Source: Flavobacteriales bacterium
GTDB taxonomy: Bacteria; Bacteroidota; Bacteroidia; Flavobacteriales; Flavobacteriaceae
DNA: 64,000 nt
Direction of reading: 5' to 3'
NCBI GenBank assembly: GCA_017303755.1
Contig: JAFLBS010000004.1
Location: forward strand, 1 to 64,000
The notes below the pieces were generated by a model. It was not told the DNA's origin. It did no database searches and was given only the letters and a program-made list of their open reading frames with translations. Made by a program: the position numbers and the translations under genes. Positions 1 to 64,000 of the stretch are shown here, piece after piece (position 1 is the stretch's first letter; every line of letters starts with the position of its first letter).

Positions 1-2
1 AA

Positions 3-164
3 TTTGAAGGGCCAGTTTTGTTTACAGGCGGAGGAATTGGAATTGAAGATTCTATTATAACTGTATTTATTTTATTTTCAATAGGTGTTTTTTTATATCA
101 TCGTTCTAATAAAGAAGGTAAAATAATAAAGAGAAAGACTTTAAAAGAAAAGCCGAATCGCTAA
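3..164 (+). CDS. C-terminal fragment of a membrane protein (5' end outside window)
   Basis: An open frame enters from the left edge and stops with TAA at 162-164, giving the last 53 residues of a protein. The fragment has a glycine-rich stretch (GGGIGIEDS) followed by a hydrophobic helix and a basic tail, so it is the end of an integral membrane protein. A glycine-rich loop before a final helix is seen at the end of CPBP-type (CAAX protease-like) proteins, but the piece is too short to assign. The stop codon overlaps the first AAC box of the attC-like site that follows, as is common for integron cassettes. Confidence 0.6.
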   Translation, partial: FEGPVLFTGGGIGIEDSIITVFILFSIGVFLYHRSNKEGKIIKRKTLKEKPNR

Positions 165-319
165 CAACCGTTTTGCACTATTGCTGGGCTTGCGCTTGCT
201 ATTCTCGTCTTCGTGGAAAATAATCTGGAGGCTACAATTCTAACTTTCTAAGAAAATCCGTACTTTTGTTTTGGTCAGTGTTCGTAGCAGCAAATGGTGT
301 AAGCCGCGACACGTTAACG
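159..319 (+). repeat. attC-like cassette junction, site 1
   Basis: Outer boxes CGCTAAC (159-165) and GTTAACG (313-319) frame an imperfect palindrome. The inner left arm at about 171-186 pairs with the inner right arm at about 288-303 (TTGCACTATTGCTG against CAGCAAATGGTGTAA). Between the arms is a loop of about 100 bp shared with the other sites (GGGCTTGCGCTTGCT, CGTCTTCGTGGA, GGTCAGTG). The layout matches integron attC sites (R''-L''-loop-L'-R'), although the outer box reads GTTRRYR rather than the classic GTTRRRY. Confidence 0.75.
244..268 (+). promoter_or_regulatory. Promoter inside site 1 loop
   Basis: TACTTTTG at 261-268 fits the Bacteroidota -7 consensus TAnnTTTG. CTTTC at 244 lies at the -33 position. 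The same two elements with the same 25-bp span recur in sites 3, 4, 6 and 8, always pointing into the next gene. Confidence 0.65.
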
Positions 320-333
320 GCTATTTTAAAAAA

Positions 334-888
334 ATGGATAACATAGACATTAATAATTATTTTTCAGATATTTTGAAATTCTTAAGAAACGAAGATGATA
401 ATAAAATAAATTTGAAAAAAGTATTCCTTTACTTTTTATTTGTCTTAGTTATTATTTCAATTGGCCAAATCAGCGTAAATAATTCTTATAAAACAGAAAA
501 CATAGAAAACGAAAAGTTTATTAAGGATGAAATAAATAGACAAATTATTATTGACACTAATTCAGTTAAATCATCTTATAGTAAAGGAAGCTATTATTTA
601 GTAGTCAAATTAGAAAACGATTCAATTTATCCGATAAATTTAAAAAACTATGAAAATGTAGATAGAATAACAATAAACTCATCAATTGAGAAAAAAGCTT
701 ATGATAAAACATTTGAGATAATTAGCAATAACATTATTTATAAATTTGAAATTTCGGAAATAAGCGATCAAATGTTTCCCACTAGAATATTGGTTTTTTT
801 TGGCACGCTAATGTTTGGGTTAATAGGAGTTCCACTTTGGTTAAATGAAAATGAAAGACAAAAGGAAAAAGAAAAAAAAAGCCGTTAA
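334..888 (+). CDS. Cassette gene: hypothetical membrane-anchored protein, 184 aa
   Basis: I do not recognise the family. The product has a charged N-terminus, a hydrophobic helix near residues 27-47, an extracytoplasmic central part of about 100 residues, a second helix near 155-172 and a very basic tail. The ATG at 334 is preferred because the open frame upstream of it, from 271, only translates the right arm of the attC-like site. The cassette begins GTTAACGGCT (313-322) and ends with the exact complement AGCCGTTAAC (880-889). The stop codon lies inside that end box. It is probably expressed from the promoter in site 1. Confidence 0.75.
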   Translation: MDNIDINNYFSDILKFLRNEDDNKINLKKVFLYFLFVLVIISIGQISVNNSYKTENIENEKFIKDEINRQIIIDTNSVKSSYSKGSYYLVVKLENDSIYPINLKNYENVDRITINSSIEKKAYDKTFEIISNNIIYKFEISEISDQMFPTRILVFFGTLMFGLIGVPLWLNENERQKEKEKKSR

Positions 889-1035
889 CCGTGGTTTTCG
901 CCATTGCTAGGCTTGCACTTGCGTTTTGTCTTAGTGGAAAAACTCAGATATTTTCAATTTTATGTTTCAAATTAATTCAGTAAATTTGTTTGGTAAGTGC
1001 CGGCAGCAACAGACGCAAAGCTACAAACGTTAACG
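883..1035 (+). repeat. attC-like cassette junction, site 2
   Basis: Outer boxes are CGTTAAC (883-889) and GTTAACG (1029-1035). The inner arms CGCCATTGCTAG (about 899-910) and GGCAGCAACAGACGC pair imperfectly. The loop keeps the GGCTTGCACTTGC and TTAGTGGAAAA blocks of the family. Confidence 0.7.
964..988 (+). promoter_or_regulatory. Promoter inside site 2 loop
   Basis: TAAATTTG at 981-988 fits TAnnTTTG. The -33 position holds GTTTC at 964-968, the counterpart of CTTTC in the other sites. It points to the gene at 1060. Confidence 0.6.
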
Positions 1036-1059
1036 GCTATTTTTTCCAATTGAAATCTT

Positions 1060-1671
1060 ATGAGAAACGCAATTATATTAGTGCTTTTATTTTTAATTCT
1101 TTCCACAGGACAAATAATGGAATTAAATTTTCCTATATCACTAAATATTTTTTTAGTTGTTTTAATTTCTACTCTAACAATTTTTTGGGAGTTTTCAGTT
1201 TTAAATAAAGATTTTATATCTGATTTCAAAATTCGTAGTTGTAGTAGGAAATTAAAATTCGGAAGTTTCATCTATGCATTTTTTTTAACAGGCATAATGA
1301 TATATGACAATAAACTGAAAAGCTTATTTTTTATTATTCTTATTATATGGTTGTATCCATTAATTGATATAATAATGGTTTATGTTTACAGAAAAAAGCA
1401 ACCATATACTATTTTTATAAAAGATAACAATTTGATTTTGAACACGCCTTGGAAAAAAGAAAGAGATTTATCTGAATTGACAGAAATTACATTTGATAGA
1501 TTTTCAAAAGATCTAGAACTTAGCTTCAAAACAAAAAGTGATATTACAATACAAACAAAAGAGTACAATAGTAATGAAATTGATAAATTTATTGAAATCA
1601 TTGTAAGCAAATCTGCAAATAATGTTTGCATTCCTAAAAATTACATCTTAAGTAAAGAAATTAGCTGTTAA
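1060..1671 (+). CDS. Cassette gene: membrane protein with possible PH-like domain, 203 aa
   Basis: The N-terminal 110 residues form about four hydrophobic segments. The C-terminal 80 residues are soluble and beta-rich (YTIFIKDNNLIL, then LTEITF and LELSF), a pattern seen in bacterial PH-like domains placed after membrane helices; that assignment is inference. The start ATG at 1060 is 31 bp after the cassette boundary at 1029. The cassette start GTTAACGGCTA and end TAGCTGTTAAC (1662-1672) are complementary at 10 of 11 positions. The stop codon lies in the end box. Confidence 0.75.
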   Translation: MRNAIILVLLFLILSTGQIMELNFPISLNIFLVVLISTLTIFWEFSVLNKDFISDFKIRSCSRKLKFGSFIYAFFLTGIMIYDNKLKSLFFIILIIWLYPLIDIIMVYVYRKKQPYTIFIKDNNLILNTPWKKERDLSELTEITFDRFSKDLELSFKTKSDITIQTKEYNSNEIDKFIEIIVSKSANNVCIPKNYILSKEISC

Positions 1672-1829
1672 CCACAGTTTGCACCAATTGTTGAGCTTGG
1701 GCTTGCTGTTTTCGTCTTCGTGGAGAATAATCTGGTGACTACAACTCTGTCTTTCTCATAAATTTTGTAGATTTGTTTTAGTCAGTGATTTCAGCAGCAA
1801 CAGAGCAAAAGCCGCCGAACATAGGTGGT
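1666..1829 (+). repeat. attC-like cassette junction, site 3 (right box mutated)
   Basis: The left box TGTTAAC (1666-1672) is normal. The inner arms GTTTGCACCAATTGTTG and CAGCAGCAACAGAGCAAAAGC are present. Where GTT is expected the sequence reads ATA (1821-1823), followed by GGTGGT, which still complements ACCACC at the end of the next cassette (2683-2688). The right crossover point has therefore probably been lost by mutation. Confidence 0.65.
1751..1775 (+). promoter_or_regulatory. Promoter inside site 3 loop
   Basis: TAGATTTG at 1768-1775 is the -7 element and CTTTC at 1751 the -33 element. The spacing is identical to sites 1, 4, 6 and 8. Confidence 0.65.
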
Positions 1830-1862
1830 AATTTTAACTCAACGAAACAAAAAAATTAGACA

Positions 1863-2675
1863 TTGAATAAGATATCTGAATTTTCTAATGATAAAATATT
1901 TCTTCGATTATTAAAAAATAAGACGAGTAAAAACTATTGGAAATACATCATTGAACTAAGAAAGCGAAAAACTGAAGATATTTTCTTAAAGTCAATTGAA
2001 TTTACTAAATCCAATATTTCCAATGAGAAAATTATAGGAATAAATATTTTAGCCCAATTTGGTTATCCAAGATTACATTTAAAAGAAATTTTAAGAGTCT
2101 TTTTCAGATTACTCAAAAGTGAAACTGACAAAAATGTAATAAGTTCTTTATTATACGCAATTGGACATAACAATAAAAATTTAACAGAAAAGCAAATTGA
2201 AATAATATGCTCATATAAAGATCACAAAAGTGTAAACATTAGACATAGTGTAGTTTCTTCACTTTTAACTATTGAAAAAAATGAAGCAGTTAATACATTA
2301 ATCAAATTATCTAAAGACAAAGATTCTGATGTTAGGGATTGGGCGACATTCGGACTTGGAACACAAATTGAATTAGATAATGAATTAATTCGTAATGCTT
2401 TATGGGAAAGAATAAATGATAAAGATGAAGGAACAAGATTTGAAGCAATTTCTGGTTTAGTCAAACGAAAAGATAACAGAATTAAAGAAGTTTTAAAAAC
2501 TGAACTTGAAAATATAGATGAATTTGGCTCATTAATTTTGGAATCTATTGAAGAGTTTAACGATGTAGATTTTATAGAGCTTATTGAAAAACAAATTATA
2601 AAGAACAAGAAAACTAAAAAAGTAAATGAGCAGTGGCTTATAAACACTTTAGAAAAACTAAAACAATCCGTTTAA
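1863..2675 (+). CDS. Cassette gene: HEAT-repeat protein, 270 aa
   Basis: The protein is soluble, without signal peptide, and made of tandem helical pairs. Segments such as SVNIRHSVVSSLL and DSDVRDWATFGLG are typical of HEAT/PBS-lyase-type repeats, which form curved scaffolds for protein binding. About six repeats cover residues 50-235. There is no ATG near the start; the likely start is TTG at 1863, since no internal methionine precedes the conserved repeats. It lies in a cassette whose ends share GGTGGT/ACCACC complementarity. Confidence 0.75.
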   Translation: MNKISEFSNDKIFLRLLKNKTSKNYWKYIIELRKRKTEDIFLKSIEFTKSNISNEKIIGINILAQFGYPRLHLKEILRVFFRLLKSETDKNVISSLLYAIGHNNKNLTEKQIEIICSYKDHKSVNIRHSVVSSLLTIEKNEAVNTLIKLSKDKDSDVRDWATFGLGTQIELDNELIRNALWERINDKDEGTRFEAISGLVKRKDNRIKEVLKTELENIDEFGSLILESIEEFNDVDFIELIEKQIIKNKKTKKVNEQWLINTLEKLKQSV

Positions 2676-2684
2676 AAAAACGAC

Positions 2685-2844
2685 CACCAACAGCGATTTA
2701 CACCAATTGCTATCTTGCGCTTGCTATTTTGTGCTTCGTAGAGAATAAGCCAGTTACTACTACTCTATCTTTCTCATAAATTTTGTAGATTTGTTTTGGT
2801 CAGTGTTTGTAGCAGCATCAGACGCAAAGCCGCATACGTTGTAG
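2685..2844 (+). repeat. attC-like cassette junction, site 4
   Basis: Outer boxes are CACCAAC (2685-2691) and GTTGTAG (2838-2844). The inner arms GCGATTTACACCAATTGCTA and TAGCAGCATCAGACGCAAAGC pair imperfectly. The loop carries the CTTGCGCTTGCTATTTTG and GTGCTTCGTAGA blocks. Confidence 0.72.
2769..2793 (+). promoter_or_regulatory. Promoter inside site 4 loop
   Basis: TAGATTTG (2786-2793) with CTTTC at 2769, 25 bp in total, followed by the conserved GGTCAGTG where transcription should start. Confidence 0.65.
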
Positions 2845-2883
2845 GTTATGTTAGCCAAGCGAAAACTATAAAATTTAGAGTTA

Positions 2884-3363
2884 ATGCAATCGAATCTCAA
2901 TATAAATGAATTTAGAAATAGACTGAAGAATTTTACCAAAATTGGACATCCAAAACTTAAATTGAGTCCATTTCCTACTTTTTCAATGTTTGGAGATTCA
3001 TCAAAAAATTTTTACGGTCTTTACGATGATTCTTCTTTTAGTTTAACATCAAATTTCATCATTAATCCAACTTACTTCATTTTAAGAGGTAATTACAAAA
3101 CAATTAACGGTAAGCTGCAAATTCAATACAAACTTTATCCAAGATATAAATATCAAACTCATTGGTGGATTTTTGTATTCGTTTTAGGATTTTTAGTATT
3201 TAATTATCTCTTAGTGAATGATCTACATGGCTCAAAATTAGAAACTATTTTATTCACGAATATAGTTATGATACTCATGATTGGTTATGCATATTTTCAC
3301 ATCACAAGAAAAAGAAGAAAATTGGAGGAAAGCTTTATAAAGATTTTTGAAATAATAAAGTAA
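2884..3363 (+). CDS. Cassette gene: hypothetical membrane protein, 159 aa
   Basis: Unrecognised. The first 95 residues are soluble and rich in aromatic residues. Two hydrophobic helices follow (about 97-112 and 122-140), joined by a short loop, and then a basic tail (TRKRRK). The topology suggests a cytoplasmic N-terminal domain anchored by a helical hairpin. The cassette starts GTTGTAGGTTATGTT (2838-2852) and ends AACACAGTCTACAAT (3373-3387), complementary at 11 of 15 positions. Confidence 0.72.
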   Translation: MQSNLNINEFRNRLKNFTKIGHPKLKLSPFPTFSMFGDSSKNFYGLYDDSSFSLTSNFIINPTYFILRGNYKTINGKLQIQYKLYPRYKYQTHWWIFVFVLGFLVFNYLLVNDLHGSKLETILFTNIVMILMIGYAYFHITRKRRKLEESFIKIFEIIK

Positions 3364-3380
3364 TTAAAAATAAACACAGT

Positions 3381-3521
3381 CTACAATAGCGGTTTATATC
3401 AATTGCTGGGCTTGAGCTGACATTTGGCTTGTTTTCACTAATTCAGTTCGAAAGAAATTCTGTACATTTGTTTTGGTCAGTGATTACAGCAGCAACTGGT
3501 GTAAACCGCGACACGTTGTGT
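3381..3521 (+). repeat. attC-like cassette junction, site 5
   Basis: Left box CTACAAT (3381-3387; final C changed to T) and right box GTTGTGT (3515-3521). This site has the clearest stem. The left arm GCGGTTTATATCAATTGCTG (3389-3408) complements the right arm CAGCAACTGGTGTAAACCGC (3490-3509) at all but two or three positions. The boxes and arms are separated by an unpaired spacer of 1 nt on the left and 5 nt on the right, like the unpaired central spacer of attC hairpins. Confidence 0.78.
3446..3470 (+). promoter_or_regulatory. Promoter inside site 5 loop
   Basis: TACATTTG (3463-3470) is a good -7 match. The -33 block is GTTCG rather than CTTTC, so the upstream element is weaker here. Confidence 0.55.
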
Positions 3522-3542
3522 GTCATATTAGAAAAACCCGAA

Positions 3543-4604
3543 ATGGACAAAAAAATAAAATTGATTTACCTATTACTCATATTGACCCTGAACTTTTCTT
3601 GTGTTGAAAAGAAATCAACAGAAAAAGAAACCAACAAGCCTGAAATGGTAGCGACTTCAAAAACCGACACCTTAAAATTTACTTCCGGAATACGTGCTAT
3701 TCTTCAAGATCATAAAGGCAATTATTGGATTGGAAGTCATAATGAAGGCGTAAGCTATTATAATGGAGAGTCGTTTGAATACTTTACAACCAATGAAGGT
3801 TTATCTGACAATCAAATCCGTTCAATCCAAGAAGACGAGAATGGAAAAATTTGGTTTGGAACTGCAAAAGACGTTAGTGTATATGACAAAGGAAAGTTTA
3901 CCACTTATTCAACAAATTTTAACAACCCAAGATATGAATGGAATGAAACCAATGGGGATTTATGGTTTTATGCGGGTGAAGAAGACGGAATAAATCGTTT
4001 TGACGGTATAAATATGAACTATTTAATTTTTCCAAAACCCAAAAATGAAAATCCCAATAATGCTTATGGTGTAACGGATATATCAAAGGATAAAGACGGT
4101 AAAGTTTGGATTGCGACTTATGCAGCACTATTCAACTTTGATGGTAAAATGGTAAATATCGTTGATAATGAAAAATTAAACTTAAAAGAGAATGAGTTTT
4201 TACACATCAGAAGCGTATTAGCCGACTCAAAAGGACGGATTTGGATAGGAAATAACGGGATTGGCGTACTACTAAAAGAAGATGAAATAACAATTAATTT
4301 TTCTGAAAAGCATCATTTAATTCATCCAACTAGTACAAGACGAGGAGATAAATCACAACCAGGCACAATGGAACACGTTTTTGCAATTGAAGAAGATAGT
4401 GAAGGTAACATTTGGTTTGGAGATAGAGATACTGGAGCTTGGAGATTTGACGGTAAGACTATGAAAAATTATACCCTAGAAAAAAATCTCAAATCTCCAA
4501 TGATTTGGACAATTTATAAAGACAAGAATAACAGTTTGCTTTTTGGAATGGCAGATGGAAATATATTTAAGTTTAACGGAAAGACTTTTGAAAAGCAATT
4601 TTAA
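3543..4604 (+). CDS. Cassette gene: lipoprotein with two-component-regulator-type propeller repeats, 353 aa
   Basis: The ATG at 3543 starts a lipoprotein signal peptide with lipobox FSC at residue 20. The open frame upstream of it only translates the attC arm. The rest is repeated blades of the Reg_prop type (IRAILQDHKGNYWIGS, IRSIQEDENGKIWFGT, IEEDSEGNIWFGDRD), which normally form the periplasmic sensor propeller of hybrid two-component systems. Here no kinase domain follows, so it is a free-standing surface propeller, perhaps ligand-binding. It resembles the gene at 6482. The cassette ends GTTGTG (3515) and CACAAC (4617-4622) are complementary. Confidence 0.82.
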   Translation: MDKKIKLIYLLLILTLNFSCVEKKSTEKETNKPEMVATSKTDTLKFTSGIRAILQDHKGNYWIGSHNEGVSYYNGESFEYFTTNEGLSDNQIRSIQEDENGKIWFGTAKDVSVYDKGKFTTYSTNFNNPRYEWNETNGDLWFYAGEEDGINRFDGINMNYLIFPKPKNENPNNAYGVTDISKDKDGKVWIATYAALFNFDGKMVNIVDNEKLNLKENEFLHIRSVLADSKGRIWIGNNGIGVLLKEDEITINFSEKHHLIHPTSTRRGDKSQPGTMEHVFAIEEDSEGNIWFGDRDTGAWRFDGKTMKNYTLEKNLKSPMIWTIYKDKNNSLLFGMADGNIFKFNGKTFEKQF

Positions 4605-4615
4605 AAAACACGAGC

Positions 4616-4776
4616 CCACAACCACAGTTTACACCAATTGCTGGGCTAGCGCTTGCTATTTTGTTTTTCGTGAAAAATAAGCTGGTTATTACAATTCCAT
4701 CTTTTAAAGAAATTCAGTAAATTTGTTTGGTCAGTGATTGCAACAGCAACAGATGGCAAGAATGGTAACGTTAGCA
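4616..4776 (+). repeat. attC-like cassette junction, site 6
   Basis: Outer boxes are CCACAAC (4616-4622) and GTTAGCA (4770-4776). The inner arms CAGTTTACACCAATTGCTG and CAACAGCAACAGATGGCAAG pair imperfectly. The loop keeps the TAGCGCTTGCTATTTTG and TTTTCGTGAAAAATAA blocks. Confidence 0.72.
4701..4725 (+). promoter_or_regulatory. Promoter inside site 6 loop
   Basis: TAAATTTG (4718-4725) with CTTTT at 4701, in the same 25-bp arrangement. Confidence 0.62.
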
Positions 4777-4802
4777 GAAAGTTTATCCAAAAAACCGCAA
4801 AT

Positions 4803-5384
4803 ATGAAATCTGAAATAAAATATATAGAATTAAAATCTGGATTTAGTGATGATGGACCAGCATGGATTGGACTTGTTTCATTCTCAAAAAGTGGAAAAAC
4901 AATCTATTTTGATGGAAAAGCGTTTAAAAGTTTGAATGGAACAGGAATTTCAGGAAATTATTATGAAATTGAATCTGGAGATGAATATTGGATTTCTGGT
5001 GTCAAAAAAAATCAAAAAGACAGACATACAAACGGTGGTGGAAAAATTTATGTTGAAAAAAGAATTCTAAATGAATATCTAAAAATAATAAATCTACAAA
5101 ATCTGAATCTTAGGCTTTATGAAATTATTGAAGTTGATGAAGAAATTCCAGTTTCAAAAACAAATGAATTAGAAAATCAAAAAATTGATAATTCTGAAAT
5201 TAATGATGATAAGAGATTTCTAAAACCCAACGAAATGAATGATGAAGAATTAGAATACTTTATCAATTATTATAACGAAAGTTCTATAAATGGAAGATAT
5301 TTGAAAGGTCGAAAAATGTCCCGGAATCAAATGAATGAATTAATAGCTGAAAAGGAATTGAGAGAACAAAAAAACTTCTGCTAA
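4803..5384 (+). CDS. Cassette gene: hypothetical soluble protein, 193 aa
   Basis: There is no signal peptide or membrane helix. Residues 1-95 look like a compact beta-rich domain (KYIELKSGFSDDGPAWIG, KSGKTIYFDGKAF, EYWISGVKKN). Residues 96-150 are a charged linker, and the C-terminus is helical and basic. I recall similar N-terminal domains among small Bacteroidota proteins of unknown role, but cannot assign a function. ATG at 4803 is chosen because the frame upstream (from 4734) lies in the attC arm. The cassette start GTTAGCAGAAAGTTT (4770-4784) and end AAACTTCTGCTAAC (5372-5385) are complementary with a single one-base gap. Confidence 0.75.
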   Translation: MKSEIKYIELKSGFSDDGPAWIGLVSFSKSGKTIYFDGKAFKSLNGTGISGNYYEIESGDEYWISGVKKNQKDRHTNGGGKIYVEKRILNEYLKIINLQNLNLRLYEIIEVDEEIPVSKTNELENQKIDNSEINDDKRFLKPNEMNDEELEYFINYYNESSINGRYLKGRKMSRNQMNELIAEKELREQKNFC

Positions 5385-5502
5385 CACATGTTTGCCACTA
5401 TTACTGGGCTTGCGCTTGCTGTTTTCGTCTTCGTGAAAAATAATCTGATAGCTACAATTCTGTCTTTCTAAGAAATGTTGTAGATTTTTTAGTCAGTGTC
5501 CA
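5379..5502 (+). repeat. attC-like cassette junction, site 7, right half missing
   Basis: The left box TGCTAAC (5379-5385), the left arm (TTTGCCACTATTACTGGGC) and most of the loop are present. Similarity to the family ends shortly after AGTCAGTG at about 5500, so the right arm and GTT box are absent. The -7 element also reads TAGATTTT (5481-5488), one base off consensus. This marks a break in the array. Confidence 0.65.
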
Positions 5503-5762
5503 TAGTTTCTTTAAAAAGAATTATTGTGATTTAGTATTAAAAATTAGCAATCCTCTCTATTCGGCAACAATAACTTGGTTTTTAACATTGAATCCAAGTT
5601 TAACTAACCGCTCCCAAGTCGTAAAAAAGTACAGGGATTGTTTTAATAACTATTTTTTACGATTAATTTACAAAATTTACATTTTTATTTACAATCCAAA
5701 TCACTCCGCACAGAAAATATCAAATTAAATTCGCAAAAACAATTTAATAGAATATGCAACTT
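5503..5762 (+). other. Intergenic segment after truncated site 7
   Basis: No gene of the + strand is visible. On the - strand an open stretch of about 30 codons (5557-5649) reads as a plausible protein C-terminus (WERLVKLGFNVKNQVIVAE, then TAG), but it has no start codon and a stop directly upstream. It may be a remnant of a deleted gene. The segment has no attC-like sequence. Confidence 0.3.
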
Positions 5763-6311
5763 ATGAAAAAAAACATCTATTTACTGATCTTACCGCTGGC
5801 TGTTGTAAGCGGACTAGTATTTACTAATTGTGAAACTAAAAATCAAACTAAACCATCTCAAAAAACGTTATCCATTGCTAATAAAAAAGTCAACATGGAT
5901 GAAAGAAAAAAATGGGAGGCTTCTCCAGATGGTATAAAGTACAAAGAATGGGAGGCTTCTCCTGAAGGAAAAAAAGTGCGTGCCAGTCATGATAAAATAA
6001 GAAAGAACATAAAGGACTTTTCCAATATGGAGGCCGTGGTTACCTCTGTTACTTTTCAGCGAGCAAACTCGAAATCATCAGGGCCAAAATGGCTTATTGT
6101 CAAGATTAATGACGAAGAATACATGATGCAATTTATTCCTAAGGAATTTCAACAGTTAAAAAACCTGAAAGTTAACGACAAAATAATTGTAAGAAGCCGC
6201 AGCGCAGGGTATTCGCCTAATCATCCCTATTTGATTATATCGGGTGACTATATTGCACAAAATAATAAAATCCTTTTTAAACGTGACTTTAGCAAAAATA
6301 AGGGTTGCTGA
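5763..6311 (+). CDS. Hypothetical lipoprotein, 182 aa
   Basis: Start at the ATG at 5763, where the basic-hydrophobic signal begins; an in-frame ATG at 5754 would add three residues. The lipobox reads LVFTNC. Residues 45-70 contain a near-repeat (WEASPDGIKYK, WEASPEGKKVR). The C-terminal 110 residues look like one small beta-barrel domain (VVTSVTFQRA, WLIVKIND, VNDKIIVRSRSAGY), resembling an OB-fold; this is inference. It sits between the truncated site 7 and a poorly conserved spacer, so whether it was ever a cassette is unclear. Confidence 0.7.
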   Translation: MKKNIYLLILPLAVVSGLVFTNCETKNQTKPSQKTLSIANKKVNMDERKKWEASPDGIKYKEWEASPEGKKVRASHDKIRKNIKDFSNMEAVVTSVTFQRANSKSSGPKWLIVKINDEEYMMQFIPKEFQQLKNLKVNDKIIVRSRSAGYSPNHPYLIISGDYIAQNNKILFKRDFSKNKGC

Positions 6312-6481
6312 AGTTTAAGTGACTTGCGATTAACGACTTCCCGAAGCTTAGCTATTGTCGATGAAAACAGGAATTAAATCGGGCTCTAACTTCTCAAAAA
6401 TCGCTAATAAATGTTCCCAGAATCTCTCGTAGAGCCAATGGAAAAAGTATGCGTGTGTATTAAATTAAAAACTGAAAAAGA

Positions 6482-7573
6482 ATGAAGATTTCTGATTTGT
6501 GGATAAAGATTATCATCATAATGTCATTTGTGACTACTACTCCTTCTTGTAATTCACAAACAAACACACTAAATGAAAATACCAAACAGCCATCTCAACC
6601 GAAAGATTCACAAATTGCTGAATATGTTGTAGCAATTTTTGAAGACTCAAAAGGAAACTTATGGTTTGGAACAATAGAAAATGGAGTAGCAAAATATGAC
6701 GGAAAAGTGCTTACCTATTTTACAATAGAAAATGGACTGATTGGGAATACAGTAACAAGTTTTGCCGAAGATAAAGATGGGGCAATGTGGTTTGGAACAC
6801 ATTCGGGTCTCTCAAAATATGATGGCAAAAAATTCACCAATTTTAATGATAAAAATGGTCTTGTTGACAACAGAATTTCTGAGTTATTAATTGATAAAGC
6901 AGGCAACATTTGGGTTGGAACTTGGGATGGAGTTTATGTGTTAAACAGTACAACATTTTCCAATTTTCCAATTCCAAAACCCGATGTTACGTTATTGCAG
7001 TATCAGTTAACCATGAAGAATTGGATTACAGAAATTATCGAAGATAAGCAAGGGAATATTTGGTTCAGCCGAGATGGTTATGGAGTTAGCAAATACAATG
7101 GAAAGTCATTTACTCACTACACAAAAAAAGAGGGTCTTGCTTCAAATAATGTTCAAGTTATTCATCAAGACAATCAAGGAAATTTTTGGTTTGGTTCAAG
7201 AGTTGCGGAAAAAGACAATCCGAATCGTGATGGCCGAACTGGTGACGGTGGACTTAGTCGGTTTAACGGCAAAACATTTACCCGGTTTGATGGAATTGAA
7301 GGTCTCAGCAAAAATGACATTTATGCTATCAATGAAGATAAAAACGGAAACATTTGGATTGGTGCAAATCGCTTGGGAGCCTATCGCTATGACGGAAAAG
7401 AATTCACTTTATTCAGTGAAACAGACAGAAAAGATTTAATGCCCTTTGGTTATGGCATTCAAGACATATTGGCGGACAAAAAAGGAAATATTTGGTTTGG
7501 ATTATCAGGAGGTCTTTTTCGTCTCAAAGAAAATTCAATTACCAATGTTTCTCAAAATGGACCTTGGAATTGA
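6482..7573 (+). CDS. Lipoprotein with two-component-regulator-type propeller repeats, 363 aa
   Basis: Signal peptide with lipobox TPSC near residue 23. Repeated Reg_prop blades follow (VAIFEDSKGNLWFGT, TSFAEDKDGAMWFGTHSGLSKYDG, ELLIDKAGNIWVGTWDG, INEDKNGNIWIGANRLG), about seven in all, enough for a full beta-propeller. There is no transmembrane or kinase region after it. It is a distant relative of the gene at 3543. The cassette end ACTAAC (7584-7589) finds only a weak counterpart (GTGTGTATTAAATTAA) before the gene at about 6450, so its left boundary is decayed. Confidence 0.82.
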   Translation: MKISDLWIKIIIIMSFVTTTPSCNSQTNTLNENTKQPSQPKDSQIAEYVVAIFEDSKGNLWFGTIENGVAKYDGKVLTYFTIENGLIGNTVTSFAEDKDGAMWFGTHSGLSKYDGKKFTNFNDKNGLVDNRISELLIDKAGNIWVGTWDGVYVLNSTTFSNFPIPKPDVTLLQYQLTMKNWITEIIEDKQGNIWFSRDGYGVSKYNGKSFTHYTKKEGLASNNVQVIHQDNQGNFWFGSRVAEKDNPNRDGRTGDGGLSRFNGKTFTRFDGIEGLSKNDIYAINEDKNGNIWIGANRLGAYRYDGKEFTLFSETDRKDLMPFGYGIQDILADKKGNIWFGLSGGLFRLKENSITNVSQNGPWN

Positions 7574-7582
7574 AACTTAAAA

Positions 7583-7738
7583 TACTAACACTAAACTGTA
7601 ATTGCTGTTCTTGTGCTTTCTATTTTTTCTTGGTGTGTAATAAGTTGTTTGATACAACTCAATCTTTCTTATAAATTTTGTAGATTTGTTTTGGTCATTG
7701 ATCAATCATGCAACTGATACAAGCCTCATACGTTGGCG
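7583..7738 (+). repeat. attC-like cassette junction, site 8
   Basis: Outer boxes are TACTAAC (7583-7589) and GTTGGCG (7732-7738). The inner arms AACTGTAATTGCTG and CATGCAACTGATACAAGC pair imperfectly. The loop has drifted (CTTGTGCTTTCTATTTTTT) but keeps the promoter block. Confidence 0.68.
7664..7688 (+). promoter_or_regulatory. Promoter inside site 8 loop
   Basis: TAGATTTG (7681-7688) with CTTTC at 7664, in the same 25-bp arrangement. It points to the gene at 7782. Confidence 0.65.
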
Positions 7739-7781
7739 GAAATATTACTCCAAAAAAAACGAAAAAATACAGAATCTATTT

Positions 7782-8876
7782 ATGGAAGAAAGTTTAAAAA
7801 CTTACGAAAAAAATATTGAAAAAAAACACAGCTTTGGTTGGAATCCAAAATATGAAGAGGAATTTAGAACTAATTTAAATGAAAAAGTTTTTATACCTAT
7901 TACAGAAAAGACTATTGAAAAACTTGATTGGGATTTAGTTTTTAAAGATGATAAAAACATAGAAGCAAAAAGAAAAGAAAGCAATTTCGGAATCGAGAAA
8001 TGGACAGAATCTATCACAATATCATATAGGCATGGAAAAATTAATGTAAAAAGTGAATCTTTGGGAAATGAAATGTGGGATAATGGTAGAAACTCAAAAA
8101 GAGTAAAATTGTTTATTCACTCATTTAAGGAAACTGAAAAAAGTTTTGACAAAGAATCGCTTGAAAAATTAGAAATTGAAGTAGAAAGAAAAAATAATTG
8201 GGATGATTATGTTATTCCAGAAATTTTGCCAAAACCAAATAGAATAAAAAAGCCAAATTTTGCAATTCCATTAATTGGCGGATTTTTCACATCAATTATT
8301 TTAGCCCTTATTTTAGCAAAAGTTTCTGTAAGTGGAGGTTACATAATTGGTTTATTTGAACTTTTGGTTGCAATTGCAATAGGTTTTTCTTTAAAATATC
8401 TCATCAAGTTTTCAAACTTTACAGAATTTTTAAAACTAAAGTATTTATTAATTGGAATGATCGTTCTAATTTATGTTATGAATCAATATTTCCAATATGA
8501 AATAATATTAAGAGAAAACAACTATGAACGTATTGGATTTTTTGAATTTATTAAACTACGATTTGAACAAGGATTGACAATTAAAAAACTAAATACAGGT
8601 TGGATTGGTTTAATTATTAGTTGGGGATTACAAATTATATTAACCTACTACGTTGGATTACTTAGGCTTATCACAAGCATTACTTCATATCAATTAGAAA
8701 GAATTCCGACAGAAGTTGTTGATTTTGCATTTTATCATTTTGTAAAAGAAAAAACAGAAGAGCAGGTTAGAAATGAATTAAAAAATAAAGGTTGGACAGA
8801 AAAACAAAATCAAGATGAAGTTTTTGAAGCCATTGAAGCAATTTATGGTGCAAATGAACTGAATCGTATGAAATAA
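7782..8876 (+). CDS. Cassette gene: hypothetical multi-pass membrane protein, 364 aa
   Basis: Residues 1-165 are soluble, charged and beta-rich (VFIPITEKTIEKLDWDLVFKD, ESITISYRHGKINVKSESL). They are followed by four hydrophobic segments (about 170-300) and a helical C-terminal tail containing EEQVRNELKNKGWTEKQ. I do not recognise the family. The ATG at 7782 is preferred; the frame upstream (from 7686) covers the end of site 8. The cassette start GTTGGCGGAAATATT (7732-7746) partly complements the decayed end AATACTCCTGCAAA (8877-8890). Confidence 0.72.
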   Translation: MEESLKTYEKNIEKKHSFGWNPKYEEEFRTNLNEKVFIPITEKTIEKLDWDLVFKDDKNIEAKRKESNFGIEKWTESITISYRHGKINVKSESLGNEMWDNGRNSKRVKLFIHSFKETEKSFDKESLEKLEIEVERKNNWDDYVIPEILPKPNRIKKPNFAIPLIGGFFTSIILALILAKVSVSGGYIIGLFELLVAIAIGFSLKYLIKFSNFTEFLKLKYLLIGMIVLIYVMNQYFQYEIILRENNYERIGFFEFIKLRFEQGLTIKKLNTGWIGLIISWGLQIILTYYVGLLRLITSITSYQLERIPTEVVDFAFYHFVKEKTEEQVRNELKNKGWTEKQNQDEVFEAIEAIYGANELNRMK

Positions 8877-8878
8877 AA

Positions 8879-9034
8879 TACTCCTGCAAAAAGTGGTTTT
8901 TGTTCATTATTGGATAATACTTGACTTTTTGTCTTCGCTTTAATTCTGATTGCTCAATTACACATTTAATTAAAATTTAGTAGATTTGTTTTACTCAGTA
9001 TTGCCTGCAATAACTGATGCTTCCCATATTCAGT
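8879..9034 (+). repeat. attC-like cassette junction, site 9 (degenerate)
   Basis: The arms GTTCATTATTG and CAATAACTGATG are still complementary, and the -7 element TAGATTTG (8981-8988) is intact. The left box has lost AAC and the right box reads ATTCAGT (9028-9034) instead of GTT. The element is recognisable but probably inactive for recombination; promoter function may remain. Confidence 0.55.
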
Positions 9035-9058
9035 AGTTAGTTTTAAAATGTTGCAACC

Positions 9059-9538
9059 ATGAAAAATTTGATAGTATTAATTCTTCCTTTTATTCTTATT
9101 TCTTGTTCAAAAAAACAAGATATAGAACAATTAACTAGAGATAATGAGATATCAATATACACTTATGGCGCACCTTGGGAAGATCAATTTGAAGCTTATT
9201 TTAACCCGACTGAAGAGTCTATTGATACATTGTATGTTTCAAAACTTGAGAATAGCAAGGGAAAAGAAATTAAATCGTTAAAAAAAATTAAATTGAAGCC
9301 AAATGAAATTGATTCTCTTTACAACTACTTTCAAAAAATTAAAAATAATTTTAAGATCGATAATAGGAAAACTCGTGTAATGGATGGAACTTCAGTTGGT
9401 ATTTCAATAAGAAATAGTTGTGCTTCACTATCGTTTTCATACAAAGGTTTGGACAAAGCGGAAAACGCTGATCCAGAAATAGGGAAACTCATCAAATTTA
9501 TAAATATAAGATTACCCAAAGATTTTCAAATGTATTGA
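9059..9538 (+). CDS. Cassette gene: hypothetical lipoprotein, 159 aa
   Basis: The ATG at 9059 starts a short lipoprotein signal with lipobox LISC at residue 16. The mature protein of about 144 residues is charged and has no recognised domain. Its upstream promoter would be TAGATTTG in site 9, about 70 bp before the start. Unit ends ATTCAGTAG (9028) and GTATTGAAAT (about 9531) are only roughly complementary, consistent with decay. Confidence 0.7.
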   Translation: MKNLIVLILPFILISCSKKQDIEQLTRDNEISIYTYGAPWEDQFEAYFNPTEESIDTLYVSKLENSKGKEIKSLKKIKLKPNEIDSLYNYFQKIKNNFKIDNRKTRVMDGTSVGISIRNSCASLSFSYKGLDKAENADPEIGKLIKFINIRLPKDFQMY

Positions 9539-9690
9539 AATGAAAGATTTATCGCAATAGCTAGACTTGTGCTTGATAACTATACAGCACAAGCAGATTT
9601 TGTTTTCATCGAAATAATTTGGTAATACAACTTTACTTTTCAAAAAAGTGTAGCTTTGTTATGGTTTGTGTTTGAAAATCAATAGTAGTA
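9533..9690 (+). repeat. attC-like cassette junction, site 10 (degenerate)
   Basis: It is recognisable by CGCAATAGCTAGACTTGTGCTT at its left side (9551-9572), a loop ending in the -7 element TAGCTTTG (9651-9658), and the downstream GTTATGGTTTGTG block. The right arm has diverged (ATCAATAGTAGTAC) and no GTT box is evident. Confidence 0.45.
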
Positions 9691-9751
9691 CAAAACCACA
9701 AAAAATAACTACAACTCTAAAAAATTCGCACTAGTAAAAACGCTCTTGAGT

Positions 9752-10408
9752 ATGAAAAAATTAAATTTATTCTTCTACTGCTTGACAATCATTGTCATTA
9801 TTAGTTGTAATTACAAGGAAGAAAAAAAACTAACTGTGAATGAAAATACAAGTGGTAAACAAATAAATACTGACAGTATCGAATTAACAAAACTAATCAA
9901 ACAAGTTTATAAATGGCATAATGAAAAAACATTAGAAGACTTTCCATACAAATATCACGAAAAGCAAGACAGTATTTTTGTGGGAATTGATTGGGATAAG
10001 TATCAAGATAATATTGAGTATTTTAAACAGACAAAGTTCTTCAGTAAAGAATTTCTGAAAAAACATAAAGATATTGCTACAGCATTAGATACTTCCATAA
10101 AAAGAGCAGACATAAGTTGGCGGAATATCAATGATGGAATTCCAATCTGGGAAACAGGAGCCGATAATTGGTGTGGTTGCCAAGATTATCCAGAAAAATA
10201 TTGGACTATGCTAACGATTGATAGTTTAATCATAAATGGGAATTTTGCAGACTTTATTTGGACTTGGGACAAAAGTTCATCTCATAATTACAAAGTAATA
10301 GCTAAAAAAGAAGATGGAACATGGAAAATAAATTCATTAGATGGATTTAAACACTTCTACACAGTTGAAGAATATGACAAAATAATGAAAGATGAAACAG
10401 TAAAATAA
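9752..10408 (+). CDS. Cassette gene: lipoprotein, possibly DUF3828-like, 218 aa
   Basis: The ATG at 9752 is used; a TTG two codons earlier is less likely. The lipobox is IISC near residue 19. The mature part contains a helical N-terminal region (LTKLIKQVYKWHNEKTL), a paired-cysteine motif (WCGCQDYP) and a C-terminal segment NYKVIAKKEDGTWKINSLDG. This layout, with a short helical start and a final W-x-I strand, recalls DUF3828/NTF2-like lipoproteins, but that is inference. The 116 bp after the stop hold only faint site-like sequence. Confidence 0.7.
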   Translation: MKKLNLFFYCLTIIVIISCNYKEEKKLTVNENTSGKQINTDSIELTKLIKQVYKWHNEKTLEDFPYKYHEKQDSIFVGIDWDKYQDNIEYFKQTKFFSKEFLKKHKDIATALDTSIKRADISWRNINDGIPIWETGADNWCGCQDYPEKYWTMLTIDSLIINGNFADFIWTWDKSSSHNYKVIAKKEDGTWKINSLDGFKHFYTVEEYDKIMKDETVK

Positions 10409-10524
10409 AAAAAGTAGCGTCTAAAAACCATAGTCAACACTCAGCTTACACTTTTGTTTTCTTTCCAATGTACTAAATTAATTCTGCATTTCTGTTTAGC
10501 GTTCCTCTGATAACAAAAACAAGT

Positions 10525-10764
10525 ATGAAATTGAATTTAACTCTTTTAATCAAACTTATTATCCTAGAAATTTTATACTTCTATACTGCTTTTTTTGGGC
10601 TTGGATTATTTTTGTTTTTAAACTTTGGCTCTGGAGCTGGAGCTTCAAGTGAAAAAGCAATCTTATTTGGAAAAATAGCGATTTACTTTGTCGTCTTTCC
10701 TCCTATTCTTTACACTATTTTCAAAATGTATTCTTATAAAAAAAAGGAAAAATTTTGGAATTGA
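10525..10764 (+). CDS. Small membrane protein, 79 aa, possibly frameshifted at its 3' end
   Basis: Two hydrophobic helices (about 5-32 and 50-67) surround a glycine/serine-rich loop, followed by a basic tail KKKEKFWN. Just before the TGA (10762-10764) the next frame stays open to 10841 and encodes another hydrophobic helix (SNLIAGILIAIFITYNYY). The native protein may therefore have had three helices, with one base gained or lost near 10,755. Function unknown. Confidence 0.55.
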   Translation: MKLNLTLLIKLIILEILYFYTAFFGLGLFLFLNFGSGAGASSEKAILFGKIAIYFVVFPPILYTIFKMYSYKKKEKFWN

Positions 10765-10839
10765 ATAGTAATTTGATTGCTGGAATATTAATTGCAATTT
10801 TTATAACTTACAATTACTACAGTGGTTTTTTAGGTTCAT

Positions 10840-10985
10840 AGTAAGTAATGTTACTAATTTTGGTTTATCAATTTCCGAACTAGCAATGCCGTTTTTATTT
10901 ATAAAATTGGTTGATTGTTATTAATCTATGTTTCAAAGAAATATTGTAGCTTTGTTAAGTGTTTACAGTAACTTATGTAACTACG
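10840..10985 (+). repeat. attC-like cassette junction, site 12 (degenerate)
   Basis: GTAAGTAATGTTACT at the left and CAGTAACTTATGTAAC at the right are complementary. The -7 element TAGCTTTG (10947-10954) is followed by GTTAAGTG, a variant of the family's GGTCAGTG. Outer boxes are not evident. The promoter may drive the gene at 11043. Confidence 0.45.
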
Positions 10986-11042
10986 CAAATACTAAACAAT
11001 ATTCTAAAATAATAAGATCAAGAATTCAAATTAATTATCAAA

Positions 11043-13121
11043 ATGACAAAAAAAATAGTCTTCCTAACTCTATTATTAGCAAGTTTTAATCTATTGTTCT
11101 CTCAAACAAATTGGGAATTATTAAACCCTAAACCAACTCCAAATACTGGAAGAAATATTGAGTTTGTTTCAAACAATATTGGCTATATAATAACATCTAA
11201 TGAACTACTCGAAACCGTAGATTCTGGTTCAACATGGCTAAAAAAACAAAACATAAACAGTGGTAATGATATTAGTATTAAAAATGGTGTTGGTTATATT
11301 GTTGGAAACAACGGATATGTCTTAAAAACAATTGATAATGGAGCTAGTTGGCAACAAATTTCTACCGGATTTTATACTTCTTTTAATACTGTAAATATTA
11401 TAGATACTAATACAATCATTTTTTCCAGTTCGTATGGTCTTGTTAAAACTATTGATGGAGGTGCTACGTGGTCAAGTATCAATATTTCTGGTGTAACTAT
11501 TGTCAAAACGGCTTTCACAAGTTCTTTAGTAGGACATGCAGTTTGTGCCAATGGTAGAATACAAAAAACAATTGATGGAGGATTAAACTGGTACAATACT
11601 TACAGTACCAATATATTTCCTTCAAATTTTTTAACCGTTCATTTTATCAATCAAAATGTTGGTTTTGCTTCAAGAGAACATGACAATCTATTTAAAACTA
11701 CTAATGGAGGCGAAACATGGACTGAAATTTTAGGCTCTTTTCAAGCTATTTATGATTTTCACTTTTTAAACGAAAATAATGGTTTTGCTACTGGTGATCA
11801 TGGAGCAACATATAAAACAACCAATGGTGGAGCTACATGGAGTCAAATATTTTTCCAAAATGGATACATCTACAATACTGCTATGTATGGGATTTTCTTT
11901 CACGATAATAATGTAGGTTTTGCTACTGGTGCACGCGGACGAATAATCAAAACTATAGATGGAGGAAACGCATGGATGCAAAATTCTCTAACCTACGATG
12001 ACTTTCGACAATTACAAATAGTAAACAATACTACTGGATTTGCTCAAACTGGCAGTCATTTTTATAAAACCACTAATTTTGGTGACACTTGGGCATTGGT
12101 TGGTTCTATAAATATAGGAACTTCCGTTTCAAGTGGTGATTTTACATTTGTAAATGAAACGTTAGGTTATGCAACTTCAAGTGGAACTTATGGCGGGCAT
12201 GTTTTCAAAACAACTGATGGAGGTGTATCATGGACAATATTAAATAATGGTTTAGATATTATAGATGAAGGTATCACTTCTATTCATTTTTTAAATAGCA
12301 ACACTGGTTTTATTTCAGGTGGTTATAATCAGAAAAAAGTTATGAAAACCACTAATGGAGGCATTACTTGGACTCAGGTATCAAATCAAATTTTTGGAAA
12401 TATTCAATTTGTTAATTCGCTTGTAGGTTATGCCAATCGAATTGGAAATTATTATGGAGCAATGTATAAAACCATTGATGGTGGTACAACATGGAATATG
12501 AGCATTGAATTGGAAGGAGAAGATATAAATTCTTTCCATTTTCTTGATGAAAACAATGGCTACTTTGTTGGCGATGATTCTTTATTCTACAAGACAACTG
12601 ACGGTGGAACAACTTGGCAACAACTCACAGTTCCTTATGGTTATTATACTTTGACCAAATTTTATTCAACCGATATTGGATACATTGTAGACGAAAACGG
12701 TGTAATCTATAAAACTGAAAATGGAGGAGAAAACTGGGTTCAAATCGCAAGCCAAAACTCAATAAACTCAATTGAACTAGTTGATAATTATGTTTTTACA
12801 GCTGGAACAAATGGTAAGATATACAGAAGTTATACAGGAATTCCGGTTTTAAATACAACAGATTTAGAAATGAATCAACAAATTTCTGTTTATCCAAATC
12901 CAACTTTTGATTATTTAAATATAAAATTAGATGAGAGTAATCAATTAGAATCTTTCGAGTTGTTTGATTTAGAAGGAAGAATTTTTTATCCCAAAATCAT
13001 TGCAAAGACAAATGAAAATATAAAATTAGATGTATCACATTTTTCAACAGGCTTTTATTTTCTAAAATTAAACTTTACAAACAATAAATCTTCAATGAAA
13101 AAAATACTCATAAAAGAATAA
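11043..13121 (+). CDS. Secreted BNR/Ycf48-type repeat protein with type IX sorting domain, 692 aa
   Basis: Signal peptide at residues 1-20 (ends LLFSQT). Residues 20-600 are about a dozen repeats of a propeller blade carrying the motif KTTDGGxTW (TTNGGETWTEIL, TIDGGNAWMQN, TTDGGTTWQQL), typical of BNR/Ycf48-like photosystem-assembly-type propellers in Bacteroidota exoproteins. The last 80 residues (VYPNPTFDYLNI ... GFYFLKLNF ... KKILIKE) are a type A C-terminal domain recognised by the type IX secretion system, so the protein is exported and attached to, or released from, the cell surface. It is unusually large for a cassette cargo and may be outside the array proper. Confidence 0.88.
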   Translation: MTKKIVFLTLLLASFNLLFSQTNWELLNPKPTPNTGRNIEFVSNNIGYIITSNELLETVDSGSTWLKKQNINSGNDISIKNGVGYIVGNNGYVLKTIDNGASWQQISTGFYTSFNTVNIIDTNTIIFSSSYGLVKTIDGGATWSSINISGVTIVKTAFTSSLVGHAVCANGRIQKTIDGGLNWYNTYSTNIFPSNFLTVHFINQNVGFASREHDNLFKTTNGGETWTEILGSFQAIYDFHFLNENNGFATGDHGATYKTTNGGATWSQIFFQNGYIYNTAMYGIFFHDNNVGFATGARGRIIKTIDGGNAWMQNSLTYDDFRQLQIVNNTTGFAQTGSHFYKTTNFGDTWALVGSINIGTSVSSGDFTFVNETLGYATSSGTYGGHVFKTTDGGVSWTILNNGLDIIDEGITSIHFLNSNTGFISGGYNQKKVMKTTNGGITWTQVSNQIFGNIQFVNSLVGYANRIGNYYGAMYKTIDGGTTWNMSIELEGEDINSFHFLDENNGYFVGDDSLFYKTTDGGTTWQQLTVPYGYYTLTKFYSTDIGYIVDENGVIYKTENGGENWVQIASQNSINSIELVDNYVFTAGTNGKIYRSYTGIPVLNTTDLEMNQQISVYPNPTFDYLNIKLDESNQLESFELFDLEGRIFYPKIIAKTNENIKLDVSHFSTGFYFLKLNFTNNKSSMKKILIKE

Positions 13122-13202
13122 AATTAGGATTGCCTTATATGTGTTAGTGGTAATTTTTACCTCTAAACATTAAAATTTTAAAAAACAGAAAATTGCACTA
13201 AA

Positions 13203-13778
13203 ATGCAAACTAATCAAATCGAGAAAAAGCTTGATAAGAAGCATTATAAAATCAGTATAGGATTAATGATTTGTGGTGTAATATTCTATTTTTTCATTAA
13301 ACCAATAACAATTGGTCACGATATTAGATATTCAATTTACATATTTTGGCTACCCACAATTATTGGAATGTTTGCACTTGGATTATATCGTAAAAACTTC
13401 CTCATACAACGTTTTACATCAAAAAAGGCAATTGGTTTATTTATTATTGATGCATTCTATTTTCTAGTTCAGGGAATCATTTTCTCCTATTTAAGTTTCG
13501 GACAATTAGCAAGTATTACTTGGGAACTATTAAATTACAACGAAGCCAAACAAAATCCTCAAGAAATTATTGAATGCGATGTAGAACGCTTTTGGGTAAA
13601 AAAAAATCCAACAATAGATTTTAAACTTGACAACAAAAGTGAAAGGCTTAAAGTAAAGTACTCTGAAATCGAAATGTATTCAGAAGAAAATCCAACAGAC
13701 TATAAAATTGACATTAGAGTTCATAAAGGAATATGGAATCATTATCTCGTTGAAGATTTTGAAGTCAAAAAAAGATAA
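13203..13778 (+). CDS. Hypothetical membrane protein, 191 aa
   Basis: Three hydrophobic helices lie in residues 18-108, followed by a soluble tail of about 80 residues (IIECDVERFWVKKNPTIDFKLDNKSERLKVKY). I do not recognise it. The spacer before it contains GTTAGTGGTAATTTTTA (about 13,144-13,160), which partly complements AAAAACTACTAC just after the stop, hinting that this too was a cassette. The site after it is truncated. Confidence 0.68.
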   Translation: MQTNQIEKKLDKKHYKISIGLMICGVIFYFFIKPITIGHDIRYSIYIFWLPTIIGMFALGLYRKNFLIQRFTSKKAIGLFIIDAFYFLVQGIIFSYLSFGQLASITWELLNYNEAKQNPQEIIECDVERFWVKKNPTIDFKLDNKSERLKVKYSEIEMYSEENPTDYKIDIRVHKGIWNHYLVEDFEVKKR

Positions 13779-13784
13779 AAACTA

Positions 13785-13870
13785 CTACTCTATCTTTCAA
13801 TGAAATTCAGTAGTTTTGTTTCGACCAATGCCAGCAGTTACCGCTGACATGAATAAGCCGATTCTTGGCA
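13785..13870 (+). repeat. attC-like junction, site 13, left half missing
   Basis: CTACTCTATCTTTC, TAGTTTTG (-7 element, 13811-13818) and CAGCAGTTACCGCTGAC match the loop and right half of the other sites, while the left box and left arm are absent. It is the last family member and marks the right edge of the array. The promoter could drive the gene at 13894. Confidence 0.6.
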
Positions 13871-13893
13871 CTACTAATTGAAATCATGTGAGT

Positions 13894-14688
13894 ATGGAGA
13901 CAAAATTTAATATTGCGGTCTTAATTGATGGCGACAATGCACAACCAAAACTTTTACAAGCAATAATTGAAGAAGTTTCAAAGTATGGGAAAGCCACAAT
14001 TAGGAGAATTTATGGCGATTGGACTATAGTACAAATGAATGGTTGGAAGGAAATAATTAATCAATATTCTTTTAATCCGATTCAAAAATTTTCGTACACA
14101 ACTGGGAAGAACTCAACCGATAGTTCCTTAATTATCGATGCAATGGACATCTTGCATGAGAAAAATGTTCATGGTTTTTGCATTGTTTCGAGTGATAGTG
14201 ATTACACTGGTTTAGCAAAACGAATTAGAGAACAAGGTGTTTTTGTAATGGGAATTGGAAGAAAATCAACTCCTATTGCTTTCATCCAGTCGTGTGAGAT
14301 TTTTACTTTTTGTGAGAATATTTCGCCCGAAGTTGCTTCAAATGATGAACAGAAAAAAGCAATTCCTAAACCAAAATCCAAAACAAAAAAACAAGTTGAA
14401 GTTAAAAAAGAAATAGAGATTGAAAAACCAATCGAACCAGAAAAAGTCATTGAAAAAGAAGAAATTGATACGACAGTAATTGATAAAGCTTTTGATATTT
14501 CAGTGGGTGAAGAAGAAGAAGTTCATATTGCTCAAATCGGACTCAACTTACGAAAACTCGATCCTAGTTTTGATTCAAGAGCATTTGGATATAAAAATCT
14601 TACGCGTCTTTTTGAAAATTTACCCAATTATGTTGTAATTAGAAATGATGTGAATGGTTTAAATCATCCGATAGTAAAAAGAAAATAA
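13894..14688 (+). CDS. NYN (PIN-like) domain protein with C-terminal LOTUS/OST-HTH domain, 264 aa
   Basis: Residues 5-145 match the NYN/LabA-type PIN-like nuclease fold, with conserved acids in IAVLIDGDNAQ, DSSLIIDAMD and IVSSDSDYTGLA that would bind metal. Residues 150-195 are a charged lysine/glutamate linker. Residues 205-264 resemble an OST-HTH (LOTUS) RNA-binding domain (LRKLDPSFDSRAFGYKNLT). The combination suggests an RNA-processing or RNA-binding protein. ATG at 13894 is preferred over the GTG two codons upstream. Confidence 0.88.
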   Translation: METKFNIAVLIDGDNAQPKLLQAIIEEVSKYGKATIRRIYGDWTIVQMNGWKEIINQYSFNPIQKFSYTTGKNSTDSSLIIDAMDILHEKNVHGFCIVSSDSDYTGLAKRIREQGVFVMGIGRKSTPIAFIQSCEIFTFCENISPEVASNDEQKKAIPKPKSKTKKQVEVKKEIEIEKPIEPEKVIEKEEIDTTVIDKAFDISVGEEEEVHIAQIGLNLRKLDPSFDSRAFGYKNLTRLFENLPNYVVIRNDVNGLNHPIVKRK

Positions 14689-14764
14689 CTTTTTTTAACT
14701 TCTCTTTAAAATAAGTGTAAAAAATTATTGCTACACTTGTAATTCAAGTATAACAACTATTAAA

Positions 14765-15529
14765 ATGAAAAAAATCGATACTAAAAGTGAGGTAATCATA
14801 AATAATCTGTACAATTCTGAAGATGTTGTAAGCCGTAATAATCTTAAAGATTTTATGTTTGATGCGCCAATTCCGTCTGAAGAATTGTTCAACAACATCG
14901 GTTTATTCATTGATAGAAGAACACTCTCGCGTTTTTTATTCATCAACGAAATTTATCAGAAGATAGTTCCAATTCATGGTAGCATATTCGAATTTGGTGT
15001 GCGCTACGGACAAAATATATCATTATTCACTAGTTATAGAGGAATTTACGAACCTTTCAATCACAATCGTAAAATAGTTGGATTTGATACTTGGGAAGGT
15101 TTCCCAGATGTTGACAAAAATAGCGACACATCCAATTGGAAAAAAGGCGATTTTGGAGTTCCTGAAAATTACGAATTGTTTCTTGAAAAAGTAATCGCCG
15201 TTCACGAAGATATGGCACCAATTCCCAATGTAAAAAAACACGAATTAGTCAAAGGTGACGCAATTGCAACAATTGACCTCTATCTTAAAAATCATCCTGA
15301 AACTATTATCGCTCTCGCCTATTTTGATTTTGATATTTATAAACCTACCAAAGAATGTTTAGAGAAAATAATTCCTTATTTATCCAAAGGATCAATTATA
15401 GCATTCGACGAAATTAACGTAGCCGAATTTCCTGGTGAAACTCAAGCGTTTAGAGAAGTTTTAGGTACTAACAATTTCACCATTCACCATTCACCCTACA
15501 GAGCGAATGCAGGTTATATCATTTTTTAA
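14765..15529 (+). CDS. TylF/MycF-like class I SAM-dependent methyltransferase, 254 aa
   Basis: The segment GSIFEFGVRYGQNISLF is the SAM-binding motif I, preceded by a helical N-terminal region. KIVGFDTWEGFPD and the acidic metal-binding-type segment AYFDFDIYKPTKECLEKI resemble the TylF macrocin O-methyltransferase family. No antibiotic or sugar cluster is nearby, so the substrate is unknown. It stands alone with about 75 bp before and 58 bp after. Confidence 0.75.
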   Translation: MKKIDTKSEVIINNLYNSEDVVSRNNLKDFMFDAPIPSEELFNNIGLFIDRRTLSRFLFINEIYQKIVPIHGSIFEFGVRYGQNISLFTSYRGIYEPFNHNRKIVGFDTWEGFPDVDKNSDTSNWKKGDFGVPENYELFLEKVIAVHEDMAPIPNVKKHELVKGDAIATIDLYLKNHPETIIALAYFDFDIYKPTKECLEKIIPYLSKGSIIAFDEINVAEFPGETQAFREVLGTNNFTIHHSPYRANAGYIIF

Positions 15530-15587
15530 TTTGGCTATAATTTAATCTTTAAATTCTTCTAATTTTTAAGCTTCCATCTTTCCATCG

Positions 15588-16151
15588 ATGAAAAAAAGAA
15601 CCATAATCAACTCGAAAATCTGTTTCTTTATATCATTAATTGTAATAATAGTAACCATTTTAAGCGTTTGGTTTTATGGTATCGGGAAACATCATACCGT
15701 AATTGAAAATTCGTTCTTCTCTACTTCCATCCTGTCCATTTCATTTTTTCTATTTATATCGATTGGATTGTACAACGGAATAAAATTAAAAGATAATCTG
15801 GGGAAAATAACGGACACTATTAATTTTGAAAAATTAAATTTTTTAAAAAATTTCACCCCAAGTGAACCTTTTGATTTTGACGAAATTGAAGGCGTAATCT
15901 TAAGTATTGTCTTATGGTTATTGGCTTCTATTTTTTTTGGGTACATCCTTTTTGCTTTCAGTGCTGTAATCTGGGTTACTATACTAACTTTTGGTGCTAT
16001 GTTATATTGGATTTTCTACCGAGCATTGCGATTGGTTTTTAAAAATGCTTCCGAATGTAATGGCAATCTTATCAAGAGTTTAATGTATGGTTTGGGATAT
16101 ACATTGGTGTACAATTTTTGGATTTATTTGATAATTGCTGCGGTAAGTTAG
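15588..16151 (+). CDS. Hypothetical membrane protein, 187 aa
   Basis: Four or five hydrophobic helices: two near residues 10-65, a soluble stretch with acidic residues (SEPFDFDEIEG), then helices at 100-150 and a final one at 165-185. No motif was recognised. Confidence 0.65.
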   Translation: MKKRTIINSKICFFISLIVIIVTILSVWFYGIGKHHTVIENSFFSTSILSISFFLFISIGLYNGIKLKDNLGKITDTINFEKLNFLKNFTPSEPFDFDEIEGVILSIVLWLLASIFFGYILFAFSAVIWVTILTFGAMLYWIFYRALRLVFKNASECNGNLIKSLMYGLGYTLVYNFWIYLIIAAVS

Positions 16152-16283
16152 TAAACTTTACTTTTTAAACTCCTCATTTTGAATAATAATAAATCTAACC
16201 ATATCTTTTATCAAAAAAAACTCTATTCAACAAATTTTAATTTAAAAATAATGTATTTTTATTGTTTATCAATAAATTTTTAT

Positions 16284-16291
16284 TATTTTTG
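16284..16291 (+). promoter_or_regulatory. -7 promoter element before the DUF2975 gene
   Basis: TATTTTTG fits TAnnTTTG and lies 30 bp before the ATG at 16321. The upstream sequence is very AT-rich. Confidence 0.5.
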
Positions 16292-16320
16292 CTCCATCAT
16301 TTTTAATTAAACAAATAATT

Positions 16321-16875
16321 ATGGAAATTAAAATCACAAGTAAAACAATGTTGAAAGTATTAGAAATTCTTTCGTGGGTAATTTTTATTGGTTTGTGTAT
16401 TGAAGCGGGCGGAATCATTTCCAATGCTTTCTATACCTTAGCGATTAATCCGGGTGGTGCCAAAAATTATTGGATGGGCGCTGATTTATCAAGTCTGTAT
16501 CAATTCGACCCTGTCTTTTTCTTTGTAGAAATCTTTTTCATGAGTATTGCTGCCGTAATGAAAGCATTGCTCTTCTATCTGATTGTGAAATTACTACACG
16601 AAAATAAACTAAGCTTATCACGTCCTTTTAATGAGTATGTGAAGCGTTTTATACAAAACATAGCGTATTTAGCATTGGGAATTGGTTTGTTCTCACACTT
16701 TGGAGGCAACTATGCAGAATGGTTCACAAAACAAGGAGTTGTTATGCCAACTATTCAATCACTAAAATTAGGCGGAGCCGATGTTTGGATTTTTATGGGA
16801 ATTACGCTTTTGGTAATTGCACAAATTTTTAAAAGAGGAATTGAAATTCAATCAGAAAACGAACTAACAATATAA
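16321..16875 (+). CDS. DUF2975 family membrane protein, 184 aa
   Basis: Four hydrophobic helices in the arrangement of DUF2975 proteins: residues 10-35, 63-90, 110-130 and 155-172. The conserved segment LSRPFNEYVKRFIQNIAYLALGIG is present before helix 3. These proteins are usually encoded next to a small XRE regulator, as here, with 3 bp separating the two genes. The biochemical role of DUF2975 is unknown. Confidence 0.82.
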   Translation: MEIKITSKTMLKVLEILSWVIFIGLCIEAGGIISNAFYTLAINPGGAKNYWMGADLSSLYQFDPVFFFVEIFFMSIAAVMKALLFYLIVKLLHENKLSLSRPFNEYVKRFIQNIAYLALGIGLFSHFGGNYAEWFTKQGVVMPTIQSLKLGGADVWIFMGITLLVIAQIFKRGIEIQSENELTI

Positions 16876-16878
16876 GCT

Positions 16879-17082
16879 ATGCCCATAATTGTAAATTTAG
16901 ATGTCATGATGGCCAGAAGAAAGATGTCGCTCAACGAACTTTCTGAAAAGGTAGATTTAACTTTATCGAACTTATCTATTCTAAAAACTGGCAAGGCCAA
17001 AGCGATTCGTTTCAGTACACTCGAGGCCATTTGCAAAGCGCTAGATTGTCAACCTGCTGATATTTTAGAATACCAAGAGTAA
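16879..17082 (+). CDS. Small XRE-family transcriptional regulator, 67 aa
   Basis: A single Cro/CI-type helix-turn-helix fills the protein: RRKMSLNELSEKVDLTLSNLSILKTGKAKAIR is the HTH, and LEAICKALDCQPADILEY is the conserved end of the YozG-like group. It is translationally close-coupled to the DUF2975 gene (3 bp gap) and probably regulates that operon. Confidence 0.88.
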   Translation: MPIIVNLDVMMARRKMSLNELSEKVDLTLSNLSILKTGKAKAIRFSTLEAICKALDCQPADILEYQE

Positions 17083-17108
17083 TACTATCACCCAAAAAAT
17101 AATTCAAA

Positions 17109-17147
17109 ACTGTTGTAATAGAATTTAGTCTTTTTACAGCAGTTTTT
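17109..17147 (+). terminator. Terminator after the XRE gene
   Basis: AACTGTTGTAA and TTACAGCAGTT form a stem with one mismatch and a 15-nt loop, followed by a T-run. Confidence 0.55.
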
Positions 17148-17160
17148 TGTTGTAAAATAG

Positions 17161-17168
17161 TATATTTG
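17161..17168 (+). promoter_or_regulatory. -7 promoter element before the TPR gene
   Basis: TATATTTG is a consensus TAnnTTTG element, 38 bp before the ATG at 17206. Confidence 0.55.
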
Positions 17169-17205
17169 TTTGTAATCGAAAATCATCCTCCAAAATCATC
17201 ATAAA

Positions 17206-18042
17206 ATGAACTACTTTCTATTACTTTCAGTCCTATTTTCATTTGCTACAAAAGCGCAAAATGGGTTAGTTTTTGATAAGAAAAATGTACAATGCGAAGA
17301 CAAATGGATTGCTTTTCCAATGGCAAAAGACAGTACGTATACCTATGGCTTCATTTATATTGATTCTAAAGCTGGAATGACATTCAATTACGAAGGAAAA
17401 TTCAAAATAAATACTGTCGGACAGTTCATTAAGGAAGGCAATGAAAGCGAATCATCGTCAATAAAAGTTCGATTAGAACCCAACAAAGTTCTATTAGCGG
17501 AAATTCCAGATTCAAAGTTTGCTGAACTTAAGATTGAAGCAAAACCAAAATGGTTAGAAGAATATAAAAAAGACGAGAATTCTATAGAGCGTCTTTACAA
17601 ATGGGGTTATATGTACAACGGCTGGAACGAGTGCAAAATAGCATTAACTTTTTTAGAAAAAGCTGAAAAAATTGATCCTAATTATGAAGGTTTACAAACC
17701 GAACTCGCCTATTCGTACAACGCTTTAGAAGAATATCAAAAAGCCGAAACTGCTTTGTTAAAAACACTTGCTAAAAGTCCGAGTGATTGTTATGCACTAA
17801 AAGAATTAGCCTACGCATACAGACATATGAAAGTTTTAGATAAATCGGAAGAAGTGTACAACCGAATGATTTCGGCTTGCGATACTAAATTCTATGTTCA
17901 AGAAACAGCCTATAACATGGCTTTTTATTATTACCAAATAAAAGACAAAAAGAACTTTAAAAAATGGAGTAAAGAAGTCCGAAAATGGTCAAGTGAAAAT
18001 AAATTCACTTTAAGTTTAGATCAAATGGAAAAGGAGTTATAG
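17206..18042 (+). CDS. Secreted tetratricopeptide-repeat protein, 278 aa
   Basis: A short signal peptide (cleaved after TKAQ, residue about 17) is followed by a 100-residue beta-rich region. Three TPR units then occupy residues 140-245 (AEKIDPNYEGLQTELAYSYNALEEYQKAETALLKTL, LKELAYAYRHMKVLDKSEEVYNRM). It is likely periplasmic and protein-binding. It is followed after 18 bp by the SIMPL gene, so the two may be cotranscribed. Confidence 0.8.
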   Translation: MNYFLLLSVLFSFATKAQNGLVFDKKNVQCEDKWIAFPMAKDSTYTYGFIYIDSKAGMTFNYEGKFKINTVGQFIKEGNESESSSIKVRLEPNKVLLAEIPDSKFAELKIEAKPKWLEEYKKDENSIERLYKWGYMYNGWNECKIALTFLEKAEKIDPNYEGLQTELAYSYNALEEYQKAETALLKTLAKSPSDCYALKELAYAYRHMKVLDKSEEVYNRMISACDTKFYVQETAYNMAFYYYQIKDKKNFKKWSKEVRKWSSENKFTLSLDQMEKEL

Positions 18043-18060
18043 AAAACAGAATTATAAATT

Positions 18061-18744
18061 ATGAGAAAAATAGTTACTTTAATTATTACAATTGCAACCT
18101 TTGCTGCTTTTGGGCAAACCACACCAACTTTAAACTACAGCAATCCAACTCCATTCATCGAAGTTACTGGAACGGCCCAAAAAGAAGTAGTTCCTGATCA
18201 AATCTATATTTCCATTTTACTTACCGAAAAAACAGTTAACAACCAGGACTATTCTATTCAATTTCAAGAAGAAAAATTAAGAGAAATAGTAGCCAAAAAC
18301 AACATCGATTCTAAAAACTTATTTTTGTCGGATGCGATTTCAGAGATTACAAAAAGTAAAAGAAAAGAAACTGGAATTAAGCTTACAAGAGAATTCACTT
18401 TAATTTTAAAAGATGCTGATGAAGTATTGAAAATTTTTCAAGAACTAACAAATATTAATATAAAAGAAATCAGTGTTCGGAAAACAGAGCATTCCGGAAT
18501 TGATGCTATTAGACGAGAAGTAAGAGAAAACGCCATAAAAGTGGCTAAGGAAAAAGCCGAATACCTATTAGCTGCCATTGGAGAACAATTGGGCAAACCT
18601 TTGGAAATAAACGAAATAAACGACTCATCACTTAGGTCAAATCTGGCGCCCAATGTTACTTCTTCGTATTCGAGTAATGACGGAACCAGTTTTGAAAAAA
18701 TAGTAGTTAAATTTACATATTACATCAAATATTCAATTAAGTAA
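18061..18744 (+). CDS. SIMPL domain (DUF541) periplasmic protein, 227 aa
   Basis: Signal peptide (ends AAFGQT) followed by the SIMPL/DUF541 fold: FIEVTGTAQKEVVPDQIYISI opens the domain, and IDAIRREVRENAIKVAKEKAEYLLAAIG is its conserved helix. Family members such as YggE are periplasmic or outer-membrane-associated oligomers of uncertain role. Length is typical. Confidence 0.85.
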   Translation: MRKIVTLIITIATFAAFGQTTPTLNYSNPTPFIEVTGTAQKEVVPDQIYISILLTEKTVNNQDYSIQFQEEKLREIVAKNNIDSKNLFLSDAISEITKSKRKETGIKLTREFTLILKDADEVLKIFQELTNINIKEISVRKTEHSGIDAIRREVRENAIKVAKEKAEYLLAAIGEQLGKPLEINEINDSSLRSNLAPNVTSSYSSNDGTSFEKIVVKFTYYIKYSIK

Positions 18745-18758
18745 AGCTTTACGGTTAG

Positions 18759-19406
18759 ATGTTACATATCAAAAAAACATTTTCAAATAGGTATTTCAAT
18801 CTAATTTTGATAACGATAACTTTGTACTTTACGATAATCAGTATTCAAAAATTGACTCTAGAATTTGACTTATTTAGTGCTTATTTAATAAGAATTTCAA
18901 ATGCATTACTTTCCCTTTTAGCCTTGACTTCGCTATTTATTATAAATGCAAACGGTGAGCGATTCGTTCGTTTTTTTATTATTGCAGTTTTAATTTTCCC
19001 AATGATACTATTTGTAAATCAGTATATTATCGACTTATTATTTCATGGCATCAATCGAATAAACCTATTGCAAAACACTTTGCTTAATCTTTTAGGAGTA
19101 GTTGGAGTTGTACTTTATATAACTTCCATTCGATTTTCTAAACAAACTACTATTGAACATCAAAAAGACATTGGATTATTGATTTTAGGAGTCGGTTTAT
19201 TTATTACTATTCGAACAATTATCATCGAAATCGAAGCCAATTTTGTTCCCAACATGAATAGAATGACAGTAATTGAAAGTTGTATCAAAATCAGTATTAT
19301 CCTTTTACTTTTCTTATTAGGCTATAAAATCAATAAAGAAAAGATAAAATTCAAAAAAGGAATACTATTCACCGCTTTACTTTTATTTATTAATCAAATA
19401 ATGTAA
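18759..19406 (+). CDS. Hypothetical membrane protein, 215 aa
   Basis: About six hydrophobic helices and short loops. No family was recognised. It starts 14 bp after the SIMPL gene and ends 1 bp before the next ATG, so genes 17206-20082 look like one operon. Confidence 0.65.
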   Translation: MLHIKKTFSNRYFNLILITITLYFTIISIQKLTLEFDLFSAYLIRISNALLSLLALTSLFIINANGERFVRFFIIAVLIFPMILFVNQYIIDLLFHGINRINLLQNTLLNLLGVVGVVLYITSIRFSKQTTIEHQKDIGLLILGVGLFITIRTIIIEIEANFVPNMNRMTVIESCIKISIILLLFLLGYKINKEKIKFKKGILFTALLLFINQIM

Positions 19407-19407
19407 A

Positions 19408-20082
19408 ATGAAAACAATATTTGCTCATTACAGTATAATTTGCATCTTATTAATTTCATGCAAAAAAAGTAATGAAATGTCAGAGTCAAGGGCAATTGAT
19501 ACTACACAAGTCAATTCAGTGACAAATTCTGAAACAAAAAAAATAATTGTAAACTCAGACGATTGGCAAGAAGGATTTGGACTAACACACAAGATTGATG
19601 TCGATTCAATTTGGTATAAACCTGTTCGATATTACATTGAAAATAAAGATTGTGATTCAACGGCTATTAATTTTTATTACGGAAAATACCGACCTACAGA
19701 CGAGCTAAAGACTGCCAAGCTCTTAGCTTTGATTGAAACTGAAAACAACGAATTACGCCCTTTTTACCGATGGATTTTAAATAAAACAATACAAATTCAA
19801 GACGGTGCTTTAGGAGAATATACTGGCGTTCCCGCTCGAAAATATGCAGAAAAATATCCCAATGAATTCTTTGAATACATGGACATTGACTCGACTGGTC
19901 AAAAATATTCGCTTTGGCATAATTCAATTTTATATAGTGGTTTTTATGATTTAGAGGATTCAAAAAATAGTGCTAAGATTAGACTCAGTTTGATTTCAAA
20001 AATGACAAAAAATTGTACAAATTGTAATTCAGAACTAATCAAAAGAATCGATCAATTTGCGCTAGATTGTTTCCCAAAATAA
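19408..20082 (+). CDS. Hypothetical lipoprotein, 224 aa
   Basis: Lipobox LLISC at residue 18. The mature protein is charged, with a helical central part (TAKLLALIETENNELRPFYRWILNK) and a CxxC pair near the C-terminus (KNCTNCNSE). No family was recognised. It is last in the 17206-20082 run. Confidence 0.68.
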   Translation: MKTIFAHYSIICILLISCKKSNEMSESRAIDTTQVNSVTNSETKKIIVNSDDWQEGFGLTHKIDVDSIWYKPVRYYIENKDCDSTAINFYYGKYRPTDELKTAKLLALIETENNELRPFYRWILNKTIQIQDGALGEYTGVPARKYAEKYPNEFFEYMDIDSTGQKYSLWHNSILYSGFYDLEDSKNSAKIRLSLISKMTKNCTNCNSELIKRIDQFALDCFPK

Positions 20083-20515
20083 TCAACTACTTTTAAAAAT
20101 TTTTTCTCCTTAAAAATAAGTCAAAGAAAATATTTTCTAATTCATCATCTTACACAAGTCGCAAAACGTTACAAAATCCTACAAATATTATATCAACAAA
20201 AAAAAACAAAACACACTGAAAGCATTACTATAATTGGATCTCAACATATAAATTTTAAAAAAATGCCCTGATTTCTATGCCTCAAAAAAAATCTTTAATT
20301 AAAAATAGATTGAGAGAAAATTAGTAATCATTAAAAAAAGTAAGTTTTTTCTTAGGTAAAAACACCTGTTTTTTATTTTTTTTTATCATTTTTTTTATAT
20401 ATTTGTACCAATAAGCTACTTGCCATTCAGAATTTAATATTGTGCAGTCTAGACACAATACTGTTTTTTATTAAAAATTAATCCCAACTTTCAATTTTTA
20501 AATGACAACTAACTC
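20083..20515 (+). other. AT-rich intergenic region of 433 bp
   Basis: No coding frame, repeat or stable hairpin was recognised. TATATTTG at about 20,397-20,404 is a consensus -7 element about 115 bp before the next gene, which would give it a long leader. Confidence 0.4.
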
Positions 20516-21100
20516 ATGAGTACACTTAAAATTTATCCTGGAGAGGAATTCAGAGAAATCGAACTTGAAGACAAATTAATTTTTCGCTATGCTGTCTCAA
20601 ACAGAGGTCGACTTATCAGTTTCAGTGATGAAATTAAAAATGGAAGACTATTAAACGGAAGCAAATCAGATGGATATAAAATGTTCCGTTATCGCATGCG
20701 AAGAGACGGAAAAGTAATTAACAAGCATTTCTTTGTTTGCAAATTAGTTGCACAACATTTCGTGCCAAAATTCTCAGAAGATCAAACCTATGTGCTACAT
20801 TTAGATCGTGTAAGAGATAACGATGATTATAGAAATCTAAGATGGGCAACTCGTGAAGAGATGATTGAACACAGTCGTAAAAGTCCGTTTGTGATTCAAG
20901 CCAAAAAAAACCTTTTAGAACACAACATCAAATCCGACGGCAAAAAACTTACCGTTACCAAAGTAATCCTCATCAAGAAATTACTAGCAAAACCTGATCG
21001 AAAAACGCGTTTAAAAATGATTGCAAAACAATTTGGTGTGAGCGAAATGCAAATCAGACGAATTAAAAGCGGCGAAAATTGGGGACATATCAAGATATAA
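20516..21100 (+). CDS. NUMOD4/HNH-like DNA-binding protein, 194 aa
   Basis: The N-terminus resembles NUMOD4 (YAVSNRGRLISF). A degenerate HNH-like core follows (VLHLDRVRDNDDYRNLRWAT; the usual H-x-D-x-N-x-x-N spacing is visible). The C-terminal 50 residues form a helix-turn-helix (MIAKQFGVSEMQIRRIKSGENWGHI). Such domains occur in homing endonucleases, but the stand-alone form with an HTH may act as a regulator. Whether the nuclease site is active cannot be judged from sequence alone. Confidence 0.78.
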   Translation: MSTLKIYPGEEFREIELEDKLIFRYAVSNRGRLISFSDEIKNGRLLNGSKSDGYKMFRYRMRRDGKVINKHFFVCKLVAQHFVPKFSEDQTYVLHLDRVRDNDDYRNLRWATREEMIEHSRKSPFVIQAKKNLLEHNIKSDGKKLTVTKVILIKKLLAKPDRKTRLKMIAKQFGVSEMQIRRIKSGENWGHIKI

Positions 21101-21126
21101 AACCGTTTCTACTACATTGAATATAT

Positions 21127-21163
21127 AAAAGCAACTCCATTAATAAGAATTGAGTTGCTTTTT
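21127..21163 (+). terminator. Terminator after the NUMOD4/HNH-like gene
   Basis: AGCAACTC and GAGTTGCT form a perfect stem with a 14-nt loop, followed by TTTTT. Confidence 0.8.
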
Positions 21164-21179
21164 ATGTTTAAATGAATCT

Positions 21180-21187
21180 TATATTTG
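21180..21187 (+). promoter_or_regulatory. -7 promoter element
   Basis: TATATTTG, 62 bp before the lipoprotein start chosen at 21250. Confidence 0.45.
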
Positions 21188-21249
21188 TCCATCGAACTAT
21201 TTAAAAAATGAAATCAAAAGAGAATAGATTTGAGATTAAATTGAGCCGT

Positions 21250-21702
21250 ATGAAAAACTTATTTATACTTTTTGTTACAACGCTACTACTTTTCAGTTGT
21301 AAAAAGAAAGAAAACGCTATTGAAGAACCACCAAAAATGGAAATGACAAGTTCTTTTATTCCCACTGGTTGTTATGTTTTCAATGATACTAAAAATGTAA
21401 TATCGTTTGAAATTACGGATAACAAGAGCGAAATCAAAGGACTTTTAGCCTACAGTTTTGCCGAAAAAGACCGAAATTCAGGAAATTTTGTGGGTCAATT
21501 AAACAACGGGATTCTAATTGGAACCTATACTTTTCAATCGGAAGGAACCGAAAGCACACGACAAGTAGCTTTTAAAATTAACGGCAATAAATTGTTAGAA
21601 GGTTATGGCGAAATGAACGCTGATGGAACCACTTTTAAAGATACCAATTCCTTGACATTTCCAAATGATATGCCTTTAATCAAAACACCTTGCAGTCAGT
21701 AG
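21250..21702 (+). CDS. Hypothetical lipoprotein, 150 aa
   Basis: The signal peptide begins at the ATG at 21250 and has lipobox LLFSC at residue 17. An in-frame ATG 42 bp upstream would put a charged extension before the signal and is less likely. The mature part is a small beta-barrel-like domain (GCYVFNDTKNVISFEI, LNNGILIGTYTFQSEG). The function is unknown. Confidence 0.72.
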   Translation: MKNLFILFVTTLLLFSCKKKENAIEEPPKMEMTSSFIPTGCYVFNDTKNVISFEITDNKSEIKGLLAYSFAEKDRNSGNFVGQLNNGILIGTYTFQSEGTESTRQVAFKINGNKLLEGYGEMNADGTTFKDTNSLTFPNDMPLIKTPCSQ

Positions 21703-21720
21703 CACAGCTTTTTGACTCGT

Positions 21721-21734
21721 ATGATAATTATCAT
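21721..21734. promoter_or_regulatory. FNR-like operator upstream of hemN
   Basis: ATGATAATTATCAT is a perfect 14-bp palindrome matching the FNR/FixK-type box TTGAT-N4-ATCAA at 8 of 10 positions. Its centre is 33.0 bp from the centre of the hemN -7 element, about -40 from the expected start, a class II activator position. Two more boxes with this spacing occur at 33257 and 35722. Confidence 0.75.
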
Positions 21735-21756
21735 TTTAAATTCGATTTGTCTGATA

Positions 21757-21764
21757 TAGATTTG
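21757..21764 (+). promoter_or_regulatory. hemN -7 promoter element
   Basis: TAGATTTG fits TAnnTTTG. Transcription should start about 21,770, giving a very short leader. Confidence 0.65.
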
Positions 21765-21777
21765 TACCTTAAAAGGT

Positions 21778-23148
21778 ATGAGTATGTCAATTTCATTAAT
21801 TCAAAAATACAATGTTCCGGGTCCAAGATACACCAGTTATCCTACTGTTCCGTATTGGGAAGAGAGCGATTTCACGGTAGAGAAATGGAAAACCGATTGT
21901 GTAAAATCATTTCGAGAAAGCAATACTTCTGAAGGAATTAGTTTGTACATTCATCTGCCTTTTTGCGAAAGCATGTGTACATTTTGTGGATGCAATAAAC
22001 GAATTACGAAACGACATGATGTAGAAAATCCGTACATAGAAGCCGTTTTAAAAGAATGGAGTTTGTATTGTGATTTACTTCCAGAACAACCCAATATCAA
22101 AGAAATTCATTTGGGTGGCGGAACACCTACTTTTTTCTCACCCGAAAATTTAGAACGTCTGATCACTGGTTTATTTGAAAGAGCCAAGAAAGCGGCCAAT
22201 CACGAGTTCAGTTTTGAAGGTCATCCTAATAACACAACTCGAACTCATCTTCAAAAACTCTACGATTTAGGATTCAGAAGGGTGAGTTTTGGTGTGCAAG
22301 ATTATTCACCCAAAGTACAAGAAGCGATTCATCGAAATCAACCGTTTCACAATGTAGCAAAAGTAACCTTTTGGGCGCGCGAGATTGGCTATACTTCCAT
22401 CAGCCATGATTTGATTTATGGATTACCATTTCAAACGATGGACGATGTTTTAGATACAATTGACAAAACCAATTCACTTCAGCCTGATCGTTTGGCATTT
22501 TACAGTTATGCTCATGTTCCGTGGATCAAAGGCAACGGTCAACGAGGTTTTAACGATGAAGATTTACCAAAAGACGACGAAAAAAGAAAATTATACGAAG
22601 AAGGCAAAAAGCGTTTGGCAACGAATCATTATCACGAAATTGGAATGGATCATTTTGCTTTAGAAAATGACAGTATGTATCAATCGTTTACAAAAGGGAA
22701 ACTACATCGCAATTTTATGGGTTATACTTCATCTAAAACTCAATTAATGATTGGTTTAGGTGTTTCTTCTATTAGTGACAGTTGGTATAGTTTTGCACAA
22801 AATGTAAAAACTATTGAAGAATATTATCAAAAACTAAACGCTAACGAATTGCCCGTTTTTAGAGGACATTTACTTACTCGTGAAGATTTAATCATTCGCA
22901 AACACATATTGAATTTAATGTGTCAGTTTCAAACTACTTGGAGTGATTCTAAGACTACTTTTGCCGATTTACCGCAAGTACTATCACAATTAAAAGAAAT
23001 GGAAAAGGATGGCTTGGTTGAGATTAAATCGAATTCGGTTACCGTTACCGAAAAAGGCAAACCGTTTGTACGGAATATTTGCATGGCTTTTGATTTGCGT
23101 TTAAAACGAAAAGCTCCACATACCGAATTGTTTTCGATGACGATATAA
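21778..23148 (+). CDS. hemN: Oxygen-independent coproporphyrinogen III oxidase
   Basis: Radical SAM enzyme that converts coproporphyrinogen III to protoporphyrinogen IX without oxygen, the anaerobic step of haem synthesis. GPRYTSYPT near residue 15 and CESMCTFCGC (the CxxxCxxC iron-sulfur motif) at about residues 60-70 are diagnostic. HLGGGTPTF follows. At 456 aa it matches HemN rather than the shorter HemW. The ATG at 21778 or 21784 may be used. The FNR-like box in its promoter fits induction at low oxygen, supplying haem for the cbb3 oxidase encoded 10 kb downstream. Confidence 0.95.
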   Translation: MSMSISLIQKYNVPGPRYTSYPTVPYWEESDFTVEKWKTDCVKSFRESNTSEGISLYIHLPFCESMCTFCGCNKRITKRHDVENPYIEAVLKEWSLYCDLLPEQPNIKEIHLGGGTPTFFSPENLERLITGLFERAKKAANHEFSFEGHPNNTTRTHLQKLYDLGFRRVSFGVQDYSPKVQEAIHRNQPFHNVAKVTFWAREIGYTSISHDLIYGLPFQTMDDVLDTIDKTNSLQPDRLAFYSYAHVPWIKGNGQRGFNDEDLPKDDEKRKLYEEGKKRLATNHYHEIGMDHFALENDSMYQSFTKGKLHRNFMGYTSSKTQLMIGLGVSSISDSWYSFAQNVKTIEEYYQKLNANELPVFRGHLLTREDLIIRKHILNLMCQFQTTWSDSKTTFADLPQVLSQLKEMEKDGLVEIKSNSVTVTEKGKPFVRNICMAFDLRLKRKAPHTELFSMTI

Positions 23149-23237
23149 TGCCACTTCATATCTAATTGAAAAATAACAGTTTGTAATTCGTAACATATTT
23201 GAATATTCGTTGACATATTAAGGAAACAATTGTGTCA

Positions 23238-24140
23238 ATGTTCAATCGAATTTCAGAGGAAAACTTTAGAAGAATACAGTTGCCCAAACAAAGTAGTTTG
23301 GTTAATTACTCGCGTTTTAAGGAGTTGGAAACAGACGTTTTGTTTAGAAGTTTTAGCATCAAATATGTTATTAAAGGTTGTGAAAAATACCGAATCTATG
23401 GCAATCAATTTAAAATACAAACGGGCGAATATCTTTTAGCGAATAATTTTTCTGGCGGTAATCTGATTATCGACAACCCAACAATGGTTGAAGGAATGTG
23501 TATTGACATTGCTCCATCTATTCTAACCGAAGTAGTAAGTGGTATAAAAAAACCCGATTTAACCGAATTCAATCCCGATTTGGAACGCTACTTTACAACC
23601 AATTATTTTCCAGAAAACAAATACAATGCAAAACAAAATGCGTTAGGAAAAAGACTTGAGCAAATCAGTCAAGAATTAGCTTTGAATACTGAACATAACT
23701 TCGAATTTACCAATGAGTTTTTTTATGATTTGGCCGAAAAATTAGTCATTGACCAATACTCCAACATCAAAGACCTTAACGCTATTCCATCAGTTAAATT
23801 AGCCACCAAAAAAGACCTTTTCAGAAAAATAGCGCTCGGAAAAAATTTCATTGACAGCCATTTCAGTCAAATTAAAAACATAGAAGAAGTAGCGTCAGAA
23901 TGCTCTATGTCTGAATACCATTTTTTTAGATTGTTTCGTCATGTTTATCAAATAAGTCCGTATCAATACATTCTAAAAAAGAAATTAGAATTGGCGTATC
24001 AATTACTCAAGGATAAAGCACTAAATATTTCAGAAGTCGCTTTTTTAACCGGATTTAATGATTTGCCTACCTTCAGTAAAAGCTTCAAAAAACAGTACGG
24101 ATTAGCTCCTTCGAAAATACAAAATAAGTCCACTTTGTAA
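23238..24140 (+). CDS. AraC-family transcriptional regulator, 300 aa
   Basis: The N-terminal 180 residues form a cupin-like sensor domain. The C-terminal 100 residues hold the double helix-turn-helix of AraC proteins (KNIEEVASECSMSEYHFFRLFRHVYQ and ALNISEVAFLTGFNDLPTFSKSFKKQYG). ATG at 23238 is preferred to the GTG two codons upstream. It sits 62 bp before a large secreted protein gene on the same strand, whose promoter carries a strong palindrome, so that gene is a possible target. Confidence 0.88.
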   Translation: MFNRISEENFRRIQLPKQSSLVNYSRFKELETDVLFRSFSIKYVIKGCEKYRIYGNQFKIQTGEYLLANNFSGGNLIIDNPTMVEGMCIDIAPSILTEVVSGIKKPDLTEFNPDLERYFTTNYFPENKYNAKQNALGKRLEQISQELALNTEHNFEFTNEFFYDLAEKLVIDQYSNIKDLNAIPSVKLATKKDLFRKIALGKNFIDSHFSQIKNIEEVASECSMSEYHFFRLFRHVYQISPYQYILKKKLELAYQLLKDKALNISEVAFLTGFNDLPTFSKSFKKQYGLAPSKIQNKSTL

Positions 24141-24156
24141 TTAGCAGAAATTGACA

Positions 24157-24201
24157 ATACTATTTCAAAATTGACTCTTAATTTTGAAATAAAATAGTAT
24201 C
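24157..24201. promoter_or_regulatory. Palindrome overlapping a promoter upstream of the PDZ-hydrolase gene
   Basis: ATTTCAAAATT and AATTTTGAAAT form a perfect inverted repeat around a 7-nt centre, extended outward by ATACT/AGTAT with a 5-nt offset. A -7 element, TAATTTTG (24179-24186), lies inside the right arm, 16 bp before the ATG at 24203. It looks like an operator; a terminator for the araC gene is the alternative. Confidence 0.5.
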
Positions 24202-24202
24202 T

Positions 24203-26713
24203 ATGAAATATTTTTTTCTGTTAATCACAGTAGTAGTTGGGTTTCAATCATTCAGTCAAAACATCAAACGAAAAGGTAGTTTGGGAGTTGCCTATTATCA
24301 AAAAACACCTGATTCATTAATTGCTAAACTTCAGTACGAAAAAGGAGCAGTTGTACAGTTTACCGTTCCAAACACTACTGCTGCAAGTATTGGTGTAAAA
24401 AAGGACGACATTATCGTAAAAATTAACTCCACTCCTATTGATACTCCAACACAAATAGTAACTGAAGCTAAAAAATTCCGTTCTGGTGATCCTGTTGAAA
24501 TAACCGTAATTCGAAATAAAGAAATACAAATTCTCAAAGGAATAGCAATTGAACGGCCTAAAGAAACTAGTGAAATCGCAGATGTAGTCTATGGTGAATT
24601 TCCATACAAGAATGGTTATGTTCGTACAATTTATAAATCATTAAAAGGGAAAAAACCACTTGGAACAATCTATTTCTTGCAAGGATTACCCTGTTATTCA
24701 ATGGATAATTTTCAGGCTTTAGATAAAACCAAACAAGCCATTGATGCCATGGTCGAAAGAGGTTTTGCTGTATATCGAATGGAAAAAGGCGATATGGGTG
24801 ATAATGTAAACACTCCGCCATGCGAACCAATGGGTTTTGTAGAAGAATTGGCCATGTACGATGCAGGATATAAAAATTTATTGTCATTAAAAGAAGTTAA
24901 TCCTGATGCTATTTTTCTCTTCGGACATTCGATGGGTGGAATCACAGCACCATTATTGGCCGAGAAATACCAACCCAAAGGTGTAGTAGTTTATGGAACT
25001 GGTTTCAAGCCTTGGCAAGAATATCTTTTTGATGCTTTCCTCATTCAATCGCAGTATTATGGAGAAGATTTAGGAAGGTTACGCATGGCTTTGGAAAAGT
25101 ACAAACCCTACATTTACGATTATTTTTATAACAACAAAAGCATTGAGGAAATTGCCAAAGATCCAATGGGTTTAATGGCACTTCAGCAAGTTTTGAGCTA
25201 TAATCCCGAAACCGGTTTGGTGGCTTCAGGAAGAAGTCCGTTAACCTTTAAAGAGCTCAATCAGCAACCCTTAGCAAAAGCTTGGGGCAACTATGAAAAT
25301 GATGTTTTGGCTATTTATGGCGAATGTGATATTGCAGCCAACAACGAGAAAGATCATGTAGCTTTGATTGATTACGTCAATAAAAAGAATCCCGGAAACG
25401 GAACTTTTTGGTTGGCACCTAAAACCACACACACATTTGAGGAAATTGGCACTATGGAAGAATTCATTAAGTGGCAGTCCAATCCACAGGCTTTTCAGCA
25501 ATATGCTGCTTCAAAATTCAACCCAAAAGTATTTGATTATACCTGTGATTGGATGAAAACTATAGTTGCTAAACCCAAAAAAAACAAAGTGAAACCACTT
25601 TTTACCGACGTTAGTGAACGATTACCCGATATTGGCAGTCATGGAGCAAGTATGGATGTAAAAGCAGTTGACATCAATGGTGATGGACGTTTAGATGTAA
25701 TCTTGGCTAATGAATTTCAACCTAACACCATTCTCATTAACGATGGCAAGGGTAATTTCATCAATGAATCTGAAAAAAGATTGCCACAAGTAGTACATGA
25801 TAGTGAAGATATTGCTACAGCTGATTTTAATGGAGATGGTTTAGTAGACTTAGTATTTTGCAGTGAAGATGATAAAGTACACGAATATTACCTTAACCAA
25901 GGAAAAGGTATTTTCAAAGAAGCTGCTTTTAAACTTCCAAATTGTGAGGCAAATGCGGTGATTGCGGCCGACTTCAACAACGACAAAAAAATGGATTTGC
26001 TTTTGGGAAATAATGGCCAAAGTTTCATCTTAATCAACCAAGGAAATGGCGATTTTAGGGAAGAATCCAATCGATTACCAATTATTGACAAAGTAACTCA
26101 AGATGTTGCTTTAATTGATATGGATAAAGATGGTGACATGGATTTATTTTTGGCTAATGAAGATGGGAATTTACTCTACAAAAACAATGGAAAAGGGTAT
26201 TTTACAGATTGCTCAGCAACTCATTTACCTCAACAAAATGATGACTTAGAGACACGAAAAATAGCACTAAGCGATGTAGACCGCGATGGCGATATGGATG
26301 TGTTTTTGGCCAATGTGAATTTCTTAGGAACAAAAAATCCGCAAAACAGACTGTACATCAATAATGGAAAAGGAAAATTTACTGACGAGACCAATCAACG
26401 TTTGCCTAAAGATGAAGACCATACTATTGATGCCATTTTTGAAGATGTGAATAATGATAAAATTCCTGATTTGATTTTAGGAAATGTGTTTGGAGGTCAG
26501 ATTAAAGCTTATATTAACAATGGAAAAGGAGTGTTTTCAGATGCTACAGAAATTACTTTCGGAATAAAAATCATCGATGCATTGGGTGTAATCGCAGCCG
26601 ATTTTGATGGAGATGGAAAAAACGAAATTTATTTTTGCGACCGAAATAATCCAGTAATCAATAACAAAGACTTATTAATGCATCAAACAAATAAAATTGC
26701 TGTGAAAAATTAG
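24203..26713 (+). CDS. Secreted PDZ - alpha/beta hydrolase - VCBS/FG-GAP repeat protein, 836 aa
   Basis: Signal peptide (residues 1-18). Residues 25-115 form a PDZ domain (GVKKDDIIVKINSTPIDTP). Residues 130-440 are an alpha/beta hydrolase with the nucleophile elbow GHSMGG and a late histidine (TTHTFEE). Residues 470-830 hold about seven VCBS/FG-GAP repeats with calcium-type motifs (DINGDGRLDV, DFNGDGLVDLVF, DMDKDGDMDLFL, DVDRDGDMDVFL, DFDGDGKNEIYF). The combination suggests an exported esterase or peptidase with a propeller for binding surface or matrix. No type IX C-terminal domain is visible. Confidence 0.85.
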   Translation: MKYFFLLITVVVGFQSFSQNIKRKGSLGVAYYQKTPDSLIAKLQYEKGAVVQFTVPNTTAASIGVKKDDIIVKINSTPIDTPTQIVTEAKKFRSGDPVEITVIRNKEIQILKGIAIERPKETSEIADVVYGEFPYKNGYVRTIYKSLKGKKPLGTIYFLQGLPCYSMDNFQALDKTKQAIDAMVERGFAVYRMEKGDMGDNVNTPPCEPMGFVEELAMYDAGYKNLLSLKEVNPDAIFLFGHSMGGITAPLLAEKYQPKGVVVYGTGFKPWQEYLFDAFLIQSQYYGEDLGRLRMALEKYKPYIYDYFYNNKSIEEIAKDPMGLMALQQVLSYNPETGLVASGRSPLTFKELNQQPLAKAWGNYENDVLAIYGECDIAANNEKDHVALIDYVNKKNPGNGTFWLAPKTTHTFEEIGTMEEFIKWQSNPQAFQQYAASKFNPKVFDYTCDWMKTIVAKPKKNKVKPLFTDVSERLPDIGSHGASMDVKAVDINGDGRLDVILANEFQPNTILINDGKGNFINESEKRLPQVVHDSEDIATADFNGDGLVDLVFCSEDDKVHEYYLNQGKGIFKEAAFKLPNCEANAVIAADFNNDKKMDLLLGNNGQSFILINQGNGDFREESNRLPIIDKVTQDVALIDMDKDGDMDLFLANEDGNLLYKNNGKGYFTDCSATHLPQQNDDLETRKIALSDVDRDGDMDVFLANVNFLGTKNPQNRLYINNGKGKFTDETNQRLPKDEDHTIDAIFEDVNNDKIPDLILGNVFGGQIKAYINNGKGVFSDATEITFGIKIIDALGVIAADFDGDGKNEIYFCDRNNPVINNKDLLMHQTNKIAVKN

Positions 26714-26731
26714 ATTAAGTTTGATTTGATG

Positions 26732-26768
26732 AAAAAAAAGCACCTGCTTGATTTCAGGTGCTTTTTTG
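26732..26768. terminator. Bidirectional terminator
   Basis: AAAAAAGCACCTG and CAGGTGCTTTTTT form a perfect stem with an 8-nt loop between two convergent genes; both strands have a T-run after the stem. Confidence 0.88.
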
Positions 26769-26785
26769 TTTAAAAAATAACTAAA

Positions 26786-27016
26786 TTATCTACTCAAATA
26801 CGTATAGATCTCGTCTTTAAGATGTAATAATTGTGATTTCAATTCGTGTGCATATTCGTCAATTACTACTTCTTCATCAGTGTTGATTCGGTGAATTCGG
26901 TGTTCCAACTCGTGATAATCGTCAAATAATTTTCTGAAATGATGATCATCAACTTTTAGTTGGTGTATTTTTTCCTGGTATTCAGGAAACTCGTGTAATA
27001 AATCGTGTCTTTCCAT
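26786..27016 (-). CDS. DUF465 (YdcH-like) small protein, 76 aa
   Basis: A short coiled-coil protein rich in histidine, glutamate and leucine (HQLKVDDHHFRKLFDDYHELEHRIHRIN), the pattern of DUF465/YdcH. Start at the ATG at 27016, since the frame upstream overlaps the end of the preceding gene. It is the last gene of the cco cluster on the - strand. Its role is unknown. Confidence 0.78.
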   Translation of the reverse strand: MERHDLLHEFPEYQEKIHQLKVDDHHFRKLFDDYHELEHRIHRINTDEEVVIDEYAHELKSQLLHLKDEIYTYLSR

Positions 27017-27036
27017 GACTTTTAGTTTTTTGGTTA

Positions 27037-27741
27037 TTAATTGTGGCAATTAGCATTGGCTTGAACAAATAAATCCATAGTACTAGGAGAAATATAATCG
27101 ATATTCAAACCTAATCCTCTAAGGATAAATAGTGTTCCTATGAGTATGGTTACCAATGGAATCACCTTTTGAATTTTGTTTCTGAAAGGTTGTGTTATAA
27201 AACTGGTGGCATAAACTACAGCACTCATTAGTGGAATAGTTCCTAAACCGTACAAAAGCATGTACGATATACTCAGCATTGTGTTTTGCATTGCAATAGC
27301 TCCGAATAAGGCTGCGTAGACCATTCCGCATGGCAATAAACCATTTAAAAATCCGATAGTAAATAGTGCATCTGGACTTTTGCGTTTGAACTGTTCGCCT
27401 AATTTGCTTTTAATATTAGAGATGAGTTTATGAATTGGTTTTGAGAAATTATATTGAGCAAAAACCCGATCAGGTACAAGCGCGATAATAATCATCAGAA
27501 CACCAACTACAATAGATAATCGTTGTTGAAAACCAGCTACAAACAAACCTCTTCCAAGTAGTCCAAAAATAAATCCCAACATACCATAAGCAGTAATTCT
27601 ACCCAATTGGTACGTTAGGATTTGAAGCGCTTTTTTCGTTGGATTCTTATGATCTACAGGTAACATCATCGCAATTGGTCCGCACATACCAATACAATGT
27701 AAGCTACTAATTAATCCAAAAAATAAAGCAGTAAATAACAT
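27037..27741 (-). CDS. Sulfite exporter TauE/SafE-like membrane protein of the cco cluster, 234 aa
   Basis: Six hydrophobic helices with the motif HCIGMCGPIAMMLP at the start and GLLPCGMVYAAL in the middle, typical of the UreH-like TauE/SafE domain found at the end of cytochrome cbb3 oxidase operons. In this context it is thought to help oxidase maturation, possibly in copper handling. It begins 10 bp after ccoH. Confidence 0.85.
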   Translation of the reverse strand: MLFTALFFGLISSLHCIGMCGPIAMMLPVDHKNPTKKALQILTYQLGRITAYGMLGFIFGLLGRGLFVAGFQQRLSIVVGVLMIIIALVPDRVFAQYNFSKPIHKLISNIKSKLGEQFKRKSPDALFTIGFLNGLLPCGMVYAALFGAIAMQNTMLSISYMLLYGLGTIPLMSAVVYATSFITQPFRNKIQKVIPLVTILIGTLFILRGLGLNIDYISPSTMDLFVQANANCHN

Positions 27742-27751
27742 TATGAGAGTG

Positions 27752-28198
27752 TTACAAAATGAATTTTTCTTTACTTAAATAATCGACACCGTTATAACTC
27801 CAATCTAAAGCAATGTCCCAACGACCGCCAACCAAGTTGTTTTTAGGTATGAGCAAACGAGGACCAGAAAGTGAAACTGGAGTTTCAAAATCTAGTTTTT
27901 TGTTGGACGGTCGATATAAGGACACTTTGCCTGTAACTTTAGTATAATCAATATCTTCTGGGAACTGAACTACAATTCCGTCATTTTCAACAGTAAATTT
28001 TACTGCAGTAGTCATATCATGAGCATTTTGCTCTTTCTCCATTTCCTTTTCAAATCCTTGCTCCTTTTGATAGTATTTTTCTACTACCAATTCGTTGTCG
28101 TATTTACTGTTGGATTGCACTTTGAAAACAAAGAACAATATAAAACTCATAAATAATCCAAATGCAATTACAATTCCGGTTCCCCAATTTATTTTCAT
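27752..28198 (-). CDS. ccoH: FixH/CcoH family protein, cbb3 oxidase assembly
   Basis: One N-terminal membrane helix (residues 5-27) followed by a periplasmic domain with the FixH pattern (WDIALDWSYNGVDYLSKEK at the end). CcoH helps assemble or stabilise the cbb3 oxidase complex. Start at the ATG at 28198, 13 bp after the ccoG stop; the frame upstream of it overlaps ccoG. Length is 148 aa, normal for the family. Confidence 0.85.
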   Translation of the reverse strand: MKINWGTGIVIAFGLFMSFILFFVFKVQSNSKYDNELVVEKYYQKEQGFEKEMEKEQNAHDMTTAVKFTVENDGIVVQFPEDIDYTKVTGKVSLYRPSNKKLDFETPVSLSGPRLLIPKNNLVGGRWDIALDWSYNGVDYLSKEKFIL

Positions 28199-28211
28199 GA
28201 TTTCTATTTTT

Positions 28212-29630
28212 TTAGTCGAAACTTCTTGGTCCAATAAAATTGGTCGACGTTGTTTCAATTATTTTATTTCCGTTGTAAACGGCCATTTCTAATTCGGTTT
28301 TATCTCCTGTTAAATAAGCAGGATCAATTTCGATGAATAATGTACCTTTTGCCAAACCCTGTTTTGGAACTTTAATTTTGGCGTTTCCAACCAACTTCAC
28401 TTCTCCTTTTGGAGTGATTAATTTGAAGGTAACATCCTCAAAAGTAACTTCTGTTTTATTGACAATTTTGTACGTATAAATATTACTTATCTTGTCTCCT
28501 TTGTGCTGGAATAATTGCCCTGGTAAGTGTAAAACGGTAGCTTCAACATCATTTCGTAAGAACAGCATTCCAATAAAAACACCCGTTAAAATTGCCAAAA
28601 CAGCAATATAACCTTTCATACGAGTGGTCAACTTGAACTTCTCTTTTTTAACGATTTCATCTTCACTGGCGTATCGGATTAGTCCTTTTGGCAAACCTAC
28701 TTTTTCCATGATGGTATCACACTCATCAATACAAGCAGTACAGTTGATGCATTCTAATTGAGTTCCATTTCGGATGTCAATTCCGGTAGGACAAACGTGA
28801 ACACATACTTTACAATCGATACAATCACCTTTTCCTAAAGCCGCTCTATCTTCATTTTTATTGAATTTAGCTCTTCCTGTAGTACCTTCACCACGAACGT
28901 GATCGTAGGCAACATTGATGGTTTTATTATCCAACAATACACCTTGCATTCTTCCGTACGGACAAGCGATAATACATACTTGCTCTCTGAACCAGGCATA
29001 GATAAAATAAAATACTGCTGTAAAAATCAATAATGCAATGAGCGTACTCGCGTTTTTAGTCGGTCCTTCTTTGATGAATTTAATTAATTCATCGCTACTG
29101 ATCAAATAGGCTAGAAACACATTAGCAATGATGAAAGAAATGAGAAAGAAGATGACGAACTTGATTACTTTCTTTCTGATTTTTTCGGCATCCCAATCTT
29201 GTTTTGCTAAACGCATTTGAGCTGCTCTGTCGCCTTCAATCCAAAATTCAATTCTACGGAATACCATTTCCATAAAAATAGTCTGAGGGCAAAACCAACC
29301 GCAAAATATTCTACCAAAAGCAACTGTAAAAAGTGCCAGTCCAACAACTCCAATAATCATGGAGATTACAAACAAGTGAAAATCTTGAGGCCAAAAAGGG
29401 AAACTGAAAATATTAAATTTTCGTTCCAATACATTGAACATTAAGAACTGATTGCCATTTATTTTTACGAATGGCGCGCCTAACAAGAAGATCAACAAAA
29501 AATAACTGAGTAGTTTTCTTTTATCGTAAAACCTTCCTACGGGTATTTTTGGGGTAATCCACGCTCTTTTACCTTTGCTGTCAATAGTTGCAATGGTATC
29601 TCTAAAACTATCGTCTTGAATTTTTGACAT
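28212..29630 (-). CDS. ccoG: CcoG iron-sulfur protein of the cbb3 oxidase cluster, 472 aa
   Basis: Membrane protein with five helices and polyferredoxin motifs: CGWFCPQ, CIIACPYGRMQG, and two 4Fe-4S clusters in CIDCKVCVHVCP and CINCTACIDEC. The C-terminal 110 residues form an Ig-like domain. CcoG (FixG/RdxA) is a cupric reductase that supports copper delivery to cbb3 oxidase. It follows ccoP by 55 bp. Confidence 0.93.
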   Translation of the reverse strand: MSKIQDDSFRDTIATIDSKGKRAWITPKIPVGRFYDKRKLLSYFLLIFLLGAPFVKINGNQFLMFNVLERKFNIFSFPFWPQDFHLFVISMIIGVVGLALFTVAFGRIFCGWFCPQTIFMEMVFRRIEFWIEGDRAAQMRLAKQDWDAEKIRKKVIKFVIFFLISFIIANVFLAYLISSDELIKFIKEGPTKNASTLIALLIFTAVFYFIYAWFREQVCIIACPYGRMQGVLLDNKTINVAYDHVRGEGTTGRAKFNKNEDRAALGKGDCIDCKVCVHVCPTGIDIRNGTQLECINCTACIDECDTIMEKVGLPKGLIRYASEDEIVKKEKFKLTTRMKGYIAVLAILTGVFIGMLFLRNDVEATVLHLPGQLFQHKGDKISNIYTYKIVNKTEVTFEDVTFKLITPKGEVKLVGNAKIKVPKQGLAKGTLFIEIDPAYLTGDKTELEMAVYNGNKIIETTSTNFIGPRSFD

Positions 29631-29685
29631 GGTATTTGAAATGAATCACGCGAATTGTAGCAACCCGCGTGATATTAATTTATAA

Positions 29686-30630
29686 TTATTTTGCTGCCAC
29701 TTTTGTGCTATCAGTAGCAGTTGCTTTGGCATCAGCAGGCGCAGCACCTTCTTCTACCCATAATTTTGCTTCGGGTTCAACCGCTTTAGCTCCAGCTGGT
29801 TTTGTGCCTTGTAAAGAAAGAACGTAACTCGCCACTTTTTGAATATCAGAGGGTTTGATGTTTGATTTCCAAGGCACCATTCCTTTTCCTTCACGTCCAC
29901 CTTCAGAAATGGTTTTGTACACGTTTTTGATTCCGCCACCATTAATCCAATATTCGTCGGTTAAGTTAGGTCCGATTTGTCCACCACCATCTGCTTTATG
30001 ACATGCAACACAAGCATTAGTGAAAATTTCTTTTCCTTTTGCTAAACTTTCAGCATCAGTTAATAAAGTCACTTTATCCACATTCATTTCATCTGGAGCA
30101 ATCGATTTATTTTTCTCGATTTCAATCTTTGCAGTTTCAACTTCAGCAAGATATTCTTGAGCCTGATTATAGTCACCAAACATATGGAAACGCAATAAAT
30201 AAATCACAGCGAAAATAATGGTTGCGTAGAACAAATTGACCCACCATGGCGGCAACACATTGTCTAACTCTTTAATTCCGTCGTAATCATGATCTAACAT
30301 TACATCTGCTTCTTGTTCCATTTCTTTAGAACGAGTTAGCTTTTTCATAATATTTTTCATGAAAGGACTTTCGGAAAAAGAAACGGATTGAGCTTCGGCT
30401 AATTTTTGTTTTTGTTCATCGGTCAACAAATGATACGTCACTTTGTCAACAGCACTAGTTACGATTTCGATGGCAATCAACAAGAAAAGGAACACTCCCA
30501 AAAAGAGCATAACCATAGGATACTTAATAAAAGCGGGATGATCGCCAGAATCAATAAAATACTCCAATGCTGCAAATACCATTGCAAATATCACTGGAAC
30601 TCTAACGTATGATGGAAATAATTTTTTCAT
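29686..30630 (-). CDS. ccoP: cbb3-type oxidase subunit III, mono-haem form
   Basis: Two N-terminal hydrophobic helices and a third near residue 130, then one cytochrome c domain with a single CVACH haem motif and the axial methionine region GKGMVPW. An alanine/lysine-rich tail follows. CcoP normally has two CxxCH motifs, and only one is present here. Electrons would pass from this haem to the CcoO haem and the CcoN active site. The length is 314 aa. Confidence 0.92.
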   Translation of the reverse strand: MKKLFPSYVRVPVIFAMVFAALEYFIDSGDHPAFIKYPMVMLFLGVFLFLLIAIEIVTSAVDKVTYHLLTDEQKQKLAEAQSVSFSESPFMKNIMKKLTRSKEMEQEADVMLDHDYDGIKELDNVLPPWWVNLFYATIIFAVIYLLRFHMFGDYNQAQEYLAEVETAKIEIEKNKSIAPDEMNVDKVTLLTDAESLAKGKEIFTNACVACHKADGGGQIGPNLTDEYWINGGGIKNVYKTISEGGREGKGMVPWKSNIKPSDIQKVASYVLSLQGTKPAGAKAVEPEAKLWVEEGAAPADAKATATDSTKVAAK

Positions 30631-30653
30631 TATATATCGTTTATAATTTTTAA

Positions 30654-30821
30654 TTAGTCTTTAAAAGGTAATTCACTTAGTTCTTTGATAGTCTCTTTTT
30701 TGTAGGTCATCGCCCAGATAAAAAAAGCAACAAACACGGTAAAGAAAATGGTCAGCGAAATAATCGGATAGATAGACACTCCGTCAATCGTTCCCATATT
30801 ATGTTTTATGAATTTTAACAT
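30654..30821 (-). CDS. ccoQ: Small CcoQ-like subunit, 55 aa
   Basis: Read directly from the sequence between ccoNO and ccoP: ATG at 30821, TAA at 30654-30656. One membrane helix (SLTIFFTVFVAFFIWAM, residues 22-38) with a short charged tail KKETIKELSELPFKD. Position and size are those of CcoQ/FixQ, the small subunit that stabilises cbb3 oxidase. It lies 5 bp from ccoNO. Confidence 0.85.
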   Translation of the reverse strand: MLKFIKHNMGTIDGVSIYPIISLTIFFTVFVAFFIWAMTYKKETIKELSELPFKD

Positions 30822-30826
30822 GACTC

Positions 30827-33010
30827 TTATTTTTTATCTTTAACTTTAATATCAGTACCTAAACGTTGTAGATAAGCGATAAGCGCAACGATTTCTCTAT
30901 CTTTCATAGGAACAAATTGTTCACCTTTCTTAGCAGCATTTTTCTTGCTGTCTTCATACGATTTCACAAAATCAGGATCGTTGTACAAGTTTTTCTCGAT
31001 AGCTTCTGCTTGAGTTGCAATACTTGCTTTAGCATTGGCAATGTCTTCTTTAGTATAAGGAACACCTAAAGTTACCATAGCTTCCATTTTTTTCTCAGTC
31101 ATTGAGTAATCCATCGGACTATTGTCAAACAACCATTTATATCCTGGCATGATTGAACCCGGAGAAGTACTTTGTGGATTCCACATGTGGTTGAAATGCC
31201 AGTTGTCGTTGTATTTTCCACCTTCACGGTGTAAATCTGGACCTGTACGTTTTGAACCCCACAAGAATGGATGTTGGTAAACATATTCGCCCGCTTTTGA
31301 ATATTCTCCATAACGTTCCACTTCTGAACGGAAAGGACGAATCATTTGAGAGTGACAACCTACACAACCTTCACGGATGTATAAATCTCTACCTTCTAGT
31401 TCAAGCGGAGTATAAGGCTTAACTGCTGCGATTGTTGGTATGTTAGATTTCACCATAATGGTTGGTACAATTTGGATAAGACCTCCAATTAAGATAGCTA
31501 CAGTAGTTAATAAGGTAAATTGAACTGGTCTTCTTTCCAACCAAGAGTGCCATTTTTCACCTTTAAGTCTTCCTGCTCCAATTGTTGCTAATGCTGGAGC
31601 TTCGGCTAATTCGTCTTCCACTTTTGAACCTGATGTTACCGTTTTAGCAATGTTGTAAACTAACACAATTACACCTGTAAAATAAAGAGTTCCACCGATA
31701 GCACGCATCCAATACATTGGAATAAGTTGCGTTACAGTTTCTAAGAAGTTACCGTATACTAATGTTCCTTCTGGAGTAAATTGTTTCCACATAGAAGCTT
31801 GAGTAAATCCAGCAACATACATTGGAAGAGCATATAAAATAATACCTAAAGTTCCAATCCAGAAGTGGAAATTAGCTAATTTTTCAGAGTACAATTTGGT
31901 TTTAGTCATACGTGGAATCAACCAGTAAATCATACCGAATGATAAGAATCCGTTCCATGCTAAAGCACCAACGTGAACGTGAGCAATAATCCAGTCGGTA
32001 AAGTGTGCAATTGCGTTTACGTTTTTCAATGAAAGCATCGGACCTTCAAATGTGGCCATACCGTAACCTGTAATCGCTACTACATAGAATTTCAATACTG
32101 CATCGGTACGCACTTTATCCCAAACTCCACGAAGAGTTAATAAACCATTAATCATACCACCCCAAGATGGAGCAATCAACATTACAGAGAAAACAACACC
32201 TAAATTTTGTGCCCAGTCTGGAAGAGCAGAATACAATAAGTGGTGAGGTCCAGCCCAGATGTAGATGAAAATTAACGACCAGAAGTGGATGATAGAAAGT
32301 CGATACGAATATACTGGACGATTAGCTGCTTTTGGAACAAAGTAGTACATCATACCTAAGAATGGTGTAGTTAGGAAGAATGCAACTGCATTGTGTCCGT
32401 ACCACCATTGTACTAACGCATCTTGAACTCCTGCATAAACTGAATAGGATTTTAATCCAGAAACAGGTAATTCTAAGCTATTAAAAATGTGAAGTACAGC
32501 AACGGTTACAAACGTAGCAATGTAGAACCAAATAGCTACATAAATGTGACGTTCTCTTCTTTTGATAATGGTTCCAATCATGTTGATACCAAAAACTACC
32601 CAAATTAAAGCAATGGCAATATCAATTGGCCATTCTAATTCGGCGTATTCTTTAGAAGTTGAGAAACCTAATGGTAAAGTTACTGCTGCGGCTACAATGA
32701 TTAATTGCCAACCCCAAAAATGCAGATTACTTAAAAAGTCGCTCAACATTCTTGTTTTTAACAAGCGTTGCATAGAGTAATAGACCCCAGCAAACATGGC
32801 ATTACCCACAAAGGCAAAAATAACTGCGTTAGTGTGTAACGGTCTTAATCGTCCAAAACTTAAAAATGAAATTCCGTCTGTAAGATTTGGGAAAAGGAAT
32901 AAAATAGCCAGAATCAATCCGACTAGCATTCCCACTACTCCAAAAAGGATACTCGCGTAGAGGAATTTCTTTACAATTTTGTTGTCGTAATAAAATTGTT
33001 GCATTTCCAT
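30827..33010 (-). CDS. ccoNO: Fused CcoN-CcoO subunit of cbb3-type cytochrome oxidase, 727 aa
   Basis: The first 480 residues are the haem-copper subunit I with about 12 helices and conserved histidines (RPLHTNAVIFAF, QWWYGHNAV, GPHHLLY, HVHVGALAWNG). The last 200 residues are the membrane-anchored mono-haem cytochrome c of CcoO (REGCVGCHSQMIRPF and RTGPDLHREGGKY). The fusion is the usual Bacteroidota arrangement. The enzyme reduces oxygen to water with very high affinity and pumps protons. It starts 2 bp after ccoS. Confidence 0.96.
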   Translation of the reverse strand: MEMQQFYYDNKIVKKFLYASILFGVVGMLVGLILAILFLFPNLTDGISFLSFGRLRPLHTNAVIFAFVGNAMFAGVYYSMQRLLKTRMLSDFLSNLHFWGWQLIIVAAAVTLPLGFSTSKEYAELEWPIDIAIALIWVVFGINMIGTIIKRRERHIYVAIWFYIATFVTVAVLHIFNSLELPVSGLKSYSVYAGVQDALVQWWYGHNAVAFFLTTPFLGMMYYFVPKAANRPVYSYRLSIIHFWSLIFIYIWAGPHHLLYSALPDWAQNLGVVFSVMLIAPSWGGMINGLLTLRGVWDKVRTDAVLKFYVVAITGYGMATFEGPMLSLKNVNAIAHFTDWIIAHVHVGALAWNGFLSFGMIYWLIPRMTKTKLYSEKLANFHFWIGTLGIILYALPMYVAGFTQASMWKQFTPEGTLVYGNFLETVTQLIPMYWMRAIGGTLYFTGVIVLVYNIAKTVTSGSKVEDELAEAPALATIGAGRLKGEKWHSWLERRPVQFTLLTTVAILIGGLIQIVPTIMVKSNIPTIAAVKPYTPLELEGRDLYIREGCVGCHSQMIRPFRSEVERYGEYSKAGEYVYQHPFLWGSKRTGPDLHREGGKYNDNWHFNHMWNPQSTSPGSIMPGYKWLFDNSPMDYSMTEKKMEAMVTLGVPYTKEDIANAKASIATQAEAIEKNLYNDPDFVKSYEDSKKNAAKKGEQFVPMKDREIVALIAYLQRLGTDIKVKDKK

Positions 33011-33012
33011 AA

Positions 33013-33207
33013 TTATAATTGTTTTTCTTCGGTTATATTAATTTGATTTTTGTTCGTTTCTTTGAGAAGTTCGTCGTCAAACAACATTCTGACAGACGGC
33101 GTATAATCATCATCGTATTGTCCTGATCGGACGGCACGAATAAAAGCATACAAAAACGCTACTGCTACGATTATACTAATTGAGATTAATAAATAAATGA
33201 CACTCAT
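33013..33207 (-). CDS. ccoS: CcoS, cbb3 oxidase maturation protein, 64 aa
   Basis: One membrane helix (residues 3-25) and the conserved RSGQYDD motif followed by VRMLFDDEL, typical of CcoS. It is needed for insertion of haem b and copper into CcoN. As the first gene of the ccoS-ccoNO-ccoQ-ccoP-ccoG-ccoH run, it is preceded by a -7 element and an FNR-like box. Confidence 0.92.
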   Translation of the reverse strand: MSVIYLLISISIIVAVAFLYAFIRAVRSGQYDDDYTPSVRMLFDDELLKETNKNQINITEEKQL

Positions 33208-33226
33208 ACCTTACTAATTGTGTTAA

Positions 33227-33234
33227 CAAAATTA
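33227..33234 (-). promoter_or_regulatory. -7 promoter element of the cco operon
   Basis: On the - strand this reads TAATTTTG, fitting TAnnTTTG, 20 bp before the ccoS ATG. Confidence 0.65.
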
Positions 33235-33256
33235 CTTTTACCTAGTTTCTTAAAAT

Positions 33257-33270
33257 ATGACATTTGTCAT
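33257..33270. promoter_or_regulatory. FNR-like operator upstream of ccoS
   Basis: ATGACATTTGTCAT has half-sites ATGAC and GTCAT around a 4-bp centre. Its centre is 33 bp from the centre of the -7 element, the same as at hemN. Confidence 0.75.
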
Positions 33271-33293
33271 ACTCTTAAATTTGTCTTAAATTT

Positions 33294-35669
33294 TTATTTC
33301 ATTCGAGCAAAATAATTGCTCATAATCGTCACAAAACTCACTATAGTTACTGTGCTTAAAGGCATAATTATTGCCGCCACTAACGGAGATAAATTGCCTG
33401 TAACTGCGTAGCTTAAACCAACAACATTATACAACAAAGACAGTCCAAAACTCATGTAAATGGTTTTCATTGCATTTTTAGAATACTTCATAAAAAAGGC
33501 TATTTTATCAAACTGGGTTGCATCTAAAATTCCGTCACAAGCAGGAGAAAACACGTTTACATTTTCTGAGATTGAAATTCCGACATTACTTTGTGCCAAA
33601 GCGCCTGCATCATTTAAACCATCACCCACCATCATTACGTTTTTCCCTTGTTTTTGAAGGTTTCCAATGAAATCTAGTTTTTGTTCAGGCTTCTGATTGA
33701 ATACCAAAGTGGCATTGCTAGGTAGCATTTTTTCAAGAATTTTTCGTTCACCATCATTATCACCCGACAATACGACTATATTGTATTTTTTGGCTAATTG
33801 TTCAAACAATTGCTCTAAACCAATTCGGTATTGATTGTTGAACACATAACTTCCTTTATACACCCCATTAATTTCAACATGCACTTTAGTTTTCTTATGC
33901 GTGTTCTCACTCATGTGTTGCAAAAACTGAGATGATCCTAATTTTATGGAATTTCCATCCAAAGTGGCAAAAACACCTTTCCCGATGATTTCTTCAAAAC
34001 TTGTGATTTCGATTCTATCGTAATTCGGAATGAACTCATACAATCGTCTGCTTAATGGGTGATTCGAACCTCGTAATGTGTTTTTTAATAATTTTAATTC
34101 GGCATCATTTAAAGGAGTTCCTTCATAAGTAATGGATGTCTTTTTGTTGGTTGTAATCGTTCCTGTTTTATCAAAAACGATTGTATCTACTTTTGCTAAT
34201 TGCTCAATTACTAAAGCATTCTTTAAATAGAATTTTCGGTTACCTAAAATACGCAACACATTGCCTAATGTAAAGGGTGCAGTTAATGCCAATGCACACG
34301 GACATGCCACGATTAGAATTGCTGTAAATACATTGAATGCAGTGGCTGTATCGAAAAATATCCAATAGATGAAGGAAACTATTGCCAATCCTAATAAAGC
34401 AGGCGTAAAATAGCGACTGATTTTATCGGTAATCGTTTTATGCTTTTGTTCCACTCTTTTCTGAAACACATCATTGCTCCACAATTGCGTTAAGTAACTT
34501 TGAGAAACTGAAAACAGCACTTCCATTTCGATGACTTTGCCCATTTGTTTTCCACCCGCAAAAATTTTATCGCCCGATTTTTTGTCAATCGCAACGGCTT
34601 CACCAGTTACAAAACTGTAATCTATCGATGCTTTTTCAGAAATTAAAATTCCGTCAACTGGAATCAATTCTTGGTTTCTGATGAGCAATCGATCGCCTTT
34701 TTCTATATCATAGACTTGAATGGCTTCTTCACTTCCATCGGATAAAACTTTTGTAATGGCAATAGGAAAATACGATTTGTAATCACGTTCAAACGATAAG
34801 AAGTCGTAGGTTTTGATTTGAAATAATTTCCCCAATAACATGAAGAAAATCAATCCACACATACTATCAAAAAAACCTTGTCCGTAGTCAAAAACGATAT
34901 CAACCGTGCTTCGAACGAACATAACTACAATTCCCAAAGCTATAGGAATATCAATATTGAGCATGCCCGATTTGATGCTTTTCCAAGCTGAAACATAGTA
35001 GCCTGAAGCCGAATAAAAAAATGTAGGAAGCGATAAAGCAAATATCAACCAACGGAAAAATCCGCGGTACTGATTGATCCAAAACTCTTCTACTTCAAAA
35101 TATTCGGGAAACGAAAGCAACATAATATTTCCGAAGCAGAAAAACGCCACACCTATTTTATATATAAGTGAGCGATCTACTTTCTTTTTTCCTTCTTCAA
35201 AATTCTCTAAACTGATGTACGGTTCGTAACCAATCGAACTCAGTAATTCAACTATTTTTTTAAGAGTTGTTTTTTCGGGATTGTAGGTGATTCGAACTTT
35301 CTTCTCCGGAAAATTAACCTGCGAAGTACTTATGCCTTCTTGAAGTTTTTGTAGATTCTCCAAAATCCAAATACACGAACTACAGTGTATGTGAGGAATG
35401 TACAGTGAAACAATATTCGTTGTATCCTCTTGGAATTCGAGAAGTTTAGCAACAATTTCGTCATTGTCTAAAAAATCATATTTACCTTTAATATCCAGTG
35501 GAGTCGCGCCTGGTGACGCTTGAAAATCATAATAACACGTTAAATCATTCTGACTGAAAATTTCGTAAACGGTTTTACAACCCGTACAACAAAAGCTTTT
35601 TTCATCAAATACAACTTCGTCTTTTTTTATAATTTCATTACCACAATGGAAACATTTTTCTGTGTCCAT
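33294..35669 (-). CDS. ccoI: CcoI/FixI copper-transporting P-type ATPase, 791 aa
   Basis: Exports copper for maturation of cbb3 oxidase. The N-terminus has a cysteine motif (CFHCGN, then CCTGC), a heavy-metal-associated domain with CSSC near residue 97, eight membrane helices with the ion motif CPC (VACPCALAL), the phosphorylation motif DKTGTIT and the hinge MVGDGLNDAGAL. Its promoter region is shared with the divergent fnr-like gene and contains an FNR-like box. Confidence 0.94.
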   Translation of the reverse strand: MDTEKCFHCGNEIIKKDEVVFDEKSFCCTGCKTVYEIFSQNDLTCYYDFQASPGATPLDIKGKYDFLDNDEIVAKLLEFQEDTTNIVSLYIPHIHCSSCIWILENLQKLQEGISTSQVNFPEKKVRITYNPEKTTLKKIVELLSSIGYEPYISLENFEEGKKKVDRSLIYKIGVAFFCFGNIMLLSFPEYFEVEEFWINQYRGFFRWLIFALSLPTFFYSASGYYVSAWKSIKSGMLNIDIPIALGIVVMFVRSTVDIVFDYGQGFFDSMCGLIFFMLLGKLFQIKTYDFLSFERDYKSYFPIAITKVLSDGSEEAIQVYDIEKGDRLLIRNQELIPVDGILISEKASIDYSFVTGEAVAIDKKSGDKIFAGGKQMGKVIEMEVLFSVSQSYLTQLWSNDVFQKRVEQKHKTITDKISRYFTPALLGLAIVSFIYWIFFDTATAFNVFTAILIVACPCALALTAPFTLGNVLRILGNRKFYLKNALVIEQLAKVDTIVFDKTGTITTNKKTSITYEGTPLNDAELKLLKNTLRGSNHPLSRRLYEFIPNYDRIEITSFEEIIGKGVFATLDGNSIKLGSSQFLQHMSENTHKKTKVHVEINGVYKGSYVFNNQYRIGLEQLFEQLAKKYNIVVLSGDNDGERKILEKMLPSNATLVFNQKPEQKLDFIGNLQKQGKNVMMVGDGLNDAGALAQSNVGISISENVNVFSPACDGILDATQFDKIAFFMKYSKNAMKTIYMSFGLSLLYNVVGLSYAVTGNLSPLVAAIIMPLSTVTIVSFVTIMSNYFARMK

Positions 35670-35691
35670 AATTTGCTCATTTTACCTGCAA

Positions 35692-35699
35692 CAAAGGTT
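35692..35699 (-). promoter_or_regulatory. Probable -7 element of ccoI
   Basis: On the - strand it reads AACCTTTG, with TA one base further upstream (TAACCTTTG), so it is one base off the TAnnTTTG spacing. It lies 33 bp (centre to centre) from the FNR-like box. Confidence 0.45.
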
Positions 35700-35721
35700 A
35701 CACAATGCTTAAAATTAAAAT

Positions 35722-35735
35722 ATGATATTTGTCAT
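35722..35735. promoter_or_regulatory. FNR-like operator between ccoI and the fnr-like gene
   Basis: ATGATATTTGTCAT has half-sites ATGAT and GTCAT. It is 33 bp from the ccoI -7 element on one side but only 19 bp from the fnr-like gene's -7 element on the other, where it would overlap the promoter and could repress. Confidence 0.72.
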
Positions 35736-35743
35736 GGTTTTAA

Positions 35744-35751
35744 TATCTTTG
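35744..35751 (+). promoter_or_regulatory. -7 promoter element of the fnr-like gene
   Basis: TATCTTTG fits TAnnTTTG, 24 bp before the ATG at 35776. Confidence 0.6.
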
Positions 35752-35775
35752 TAGAACTTAAACTAAAACCTAGGT

Positions 35776-36459
35776 ATGAGTAGTAAGTGTGAACAGTGTA
35801 TTGTAAGACAATTTAGCTCTTTAAAAGCGTTAACCAAGGACGAGTTGGTAAAAATGGCCGAGTGTAAAACCTCGTATACCATCAAAAAAGGCGAACCTAT
35901 TTTTGAAGAAGGTGAAGTGACTAACGGAATTTACTGTGTAAAAGACGGAGTTTGTAAAATGACCAAATTAAGTGCCAATGGTAAAGACCAAATAGTAAAG
36001 TTGGTAAAATCGGGCGAACTATTAGGTCAGCGTTCCATGATTAGCGACGAACCTGCCAATTTAAGTGCGGTTGCATTAGAAGACATGGAAGTGTGTTTTA
36101 TTCCAAAAAATGAAGTTATGGCATTTTTTACTCATAACAATCAGTTTTCAATGAACGTGATGAAGACTATTTGTGGCGATTTGAAAGAAGCTGATGATCA
36201 TATGGTTTCGATGGCACAAAAAAGTGTAAAAGAACGTTTGGCCGAAACCTTACTCTATTTGGAAGAAACCTTTGGAAAAAGTGCTGATGGTTCATTACAT
36301 ATTCAATTATCTCGTGAAGAATTGGCAGGAATGATAGGTACTGCTACCGAAAGTTGCATTCGATTATTGTCGGAATTCAACAAAAGCGGTTATGTTGATT
36401 TGACTGGAAAGAAAATTACCATTTTAGATCGCAACAAATTGAAACGTTTAGCGGATTAA
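35776..36459 (+). CDS. fnr: Crp/Fnr-family oxygen-responsive regulator, 227 aa
   Basis: N-terminal cyclic-nucleotide-type sensor barrel (residues 25-140) and C-terminal winged helix-turn-helix (SREELAGMIGTATESCIRLLSEFNKSGYV). Cysteines at 5, 8 and 30, plus others in the barrel, could bind a 4Fe-4S cluster as in FNR, though the spacing differs from E. coli FNR. The recognition helix E-SCIR-L is close to the FNR type (E-xx-SR). Divergent from ccoI and next to the cco operon, it is the natural candidate to bind the three FNR-like boxes in the window. Confidence 0.88.
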   Translation: MSSKCEQCIVRQFSSLKALTKDELVKMAECKTSYTIKKGEPIFEEGEVTNGIYCVKDGVCKMTKLSANGKDQIVKLVKSGELLGQRSMISDEPANLSAVALEDMEVCFIPKNEVMAFFTHNNQFSMNVMKTICGDLKEADDHMVSMAQKSVKERLAETLLYLEETFGKSADGSLHIQLSREELAGMIGTATESCIRLLSEFNKSGYVDLTGKKITILDRNKLKRLAD

Positions 36460-36484
36460 TCCCATCAACATAATACTACAATCT

Positions 36485-36513
36485 AAACTGCTTTTCGTAA
36501 GCAGTTTTTTTTT
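36485..36513 (+). terminator. Terminator after the fnr-like gene
   Basis: AAACTGCTT and AAGCAGTTT form a perfect stem with a 5-nt loop, followed by a run of nine T. Confidence 0.85.
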
Positions 36514-36550
36514 ATTTTTATGGAAAATGAAACAATAAGAATTTCAGTCT

Positions 36551-37558
36551 ATGAATGCAGGAAAGAAATACACTTTATCAGAGTTTATTTATTGGACACG
36601 AAGACATATTTATAAACTTCTGATTTTATCCACGATTCCGACTATTTTATATTTTTTAGGTTGGACATTTTTGTCGATAACTTGGGTTCCAGTAGCGATG
36701 TTAGGAACTGCTGTGGCGTTCATCGTCGGATTTAAAAACAACGCTAGTTATAGTCGTTTGTGGGAAGCACGACAAATTTATGGTGCAATTATCAATGATA
36801 GTCGAAGTTTTGGCGTGAAGGTTCGCGATTTTTTAGGCGGAAAAAATGATGCTGATGTTACTGCTATTTTCTACCGCCATTTTGCGTGGTTGACTGCCTT
36901 ACGGTATCAGTTGAGAGAACCGCGTGTTTGGGAAAATATGGATCAGAAGAATAATATTGAGTATTTGAACAGCTATTTTTCCATCCCAGAAAGGGAAACC
37001 CCACTGGAAGAGGAACTAAAAAAGTACCTTTCTGAAGCGGAACACTCCTACTTATTAAGTAAAAAAAACAGAGCTACTCAAGCATTGGCTTTGCAGTCTG
37101 AAATGATCAATAGTTTACACAAAAAAGGGAAACTATCCGATTTTCAGCAAATGCAATTACAAACCAACTTGTCGCTTTTTTACGAACACCAAGGAAAAGC
37201 CGAACGCATTAAAAATTTTCCGTATCCTAGGAATTTTTCTTCCATAACCACCATTTTACTCTATGCTTTTGTTATTTTGGTTCCGTATGGATTACTCAAA
37301 GAATTTGATGGAATGGGAAAAGGAACATTTTTAGAAGGTTGCACCATTTGGTTGAACATTCCGTTTGCCACCATGTTGACATGGGTTTTTGTGTCGTTGG
37401 ATTTGGTAGGTGAAAGTTCGGTGAATCCATTTGAAGGCAATGCCAATGACGTTCCGATTACACAAATCAGTCGCACGATTGAAATCGACCTTCGCGATAT
37501 GTTGGACGAAACTGATTTACCCAAGCCAATAACACCAACTAATAATATTGTAATGTAA
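36551..37558 (+). CDS. Bestrophin family ion channel, 335 aa
   Basis: Four membrane helices with the bestrophin pattern: GTAVAFIVGFKNNASYSRLWEARQIYGAIINDSRSFG after helix 2 is diagnostic, and the C-terminal part has NPFEGNANDVPITQISRTIEIDLRDML. Bacterial bestrophins are pentameric ion channels. The carbonic anhydrase gene begins 11 bp later, so the two are probably one operon and the channel may carry bicarbonate. Confidence 0.9.
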   Translation: MNAGKKYTLSEFIYWTRRHIYKLLILSTIPTILYFLGWTFLSITWVPVAMLGTAVAFIVGFKNNASYSRLWEARQIYGAIINDSRSFGVKVRDFLGGKNDADVTAIFYRHFAWLTALRYQLREPRVWENMDQKNNIEYLNSYFSIPERETPLEEELKKYLSEAEHSYLLSKKNRATQALALQSEMINSLHKKGKLSDFQQMQLQTNLSLFYEHQGKAERIKNFPYPRNFSSITTILLYAFVILVPYGLLKEFDGMGKGTFLEGCTIWLNIPFATMLTWVFVSLDLVGESSVNPFEGNANDVPITQISRTIEIDLRDMLDETDLPKPITPTNNIVM

Positions 37559-37569
37559 TTCTAATTGAT

Positions 37570-38199
37570 ATGGACATAGAAAAAGTATTCAAAAACAACG
37601 AAAAATGGATTGCTCAAAAGCTTTCTGTTGACGCAAATTATTTCGAGAATTTATCCAAAGGTCAGAGTCCGGATATTCTATACATCGGTTGTTCAGACAG
37701 TAGAGTTACTGCCGAAGATTTAATGGGAGTTGAACCGGGTGAAGTGTTCGTTCACCGCAACATTGCCAATATGGTGATTAGTATTGATTTGAATGTGATG
37801 TCGGTTTTGAATTATTCAGTTCGCCATTTAAAAGTGAATCATGTTGTGGTTTGTGGTCATTATTTTTGTGGAGGTGTAAAAGCGGCGATGCAAGCTCAAG
37901 ACATGGGGATTTTGAATCCGTGGTTGCGCAACATTCGCGACGTGTATCGTTTACACAAAGACGAACTAAATTCCATTACTGATGAAAACCTGCGTTACAA
38001 TCGTTTGGTAGAATTGAATGTTCAAGAACAATGCGTCAATTTGATTAAAACTGCTGCGATTCAAGAAGCGTATAAAGATCGTGGGTTACAAGTACACGGT
38101 TGGGTTTTTGATATTCATTCGGGCAAACTCATCGACTTAAAAATTGATTTTCCAAAAGTGTTGAAAGACATTATGGAGATTTATGATTTGGGACAGTAA
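37570..38199 (+). CDS. can: Beta-class carbonic anhydrase, 209 aa
   Basis: Interconverts CO2 and bicarbonate. The zinc ligands are visible: Cys and Asp-Arg in YIGCSDSRVTAEDLM (residues 37-50) and His/Cys in VVCGHYFCGGVKAAM (about 96-110). The length is normal. It is cytoplasmic, with no signal peptide. It is probably cotranscribed with the bestrophin gene. Confidence 0.95.
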   Translation: MDIEKVFKNNEKWIAQKLSVDANYFENLSKGQSPDILYIGCSDSRVTAEDLMGVEPGEVFVHRNIANMVISIDLNVMSVLNYSVRHLKVNHVVVCGHYFCGGVKAAMQAQDMGILNPWLRNIRDVYRLHKDELNSITDENLRYNRLVELNVQEQCVNLIKTAAIQEAYKDRGLQVHGWVFDIHSGKLIDLKIDFPKVLKDIMEIYDLGQ

Positions 38200-38225
38200 T
38201 TGTTTCATTGCGATATCATCTTATT

Positions 38226-38260
38226 AAATCCGGAGAATCATTTTTTCGGATTTTTTATTT
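38226..38260 (+). terminator. Terminator after the carbonic anhydrase gene
   Basis: AAATCCG and CGGATTT form a stem, followed by a T-run. Confidence 0.7.
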
Positions 38261-38342
38261 TTAAACGATTCTGAAAACCTATTTATGCATAAAACCACTA
38301 ATTTTACGTTATAAAAATTCGTATACATTCACTTTTAATGCT

Positions 38343-39638
38343 ATGAAAATAAAATCAATAACCTTCCTATTTGCCTTTTTGTTCACTACAAATCTTAGTT
38401 TTTCACAACAAAAATTTGTTACAGACGACATTACTCATTTTTGGTCGGCTTACGACAAAATTATAACTTCCAAAGATACTTTGCAGCAGCAACAACTACT
38501 CAAAGAGCTGTATTTTGACAAAGCTTCTGATGGATTAAAAAGCCTAATGCAAGTCAAGAATTATTCCGAAAAAGAGTATTTAAACGCCATTCTAAATTAC
38601 CCTAAATTTTGGCAATCGATTCGGAAAAACACTGAGAATTACAAAAAAGTGTTACCCGAGGTTGAGAAAAATATAGGCCAATTGAAGCGCGTTTATCCCA
38701 AACTAAAACCTTCGACTATTTACTTTTCAATGGGTGCTTTTCGCAGCGGCGGAACTACTTTTCAAAATCAAGTATTGATTGGTTGTGAGCTATCTTTAGC
38801 CGATTCAAAGGTGGTTACAGATGAATTGCCAGAGTGGCGTAAACCTTTTTATAAAATGTACAACCCAATACATGATATTGGATTATTGTGCACTCATGAA
38901 TACGTTCATACTCAACAAACTGAAGCCTTAGACAACTTGCTATGCTATTCATTACGTGAAGGTGTTGCCGAATTCATTTCCTGTTTGTCCACAAAATTGC
39001 CTTCCAATACGCCTTCATTTAAATTTGGACGAAACAATGAAACACTAGTGAAACAAAAATTTGTTGAAGATCTTTTTATTCCGAATCGACTTTACAATTG
39101 GTTGTGGGGCGATAACCAAAACGAGTTAAAAGAACGTGATTTGGGCTATTATGTTGGTTATCGTATCTGCGAAAATTACTATACTAAATCAAAAAATAAA
39201 CAAAAGGCGATAGAAGAGTTGATTGAGTTGGATTACAGTAATGATGCTGAGGTTGAGCGAATCATCAATGAATCAGGTTTTTTTGAAACTTCGATACAAC
39301 AAATGTATGATGATTATGAAAAAAGTCGACCAACAATTGTCAGTATCACACCTCTGAATAATGACACTAAAAAAGTAAATTCTGAGATAAAGCAAATTAC
39401 ACTTCACTTTTCTGATCCCATGAATACGGAAACGCGTGGATTTGATTATGGCCCTTTGGGTGAAGAATATGTTGTACGTGTTGAAAAAGTGATTGGTTTT
39501 TCTGAAGATAAAAAATCATTTACGTTTGAAGTAAAGTTGCAACCCAACAGGAAATACCAAAGTTTAGTTACCAGTAATTTTACTAGTGAAAAAGGCATTC
39601 CTTTAAAACCCTTTTTAATTGAATTTGAAACTGAGTAG
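38343..39638 (+). CDS. Exported zinc-metallopeptidase-like protein with Ig-like domain, 431 aa
   Basis: Signal peptide (ends LSFSQQ, residue about 21). The central domain has HEYVH near residue 193, an HExxH zinc site, followed by the distal acidic segment EGVAEF about 26 residues later, as in DUF2268-type gluzincin-like proteases. The last 105 residues (PTIVSITPLNND to the end) form a bacterial Ig-like (Big_5/SbsA) domain. Substrate unknown; likely periplasmic or surface-exposed. Confidence 0.78.
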   Translation: MKIKSITFLFAFLFTTNLSFSQQKFVTDDITHFWSAYDKIITSKDTLQQQQLLKELYFDKASDGLKSLMQVKNYSEKEYLNAILNYPKFWQSIRKNTENYKKVLPEVEKNIGQLKRVYPKLKPSTIYFSMGAFRSGGTTFQNQVLIGCELSLADSKVVTDELPEWRKPFYKMYNPIHDIGLLCTHEYVHTQQTEALDNLLCYSLREGVAEFISCLSTKLPSNTPSFKFGRNNETLVKQKFVEDLFIPNRLYNWLWGDNQNELKERDLGYYVGYRICENYYTKSKNKQKAIEELIELDYSNDAEVERIINESGFFETSIQQMYDDYEKSRPTIVSITPLNNDTKKVNSEIKQITLHFSDPMNTETRGFDYGPLGEEYVVRVEKVIGFSEDKKSFTFEVKLQPNRKYQSLVTSNFTSEKGIPLKPFLIEFETE

Positions 39639-39692
39639 TAAATGGTTGAAACCTTGTTTGATGTTGGTGAATCGAAATTATTCGCTAAAAAA

Positions 39693-39992
39693 CTAATCAA
39701 AAGAATACTCACGTTCGACTAAAGCAATTCGTACCGTGTAATTTTCGTACCATTTACTTCGGCCTTTTAGTTGCGCGTCAAGATGATCTAAGTTGTTCTT
39801 CCAGTTTTTGATGGATTCCAAGTCGCGCCAATACGAAACGGTGATTCCGACATCATTTCGGGCCGATTCTACTCCGAGAAATCCTTCTTGTTGTTGGGCT
39901 AATTCGACCATTTTAGTTGCCATTTCGGCATAACCATCATCAACTGAAGTTCGAGTTGAGGTAAAAATAACAGCGTAGTAAGGTGGTTTCAT
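39693..39992 (-). CDS. Antibiotic biosynthesis monooxygenase (ABM) domain protein, 99 aa
   Basis: A single small dimeric alpha/beta barrel domain: YYAVIFTSTRT, MATKMVELAQQQEGFLGVES and VSYWRDLESIKNW are the ABM pattern. Such proteins are small monooxygenases or unknown stress enzymes. It stands between convergent genes. Confidence 0.85.
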   Translation of the reverse strand: MKPPYYAVIFTSTRTSVDDGYAEMATKMVELAQQQEGFLGVESARNDVGITVSYWRDLESIKNWKNNLDHLDAQLKGRSKWYENYTVRIALVEREYSFD

Positions 39993-40018
39993 AGTACATT
40001 ATTTTAGTCTGATGTTGT

Positions 40019-41668
40019 TTACTTTAGCAGTGATGGCAAAAGGTATTCCTGCATCATTTTGTCAACCTGTGAATGCCCGTAGGATTTATTATATGCTTTG
40101 GCAGTAATGACAATGGTAAGAGGTACATCTTTAAAAACAAAAATTTTATTTCCGCCATTTCCTGCACAATAAAATGTTTCATAATTTTTTCCATCTACAA
40201 CAAATGCTTTGTTCCAAAATAAGTATCCGTAGTATTCATTTGTTCGTTCCGGAATTTGAAGTTGTTTGGTAAATGTTTTCTTTACCCATTCTGAAGGCAG
40301 TATTTGCTGACCATTCCATTCTCCATTATTTTTATAGAGTTGACCAAATTTAGCTAATTCTAATGAAGTCATTTGCAAACCACCAGCAGTATTTACTACA
40401 TTTTGCGGAGTATATTGCCATTTATAGTTGATGATTCCCAAAGGTTTAAATAGCTTTTTATCTGCATATTGTTCTAGTCCTTCGGGAACTGATTTATTTA
40501 AAATATCACCCAATAGAATTACACCAGCGGTAAAATAATTCCACTTTTGACCATTAGCTCGATTTTCTTCGATAGGTAAATCCAAGGCAAATTTTACCCA
40601 ATTGTCTGTTGGATACATATTTTCTTCATTTCCGGGAGATTCACTATTGGAGTCTGAGCCATTAAACGCCGAACTCATAGTCAATAAATCGACTAACTTA
40701 ATCGAATCCTTTTGAGTTGATGGGTTCAAAAATGCATCTAATTTATAGAAAGAACTCAACGTTTGATTTTCATTTGTTATGTAACCTTCTTTGATGGCAA
40801 TTCCCATTAATGTTGATGTAAACGATTTCCCAACAGAACGTGTATCGTGTAAAGTAGTTCGATTGGCATTGTTAAAATATTCTTCCAATACTAATTTTCC
40901 TTCTTTGATAACAACTATGCTCGTTATTGACTTGAATTCATCTAAAGCTATAGCTTTATTTAGTTCTTTAATCTTTTTTTCATTGTATTTTGCTTGTGAT
41001 CGTTCAAACCCACTATTAGAATCTATCAATTGAATCGCTATTTGTTTGCTGGATATTTTTACTGGTTTAATGATTAAATTAATACTACCCGAGGCAATTA
41101 AATTGCCAACCATTGCATCACTTTCTTCATTTACTTTTACATAAGGACGCATTTCAATAGTCAATTGATGCTTTCCTTTTGTTAATGCTTGTGTACCACC
41201 ATTTGCCATAAAACGTTCAAATAAATAAACAGACCACCAATCACCACCAGATGAATCAATCAATGGAACTCTAAATGTTGTGGTAGTACTTTTTTTCAAC
41301 CCGCAACCGTAATGGATGTTTTCCTGATAAATAAGGATATGGTCTACCCGAAATGAAAATTGATAATTCCCTTTCCTATTAAGCTCTTCTTCTGACAATT
41401 CGGGTGCCAATTGGTGCATGTAATTGGTTATCGAATTGTCCATGAAAACTCTGATGTTCAAATCACAATCTTTTTTTAATTGGAATGTTGTTAAAAAATC
41501 AGCTTCTGTACAATCGCTTAAAGGAATATTTCGATTCATAAAAATGATTCTTCCAAGATTTGACTGGTGCAAATCTGAAGTAATTGAATCAATTTTTACA
41601 ATATTAACTACTTGTCCGTTACAGTATAAACTGAATAGATATAGTAAAATAATCAAACTTCTTTTCAT
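40019..41668 (-). CDS. Secreted serine hydrolase, beta-lactamase class C fold, 549 aa
   Basis: Signal peptide (ends LYCNGQ). The N-terminal 240 residues are a separate domain not recognised. The C-terminal 300 residues carry the penicillin-binding-protein-like fold with the catalytic SxxK (SVGKSF, about residue 280) and a Y-x-x motif in WNYFTAGVILLG. It is likely an esterase or D-aminopeptidase-type enzyme rather than a true beta-lactamase. The unusual N-terminal domain may bind substrate. Confidence 0.8.
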   Translation of the reverse strand: MKRSLIILLYLFSLYCNGQVVNIVKIDSITSDLHQSNLGRIIFMNRNIPLSDCTEADFLTTFQLKKDCDLNIRVFMDNSITNYMHQLAPELSEEELNRKGNYQFSFRVDHILIYQENIHYGCGLKKSTTTTFRVPLIDSSGGDWWSVYLFERFMANGGTQALTKGKHQLTIEMRPYVKVNEESDAMVGNLIASGSINLIIKPVKISSKQIAIQLIDSNSGFERSQAKYNEKKIKELNKAIALDEFKSITSIVVIKEGKLVLEEYFNNANRTTLHDTRSVGKSFTSTLMGIAIKEGYITNENQTLSSFYKLDAFLNPSTQKDSIKLVDLLTMSSAFNGSDSNSESPGNEENMYPTDNWVKFALDLPIEENRANGQKWNYFTAGVILLGDILNKSVPEGLEQYADKKLFKPLGIINYKWQYTPQNVVNTAGGLQMTSLELAKFGQLYKNNGEWNGQQILPSEWVKKTFTKQLQIPERTNEYYGYLFWNKAFVVDGKNYETFYCAGNGGNKIFVFKDVPLTIVITAKAYNKSYGHSQVDKMMQEYLLPSLLK

Positions 41669-41740
41669 AATTGTTGTTTTTGGGCAAACATAAAATCTAT
41701 TTCAATTTAAAAATAGAACCAAATTAACATTTACGGATTT

Positions 41741-42550
41741 TTAACCAAAAAGCATTTTTCTGTATTTAAAAGGACTAATTCCGTTTATTTCTTTGAAGCA
41801 ACGTGTAAAATGACTTTGGTCAGCAAACCCACAATCAAAAGCAATTGCTGTCAAATCCAGTTTCTTTTGAGCGATGAGTTCTAATGATTTCAAAACTCTT
41901 AGCTTTCTAATGTATTCACCTAAAGTAACGTTGAAGTAATTAGAAAAATCTCTTGATAAATGAACAGGATGAATATTGAGCGTTTTTGACAAATATTCTA
42001 AAGTAAGATTTTCTGTAAATTGATTCTTTAAAACTACCTCAATTTCAGAAACCCAAGCCGGTTTTTTGTTGCAACTGGCTTGTCTTTCTCGATTCATTTT
42101 CGAAAGAGTTTCAATAAGTAATGTTTGAATTGAAAGTTGAGTTAGAGTATCATTTTTTTTGGTCTCTCTGAAAATTTTATACATCAAAAATTTCAAATCA
42201 GGGTTTGCGATATTTATACTTCCTTGTAAATCTGAAAAATTTAAATCCAGATCATCAAACCATAATTGTTCTATTTCAATATGGAAACCTCTTGTAAATC
42301 CTTTGGGTTTTATATTATAATGTGGCTCTTGCCAATTGTGAAATAATAAACTACCAGGAGAACAATTGTATGTTTCTTTTTTGTTTCCCTCCATTACATG
42401 TCCTTCAAGAATGAACGTAAAATAGGCATTTTCATGATAATGCCAATCTACTTTATCATGAGTATACACGGTATCCGTTAATGTAATTCCTTCTAAGTGA
42501 ATTGTTGTATTAGTTTCTCCGTAAAATTCACCTTTTTTGGATAGATTCAT
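41741..42550 (-). CDS. AraC-family transcriptional regulator, 269 aa
   Basis: Cupin sensor domain at residues 20-110 (DWHYHENAYFTFILEGHV) and a C-terminal double HTH (LTLEYLSKTLNIHPVHLSRDFSNYFN and LDLTAIAFDCGFADQSHFTRCFKEI). It lies 73 bp upstream of the serine hydrolase on the same strand and may regulate it. Confidence 0.9.
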   Translation of the reverse strand: MNLSKKGEFYGETNTTIHLEGITLTDTVYTHDKVDWHYHENAYFTFILEGHVMEGNKKETYNCSPGSLLFHNWQEPHYNIKPKGFTRGFHIEIEQLWFDDLDLNFSDLQGSINIANPDLKFLMYKIFRETKKNDTLTQLSIQTLLIETLSKMNRERQASCNKKPAWVSEIEVVLKNQFTENLTLEYLSKTLNIHPVHLSRDFSNYFNVTLGEYIRKLRVLKSLELIAQKKLDLTAIAFDCGFADQSHFTRCFKEINGISPFKYRKMLFG

Positions 42551-42639
42551 TATATGAAATTAAGTATTAGCAGGAAAATAGCTCCTTTTTATAGGTGATT
42601 ACAACTTTTTGGATATTCCTAAATTTTACTGATTACTGT

Positions 42640-43419
42640 TTATTTGGGAAGCCGTTTCGCTTCTTCCCAAAAAACGTCCATTTCTGCTAGCGTCATATCA
42701 GCCAAAGGTTTTCCGAGTTCTCCAGCTTTACTTTCTAAATATTGAAAACGCTTGATGAATTTTTTGTTGGTGCGTTCTAAAGCATCTTCGGGATTGACTT
42801 TCAAAAATCGAGCGTAATTGATCATCGAGAACAAAACATCGCCAAACTCGGCTTCTATTTTGTCTTGATTTCCAGCACTGACTTCGGTTTGGAGTTCGTT
42901 TAATTCTTCCTGAACTTTGTCCCAAACCTGATGCGGTTCTTCCCAATCAAATCCAACGCCTTTTACTTTATCTTGAATTCTACTCGCTTTTACTAATGCT
43001 GGCAATCCTTTGGGAACACCTTCTAAAACTGATTTTTTGCCTTCTTTCAATTTGAGTTTTTCCCAGTTTTGCTTTACTTCTTCTTCATCAGCAACCACAA
43101 CATCTCCATAAATATGTGGATGACGATGAATGAGTTTATCACAAATTTCATTCGCTACATCAGCCATATCAAAATCGTTGGTTTCGCTACCAATTTTGGC
43201 ATAAAAAACAATGTGCAACAGCAAATCACCCAACTCCTTCTTGATTTCTTGTAAATCATTATTCAAAATGGCATCACCTAATTCGTAGGTTTCTTCAATG
43301 GTTAAATGACGTAAACTTTCGAGGGTTTGCTTTTTGTCCCACGGACATTGAGCACGCAAATCGTCCATAATATCCAATAAGCGATTGAAAGCATTGAGTT
43401 GGTCTTGGCGAGAGTTCAT
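42640..43419 (-). CDS. mazG: Nucleoside triphosphate pyrophosphohydrolase MazG, 259 aa
   Basis: Hydrolyses (d)NTPs to monophosphates, cleaning up aberrant nucleotides. There are two MazG helical domains: residues 1-125 (CPWDKKQTLESLRHLTIEETYELGDA, then ELGDLLLHIVFYA) and 150-255 (EELNELQTEV, EAEFGDVLFSMINYARFL), with the metal-binding ExxE/ExxD residues in both. Length matches E. coli MazG (263 aa). A heptamer tandem repeat starts 2 bp upstream of the start codon and may affect expression. Confidence 0.94.
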   Translation of the reverse strand: MNSRQDQLNAFNRLLDIMDDLRAQCPWDKKQTLESLRHLTIEETYELGDAILNNDLQEIKKELGDLLLHIVFYAKIGSETNDFDMADVANEICDKLIHRHPHIYGDVVVADEEEVKQNWEKLKLKEGKKSVLEGVPKGLPALVKASRIQDKVKGVGFDWEEPHQVWDKVQEELNELQTEVSAGNQDKIEAEFGDVLFSMINYARFLKVNPEDALERTNKKFIKRFQYLESKAGELGKPLADMTLAEMDVFWEEAKRLPK

Positions 43420-43421
43420 GG

Positions 43422-43503
43422 GGTTTCAGGTTTCAGGTTTCAGGTTTCAGGTTTCAGGTTTCAGGTTTCAGGTTTCAGGTTTCAGGTTTCAGGTTTCAGG
43501 TTT
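43422..43503. repeat. Heptanucleotide tandem repeat (GGTTTCA), about 11.7 copies
   Basis: Eleven perfect copies of GGTTTCA and one partial lie between the mazG start codon (43419) and the terminator of the gene upstream. On the mazG strand the unit is TGAAACC. Perfect 7-bp repeats are prone to copy-number change by slippage. There is no other room for a mazG promoter unless it lies in or beyond the repeat. Confidence 0.95.
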
Positions 43504-43505
43504 GT

Positions 43506-43545
43506 AAAAATAAAAAATCCTGTCACTACAATGCAGTAACAGGAT
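43506..43545 (-). terminator. Terminator after the DUF5606 gene
   Basis: ATCCTGT and ACAGGAT with partial ACT/AGT extension form a stem; on the - strand it is followed by TTTTTTATTTTT. Confidence 0.8.
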
Positions 43546-43569
43546 GTATAGTTATGAAAAAGAAATTAA

Positions 43570-44061
43570 CTATTTTTTAGTTTTTGGAGTCTTTTCCTTT
43601 GGTTCTTTTTTGGCTTCTTTTTTTACTTCTTCCACGACTTCTTCTTTAATCGCTTCAGCGTTGGCAACTTTAGGCTCTTCTTTTGAAACTAAACCTTTGG
43701 CTTGCAAAATATTATACCAATTGATTACTTTTTTGATGTCAGAAGGATATACTCTATCTTCATCATAATCAGGAACAATTCCAGCAAAATAAGTAATCAA
43801 TGCCGCATTGTCTTCTTTGTGAGAAATCGCCGGACCTTCATTTTCTTTTACAGCGATTGCACGCATAATTTCGGCCAATGGTTTTTCTTCGCTGTGTGTG
43901 TACATTGAAATTTCAGATAATAAACTCACGTTACTTCTCATTCCAACTGTAATCTTTTTCCCATCTAATAACGACTCGGCAACAAAACCCGAACGCGTTT
44001 GTAATTTCAATTCGTATAATCCTGGTTTCCCAGAAATGGCTAATATTTTTTCTACATTCAT
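43570..44061 (-). CDS. DUF5606 family protein, 163 aa
   Basis: The conserved N-terminus (ILAISGKPGLYELKLQTRSGFVAESLLDGKK) is the DUF5606 signature found throughout Bacteroidota. Residues 130-163 are a lysine/glutamate-rich tail. Soluble, with no signal. It commonly lies between def and mazG in flavobacteria, as here. Function unknown. Confidence 0.85.
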   Translation of the reverse strand: MNVEKILAISGKPGLYELKLQTRSGFVAESLLDGKKITVGMRSNVSLLSEISMYTHSEEKPLAEIMRAIAVKENEGPAISHKEDNAALITYFAGIVPDYDEDRVYPSDIKKVINWYNILQAKGLVSKEEPKVANAEAIKEEVVEEVKKEAKKEPKEKTPKTKK

Positions 44062-44094
44062 TTCTAAAAATTGTTTTTAAGCGGTGGCAAATAT

Positions 44095-44216
44095 ATAGAT
44101 TTTAAATTCCAAAAAGCAATTTCAAAAATCAAAAATCAATTGCAATGTCAAACTTCAAATTCAAAGCCTATTTTACTGTTGTCATTGTTATTTATATTGA
44201 CATTGACATTGTTATT
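44095..44216. repeat. Degenerate CAATnn-type intergenic repeat, copy 1
   Basis: Stretches built of AATTTCAAAAATCAA, TTGCAATGTCAA and ATTGACATTGACATTG form an imperfect inverted arrangement between def and the DUF5606 gene. A second region with the same vocabulary lies at 59,752-59,876. Confidence 0.5.
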
Positions 44217-44796
44217 TCTTAAGATTGGCTAACTTCATTCGATAATCAGGACGGAACTTACCTTCCATAATATTCTGAAGTTTCTTTTTGATTAATGTTT
44301 TTTTCAAAAGTGCGATTTTATCGGTAAATAAAACACCTTCAATATGGTCGTATTCATGTTGAATTACACGTGCAATCAAACCGTTGTATGTGGCCGTTTT
44401 TTTATTGAAATTCTCGTCGTAATATTCAATCGTGATTTGCTCGTGACGGTATACATCTTCTCGAACTTCAGGAATACTCAAACAACCTTCGTTAAATGCC
44501 CATTCTTCGCCTTCTTCTTTGAGCATTTTGGCATTGATGAACACTTCTTTAAAGTTTTTCAATTGCTCGGCCTCGGCTGGCGTTAAGTCTTCACTGTCAC
44601 TCAAAGGCTCAGTGTCGAGAATAAACAAACGAATTGGCAAACCAATTTGCGGAGCCGCTAATCCCAAACCATAAGCGTTGTACATGGTGTCGTACATATT
44701 CGCAATTAACTCCTTCAAATTAGGATATTCTGGCGTGATGTCTTCGGCCACTTTGCGTAAAACGGCTTCTCCGTAACCGTAAATAGGTAGTATCAT
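44212..44796 (-). CDS. def: Peptide deformylase
   Basis: Removes the formyl group from the N-terminal methionine of new proteins. All three motifs are present: GLGLAAPQIGLP (motif 1), EGCLSIPEVREDV (motif 2, with the metal cysteine) and QHEYDHIEGVLF (motif 3, HExxH). The length of 194 aa is normal. Confidence 0.96.
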   Translation of the reverse strand: MILPIYGYGEAVLRKVAEDITPEYPNLKELIANMYDTMYNAYGLGLAAPQIGLPIRLFILDTEPLSDSEDLTPAEAEQLKNFKEVFINAKMLKEEGEEWAFNEGCLSIPEVREDVYRHEQITIEYYDENFNKKTATYNGLIARVIQHEYDHIEGVLFTDKIALLKKTLIKKKLQNIMEGKFRPDYRMKLANLKK

Positions 44797-44879
44797 TTTT
44801 ATGAAATTCTGTAATTATTGGGCAAAAGTAATCAAAAAAAGAAATAGTTGTGAGTTTGGCGGATGTTGTTTAGATAAAA

Positions 44880-45926
44880 TTAACGCGCTTTCTTCATCAA
44901 AGTGCTGTTGATTATAATCTTCTTCACTTCAATTCCGAAATGATAACAAATTTCAATGTTCTCATTCATTTGATTCTCTAAAACAATAACACTTACGTCG
45001 CTTTCTGGAAAATACAAGTTCATTGCTGCAAATCCATCACCTAACCCAGTATGGCCATAATACTTTATTTTATCATTATTGCAAATACGAATTCCATAAC
45101 CATAACCCACTTTTTCTTTACCAAAAACATTATGTTGCGCGCTACTACTGGAGGTTATCATCAATTGATATTGTTCAGGTTTAAGCAATTTTCCTTTGTG
45201 AAGATTTGAATTCCATATCAACAAATCATTTGCAGTAGTTATGATACCATCGGCTGGAATACTTTCATTATCGATTTGTGTTGTGGTTACTAATGTAAAA
45301 TCATTGTTTTTAGTTGTATGCCCTGAAACCACATTTTGCATTTTATCTTTTGAATAAGCAAAAGAGTTTTTCATTTTTAGTTCTTTGAATAATTGATTAG
45401 CTAATTCTGAATAGCTTTTCTTTGTGGAAAACTCAAGTATTTTTCCTAAAAGGATATTAGATAGATTGCCATATTTATACTCAGTTCCTGGGCGGAAAGC
45501 TAAAGGTTTATCCAGAGCCGTAATTCCGTGCGTATGATTTAATAATTGATGAACAGTAACCGAATCTATCCACGTTTGTTTTAAATTAGGCAAGTATCGT
45601 TTTATCGGCGATTGCAAATCAATTTTTCCCTTTTCAACTTCTTTTAAAATCAAAACTGCGGTGACTTGTTTGCTGACTGACATAACTTCAAATTGGTCTT
45701 CAATTTTTAATGCCTTTTTGGAGTTAAAATTGGCCAATCCGTAGGCTTTTGAATACTTTGTTTTTCCTTTTTGTGAGATTAAAATCACACCATTGAATTG
45801 ACGAGGAGTAATTGTTTTTATTACACTGTCTAATTTCATTGAGTAATCATCGGATGGTTGAGCAACAGAAGTACAACTATTAATCAATAGCATAAGTAAC
45901 AAGAGTGTAACAATTTTTATTTTCAT
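44880..45926 (-). CDS. Lipoprotein serine hydrolase, beta-lactamase class C fold, 348 aa
   Basis: Lipobox INSC near residue 18. The catalytic SxxK is SVSK (residues 83-86 approximately) in FEVMSVSKQVTAVLILKEV, and the Y-x-N motif is YGN in YKYGNLSNILLG. It belongs to the DD-peptidase-like/esterase group. It starts 9 bp after the mqo stop, so the two may be cotranscribed, though no functional link is evident. Confidence 0.85.
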   Translation of the reverse strand: MKIKIVTLLLLMLLINSCTSVAQPSDDYSMKLDSVIKTITPRQFNGVILISQKGKTKYSKAYGLANFNSKKALKIEDQFEVMSVSKQVTAVLILKEVEKGKIDLQSPIKRYLPNLKQTWIDSVTVHQLLNHTHGITALDKPLAFRPGTEYKYGNLSNILLGKILEFSTKKSYSELANQLFKELKMKNSFAYSKDKMQNVVSGHTTKNNDFTLVTTTQIDNESIPADGIITTANDLLIWNSNLHKGKLLKPEQYQLMITSSSSAQHNVFGKEKVGYGYGIRICNNDKIKYYGHTGLGDGFAAMNLYFPESDVSVIVLENQMNENIEICYHFGIEVKKIIINSTLMKKAR

Positions 45927-45935
45927 TTTGACTGA

Positions 45936-47420
45936 CTAACTTAACTTTAATATTTTTTGAACACTCGCTCTAACTTCTTTACACAAATCAGGGTTTGCAT
46001 TAAGCGATTGCCCATACGACGGAATCATTTCTCTGAGTTTTTCCTGCCAATTGGCTGCTTTCATTTGCTCTCCAAAACAACTAGTAATTACTTCTAACAT
46101 AATGGAAACTGCTGTTGATGCGCCAGGCGATGCTCCTAATAAACACGCTAAACTTCCGTCTTCAGAATGTATGATTTCAGTTCCAAATTCTAAAATTCCG
46201 CCTTCATTCTCGTCTTTTTTAATTACTTGAACACGTTGACCAGCTTCTAATAAAACCCAATCTTCCGATTTTGCCTCAGGAAAATACTCTTTCAATGCCT
46301 CAATTCGATCTTCTTGAGATTGCATGACTTGTTCGATAAGATATTTTGTAAGCGGAATATTATTCCAACCAGCATACAGCATCGGTTTTATATTGTCGAA
46401 TTCGATGGATTTTATCAAATCCAAATACGAACCATTCTTTAAAAATTTAGTTGAAAAACCTGCAAATGGACCAAATAATAATTCTTTTTTTCCATTGATA
46501 ATACGTGTATCCAAATGCGGAACCGACATGGGCGGCGAACCTACACTCGCTTTTCCATACACTTTCGCCTGATGTTGTGCAATGATCGTTTCGTTGGTGC
46601 ATTTCAACCATTGTCCGCTTACTGGAAAACCTCCAAAACCTTCACCTTCTTTGATATCAGCTTTATCTAACAATAATAACGAAGCTCCGCCAGCGCCAAT
46701 AAAAACAAATTTTGCTCTCGATTTTACTGTTTCATCCGTAATTTCATTATTGATTTTTAAACGCCAAACGCCATCTTCTTTTTGCTTTAGTTTTTGAACT
46801 TCATGATTATAAAAAATAGAAACTCCTTCTTGTTTAGATAAATGGTTGAGTAAACTTTTGGTTAATGCTCCAAAATTAACATCGGTTCCATCTTCCATAA
46901 AAGTAGCGGCAACTTGATCATTACTCCTATTTTTCATGACTAATGGCATCCACGACTCCAATTGAGTTTTATCAGTAGAAAATTGCATTTCAGAAAATAA
47001 AGAATGTTGTCGTAATGCTTCAAATCGTTTTTTGAGAAAAATCACATTTTCTTCACCAAAAACAGCACTCAAATGCGGAATGCGATGAATGAATGTATCT
47101 GGAGTTGGGAGTTTATCATTCGCCACCAAATAACTCCAAAACTGTCGCGTTACTTCATAACTTTCGGCAATTTTAATGGCTTTTTTGGTATCGATGGTTC
47201 CATCTGAATTTTGTGGAGTGTAATTGAGTTCACAATACGCCGAATGTCCAGTTCCAGCATTATTCCACGCATCTGAACTCTCTTGTGCAGGTTGATCCAA
47301 TCGCTCGTAAATTTCAATTGTCAACTTCGGATTGAGTTCTTTTAATAAAACACCTAAAGTCGCACTCATGATTCCAGCGCCAATTAAAATTACATCTGGA
47401 TTTTGATTTGAATCTTCCAT
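45936..47420 (-). CDS. mqo: Malate:quinone oxidoreductase
   Basis: FAD-dependent peripheral membrane enzyme that oxidises malate to oxaloacetate and passes electrons to quinone, feeding the respiratory chain. DVILIGAGIMSATLGVLL at the N-terminus is the FAD-binding GxGxxA motif. SSDAWNNAGTGHSAYCELNYTP and ACLLGASPGASTAVSIM are typical of Mqo. The length of 494 aa is normal. It begins 1 bp after the ruvX stop. Confidence 0.95.
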   Translation of the reverse strand: MEDSNQNPDVILIGAGIMSATLGVLLKELNPKLTIEIYERLDQPAQESSDAWNNAGTGHSAYCELNYTPQNSDGTIDTKKAIKIAESYEVTRQFWSYLVANDKLPTPDTFIHRIPHLSAVFGEENVIFLKKRFEALRQHSLFSEMQFSTDKTQLESWMPLVMKNRSNDQVAATFMEDGTDVNFGALTKSLLNHLSKQEGVSIFYNHEVQKLKQKEDGVWRLKINNEITDETVKSRAKFVFIGAGGASLLLLDKADIKEGEGFGGFPVSGQWLKCTNETIIAQHQAKVYGKASVGSPPMSVPHLDTRIINGKKELLFGPFAGFSTKFLKNGSYLDLIKSIEFDNIKPMLYAGWNNIPLTKYLIEQVMQSQEDRIEALKEYFPEAKSEDWVLLEAGQRVQVIKKDENEGGILEFGTEIIHSEDGSLACLLGASPGASTAVSIMLEVITSCFGEQMKAANWQEKLREMIPSYGQSLNANPDLCKEVRASVQKILKLS

Positions 47421-47421
47421 A

Positions 47422-47838
47422 TTAAAACATTTTTCGGCTTAAATAATCTTGTAGCATAATGGTTGCGGCAATTTCGTCAATCAATGCTTTATTCTGACGT
47501 TGTTTCTTTTTCAATCCGCTATCAATCATCGTTTGAAATGCCATTTTGGAAGTAAATCGTTCGTCGGCGCGTTCCACTTTCATATCGGGGAATTCTTGTT
47601 GGAACTTGGTCACAAATTTTTCAATTATTTCAGCACTTTCTGAAGGTTGACCGTTCATTTGTTTGGGTTCTCCAATGAGTACTTTAGCTACATTTTCTTT
47701 AGAAAAATAGTCTTTCAAAAAGGCAATTGCAGTTTCAGATGGAATCGTAGTCAAACCCGAAGCAATGATTTGCAATTCATCGGTGACGGCAATTCCGGTG
47801 CGCTTTATTCCGTAATCAATAGCTAAAATTCGTGCCAT
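47422..47838 (-). CDS. ruvX: Putative pre-16S rRNA nuclease / Holliday junction resolvase YqgF
   Basis: RNase H-like fold with ILAIDYGIKRTGIAVTDE (first catalytic acid), VLIGEPKQMNGQPS and the late acid in KALIDEIAATIMLQDYL. At 138 aa it is the standard YqgF/RuvX size. In many flavobacteria ruvX is close to def; here mqo and a hydrolase lie between. Confidence 0.93.
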   Translation of the reverse strand: MARILAIDYGIKRTGIAVTDELQIIASGLTTIPSETAIAFLKDYFSKENVAKVLIGEPKQMNGQPSESAEIIEKFVTKFQQEFPDMKVERADERFTSKMAFQTMIDSGLKKKQRQNKALIDEIAATIMLQDYLSRKMF

Positions 47839-47983
47839 AATTTCTTTTTTACAAAGGTAGAGAATTAATCAAATGTGAGTTGTTGAAATTCATCTAAAAT
47901 AAAGAATAAAATTTTAGTCAAAAGTCATTCTCCATCGGGAATTTTTAAATAAATTAGCGACTTTAATTTTATATCAAATCCAA

Positions 47984-49066
47984 ATGAAAAATACTGCTTT
48001 ATCGCACATTCATGAAAGTTTAGGAGCAAAAATGGTTCCATTTGCTGGTTACAATATGCCAGTTCAATACGAAGGAGTTAACGCCGAACACGAAACCGTT
48101 AGAAATGGTGTGGGTGTTTTTGACGTTTCTCACATGGGCGAATTTTTATTAACGGGTGAAAATGCATTGGCTTTAATCCAAAAAGTGACTTCTAACGACG
48201 CTTCGGTTTTAGAAATCGGAAAAGCGCAATATTCATGTTTACCTAATAATGATGGCGGAATTGTAGACGATTTAATTGTGTATCGTGTAAAAGAAGAACA
48301 GTATTTACTAGTCGTAAATGCTTCGAATATTGATAAAGATTGGGATTGGATTTCGTCGCACAATGATTTAGGCGTTGAAATGAAAAATCTTTCTGATAAT
48401 TATTCGTTGTTGGCTATTCAAGGTCCAAAAGCGGTTGAAGCGATGCAATCATTAACTTCAATTGATTTATCCGCTATTAAATACTATCATTTTGAAGTGG
48501 CTGATTTTGCTGGTATTGAAAATGTGATTATATCTGCAACTGGTTATACGGGTTCGGGTGGATTTGAAATTTACTGTAAAAACAATGAAGTAGAACAAGT
48601 GTGGAATAAAGTTTTTGAAGCAGGTGCAGCATTCGGAATCAAACCTATTGGCTTGGCTGCGCGTGATACGTTGCGTTTGGAAATGGGTTTTTGTTTGTAC
48701 GGAAACGACATCAACGACACAACTTCTCCTTTAGAAGCAGGTTTGGGTTGGATTACAAAATTCACTAAAGATTTTGTCAATTCAGAAAACTTGAAAAAAC
48801 AAAAAGAAGCTGGAGTTACTAAAAAATTAGTTGGTTTTGAATTGACCGAAAGAGGAATTCCGCGTCATGATTACGAAATTGTTGATGCTGATGGAAATAA
48901 CATCGGAATTGTTACTTCGGGAACAATGGCACCATCTTTGGGAAAAGGAATTGGGATGGGTTATGTAAAAACCGAATTTGCAGCTGTTGATTCTGAAATT
49001 TTCATTCAAATCAGAAACAATAAAGTAGCTGCCAAAGTAGTCAAAATGCCGTTTTATAAAAAATAA
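47984..49066 (+). CDS. gcvT: Glycine cleavage system aminomethyltransferase (T protein)
   Basis: Transfers the methylene group from the aminomethyl-H protein to tetrahydrofolate, releasing ammonia. The motifs [26 protein letters not shown] and [20 protein letters not shown] are diagnostic. The length of 360 aa matches E. coli GcvT. The other gcv genes are not in the window, so the system is dispersed, as is common in this phylum. Confidence 0.95.
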
Positions 49067-49069
49067 TTT

Positions 49070-51094
49070 GTGAGATTCTATTTGTATCTTTTGCTGTTCG
49101 TTTCAAGTGTTGCTTTTTCTCAAAGCGATGCGAATCCGTGTGAAACTTTGGGACGAATTGAGAAATTAATTAAATACCAACATTACAAAAGCAAACCTAT
49201 TGACGATAGTTTATCGGCGTATGTGCATCGTGTTTTTTTATTAAAACTAGATGAAGATTCGCGTTTGTTCATTCAACCCGAAATTGATCAACTGAGCAAA
49301 CACAAGTTCAAGATTGATGATTATCTGAATGAAAAAAACTGTGCTTTTCTTGATGAATATTATACCTCATATACCAACGCAGTCAATCGTTATGAAAAAA
49401 TAATTGACGGAATTATTGGTTCGCCTTTTGCTTACAAACGAAACGACACTATCCAATTTTCAAAAGAGAATTTTCCGTATCCAAAAAACGAAGCAGAACA
49501 GAACAAAATCTTTCAAAAAAGCATTCTATTTCATGTTTTAAAAGACATTTCTGAAATCAGTAAAAACAAAGATTCATTGATTCAGAATTTTGATAAAATT
49601 GCTCCACTTTCTAAGGATAAAGTTTTAGAATCCTACAAATGTAAAACCGAATCGTATCGATTGTCTAAGGCTGAATTTTACTCGGTTTTTTACAATGTTT
49701 TCTGTCGCTATTTTGATCCTCACACGATGTATTTGTCGCAAAGTGATCGTTATTCCTTTTTGTCGGGTGTGAGTTCAAGTAACTTAACATTTGGATTTTA
49801 TGTATCCTTGAATCAAAGCAATGAAATTGTAATTGAAGATGTTATTCCTGGTAGTTCGGCCTATTCTACTCAAAAAATTAGTTCAGGAGATGTAATTACC
49901 AAAATTACTTCTGATAATACCGAATACCGCGTAGCTTGTTCTTCTTTGAAAAAAATTGAAGAGATTTTTACTTCCGATAAATTTAAAAAAGCTGATTTTA
50001 CCGTTCGAAAAAAGACGGGTGAAATTGTCACTGTAAAATTAGTCAAAAAGGTAATGAAAGATTACCAAAACAATGTGTACAGTTATGTCATACAAAAAGA
50101 CAGTCTCAAAATTGGTTACATCAAAATTCCGAGTTTTTATTCGACTTTTGAAGATGGAACTACCAATGTAAGCGATGATGTAGTAAAAGAATTATACAAA
50201 CTAAAAGAAGACAAAATTGAAGGCTTAATTTTAGATTTGGAAGACAATGGCGGTGGTTCTATGGATGAAGCCGTTCGAATGACCGGAATGTTCATTGATA
50301 TTGGTCCGATTGCTTTATTACACAATAGTTTTGGAAAAAAAGAAGTTGTAAAAGATTACAATCGCGGAACCGTTTATTCAGGACCAATTGTAGTGTTAAT
50401 TAACGGAAATTCGGCTTCGGCTAGTGAGTTTTTTACGAATGCTATTCAGGATTACAACCGCGGAATCGTAATCGGAAATCAATCGCACGGAAAAGCATCC
50501 ATGCAGCGTATTTTTCCACTCACAGATGGCAAAGAACCGACCGAGTTCATAAAAATTACCATCGAAAAATTCTACAGAATAACAGGTCAAAGCAATCAAA
50601 CCATCGGAATCACACCGAATGTTGAAATTCCGACACTTTTTAACGAGCAAATGCCTCGCGAAAAAGACAATTTGACTGCGCTACCCAATGAAGTTATTGA
50701 GTCGAAAGTAAAATATCAAGTGGAGAATAATCAAAATGCAATTGCCATTGAAAAAAGCATCAACCGATTAAAAGAAAACTCATCCGTAAAAGCAATCAGC
50801 GATTTGAATGCTAAAATCAATAATCTATTCAACAACGACTTAACTCCAATTTTACTTCAATTTAAAAACGTTTTTGAGGAAGTAAACAAAGTGAATCAAC
50901 TTTGGAAAGAAATAGCAGATTTTAGTAAAAATGAATACCCAATTGATGTGGTAAATAGCACAATGAATGAAGAATATCAACAATTTGATGAGTATTTAAA
51001 AAGCAGTAACATCGAAAAAATAAAAGCAATTAAACAAAATATTCATATTGTAGAAGCCTTAAATATTATTCACGATTTAAAAGATAAACCATGA
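49070..51094 (+). CDS. S41-family (carboxy-terminal processing) peptidase, 674 aa
   Basis: A GTG start at 49070 gives a good signal peptide (ends SVAFSQ). Residues 220-310 contain a PDZ-like region (VIPGSSAYSTQKISSGDVITKI). The S41 catalytic core follows with LILDLEDNGGGSMDEAVRM and NGNSASASEFFTNAIQDY (Ser in the SASA segment), then a lysine in SHGKASMQ. It is a periplasmic tail-specific-type protease. It follows gcvT by 3 bp and overlaps the next gene by 4 bp. Confidence 0.9.
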   Translation: MRFYLYLLLFVSSVAFSQSDANPCETLGRIEKLIKYQHYKSKPIDDSLSAYVHRVFLLKLDEDSRLFIQPEIDQLSKHKFKIDDYLNEKNCAFLDEYYTSYTNAVNRYEKIIDGIIGSPFAYKRNDTIQFSKENFPYPKNEAEQNKIFQKSILFHVLKDISEISKNKDSLIQNFDKIAPLSKDKVLESYKCKTESYRLSKAEFYSVFYNVFCRYFDPHTMYLSQSDRYSFLSGVSSSNLTFGFYVSLNQSNEIVIEDVIPGSSAYSTQKISSGDVITKITSDNTEYRVACSSLKKIEEIFTSDKFKKADFTVRKKTGEIVTVKLVKKVMKDYQNNVYSYVIQKDSLKIGYIKIPSFYSTFEDGTTNVSDDVVKELYKLKEDKIEGLILDLEDNGGGSMDEAVRMTGMFIDIGPIALLHNSFGKKEVVKDYNRGTVYSGPIVVLINGNSASASEFFTNAIQDYNRGIVIGNQSHGKASMQRIFPLTDGKEPTEFIKITIEKFYRITGQSNQTIGITPNVEIPTLFNEQMPREKDNLTALPNEVIESKVKYQVENNQNAIAIEKSINRLKENSSVKAISDLNAKINNLFNNDLTPILLQFKNVFEEVNKVNQLWKEIADFSKNEYPIDVVNSTMNEEYQQFDEYLKSSNIEKIKAIKQNIHIVEALNIIHDLKDKP

Positions 51095-52119
51095 GAAAAT
51101 TAACACTCCTGTTTTTGTTGGCAACACTAAATTTGGTTGCACAAGACTTTAAAACTCCTGTTGACTATTTAAATTATTTAGGTAAAGAACAACAAGCCAT
51201 CGGTAGAAGCACTTGGAAATATACTTCAGCGGTAGCTCATTCAACCAGCGCGCGCCGAATAGAAGCAACTCGTAAACAATTAGTGAAAAGCATTCAGGTT
51301 GCTAGTAAAAAAATCGAAGCGTTGAAAAACGGTTACAAAGGCGATGTTGAATTCAGAGACAAAGTATTAAATTACTTGTATTTTGCTGAAAAAAACATCA
51401 ACGAAGAATACAGTAAAATCATCGATATGCAAGAAGTTGCTCAACAATCGTATGATTTTATGGAAGCGTACATCATGACTCGTGATTTAGTGAATAAAAA
51501 ACTAGACGATGAGTTTGAGAAAGTGAAATTGGCACAAAATGAATTCGCTCAAAAATACAATGTAAATATGAGTGATGAAGAAAGCGAATTGAGTAAAAAA
51601 ATCAAAATTTCTAATGAAGTTTTCGACTATCACTCTGTTTTGTATCTGATTTTCTTTAAAGTAAATATTACCGATTTTAATTTATCCAAAGCCATTGAAA
51701 ATAAAGACTTAGTTGCAATTGAACAAAATGCTTCTTCGCTGAGTAAATATGCTGACGAAGGTTTAGAGAAAATCAAAACTTTATCAAAATACAAAAACGA
51801 TGCTTCATTACTTGATGAAACAAAAAAAACATTGTTGTATTACAAAAAAGTAGCCGAAGAACACACTCCAAAAGTAGTAGCGTATTTGATGTTTTATGAT
51901 AAATTCGAAAATGCTAAGAAAACATTAGAATCCAAATCAGAGAATGACAGAACCAAAGAAGAAGTGGATAATTACAACACTATGGTGAAGCAAGTCAACA
52001 AAGAAATTGCCAATTACAATAAATTTTCCAGTTCAAATTTTCAAGATAGAACCAATACAATTAACGGTTGGAATACTGCTGCTGACGACTTTATTGCGCG
52101 ACATGTACCACAAGATTAA
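51091..52119 (+). CDS. Exported helical protein of unknown function, 342 aa
   Basis: Signal peptide (ends NLVAQ). The rest is almost entirely helical and lysine-rich, with probable coiled-coil stretches. I recall similar proteins annotated as LIC11966-family surface proteins, but cannot confirm. Its ATGA overlap with the S41 peptidase gene argues for translational coupling and a shared task. Confidence 0.72.
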   Translation: MRKLTLLFLLATLNLVAQDFKTPVDYLNYLGKEQQAIGRSTWKYTSAVAHSTSARRIEATRKQLVKSIQVASKKIEALKNGYKGDVEFRDKVLNYLYFAEKNINEEYSKIIDMQEVAQQSYDFMEAYIMTRDLVNKKLDDEFEKVKLAQNEFAQKYNVNMSDEESELSKKIKISNEVFDYHSVLYLIFFKVNITDFNLSKAIENKDLVAIEQNASSLSKYADEGLEKIKTLSKYKNDASLLDETKKTLLYYKKVAEEHTPKVVAYLMFYDKFENAKKTLESKSENDRTKEEVDNYNTMVKQVNKEIANYNKFSSSNFQDRTNTINGWNTAADDFIARHVPQD

Positions 52120-52184
52120 AAAGGTTTTGGAAAACATCATAATAGTTTTACTTTTGCAAAAAAATAATCGAATATCTACACGAA

Positions 52185-52895
52185 ATGGGAAGAGCGTTTG
52201 AATTTAGAAAAGCACGAAAAATGAAACGTTGGTCAGCAATGGCAAAAACGTTTACTCGTATTGGAAAAGACATTGTAATGGCCGTTAAAGAAGGCGGACC
52301 GAATGCAGAGACTAACTCGCGTTTAAGAGCAGTTATACAAAATGCTAAGGCAGCAAACATGCCAAAAGATAACGTTGAGCGCGCTATTAAAAAAGCATCT
52401 GACAAAGATACGGCCAACTTCAAAGAAGTTTTATTCGAAGGATATGCTCCACATGGAATTGCTATCTTAATTGAAACGGCTACAGATAATAACAACAGAA
52501 CAGTTGCGAACATCAGAAGTTATTTCAACAAATGCAACGGAACAATGGGAACGCAAGGTTCAGTTGAATTTATGTTTGATCATACCTGTAACTTTAGAAT
52601 TCCAGCAGAAGGTCAAGACGTAGAAGAATTAGAATTGGAAATGATTGATTTTGGTGTAGAAGAAATTTTTGCCGATGACGACGGAATCATCATGTATGCA
52701 CCATTTGAAAGTTTTGGTAACATCCAAAAAGAACTAGAAAACAGAGGTTTAGAAATCTTATCTTCTGGTTTTGAGCGTATTCCGCAAATCACTAAAGAAT
52801 TAACTGCAGAGCAAGTAGCCGACGTAGAAAAACTGCTAGAAAAAATTGAAGAAGATGACGATGTGATGAACGTGTATCATACGATGCAAGAGTAG
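52185..52895 (+). CDS. yebC: YebC/PmpR-type (TACO1-like) protein, 236 aa
   Basis: The N-terminus GRAFEFRKARKMKRWSAMAKTFTRIGKDIVMAVKEGG and the segment MPKDNVERAIKKASDKD are the YebC signature. Family members act as DNA-binding regulators, and newer work on relatives points to a role in translation of difficult sequences. Length is normal. Confidence 0.93.
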   Translation: MGRAFEFRKARKMKRWSAMAKTFTRIGKDIVMAVKEGGPNAETNSRLRAVIQNAKAANMPKDNVERAIKKASDKDTANFKEVLFEGYAPHGIAILIETATDNNNRTVANIRSYFNKCNGTMGTQGSVEFMFDHTCNFRIPAEGQDVEELELEMIDFGVEEIFADDDGIIMYAPFESFGNIQKELENRGLEILSSGFERIPQITKELTAEQVADVEKLLEKIEEDDDVMNVYHTMQE

Positions 52896-52950
52896 ATTGT
52901 TAGACTGCTTAGATTGTTAGACTGCTTAGATTGTTAGATTATAAGACAGT
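52892..52950 (+). repeat. Short tandem repeat after yebC
   Basis: The 17-bp unit GATTGTTAGACTGCTTA occurs twice in tandem, followed by two diverged copies (GATTGTTAGATTATAA, AAGATTGTAAGACAT). Confidence 0.7.
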
Positions 52951-53275
52951 AAGATTGTAAGACATTTTAGATTTTAAATAGATATGAATCCGTTTTGTGA
53001 AAGCAGAACGGATTTTTTATTTCACTATCAATCAGCACATTGAATTGATAACTAAAATATTTTTAATAAAATCTGTAACTTTCTTTTTTACCCATCGTAT
53101 AATTACTGTTATCAACAAACAAGTACACAAAAAATGACACAGAGGTGTTAACCAACTTCCCGTAATTCATCTAATACTACTTTCTTGAATTCACCAACGG
53201 AAAAAAGAAATCTTCTTTTTCTGCGGACTTGTATTGTTTCAATTTTAATTTATTAACAGTTTAATTTCAGTTACA
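52896..53275 (+). other. Intergenic region of 380 bp between yebC and the SPFH gene
   Basis: It holds the tandem repeat near 52,892-52,950 and the terminator at 52,987-53,022. The remaining 250 bp have no coding frame and no clear consensus promoter. Confidence 0.4.
52987..53022 (+). terminator. Terminator after yebC
   Basis: AATCCGTTTTG pairs with CAGAACGGATT (one mismatch), loop TGAAAG, followed by TTTTTATTTC. Confidence 0.8.
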
Positions 53276-55186
53276 ATGACAACAATTTCTACTCTAATGT
53301 GGATAATACCTCTAGCGCTGTGTATTATCTTTTACAAATTTGTATTGCGCTTTTTCTTCGGAATGGTAATCGTTCCCGAAGATAAAATTGGATTAGTAAC
53401 CAAAAAATTCGTGTTATTCGGTGCTGATAAATCCTTACCTGATGGACGAATTATTGCAACTAAAGGCGAATCGGGTTTTCAAGCTCAAACTTTAGCTCCA
53501 GGATTGTATTGGACCAAATGGATTTGGCAGTATTCAGTTGAAATGACTCCGTTTACCATCATACCCGAAGGAAAAATCGGATTGGTATTAAGCAAAGACG
53601 GACAAGAAATTCCGACTGGACGTATTTTAGCTCGAAAAGTAGAATCTGACAATTATCAGAATGCCATTGAATTTTTAAATAACGGTGGACAAAAAGGAAG
53701 ACAAACGGCGTTCATCACTAGTGGATCGTATCGTATCAATACCTTCTTATTTGAAATTGTAATCGTAGATCAAGTAAAAATCTATGAAAACATGGTCGGA
53801 ATTGTAACTGCTTTGGATGGTGAACCGATTCCACAAGGTCAAATTGCGGGTAAATTCATTGATGGTCATAATAACTTTCAGGATTTTGATACCTTTTTAA
53901 CCAATGGTGGTAACCGCGGATTGCAACCACAGGTGATTTTAGCAGGTTCGTATTACATCAATCCTTGGGCAATTCAGTTGGAGCAAAATCCGATGACTGA
54001 AGTTCCAATTGGTCACGTAGGTGTTGTTATTTCATATATTGGTGAAGACGGACAAGACGTTACTGGTGAAACCTTCAAACACGGGAATATCGTTTCAAAA
54101 GGACAACGCGGTGTTTGGATGGAACCATTTGGACCAGGTAAATATGCTTTGAACAAGTATTCTACTAAATTGGAATTGGTTCCAACGACGAACTTAGTTC
54201 TGAATTGGGCCAATGCGAGAAGCGAATCACATAATTTGGATAAAAATCTTTCAACTATTACGGTTCGTTCCAAAGATGGTTTCCCTTTCAATTTGGATGT
54301 TTCTCAAATTATACACGTTCCGGCCAACGAAGCACCAAAAGTAATTGCTCGCTTTGGAAGTATGAACAACTTAGTTTCTCAAGTGTTAGAACCTACCATT
54401 GGAAACTATTTCAGAAACTCGGCTCAAGACAGTGATGTGATTTCGTTCTTAAGTACGCGTAAAGAGCGTCAAGAATCGGCTAAAAATCACATTAAAACTG
54501 TTTTAGATGAATACAATGTGAACGCCGTAGATACTTTAATTGGTGATATTACACCGCCAGAATCGTTGATGAAAACTTTAACTGATAGAAAAATTGCCGA
54601 AGAAGAGCAAAAAACCTATCAAACGCAAAAAATGGCGCAAGAACAACGTCAAGGTGTAGAAAAAGAAACTGCCATTGCCGATATGCAAAAAGAGATAGTG
54701 AAAGCCTCACAAAGTGTTGAAATTGCACAACGTACAGCCGACGCCACAGTTAAAAAAGCAGAAGGTGATGCAACCAGTTTGAAATTAAATGTAAATGCTG
54801 AAGCGGAAGCTACCAAAATGCGTGCACAAGCTGAAGCAGAAGCTACTAAAGCAAGAGCTGGAGCACAAGCAGAAGCTACACGCTTAAATGCCAGTGCAGA
54901 AGCAGAAAAGATATCTAAAACAGGTTTGGCTGAAGCAGAGAAAATCATGGCCATTGGTAAATCGACAGCTGAAGCGTATGAATTGCAAGTTTCGGCAATG
55001 GGTGGCGACAACTTTACCAAGTATAAAATTACCGAAGAAATTGGTAAAGGAAATATTAAAGTGATTCCAGATGTATTAATTACCGGAACCAATGGTTCTG
55101 AAGGCGGAATCAGTGGTTTACTAGGTATGAAATTAATGGAAATGATGAATACCAAAAATGACACTACTGAATCAAACAAAGAATAA
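53276..55186 (+). CDS. Flotillin-like SPFH/band 7 protein with N-terminal repeats, 636 aa
   Basis: One N-terminal membrane helix (residues 5-28). Residues 30-310 contain about four related units of 70-90 residues (VPEDKIGLVTKKF, IPEGKIGLVLSKDGQ, IYENMVGIVTALDGE, VPIGHVGVVISYIGE), then an SPFH domain (FPFNLDVSQIIHVPANEAPKVIARFG). Residues 445-570 are a long alanine/glutamate-rich coiled coil with repeats of AEAEATK, as in flotillins. Likely a large membrane-associated scaffold oligomer. Confidence 0.87.
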   Translation: MTTISTLMWIIPLALCIIFYKFVLRFFFGMVIVPEDKIGLVTKKFVLFGADKSLPDGRIIATKGESGFQAQTLAPGLYWTKWIWQYSVEMTPFTIIPEGKIGLVLSKDGQEIPTGRILARKVESDNYQNAIEFLNNGGQKGRQTAFITSGSYRINTFLFEIVIVDQVKIYENMVGIVTALDGEPIPQGQIAGKFIDGHNNFQDFDTFLTNGGNRGLQPQVILAGSYYINPWAIQLEQNPMTEVPIGHVGVVISYIGEDGQDVTGETFKHGNIVSKGQRGVWMEPFGPGKYALNKYSTKLELVPTTNLVLNWANARSESHNLDKNLSTITVRSKDGFPFNLDVSQIIHVPANEAPKVIARFGSMNNLVSQVLEPTIGNYFRNSAQDSDVISFLSTRKERQESAKNHIKTVLDEYNVNAVDTLIGDITPPESLMKTLTDRKIAEEEQKTYQTQKMAQEQRQGVEKETAIADMQKEIVKASQSVEIAQRTADATVKKAEGDATSLKLNVNAEAEATKMRAQAEAEATKARAGAQAEATRLNASAEAEKISKTGLAEAEKIMAIGKSTAEAYELQVSAMGGDNFTKYKITEEIGKGNIKVIPDVLITGTNGSEGGISGLLGMKLMEMMNTKNDTTESNKE

Positions 55187-55205
55187 GTTCAGTGGAATGC
55201 AAAGA

Positions 55206-55237
55206 AAAACTCCGAGTGATGCTCGGAGTTTTTTATT
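55206..55237 (+). terminator. Terminator after the SPFH gene
   Basis: AAACTCCGAG and CTCGGAGTTT form a perfect stem with a 5-nt loop, followed by TTTTATTAT. Confidence 0.9.
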
Positions 55238-55282
55238 ATATTTGGTTTTAACAAAACAATCACAAATCAACTTTAAAAAAAC

Positions 55283-56008
55283 ATGAACTGTACCAATTGC
55301 AACAGCCCAATTTTAGATGACCGTTGTCTATCTTGCGTTACTAAACCCGAACTTAAAAAAATAGATCGACATTACGTCACTCACGAATTAATGCATCTAT
55401 TCCATATTGAAAAAGGATTTTTATACAGTGTCAAAGAGTTGATTACAAGACCAGGAGACAGCATTCGTCATTACATCACATCAGATAGAACTAAGCACAT
55501 GAAACCGATACCGTTTCTTATTTTTTGTGCGTTATTATATACAGTAATTGCTCACTATTTCAAACCAATAGAAGTTGTAAATGATGAGGTGGATTTTGTA
55601 AAAGGTTCTTACGTAAAAGTTATTCGTGAATGGATTGATACTCATTATGGATACACTTATATCATGATGAGTGTATTTATTGCAGGTTGGGCTAGATTAT
55701 TGTTTAAAAAATACAGTTATAATTTTTATGAAATAATGACCCTTTTGTGCTATGTTTTAGGTCAAGGAATGCTATTTACTATGCTCGAATTACCTTTGCA
55801 CAAATACATCAATCAGTACGTTTTTAATGTCATTGCCATTGGAAGCACATTGGCTTATCCAACATTTGCAATTGGACAATTTTTCGATAAATCAAAAATA
55901 ACAAGTTATGTAAAAGCATTTCTTACTTTTCTATTAGGACATTTGTCCTTTTATTTTGTTGTCTTAGGAATTGGCTTTATGCTTGATATAATTTTGAAAA
56001 AACCGTAA
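55283..56008 (+). CDS. DUF3667 domain protein, 241 aa
   Basis: It starts with a zinc-ribbon-like cysteine pair (CTNCNSPILDDRCLSC), then the conserved segment ELMHLFHIEKGFLYSVKELITRPGDSIRHYI that defines DUF3667, followed by four or five membrane helices. The family is common in Bacteroidota and has no known function. Confidence 0.85.
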   Translation: MNCTNCNSPILDDRCLSCVTKPELKKIDRHYVTHELMHLFHIEKGFLYSVKELITRPGDSIRHYITSDRTKHMKPIPFLIFCALLYTVIAHYFKPIEVVNDEVDFVKGSYVKVIREWIDTHYGYTYIMMSVFIAGWARLLFKKYSYNFYEIMTLLCYVLGQGMLFTMLELPLHKYINQYVFNVIAIGSTLAYPTFAIGQFFDKSKITSYVKAFLTFLLGHLSFYFVVLGIGFMLDIILKKP

Positions 56009-56025
56009 AATGCTATTGTATTGAA

Positions 56026-56060
56026 TAAAAAAACTCCGAGCAAACACTCGGAGTTTTTTA
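56026..56060. terminator. Bidirectional terminator between convergent genes
   Basis: AAACTCCGAG and CTCGGAGTTT stem with a 7-nt loop, A-run before and T-run after, so it works on both strands. The stem is the same as the terminator at 55,206. Confidence 0.9.
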
Positions 56061-56114
56061 TATCTATAATCGTAAAATCTGAGAAGACAAAGTCAGTCTA
56101 ACCTTCTAAGAAAT

Positions 56115-57155
56115 CTATTTAATAAATTCAATCTTCTGTGCTTCTTCAGCATTTACGCTATCAAAGAAACCTTGTTCATTCATCCAATCATCGCTGAATA
56201 CTTTACTCATGTAACGCGAACCGTGATCTGGGAAAATAGCGACTACATTGCTGTTAGCATCAAATTCACCTTCTTCAGAGAATTGTTTGATGGCTTGCAT
56301 TACAGCTCCAGAAGTATAACCTACGAATAAACCTTCTTTTTTGGCAATTTCTCTTGTAGTGTGCGCACTTTCCTCATCAGTTACTTTGATGAACTTATCG
56401 ATAATGTCAAAATCGGTTGCTGTTGGAATTAAATTTTTACCTAAACCTTCTATTCTGTATGGGTAAATTTCTTCTGCATCAAATTCTTTGGTTTCGTGGT
56501 ATTTTTTCAATACTGAACCAAAAGCATCAACACCTAAAATTTTAATATTCGGATTTTGTTCTTTTAAATATTTTGCAGTTCCAGAGATAGTTCCGCCTGT
56601 TCCACTACACGCCACTAAGTGAGTAATTTTACCTTGAGTTTGTTCCCAAATTTCTGGGCCAGTCGTTTTGTAGTGAGCATCAATATTCAATTCGTTAAAA
56701 TATTGATTGATATAAACTGAACCTTTTGTTTCTTCATGTAAGCGTTTAGCAACATTGTAGTACGAACGATCGTCGTCTGCTGAAACGTGAGCAGGGCAAA
56801 CATAAACTTTAGCGCCCATACTTCTCAACATATCAATTTTATCTTTAGAAGATTTTGAACTAACTGCTAAAATACAGCTATATCCTTTGATGATACTTAC
56901 CATTGCCAAACTGAAACCAGTATTACCTGATGTAGTTTCGATGATGGTGTCTCCTGGAGTTAAAATTCCTTTCTTTTCAGCTTCTTCAATGATGTAAAGA
57001 GCAATTCTGTCCTTGGTTGAATGACCAGGATTAAAAGCTTCTACTTTAGCATAAAAATTTCCTTCTAATCCGTCTGTTATTGCATTAAGCTTAATAAGTG
57101 GTGTGTTTCCTATTAATTCTAACACATTATTAAAGGCTTTTATTTCTTCTTTCAT
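56115..57155 (-). CDS. PLP-dependent cysteine synthase/cystathionine beta-synthase-like enzyme, 346 aa
   Basis: Fold-type II PLP enzyme. [12 protein letters not shown] near the start, [12 protein letters not shown] (PLP lysine), [12 protein letters not shown] and [15 protein letters not shown] (phosphate loop) are all present. It makes cysteine from an activated serine, or cystathionine. A regulatory CBS domain is absent. Start at the ATG at 57155, since the frame upstream is AT-rich and not conserved-looking. Confidence 0.9.
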
Positions 57156-57229
57156 AAAAAAAATATTAGTCAAGGTAAATATAAAAAATGCTACCTCAAA
57201 ACCTTGCAAATTTAATAAAAATTTTTAAA

Positions 57230-59359
57230 CTATTTTCGTATTCCGACTAAATCTAACAAAAAAGTGAATTCTTTGGCTAATTCCTTCAGAGCTTCAAATC
57301 TTCCTGAAGCTCCGCCGTGTCCCGTATCCATATTGGTATCCAAAAAAAGCTGATTAGTATTGGTTTTCATTTCGCGCAATTTGGCAACCCATTTAGCTGG
57401 TTCCCAATACTGTACTTGCGAATCGTGCAAACCAGTTGAAACATATAGGTTTGGATAATCTTGTGCTTTTACATTATCATACGGTGAATACGACAACATA
57501 TAATCGTAGTATTTTTTATCATTCGGATTTCCCCATTCATCGTATTCTCCAGTAGTAAGTGGAATCGAATCGTCTAACATCGTCGTTACAACATCAACAA
57601 AAGGCACTTGAGCAATCACGCCTTTGTACAATTGTGGTGCCATATTGATGACCGCTCCCATCAACAATCCTCCAGCTGAACCACCTTCTGCAAACAAATA
57701 ATCCTTTGAAGTATACTTTTCAGCAATTAAAAACTCTGAACAATCAATAAAATCAGTGAATGTATTTTTCTTTTTCAACAATTTTCCGTCTTCGTACCAT
57801 TGTCGACCTAAATCTTCTCCACCACGAATGTGAGCAATTCCAAAAATAAAACCTCTGTCTAACAAACTTAATCGTGTCGAACTAAAACCCGGATCCATTG
57901 AATAACCATACGAACCATACGAATTCAACAACAGCGGATTTTTACCGTCTTTCTTGATTCCTTTTCTATAAACAATTGAAATCGGAACTTTTGTGCCGTC
58001 TTTGGCTGTTGCCCAAACTCGTTTCTCAACGTAATTATTTTTATCAAATTTTCCGCCTAAAACCGCTTGCTCTTTTAAAACTGTTTTGGTTTTGGTGCGC
58101 ATATTAAAATCGATTACCGAAGCAGGTGTAGCCATTGATTGGTAGCCATAACGCAAGATTTCAGTATCAAAATCGATATTGGATGTAGTATAGCATGTGT
58201 AGGTTTCAATCTCAAAAGGCAAATAATACTCCTCACCTTTCCATGGCATAATTCTGATTTTATTCAAACCATTAGAACGCTCAGAAACCACCAAATAATC
58301 TTTAAAAACGTCTATATCTTCTAATAAAACATCTTCTCTATGCGGAATCAAATCAACCCAATTCTCCATTGATGTTTTGTCCTCTGGAGTTTTCATCAAT
58401 TTGAAATTGGTCGCTTTATCTTTATTCGTTACGATGTAAAAATTATTCTCATAATGAGAAAGCGAATATTCCAAACCTCGAGTTCTTTTTTGAAAAATAG
58501 TAAATTTTTCATCTGGAGTTGACGCCAATAACAACTGATATTCAGAAGTCAACGTGCTGCTCGAACCAAGCACAAGATATTTCTTTGATTTAGATTTGTA
58601 AATAAACGTATTGAAAGTCTCATCTTTTTCGTGATACACTAATTCATCTTTACTGGCATCACTTCCTAATTTATGTTTGTAAATTTTATCCGAACGCAAT
58701 GTCACGCTGTCTTTTCGAGTGTAAAAAACAGTAGTATTGTCACTTGCCCAAGTTGCACCACCAGTTGTGTTTTCGATTTTAGTAGATAGAATTTCTCCCG
58801 TTTCTAAATTTTTGAATTGAAGTGTATACTGTCTTCTTGACACCAAATCAACTCCAAATGCAACCCATTTATTGTCTTCACTTACACTCAATCCTGCCAA
58901 CTGAAAATACGAATGTCCTTTTGCCATTTCGTTGCAATCAAACATAATCTCTTCTTTAGCTTCTAGCGAACCTTTTTTTCGCGAATAAATGGGGTAATCT
59001 TTGCCCGTTTCATAACGTGTAATGTAGTAATATCCGTTGTATAAATACGGAACTGATTCGTCGTCTTCTTTGATTCTCGACTTCATTTCTTCAAACAGCT
59101 GATCTTGGAATTCTTTGGTATGAGCCGTTGCTTTCTGATAGTAATCATTTTCCTGATTCAAATAATCAATCACTTCTGGATTTTCTCGTTCGTTCAACCA
59201 ATAATAATTATCAGTTCTGACATTTCCGTGTTTTTCTATAGTATGCGGCTTTTTTTTCGCCACAGGAGGAAGTAAAGTTGTTTGCATTTTGGGTGTACTG
59301 GTTTGTGAAATTCCGGCTGCAAAAATAAGGCAGGAACAGATTAAAATAAGCGGTTTCAT
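57230..59359 (-). CDS. ptrB: Oligopeptidase B-like S9 family peptidase, 709 aa
   Basis: Signal peptide-like N-terminus (ends AAGIS) suggests a periplasmic form. A seven-bladed propeller domain (about 90-430) is followed by the alpha/beta hydrolase catalytic domain. The nucleophile is in AEGGSAGGLLMGAV, the acid near STGLHDSQVQYWEPAK and the histidine in MDTGHGGASGR. The start NYYWLNERENPEVIDYLNQEN is typical of PtrB. It cleaves short peptides after basic residues. Confidence 0.93.
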   Translation of the reverse strand: MKPLILICSCLIFAAGISQTSTPKMQTTLLPPVAKKKPHTIEKHGNVRTDNYYWLNERENPEVIDYLNQENDYYQKATAHTKEFQDQLFEEMKSRIKEDDESVPYLYNGYYYITRYETGKDYPIYSRKKGSLEAKEEIMFDCNEMAKGHSYFQLAGLSVSEDNKWVAFGVDLVSRRQYTLQFKNLETGEILSTKIENTTGGATWASDNTTVFYTRKDSVTLRSDKIYKHKLGSDASKDELVYHEKDETFNTFIYKSKSKKYLVLGSSSTLTSEYQLLLASTPDEKFTIFQKRTRGLEYSLSHYENNFYIVTNKDKATNFKLMKTPEDKTSMENWVDLIPHREDVLLEDIDVFKDYLVVSERSNGLNKIRIMPWKGEEYYLPFEIETYTCYTTSNIDFDTEILRYGYQSMATPASVIDFNMRTKTKTVLKEQAVLGGKFDKNNYVEKRVWATAKDGTKVPISIVYRKGIKKDGKNPLLLNSYGSYGYSMDPGFSSTRLSLLDRGFIFGIAHIRGGEDLGRQWYEDGKLLKKKNTFTDFIDCSEFLIAEKYTSKDYLFAEGGSAGGLLMGAVINMAPQLYKGVIAQVPFVDVVTTMLDDSIPLTTGEYDEWGNPNDKKYYDYMLSYSPYDNVKAQDYPNLYVSTGLHDSQVQYWEPAKWVAKLREMKTNTNQLFLDTNMDTGHGGASGRFEALKELAKEFTFLLDLVGIRK

Positions 59360-59390
59360 AACAAATTTTTATTTTTTACATGCAATATAG

Positions 59391-59398
59391 TACTTTTG
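59391..59398 (+). promoter_or_regulatory. -7 promoter element before ybaB
   Basis: TACTTTTG fits TAnnTTTG, 30 bp before the ATG at 59428. Confidence 0.55.
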
Positions 59399-59427
59399 CA
59401 AAGTAACACTATTAAAACTATCTTAAA

Positions 59428-59751
59428 ATGTTTGGAGACCTAATGGGAATGATGGGTAAACTTAAAGAAACCCAACAAAAAATAGAAGAAACTAAAAAAC
59501 GCTTAGACACCGTTTTGGTAGATGAACAAAGTTCGGATGGACTATTGAAAGTGACTTTAACTGCCAATAGAAAAATCAAATCAATTGACATTAATGAAAG
59601 CCTTTTGGAAGACAAAGAACAACTCGAAGATTACTTAATTCTGGTTCTCAACAAAGCCATCGAAAAAGCGACCAACGTCAACGAAGCCGAACTCGGAGCC
59701 GTTGCTAAAGACGGAATGCCAAATATTCCTGGGATGGATCTTTTTAAATAG
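59428..59751 (+). CDS. ybaB: YbaB/EbfC nucleoid-associated protein, 107 aa
   Basis: Small dimeric DNA-binding protein. [26 protein letters not shown] is the N-terminal helix; [23 protein letters not shown] is the central beta-sheet; the C-terminus [10 protein letters not shown] is typical. It is often found next to dnaX/recR elsewhere, but not here. Confidence 0.92.
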
Positions 59752-59876
59752 CAATGGCAAAAATCAATGTCAATGACAATATCAATGTCAATACAATGTA
59801 AATCTTCAACTTTTAAAACTAAATTGAAATTTGTTTTTTGCTATTGCAATTGATTTTTGATATTGTCATTGAAATT
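59752..59876. repeat. Degenerate CAATnn-type intergenic repeat, copy 2
   Basis: GCAATGGCAAAAATCAATG and TTGATTTTTGATATTGTCATTG are parts of an imperfect inverted repeat between ybaB and the convergent aldolase gene. The sequence vocabulary is shared with 44,095-44,216. It may act as a terminator. Confidence 0.5.
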
Positions 59877-60888
59877 TCACCAACGCTTCCTTCACATAAT
59901 CATGCATTACTTCTTTGTAATCCAAATGCGTGACAATGCGCAATTTGCCTTGTCCCATCGAACTGATGTGAATGCCTTTTTGTTTTAGTTTTTCGATGGT
60001 GGCTTTCTCGTCTAAATGTGGTTTTAAATTGAAAATCAAAATATTGGTTTCGACAGGTTCTACTTTTTCTATCCAAGGTAATTGTTGCAAAATAGTGCCT
60101 AATTCTTTTGCACGTCGATGATCTTCAGCCAAACGACTGATGTTGTTTTTGAGTGCAAAAATTCCGGCTGCAGCCAAATAACCCGACTGACGCATATTTC
60201 CACCAAATATTTTACGAATACGAATGGCTCTTTTGATGGTTTCGGCATCGCCTACCAAAACTGAACCAATCGGCGCGCCCAATCCTTTTGAAAAACAAAC
60301 GGAAATAGTATCAAACAACTCGCCGTATTGTTTTGGATGCTCTTTTTTTGCCACCAAGGCATTCCACAAACGTGCGCCGTCCAAGTGGTATTTCAAGTTG
60401 TTTTCTATACAAACCTGCTTTATTTTCTTTAATTCCTCCATGTCATAACACGCTCCGCCACCTTTGTTGGTAGTATTTTCAACTGAAACTAATTTCGACA
60501 AAGGTGCGTGATAAAATTCAGGATCGTTGATTCCTGCTCTCACCTGCTCTGCCGTAATCATGCCTCGGTTTCCATCTAGCAAGTTAAAATTCACTCCACT
60601 ATTGGCTGATGCTCCGCCCGCTTCATACAAATGAATGTGCGACCATTTATCGCAAATAATTTGGTCACCCGGATTGGTGTGCAACTTAATCGCCGTTTGA
60701 TTGGTCATAGTTCCTGTTGGGAAAAATAACGCTGCTTCCTTTCCGAATAAATCCGCTACAATGGCTTCAAATTCATTTACTGTTGGGTCTTGCTTGAACA
60801 CGTCGTCGCCTACTTTGGCATTGAACATGTACTGCAACATATCGTGTGAGGGTTTGGTAACCGTATCGCTGATTAAATTTATTTCCAT
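59866..60888 (-). CDS. ltaE: Low-specificity L-threonine aldolase, 340 aa
   Basis: PLP fold-type I enzyme cleaving L-threonine/allo-threonine to glycine and acetaldehyde. DLISDTVTKPSHDML at the start, ALFFPTGTMTNQTAIKLH, HLDGARLWNALVAKK (aspartate at the PLP ring) and the Schiff-base lysine in VCFSKGLGAPIGS are diagnostic. Length is normal. Confidence 0.94.
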   Translation of the reverse strand: MEINLISDTVTKPSHDMLQYMFNAKVGDDVFKQDPTVNEFEAIVADLFGKEAALFFPTGTMTNQTAIKLHTNPGDQIICDKWSHIHLYEAGGASANSGVNFNLLDGNRGMITAEQVRAGINDPEFYHAPLSKLVSVENTTNKGGGACYDMEELKKIKQVCIENNLKYHLDGARLWNALVAKKEHPKQYGELFDTISVCFSKGLGAPIGSVLVGDAETIKRAIRIRKIFGGNMRQSGYLAAAGIFALKNNISRLAEDHRRAKELGTILQQLPWIEKVEPVETNILIFNLKPHLDEKATIEKLKQKGIHISSMGQGKLRIVTHLDYKEVMHDYVKEALVKFQ

Positions 60889-60901
60889 ATTTAATTTTAT
60901 T

Positions 60902-60929
60902 GTAGTGACAAGTCGCGACTTGTCACTAC
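60902..60929. repeat. Perfect 28-bp palindrome
   Basis: The arm GTAGTGACAAGTCG is followed immediately by its exact reverse complement, CGACTTGTCACTAC. It lies in the short divergent gap between ltaE and prfB. It could be a mobile REP-type palindrome or an operator. Confidence 0.9.
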
Positions 60930-60972
60930 GGAATAATTATATACATTTGCGACAACAAAACTACATTAATTT

Positions 60973-62068
60973 ATGACAAATACCGAACAAATTAAAGGTA
61001 TAGTAGAACGTCTTGGTGCGTTGAGGAGGTATCTTTGACATTGATGCCAAACTTATTGAAATAGCCAACGAAGAAGAAAAGACGTTTGCGCCCGACTTCT
61101 GGAATAAAGCCAAAGAAGCTGAAATCATTGTACGCAACCTTCGTTCAAAGAAAAAATGGGTAGAAGATTTTGAAAAAGCCAACTCATTAACCGAAGAACT
61201 TCAAATTACGTATGAGTTCTTCCGCGACGGCGATGCAACCGAAGAAGAGCTCGATCATCAGTACAACTTAGTCAACGAACACATTGAAAATATGGAGTTC
61301 CGAAACATGCTGTCCGATGAAGGTGATAATTTGAGCGCAGTATTGCAAATTACAGCTGGCGCTGGCGGAACCGAAAGTTGCGATTGGGCTTCGATGCTGA
61401 TGCGAATGTATTTGATGTGGGCCGAACGCCAAGGTTATAAAATCAAAGAATTGAACTTTCAAGAAGGTGATGTTACCGGAATCAAAACGGTAACTTTGGA
61501 AATTGAAGGTGATTTTGCTTTTGGTTATTTAAAAGGAGAAAACGGCGTGCATCGATTGGTGCGCATTTCCCCTTTTGATAGTAATGCCAAACGCCATACT
61601 TCATTTGCGTCAGTGTATGTGTATCCTTTGGTAGATGATACTATTGAAATCGAAATTAATCCAGCCGATATCGAAATAACAACGGCTCGTTCGAGTGGCG
61701 CTGGTGGACAAAACGTAAATAAAGTAGAAACCAAAGTTCAGTTAGTACACAAACCAACTGGAATCCAGATTCAGTGTTCGGAAACGCGTTCGCAACACGA
61801 CAACCGCCAACGTGCGATGCAAATGTTGAAGTCGCAGTTGTACGAAATTGAGTTGAAAAAGCAACAAGAGCAACGCAACGACATCGAAGCGGGAAAAATG
61901 AAAATCGAATGGGGTTCGCAAATCCGAAACTATGTGATGCAACCGTATAAATTGGTCAAAGACGTTCGCACAGGAAAGGAAACCAGCGATGTGGATGGTG
62001 TAATGAACGGTGAAATCGACGGGTTTTTAAAAGCGTATTTGATGATGATGGGACAAAAAGAGGAGTAA
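60973..62068 (+). CDS. prfB: Peptide chain release factor 2 with programmed +1 frameshift
   Basis: Recognises UGA and UAA stops. The ATG at 60973 opens 21 codons ending TAT CTT, then an in-frame TGA at 61036-61038. Skipping the T at 61036 enters the frame that runs to 62068, giving 364 aa. The site AGGAGG-TAT-CTT-TGA-C is the conserved autoregulatory frameshift. The stop-recognition motif SPF (VRISPFDSN) and the catalytic GGQ ([10 protein letters not shown]) are present. Annotation that ignores the shift would lose the first 100 residues. Confidence 0.96.
61024..61039 (+). promoter_or_regulatory. prfB programmed frameshift site
   Basis: AGGAGGTATCTTTGAC: an internal Shine-Dalgarno-like AGGAGG, the slippery CTT and the UGA followed by C (a poor terminator context), identical in layout to the E. 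coli site. Confidence 0.93.
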
Positions 62069-62069
62069 A

Positions 62070-62187
62070 TTTTACACGAATTTCACGAATTACCACGAAA
62101 AATACTAAGTGTCAAATTTCACAAAGGATTATTAGTGTAAAAATTAAAATAAATTAATTTGTGATAATTTGTGAAATTCGTGTAAAA
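62070..62187. repeat. Long imperfect inverted repeat after prfB
   Basis: TTTTACACGAATTTCACGAA (62,070-62,089) pairs with TTTGTGAAATTCGTGTAAAA (62,167-62,186) with one mismatch, and the pairing continues inward with a few more (arms of about 30 bp). It is followed by another small hairpin-prone stretch. It may act as the prfB terminator or be a palindromic element. Confidence 0.7.
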
Positions 62188-62203
62188 CACTAAAATAATG
62201 ATG

Positions 62204-62211
62204 TATATTTG
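62204..62211 (+). promoter_or_regulatory. -7 promoter element of the putative small RNA
   Basis: TATATTTG, a perfect TAnnTTTG, with no open reading frame downstream on the + strand that looks real. Confidence 0.6.
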
Positions 62212-62216
62212 CAACG

Positions 62217-62283
62217 AGGATTCCGAAAGGAAGTTACACCTCACCACAATAGTCGATCGCTCCAGGTCGACTTTTGTATTTTA
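62217..62283 (+). ncRNA. Putative small RNA of about 65 nt with its own terminator
   Basis: Just downstream of the -7 element the sequence folds as GAGG-a-TTCC-GAAA-GGAA-gttaca-CCTC, a hairpin with a GNRA tetraloop and an internal loop. A second stem follows, AGTCGA-(10 nt)-TCGACT, with TTTTGTATTTT after it, which is an intrinsic terminator. Promoter, structure and terminator fit in 80 bp, and no peptide is apparent. It resembles in layout the small structured RNAs known in Flavobacteria (e.g. Flavo-1), but this is not established. Confidence 0.55.
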
Positions 62284-63045
62284 TAGCACTTGCTTTAAAA
62301 ATTCCAACATTGCTATCCACGAGCGTTTGGCTGCTTTTTCGTTGTATGCTGCGCCTTTACTATTGTCATTTCCTGCTCCAACTTCGGTAAAAGCATGCAC
62401 TGCATTGGCATAATAAATCATTTCCCAATCGGCTTTGGCAGTACGCATTTCGCTTTGAAACGCATCAATTTCAGCTTTTGGAACGTACGGATCATCGGCA
62501 CCATGCAACACCAAAACTCTTGGGTTTATGGTTTCTACTTTGCGTGTTTCATCTTTTCCTAAACCACCGTGAAACGATACAATTCCGTTTACCTTCATGT
62601 TGGTTCGCGCCGCTTCTACAGCTCCAGTTCCGCCAAAACAATATCCTATCACCACTATTTTATCGGGATTGGCTCCTTTTTTCACCAATTCATCCAAAGC
62701 CAATTGAATGCGACGATGGTAATCGGTAATGTTCTTTTTGTAAAATCCCGCTTGCTTGCCTGCTTCTTGGTAATTGGTTGGTTTATTTCCTACACCGTAA
62801 ATATCGGCCACAAAAGTGATGTAACCCAAATCGGATAATTGAGTCGCGCTGTCTTTAGCATGATCGTCAATTCCCATCCACGCAGGAAGAATTAAAATTC
62901 CGGGTTTGTCTTGTAAGGACGTTTTAGGAACAGCAGCCAATCCGATTAATTTTTGATCGCCATCATTGTAGTTTACTTCAATAAATTGCGCCATAGAAAC
63001 CATTGGTAAAAGGATAATTGCAAGTAAGTATAATTTAGTCTTCAT
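62281..63045 (-). CDS. Exported dienelactone hydrolase-family protein, 254 aa
   Basis: Signal peptide (ends SMAQ). Alpha/beta hydrolase with the dienelactone-hydrolase pattern: GILILPAWMGIDDHAKDSA, nucleophile cysteine in VIGYCFGGTGAVEAA, acid in VLHGADDPYVPK and histidine in NAVHAFTEVGAG. The nucleophile is cysteine, as in true dienelactone hydrolases. Substrate unknown. Confidence 0.88.
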   Translation of the reverse strand: MKTKLYLLAIILLPMVSMAQFIEVNYNDGDQKLIGLAAVPKTSLQDKPGILILPAWMGIDDHAKDSATQLSDLGYITFVADIYGVGNKPTNYQEAGKQAGFYKKNITDYHRRIQLALDELVKKGANPDKIVVIGYCFGGTGAVEAARTNMKVNGIVSFHGGLGKDETRKVETINPRVLVLHGADDPYVPKAEIDAFQSEMRTAKADWEMIYYANAVHAFTEVGAGNDNSKGAAYNEKAAKRSWIAMLEFLKQVL

Positions 63046-63102
63046 CTTTTTTTTAATGTAAATGTATCAATTTCTTTGAAAAACAGTTGTTAAGTTGGTA
63101 AT

Positions 63103-63132
63103 AAAAAAGCGTCTTTTTTGGAGACGCTTTGA
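63103..63132 (-). terminator. Terminator after the porin gene
   Basis: AAAGCGTCT and AGACGCTTT form a perfect stem; on the - strand it is followed by TTTTTTATT. Confidence 0.85.
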
Positions 63133-63152
63133 ATGATTGAGTTGGTATGAAA

Positions 63153-64000
63153 TTAAATTCCGATTTCAACTTGGAAACGAACGTACCAATTGTTTTTGCT
63201 TGTTCCGTTGTAAAAATCCAATGTATCGTAGTTGATTTCACCTTGTAATTTAAAAGTATGTTCCCAGATGTATTTGGTAACACCAAAGCTGTATTGCTTA
63301 GTGTTTGGTGCTTTAGTTTCGATATCATTACCTACTTTTTGAATCGAATAACGACCAATAATTTCGTAGTTTTTCTTGGTATTATAACTCAACTGATAGT
63401 CAAATCCGTTACCCACAAAAGCATAATTGGATTCGGTTATATCCTCTGGATTGAACGTAATGGCATTTTCATTTGTCGTTCTCGACATATAACTCGCCAT
63501 TGCAGCCCAACCGTTGTATTTGAACATTCCGTCTAATAAAACCGACTTCATCGTACGTGTTTCAAATAAATCATTCCCCAACTGACCTTGTGTTCTACGT
63601 GCATGATTGTTTTGTTGAAAGGCTCCAGATAGCATCAATTTTGGTTTTTTCTCGCGAATCACATCTCCTTCAAAATACGTTCCGTCTTTAGCAAAAGCAC
63701 CAAATGGAAGTAATTCAACTTTACCTGTTACAGCAACACCATTATCGGCTTTTCCTGTAACATTTCGGCCTTCGCCAGTTGAAAATGCCGCTTTTAAATT
63801 GTATGAAAATTTATCTTTATACTCATTCATATTATGAATTTGGAAACCGAAATCACGATCAATAGTAAACTTTGCATTATTAATAGTTCTATCAGTCAAT
63901 TGCAAACCTCCAGACGAATTTACACGTTGGCGATTTCCTGGCAATTTAGTTTGCCCGAAACTGATGTTCCAATGTTTATTTGGGCGGTAAAAAACCACCG
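63153..64000 (-). CDS. Phosphate-selective porin O/P-type outer-membrane protein (5' end outside window)
   Basis: The C-terminal 281 residues of a beta-barrel: alternating strands with aromatic girdles (NISFGQTKLPGNRQR, WAAMASYMSRTT, YEIIGRYSIQKVG, KLQGEINYDTLDF) and a final strand WYVRFQVEIGI typical of outer-membrane barrels. The pattern is that of the OprO/OprP porin family. The frame is open to the right edge, so the N-terminus and signal peptide are missing. Confidence 0.82.
   Translation of the reverse strand, partial: VVFYRPNKHWNISFGQTKLPGNRQRVNSSGGLQLTDRTINNAKFTIDRDFGFQIHNMNEYKDKFSYNLKAAFSTGEGRNVTGKADNGVAVTGKVELLPFGAFAKDGTYFEGDVIREKKPKLMLSGAFQQNNHARRTQGQLGNDLFETRTMKSVLLDGMFKYNGWAAMASYMSRTTNENAITFNPEDITESNYAFVGNGFDYQLSYNTKKNYEIIGRYSIQKVGNDIETKAPNTKQYSFGVTKYIWEHTFKLQGEINYDTLDFYNGTSKNNWYVRFQVEIGI

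Follow-up and report, generated by a model that had tools for sequence, protein, structure and literature searches.

An integron-like cassette array with attC-like hairpin sites in a Flavobacteriales bacterium

Sites and cassettes in the window

The window, a 64-kb stretch of DNA from a Flavobacteriales bacterium of the genus Flavobacterium, was scanned with a covariance model (R1) built from 58 sites, 5 of which came from the window. The model recovered 8 hairpin sites, all on the + strand and spanning positions 162-7735 (E 4.5e-9 to 0.0012). The only further match up to E 1 lay within a gene (8314-8421, E 0.16) and was probably due to chance, and an Rfam scan of positions 1-16000 likewise gave one chance match only. 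The features are as follows; box pairing is between the right box of one site and the left box of the following site unless stated.

162..316, +: attC-like site 1; R1 E 1.3e-7; crossover G313/T314; TTAACGG is part of the next cassette
314..1029, +: cassette A; gene 334-888 without Pfam match; pairing of site 1 right box and site 2 left box 6/6
886..1032, +: attC-like site 2; R1 E 9.2e-9
1030..1821, +: cassette B; gene 1060-1671 without Pfam match; box pairing 5/6, yet 6/6 within site 2
1669..1824, +: attC-like site 3; R1 E 6e-5; right box decayed, with ATA in place of GTT
1822..2838, +: cassette C; gene 1863-2675 with TTG start, HEAT repeats (HEAT_2 2.3e-11); box pairing 6/6 allowing for the decayed GTT, 2/6 in the unmoved register
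2688..2841, +: attC-like site 4; R1 E 5.9e-6
2839..3515, +: cassette D; gene 2884-3363; box pairing 4/6 (6/6 with G-T), also 4/6 within site 4
3384..3518, +: attC-like site 5; R1 E 1.7e-8
3516..4770, +: cassette E; gene ~3543-4604, regulator-propeller repeats (Reg_prop 1.3e-29); box pairing 4/6, 5/6 with G-T
4619..4773, +: attC-like site 6; R1 E 4.5e-9
4771..5384, +: cassette F; gene ~4803-5384; box pairing with site 7 6/6
5382..5523, +: attC-like site 7; R1 E 0.0012; right half lost, nhmmer match ends at 5502
5524..7732, +: cassette remnant(s) between sites 7 and 8; genes 5754-6311 and 6482-7573, the second with Reg_prop 3.1e-39
7586..7735, +: attC-like site 8; R1 E 0.00061
8928..13847, +: decayed distal part; partial site matches 8928-9020, 9547-9675, 10867-10972 and 13778-13847 (nhmmer, E 7.9e-5 to 2.2e-8)

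A sequence-only reading had counted about 14 genes separated by these elements. Eight good sites bear it out, but they stop at ~7.7 kb and only partial matches follow from 8.9 to 13.85 kb, so that this number is too high; none of the partial sites was matched by R1 in the scan of the 64-kb window. With damage at sites 3, 7 and 8 and a relic stretch past 7.7 kb, this copy of the array may be partly dead. The first base of the window is also the first base of its contig (C10), and any platform from which the array starts therefore lies outside the window. A strict de novo chain detector reported 0 sites in the window and found known arrays only in part.

Hairpin structure and pairing of boxes across cassettes

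We found 149 distinct sites of ~117-157 nt, of which 85 were listed and 58 of these aligned. The covariation by which the sequence-only reading proposed to judge the hairpin was strong: 16 of 17 stem pairs had changed on both sides, and stem cells were paired in 84.4%, compared with 28.7-40.9% when the arms were slid, and 0 of 500 shuffles reached the observed level. The stem carries a conserved T.G (49/58 sites) and an A.C imperfection, a non-pair with an invariant A (55/58), together with an unequal spacer of 1 by 5 nt and, in many right arms, an extra base, the last two judged by eye. Folding slightly favoured the bottom strand (69 of 119 sites; mean -22.0 vs -21.4 kcal/mol), neither strand being clearly better. 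The loop, previously described as conserved, is so among the window sites but differs between arrays. Many loops contain a promoter-like TAnnTTTG, which was nearly missing from a one-contig Flavobacterium genome, G073 (1 of 251 sites). Open reading frames start at a median of 40 nt past the crossover.

The outer boxes had been thought to pair within each site. In the window, however, the partner of a right box is mainly the left box that follows on the far side of the gene (31/36 pairs Watson-Crick, vs 17/36 within the own site; 35/36 when G-T is counted), and 2 of 720 permutations do as well. At sites 2 and 4 (2 of 6 boxes), within-site pairing equals or beats that with the next site. A single window pair entered the larger set of 84 adjacent pairs from 13 loci, as the other window matches had no boxes in register there; the window was therefore counted separately, the reading of site 3 being moved by one base. 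In this set, next-site pairing averaged 5.35/6 and was complete in 60 pairs, compared with 2.54 within sites, and the total of 449 was well above the best of 10,000 shuffles (310). In the G073 array (251 of 255 site matches used), all 6 positions paired with the next site in 233/250 cases, compared with 16 within sites.

The consensus R box of integron attC sites is GTTRRRY. It fitted 3 of 401 boxes here (3 of 404 were dropped because they were cut by a sequence end), and the base after GTT was A or G in all 401, GTT itself having been required for site placement. Of the box GTTRRYR proposed earlier, only GTTR is fixed, and the remaining letters are private to each cassette. Box pairing across the gene points to a moving unit composed of box, gene and site that, like an integron cassette, is apparently cut at G|TT.

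Comparison between species showed such a unit in two contexts. F. celericrescens and F. piscinae share a 1,526-bp cassette that is 99.7% identical between its G|TT points and is flanked by other cassettes on either side in each species; beyond each G|TT the identity continues for 13 bases, all within conserved letters of the site, before it ends. The recombinases of these two species are 64% identical. Inside single arrays, related cassettes were found between different neighbours, and in the G073 array identical cassettes lie far apart. In both the shared and the repeated cassettes the junctions fall at G|TT, and this natural variation between and within genomes suggests that single cassettes move site-specifically. 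The gene order is thus not fixed, contrary to what would have spoken against the sequence-only reading: besides the cassette with other neighbours in a second species and the relatives or copies elsewhere in an array, the first cassettes differ between species behind nearly the same attI-like letters.

These data bear directly on the suggestion that the repeats are MITE-like, non-autonomous inverted-repeat elements inserted between immobile genes. Palindromic repeats in a single orientation between genes do look like such elements, but an outer box private to each gene and pairing across it, and a gene and site shared by two species as one unit, refute this explanation. Arrays that begin behind a recombinase also argue against it, and we give it next to no credence.

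The platform and its recombinase

Another contig of the same genome (C12) carries a platform with the following features (positions are those of locus L016).

1019-2773, -: tyrosine recombinase of 584 aa
near 985: attI-like G|TT beside the recombinase
288-956, -: first cassette gene
122-275, -: attC-like site

We infer that C12 and C10 are parts of one array. The attI-like site, a short AT-rich stretch, has nearly identical letters over the 34 bases that end at the junction TACTAG|TT in eight loci (L047, L048, L050, L051, L059, L072, L105 and L106, conserved ...GATATTTACTAG|TT), and different cassettes follow it. The start box matched the first site in 31 of 35 loci. Recombinase, attI-like site and cassettes share one direction. 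Among 10 array regions chosen without knowledge of a recombinase, 7 had one upstream in the same direction, and in an eighth it was located just past the fetched stretch.

Among the array recombinases compared, the KDR..HxxR span measured 63-67 residues, similar to the 63-76 residues of the Xer-like proteins compared, whereas it was 105 in the IntI of L152. Consistently, the match of one recombinase (P0001) to VchIntIA (2a3v) was broken, with 24 vs 66 residues between its halves, and the alignment to the XerA structure 5hxy was unbroken. By these measures, the array recombinases compared are without the IntI-specific I2 insertion. Residues R428, K453, H518, R521, H544 and Y553, which we take to be catalytic, were invariant among 24 long forms. 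From a further set, A3, L111, L120 and L125 were omitted, a stop having been reported in L111. The N-terminal extension is ~75 aa in the short form and ~290 aa in the long form. DUF5710 matches were seen in 8 of 28 long forms and were weak (E up to 5; best 3.1e-6), with L112 above the Pfam cut-off and L115 at it. The N-terminal region may resemble HARP modules; no HARP family was among its domain matches. In a tree, which omits L159 and L160 (recombinase cut or broken) as well as L130, L142, L144, L145 and L147, array recombinases formed clades separate from three further tyrosine recombinases encoded in the window's genome; its branches were long, and it gave no firm branching order for IntI and the array recombinases.

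Both the Xer-like sequences without I2 and the short, AT-rich attI-like site would fit XerCD/dif-type modules, in which host Xer proteins shuffle modules at dif-like sites without any part played by the recombinase next to them. Xer systems use one dif site. The sites described here, by contrast, are long covarying hairpins (~117-157 nt) behind recombinases of their own, and the clades of these recombinases stand apart from three further tyrosine recombinases of the genome. XerA, XerC and XerD resemble the array recombinases in core sequence and KDR-HxxR length and differ from them in that the latter have N-terminal extensions, many sites and linkage to cassette arrays. Recombinase and sites also co-occur, though imperfectly, in the genus: at least 5 sites were detected in 49 of 63 genomes with the recombinase vs 17 of 58 without it, and 6 of the 63 carriers had zero sites (at most 13 candidates scored per genome; the 121-genome sample was assumed to be G000-G120, and unlisted genomes were counted as without sites). 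Re-searching 7 site-rich non-carriers at 1e-30 revealed no recombinase in 5 of them; of the two recombinases found, that of G059 sits off the contigs with listed sites. Overall, we consider the dif-type explanation very unlikely.

A further explanation is an ordinary integron, with a canonical IntI containing the I2 domain and GTTRRRY attC sites, that has merely escaped annotation. The layout of recombinase, attI, cassettes and attC is the same, and within NCBIfam the recombinase of the window's genome was matched best by the integron integrase family TIGR02249 (213.8 bits). Besides, L155 and L150 exceed the cut-off of NF040815, the NCBI model titled 'site-specific tyrosine recombinase/integron integrase', and the right box has G after AAC, like most attC sites (PMC2727003). 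However, all six proteins scanned (5 array-type recombinases and P0001) remained under the curated TIGR02249 cut-off of 265, which a true IntI of the class passed at 428.5. The absent I2 region, the rarity of GTTRRRY and the common direction of recombinase, attI and cassettes also speak against an ordinary integron, which we regard as very improbable, if marginally less so than dif-type modules.

We conclude that the array in the window very probably forms the distal, partly decayed portion of an integron-like cassette platform on the chromosome; the covariation, the platform and the variable order all support the integron-like array with attC-type sites first suggested from the letters of the window. 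According to this model, the array has a tyrosine recombinase of its own, whose gene lies immediately upstream and points the same way. This enzyme would insert circularised cassettes at the attI-like site a short distance past its stop codon and shift cassettes between attC-like sites, the strand exchange taking place in the R box at G|TT. A cassette would consist of a TTR-box, gene and site, and on closure of the circle its own two box halves would form the inverted repeat on a hairpin of ~117-157 nt. The layout, G|TT junctions, box pairing, two-species cassette, conserved attI-like site and catalytic residues are evidence at the level of sequence comparison. From these, it may be supposed that the array recombinase performs the reaction on a site folded from one DNA strand, that cassettes circulate and that expression of the following cassette starts from a promoter in the loop of the site.

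Relation to known integrons and occurrence

Integrons are a main device for bacterial gene capture and shuffling. Sedentary chromosomal integrons with IntI, such as the Vibrio superintegron, resemble the flavobacterial arrays in the recombinase gene, attI, same-strand array and hairpin attC, and also in the G|TT crossover, cassette-borne box identity, repeated cassettes and size (hundreds of cassettes). In contrast, the flavobacterial recombinase is without I2, scores under the IntI cut-off and faces the cassettes, with attI behind its stop; the R box is GTTR followed by free letters rather than GTTRRRY, and the sites have T.G and A.C imperfections, a 1-by-5-nt spacer (by eye) and TAnnTTTG loops. 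The system works like an integron yet is without I2, one of the features that define integrons. It seems to have been overlooked so far because the enzyme is without the part that defines known integron integrases, and no description of such arrays was found in the published papers searched, a search that covered no preprints. Surveys place integrons mostly outside Bacteroidetes, and IntegronFinder 2.0 lists one complete integron in Bacteroidetes proper, that of Salinibacter ruber M1 (PMC9024848), which belongs to the same phylum in the wide sense and was detected by the IntegronFinder IntI and attC models. No mention of arrays of the flavobacterial kind was found in passages of that paper, whose tables or supplements may contain integrase-less clusters. 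A stated puzzle is how the I2 domain and attC could each have been selected before the other (PMC4792948); integron-type arrays without I2 exist, are now open to testing and bear on this puzzle.

It is quite possible, though slightly less likely than not, that Bacteroidia harbour a large and so far overlooked set of integrons with integrases that never possessed I2. Several recombinase clades, comprising long proteins with DUF5710-like modules at the N-terminus and at least two groups of short proteins, would serve one kind of site, and hairpin cassettes would therefore predate I2 and IntI or have arisen alongside them. Recognition would occur via the T.G and A.C imperfections and, in the long form, perhaps via the N-terminal modules; many sites would have their own outward promoter, so that no single Pc would be needed.

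The site model matched 211 of 249 Flavobacterium genomes (again with at most 13 candidates scored per genome). G073 has 255 sites in 178 kb, all 255 on one strand, with a median cassette of 650 bp and the longest ORF forward in 224/250. A reservoir this large would change where cassettes are sought. In the class, 90 of 395 genomes had recombinase matches, mostly to the C-terminal core only, and 6 of 395 had a near full-length match (beginning no later than position 83 of the query). Of 20 regions picked from these matches, 4 showed arrays (L163, L166, L175 and L180); the strict detector was the sole one applied to 13 of the 20, a gapped-arm detector being added for the other 7, and several regions are cut by contig ends. 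A Chryseobacterium plasmid (L213), the second such, has the recombinase, and no site was found on it. Behind Treponema and CPR relatives, single site matches were seen in L131, L136 and L140 and no site in L133, L135, L137, L139 and L141, and phages gave no match at 1e-40. Canonical IntI scored above cut-off in 1 of 295 genomes of the class (L211), a locus with no R1 match and with a candidate attC on the opposite strand. The cargo of the arrays is mostly of unknown kind, and some genes are defence-like.

Hairpin sites in the window

The genome that holds the window comprises 4.07 Mb in 15 contigs, the window being bases 1–64000 of contig C10. Sites were searched for with an iterated nucleotide profile and with R1, a covariance model of the attC-like hairpin trained on 58 sites. 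Eight sites of the same kind were found, all on the plus strand and spanning 162–7735; the sole extra R1 match up to an E value of 1 in the 64 kb was at 8314–8421 (E = 0.16). The nucleotide profile also gave four partial matches, which by their sequence look like decayed sites:

8928–9020, partial site match
9547–9675, partial site match
10867–10972, partial site match
13778–13847, partial site match

The array of recurring attC-type elements proposed in the sequence-only reading was real, with fewer intact sites than had been listed. According to Pfam, the window cassettes encode a HEAT protein, regulator-propeller proteins and uncharacterized proteins. Reg_prop repeats occur in two genes of this one array (3543–4604 and 6482–7573), and the relic part codes for a 692-aa protein (11043–13121) with many KTTNGGxTW-type repeats (repeat family D5 and others). 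On other contigs of this genome, attC-like sites were seen in L018 (contig C8, 5473–5627) and L019 (contig C6, 5066–5217). They resemble each other and also window site 7, and perhaps represent cassettes inserted off-platform, relics of sites, or additional ends of a fragmented array.

The left arm of the site reads AAC-A-GCGG-TTT... and the right arm ...AAGC-CGC-(4–5 bases)-CGTT (arms were delimited by eye, words were counted). The hairpin was supported by covariation: both sides changed at 16 of 17 stem pairs among the 58 sites, and 84.4% of stem cells were paired, compared with 28.7–40.9% in a slid alignment, a level reached in 0 of 500 shuffles. Two imperfections were conserved, a T.G at columns 10–144 (49 of 58 sites) and a non-pair at columns 19–134, where an invariant A mostly faces C (55 of 58); on the opposite strand these are A.C and T.G. 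Extrahelical bases set the reacting strand in known attC sites, as stated in a passage of PMC2727003, and the likeness suggests that the two imperfections may mark it here. Folding energy favored neither strand. The first base after GTT was A or G in all 401 boxes, and 3 of the 401 matched GTTRRRY. The word TAnnTTTG, which we take to be the −7 element of Bacteroidetes promoters, was present in the loop on the coding strand of 69 of 151 sites and on the other strand of 5 (shuffled expectation, 11.8), counts in which sites share descent and events are not independent; it occurred in 1 of 251 sites of genome G073.

Box pairing and probable cassette exchange

Inspection by eye showed that the outer box on the right of a site is complementary to the left outer box of the following site, as with GTTAACGGC behind site 1 and GCCGTTAAC of site 2. 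We scored the six bases beside GTT/AAC in six successive pairs of window sites, reading the box of site 3, whose GTT has decayed to ATA, in that register. Pairing with the next site was Watson-Crick at 31 of 36 positions (35 including G-T), compared with 17 of 36 within the same site, and was equalled by 2 of 720 permutations; for sites 2 and 4, within-site pairing was as good as that with the next site. Across 13 loci (84 adjacent pairs), the mean was 5.35 of 6 to the next site versus 2.54 within the site, with 60 pairs perfect and a total score of 449, the maximum over 10,000 within-locus shuffles being 310. Among 250 pairs of one large array, 233 had all bases paired with the next site, and within-site pairing was perfect in 16. 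This pairing matches the integron prediction that the bases to the right of the crossover point (G|TT) belong to the following cassette, whose site holds their complement.

Gene order, fixity of which would have refuted the sequence-only reading, was found to vary. Comparison of 116 cassettes from 35 loci gave nine pairs that were alike over >80% of their length. For example, F. celericrescens (L048) and F. piscinae (L077) shared a 1,526-bp cassette at 99.7% identity, with different neighbors on both sides; identity stopped 13 bases past each G|TT point, within letters common to many sites, and the recombinases of the two loci were 64% identical. F. silvisoli (L045) had one cassette type in two places and another in three, the copies being 88–95% alike and flanked by different neighbors, and G240 (L050) carried a tandem duplicate (100%) of a 613-bp cassette. 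Such shared, recurring and duplicated cassettes show that the order is not fixed. When 110 cassette proteins were scanned, Pfam matches (1e-3) fell in 40 families; among the matches listed (25 of the 40 families), 19 families were represented by one protein each, and HepT-like, FRG, CdiI immunity, DinB, TPR and outer-membrane barrel families were included. PADLOC models matching cassette proteins included PD-T4-3, PDC-S15, PDC-S43 and a TIR effector.

The array of G073 (one contig of 3,464,207 bases) had 255 profile matches on a single strand from 3,075,979 to 3,254,358, starting ~600 bases behind a short-form recombinase at 3,074,350–3,075,375. Its cassettes had a median length of 650 bp, the longest ORF was forward in 224 of 250, and two distant cassettes (numbers 136 and 239; 730 bp) were 100% identical. 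The superintegron of Vibrio cholerae is smaller than this array.

Recombinase platform and relation to integron integrases

A recombinase platform lies at the end of contig C12 of the window genome, a possible neighbor of contig C10:

End of contig C12, recombinase oriented toward the contig end: nadC-like gene (by eye), 584-aa tyrosine recombinase, short spacer, first cassette, one site

The first cassette begins TACTAG|TTATGCAACATAAT, and the left box of its site is ATTACGTTGCATAAC. In 31 of 35 loci with recombinase and sites, the recombinase was followed by a G|TT box matching the left box of the first detected site. The 34 bases before G|TT, ending in GATATTTACTAG, were nearly the same in L047, L048, L050, L051, L059, L072, L105 and L106 (the scaffolds L072 and L106 come from the same strain), and the cassette behind G|TT differed among these loci. 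Of 23 long-form loci, 17 had 33–48 bases between stop codon and G|TT; the distance was 201, 87, 136, 59, 719 and −1 in the others (the 719-base G|TT, in L115, looks like an ordinary site); it was 89–204 bases in short-form loci (n = 8). By position and conservation, this region is the predicted attI. Draft contigs of L067, L074, L079, L080, L081 and L087 stop at most ~300 bases from the recombinase match. Contig ends near the recombinase are expected if repetitive arrays break assemblies, in which case array sizes in drafts would be underestimates.

At its N terminus the long form is extended by ~290 residues, which match DUF5710 weakly. Its putative catalytic residues were invariant in 24 long forms. 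Alignment of P0001, the recombinase of the window genome, with VchIntIA (2a3v) breaks at query 470–495, where 66 IntI residues stand against 24; in contrast, XerA (5hxy) aligns straight through. The KDR-to-HxxR spacing was 63–67 residues in the compared array recombinases, 63–76 in other Xer-like proteins and 105 in L152, the only true IntI in the class sample. All six array-type recombinases scanned were below the cut-off of TIGR02249, the curated integron integrase model, which was exceeded in 1 of 295 Bacteroidia genomes. In a tree, long forms, main short forms and a G222/G073 type formed separate supported clades; these, with IntI, XerA-like and Treponema proteins, grouped separately from three further recombinases encoded in the window genome (98/99), and their branching order was without support, long branches being present. 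By its sequence features, the system appears to work like an integron, yet falls outside both the IntI model and the GTTRRRY definition. The sole canonical IntI in the Bacteroidia sample, with a candidate attC upstream on the opposite strand, was seen in L211 (contig C40 of G388, about 2164–2295 and 3592–4530); this attC position would be the classical divergent layout.

Distribution and published record

Bacteroidota or the Bacteroidetes/Chlorobi group appear among integron-bearing phyla in passages of PMC8618304, PMC9668308 and PMC2426708, and in the IntegronFinder 2.0 paper (PMC9024848) Salinibacter ruber M1 is the only complete integron named in Bacteroidetes proper. The word Flavobacter is absent from the main text of integron papers PMC8618304, PMC8352920, PMC9024848 and PMC2426708; papers with both words exist, for example one on class 1 integrons (PMC3382206). 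Searches of open-licence PMC papers gave no published description of these arrays.

The long form was present in 23 of 249 Flavobacterium genomes (E ≤ 1e-100), including the window genome. When 84,980 species genomes were scanned, 79 loci with the long form or its core were retained, from Flavobacterium, other Flavobacteriales, Prolixibacteraceae, other Bacteroidales, Schleiferiaceae and Ferruginibacter and, as core-only relatives, from Treponema, one Firmicute and CPR bacteria. Sites were far commoner than the long form, occurring in 211 of 249 Flavobacterium genomes (E ≤ 1e-4, at most 13 candidates scored per genome). A short recombinase (complete copies, 347–352 aa) lay inside 7 of 10 fetched array regions and, in an eighth (G045), just beyond the fetched stretch. 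One short-form query matched 55 of 121 genomes (E ≤ 1e-70), with no overlap with the 8 long-form carriers among the 121. At least five sites were found in 49 of 63 carriers of either form versus 17 of 58 non-carriers (Fisher p = 8e-8, a guide only, since kinship among genomes is ignored); six of the 63 carriers had no site. When seven site-rich non-carriers were searched with a second short-type query at 1e-30, G073 (beside the array) and G059 (elsewhere) matched, and five gave no match. G199 carries two short recombinases on contig C1 (975444–976415, minus strand; 1681359–1682321, plus strand), with same-strand sites close to each.

In other Bacteroidia families, arrays obeying the box rule were found in 4 of 20 fetched regions. 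In Prolixibacteraceae (L110, L112 and L115), repeated elements lay behind the recombinase, and those of L112 and L115 had the same layout. The Chryseobacterium sp. SNU WT5 plasmid NZ_CP041688.1 (L212) carries at 6845–12700 a short recombinase, annotated as 'site-specific tyrosine recombinase/integron integrase'; behind it lie sites in which the box rule was seen by eye to apply. A 137-nt site occurs three times on this plasmid, with identical left and different right boxes. A second Chryseobacterium plasmid, NZ_CP094530.1, has the recombinase, and a search of it for sites found none. Lone sites of similar layout were seen near recombinase relatives in a Firmicute (L131, 5873), a Peregrinibacteria MAG (L140, 14982, reverse strand) and another Bacteroidia genome (L148, 3462), which could reflect chance or a wider distribution.
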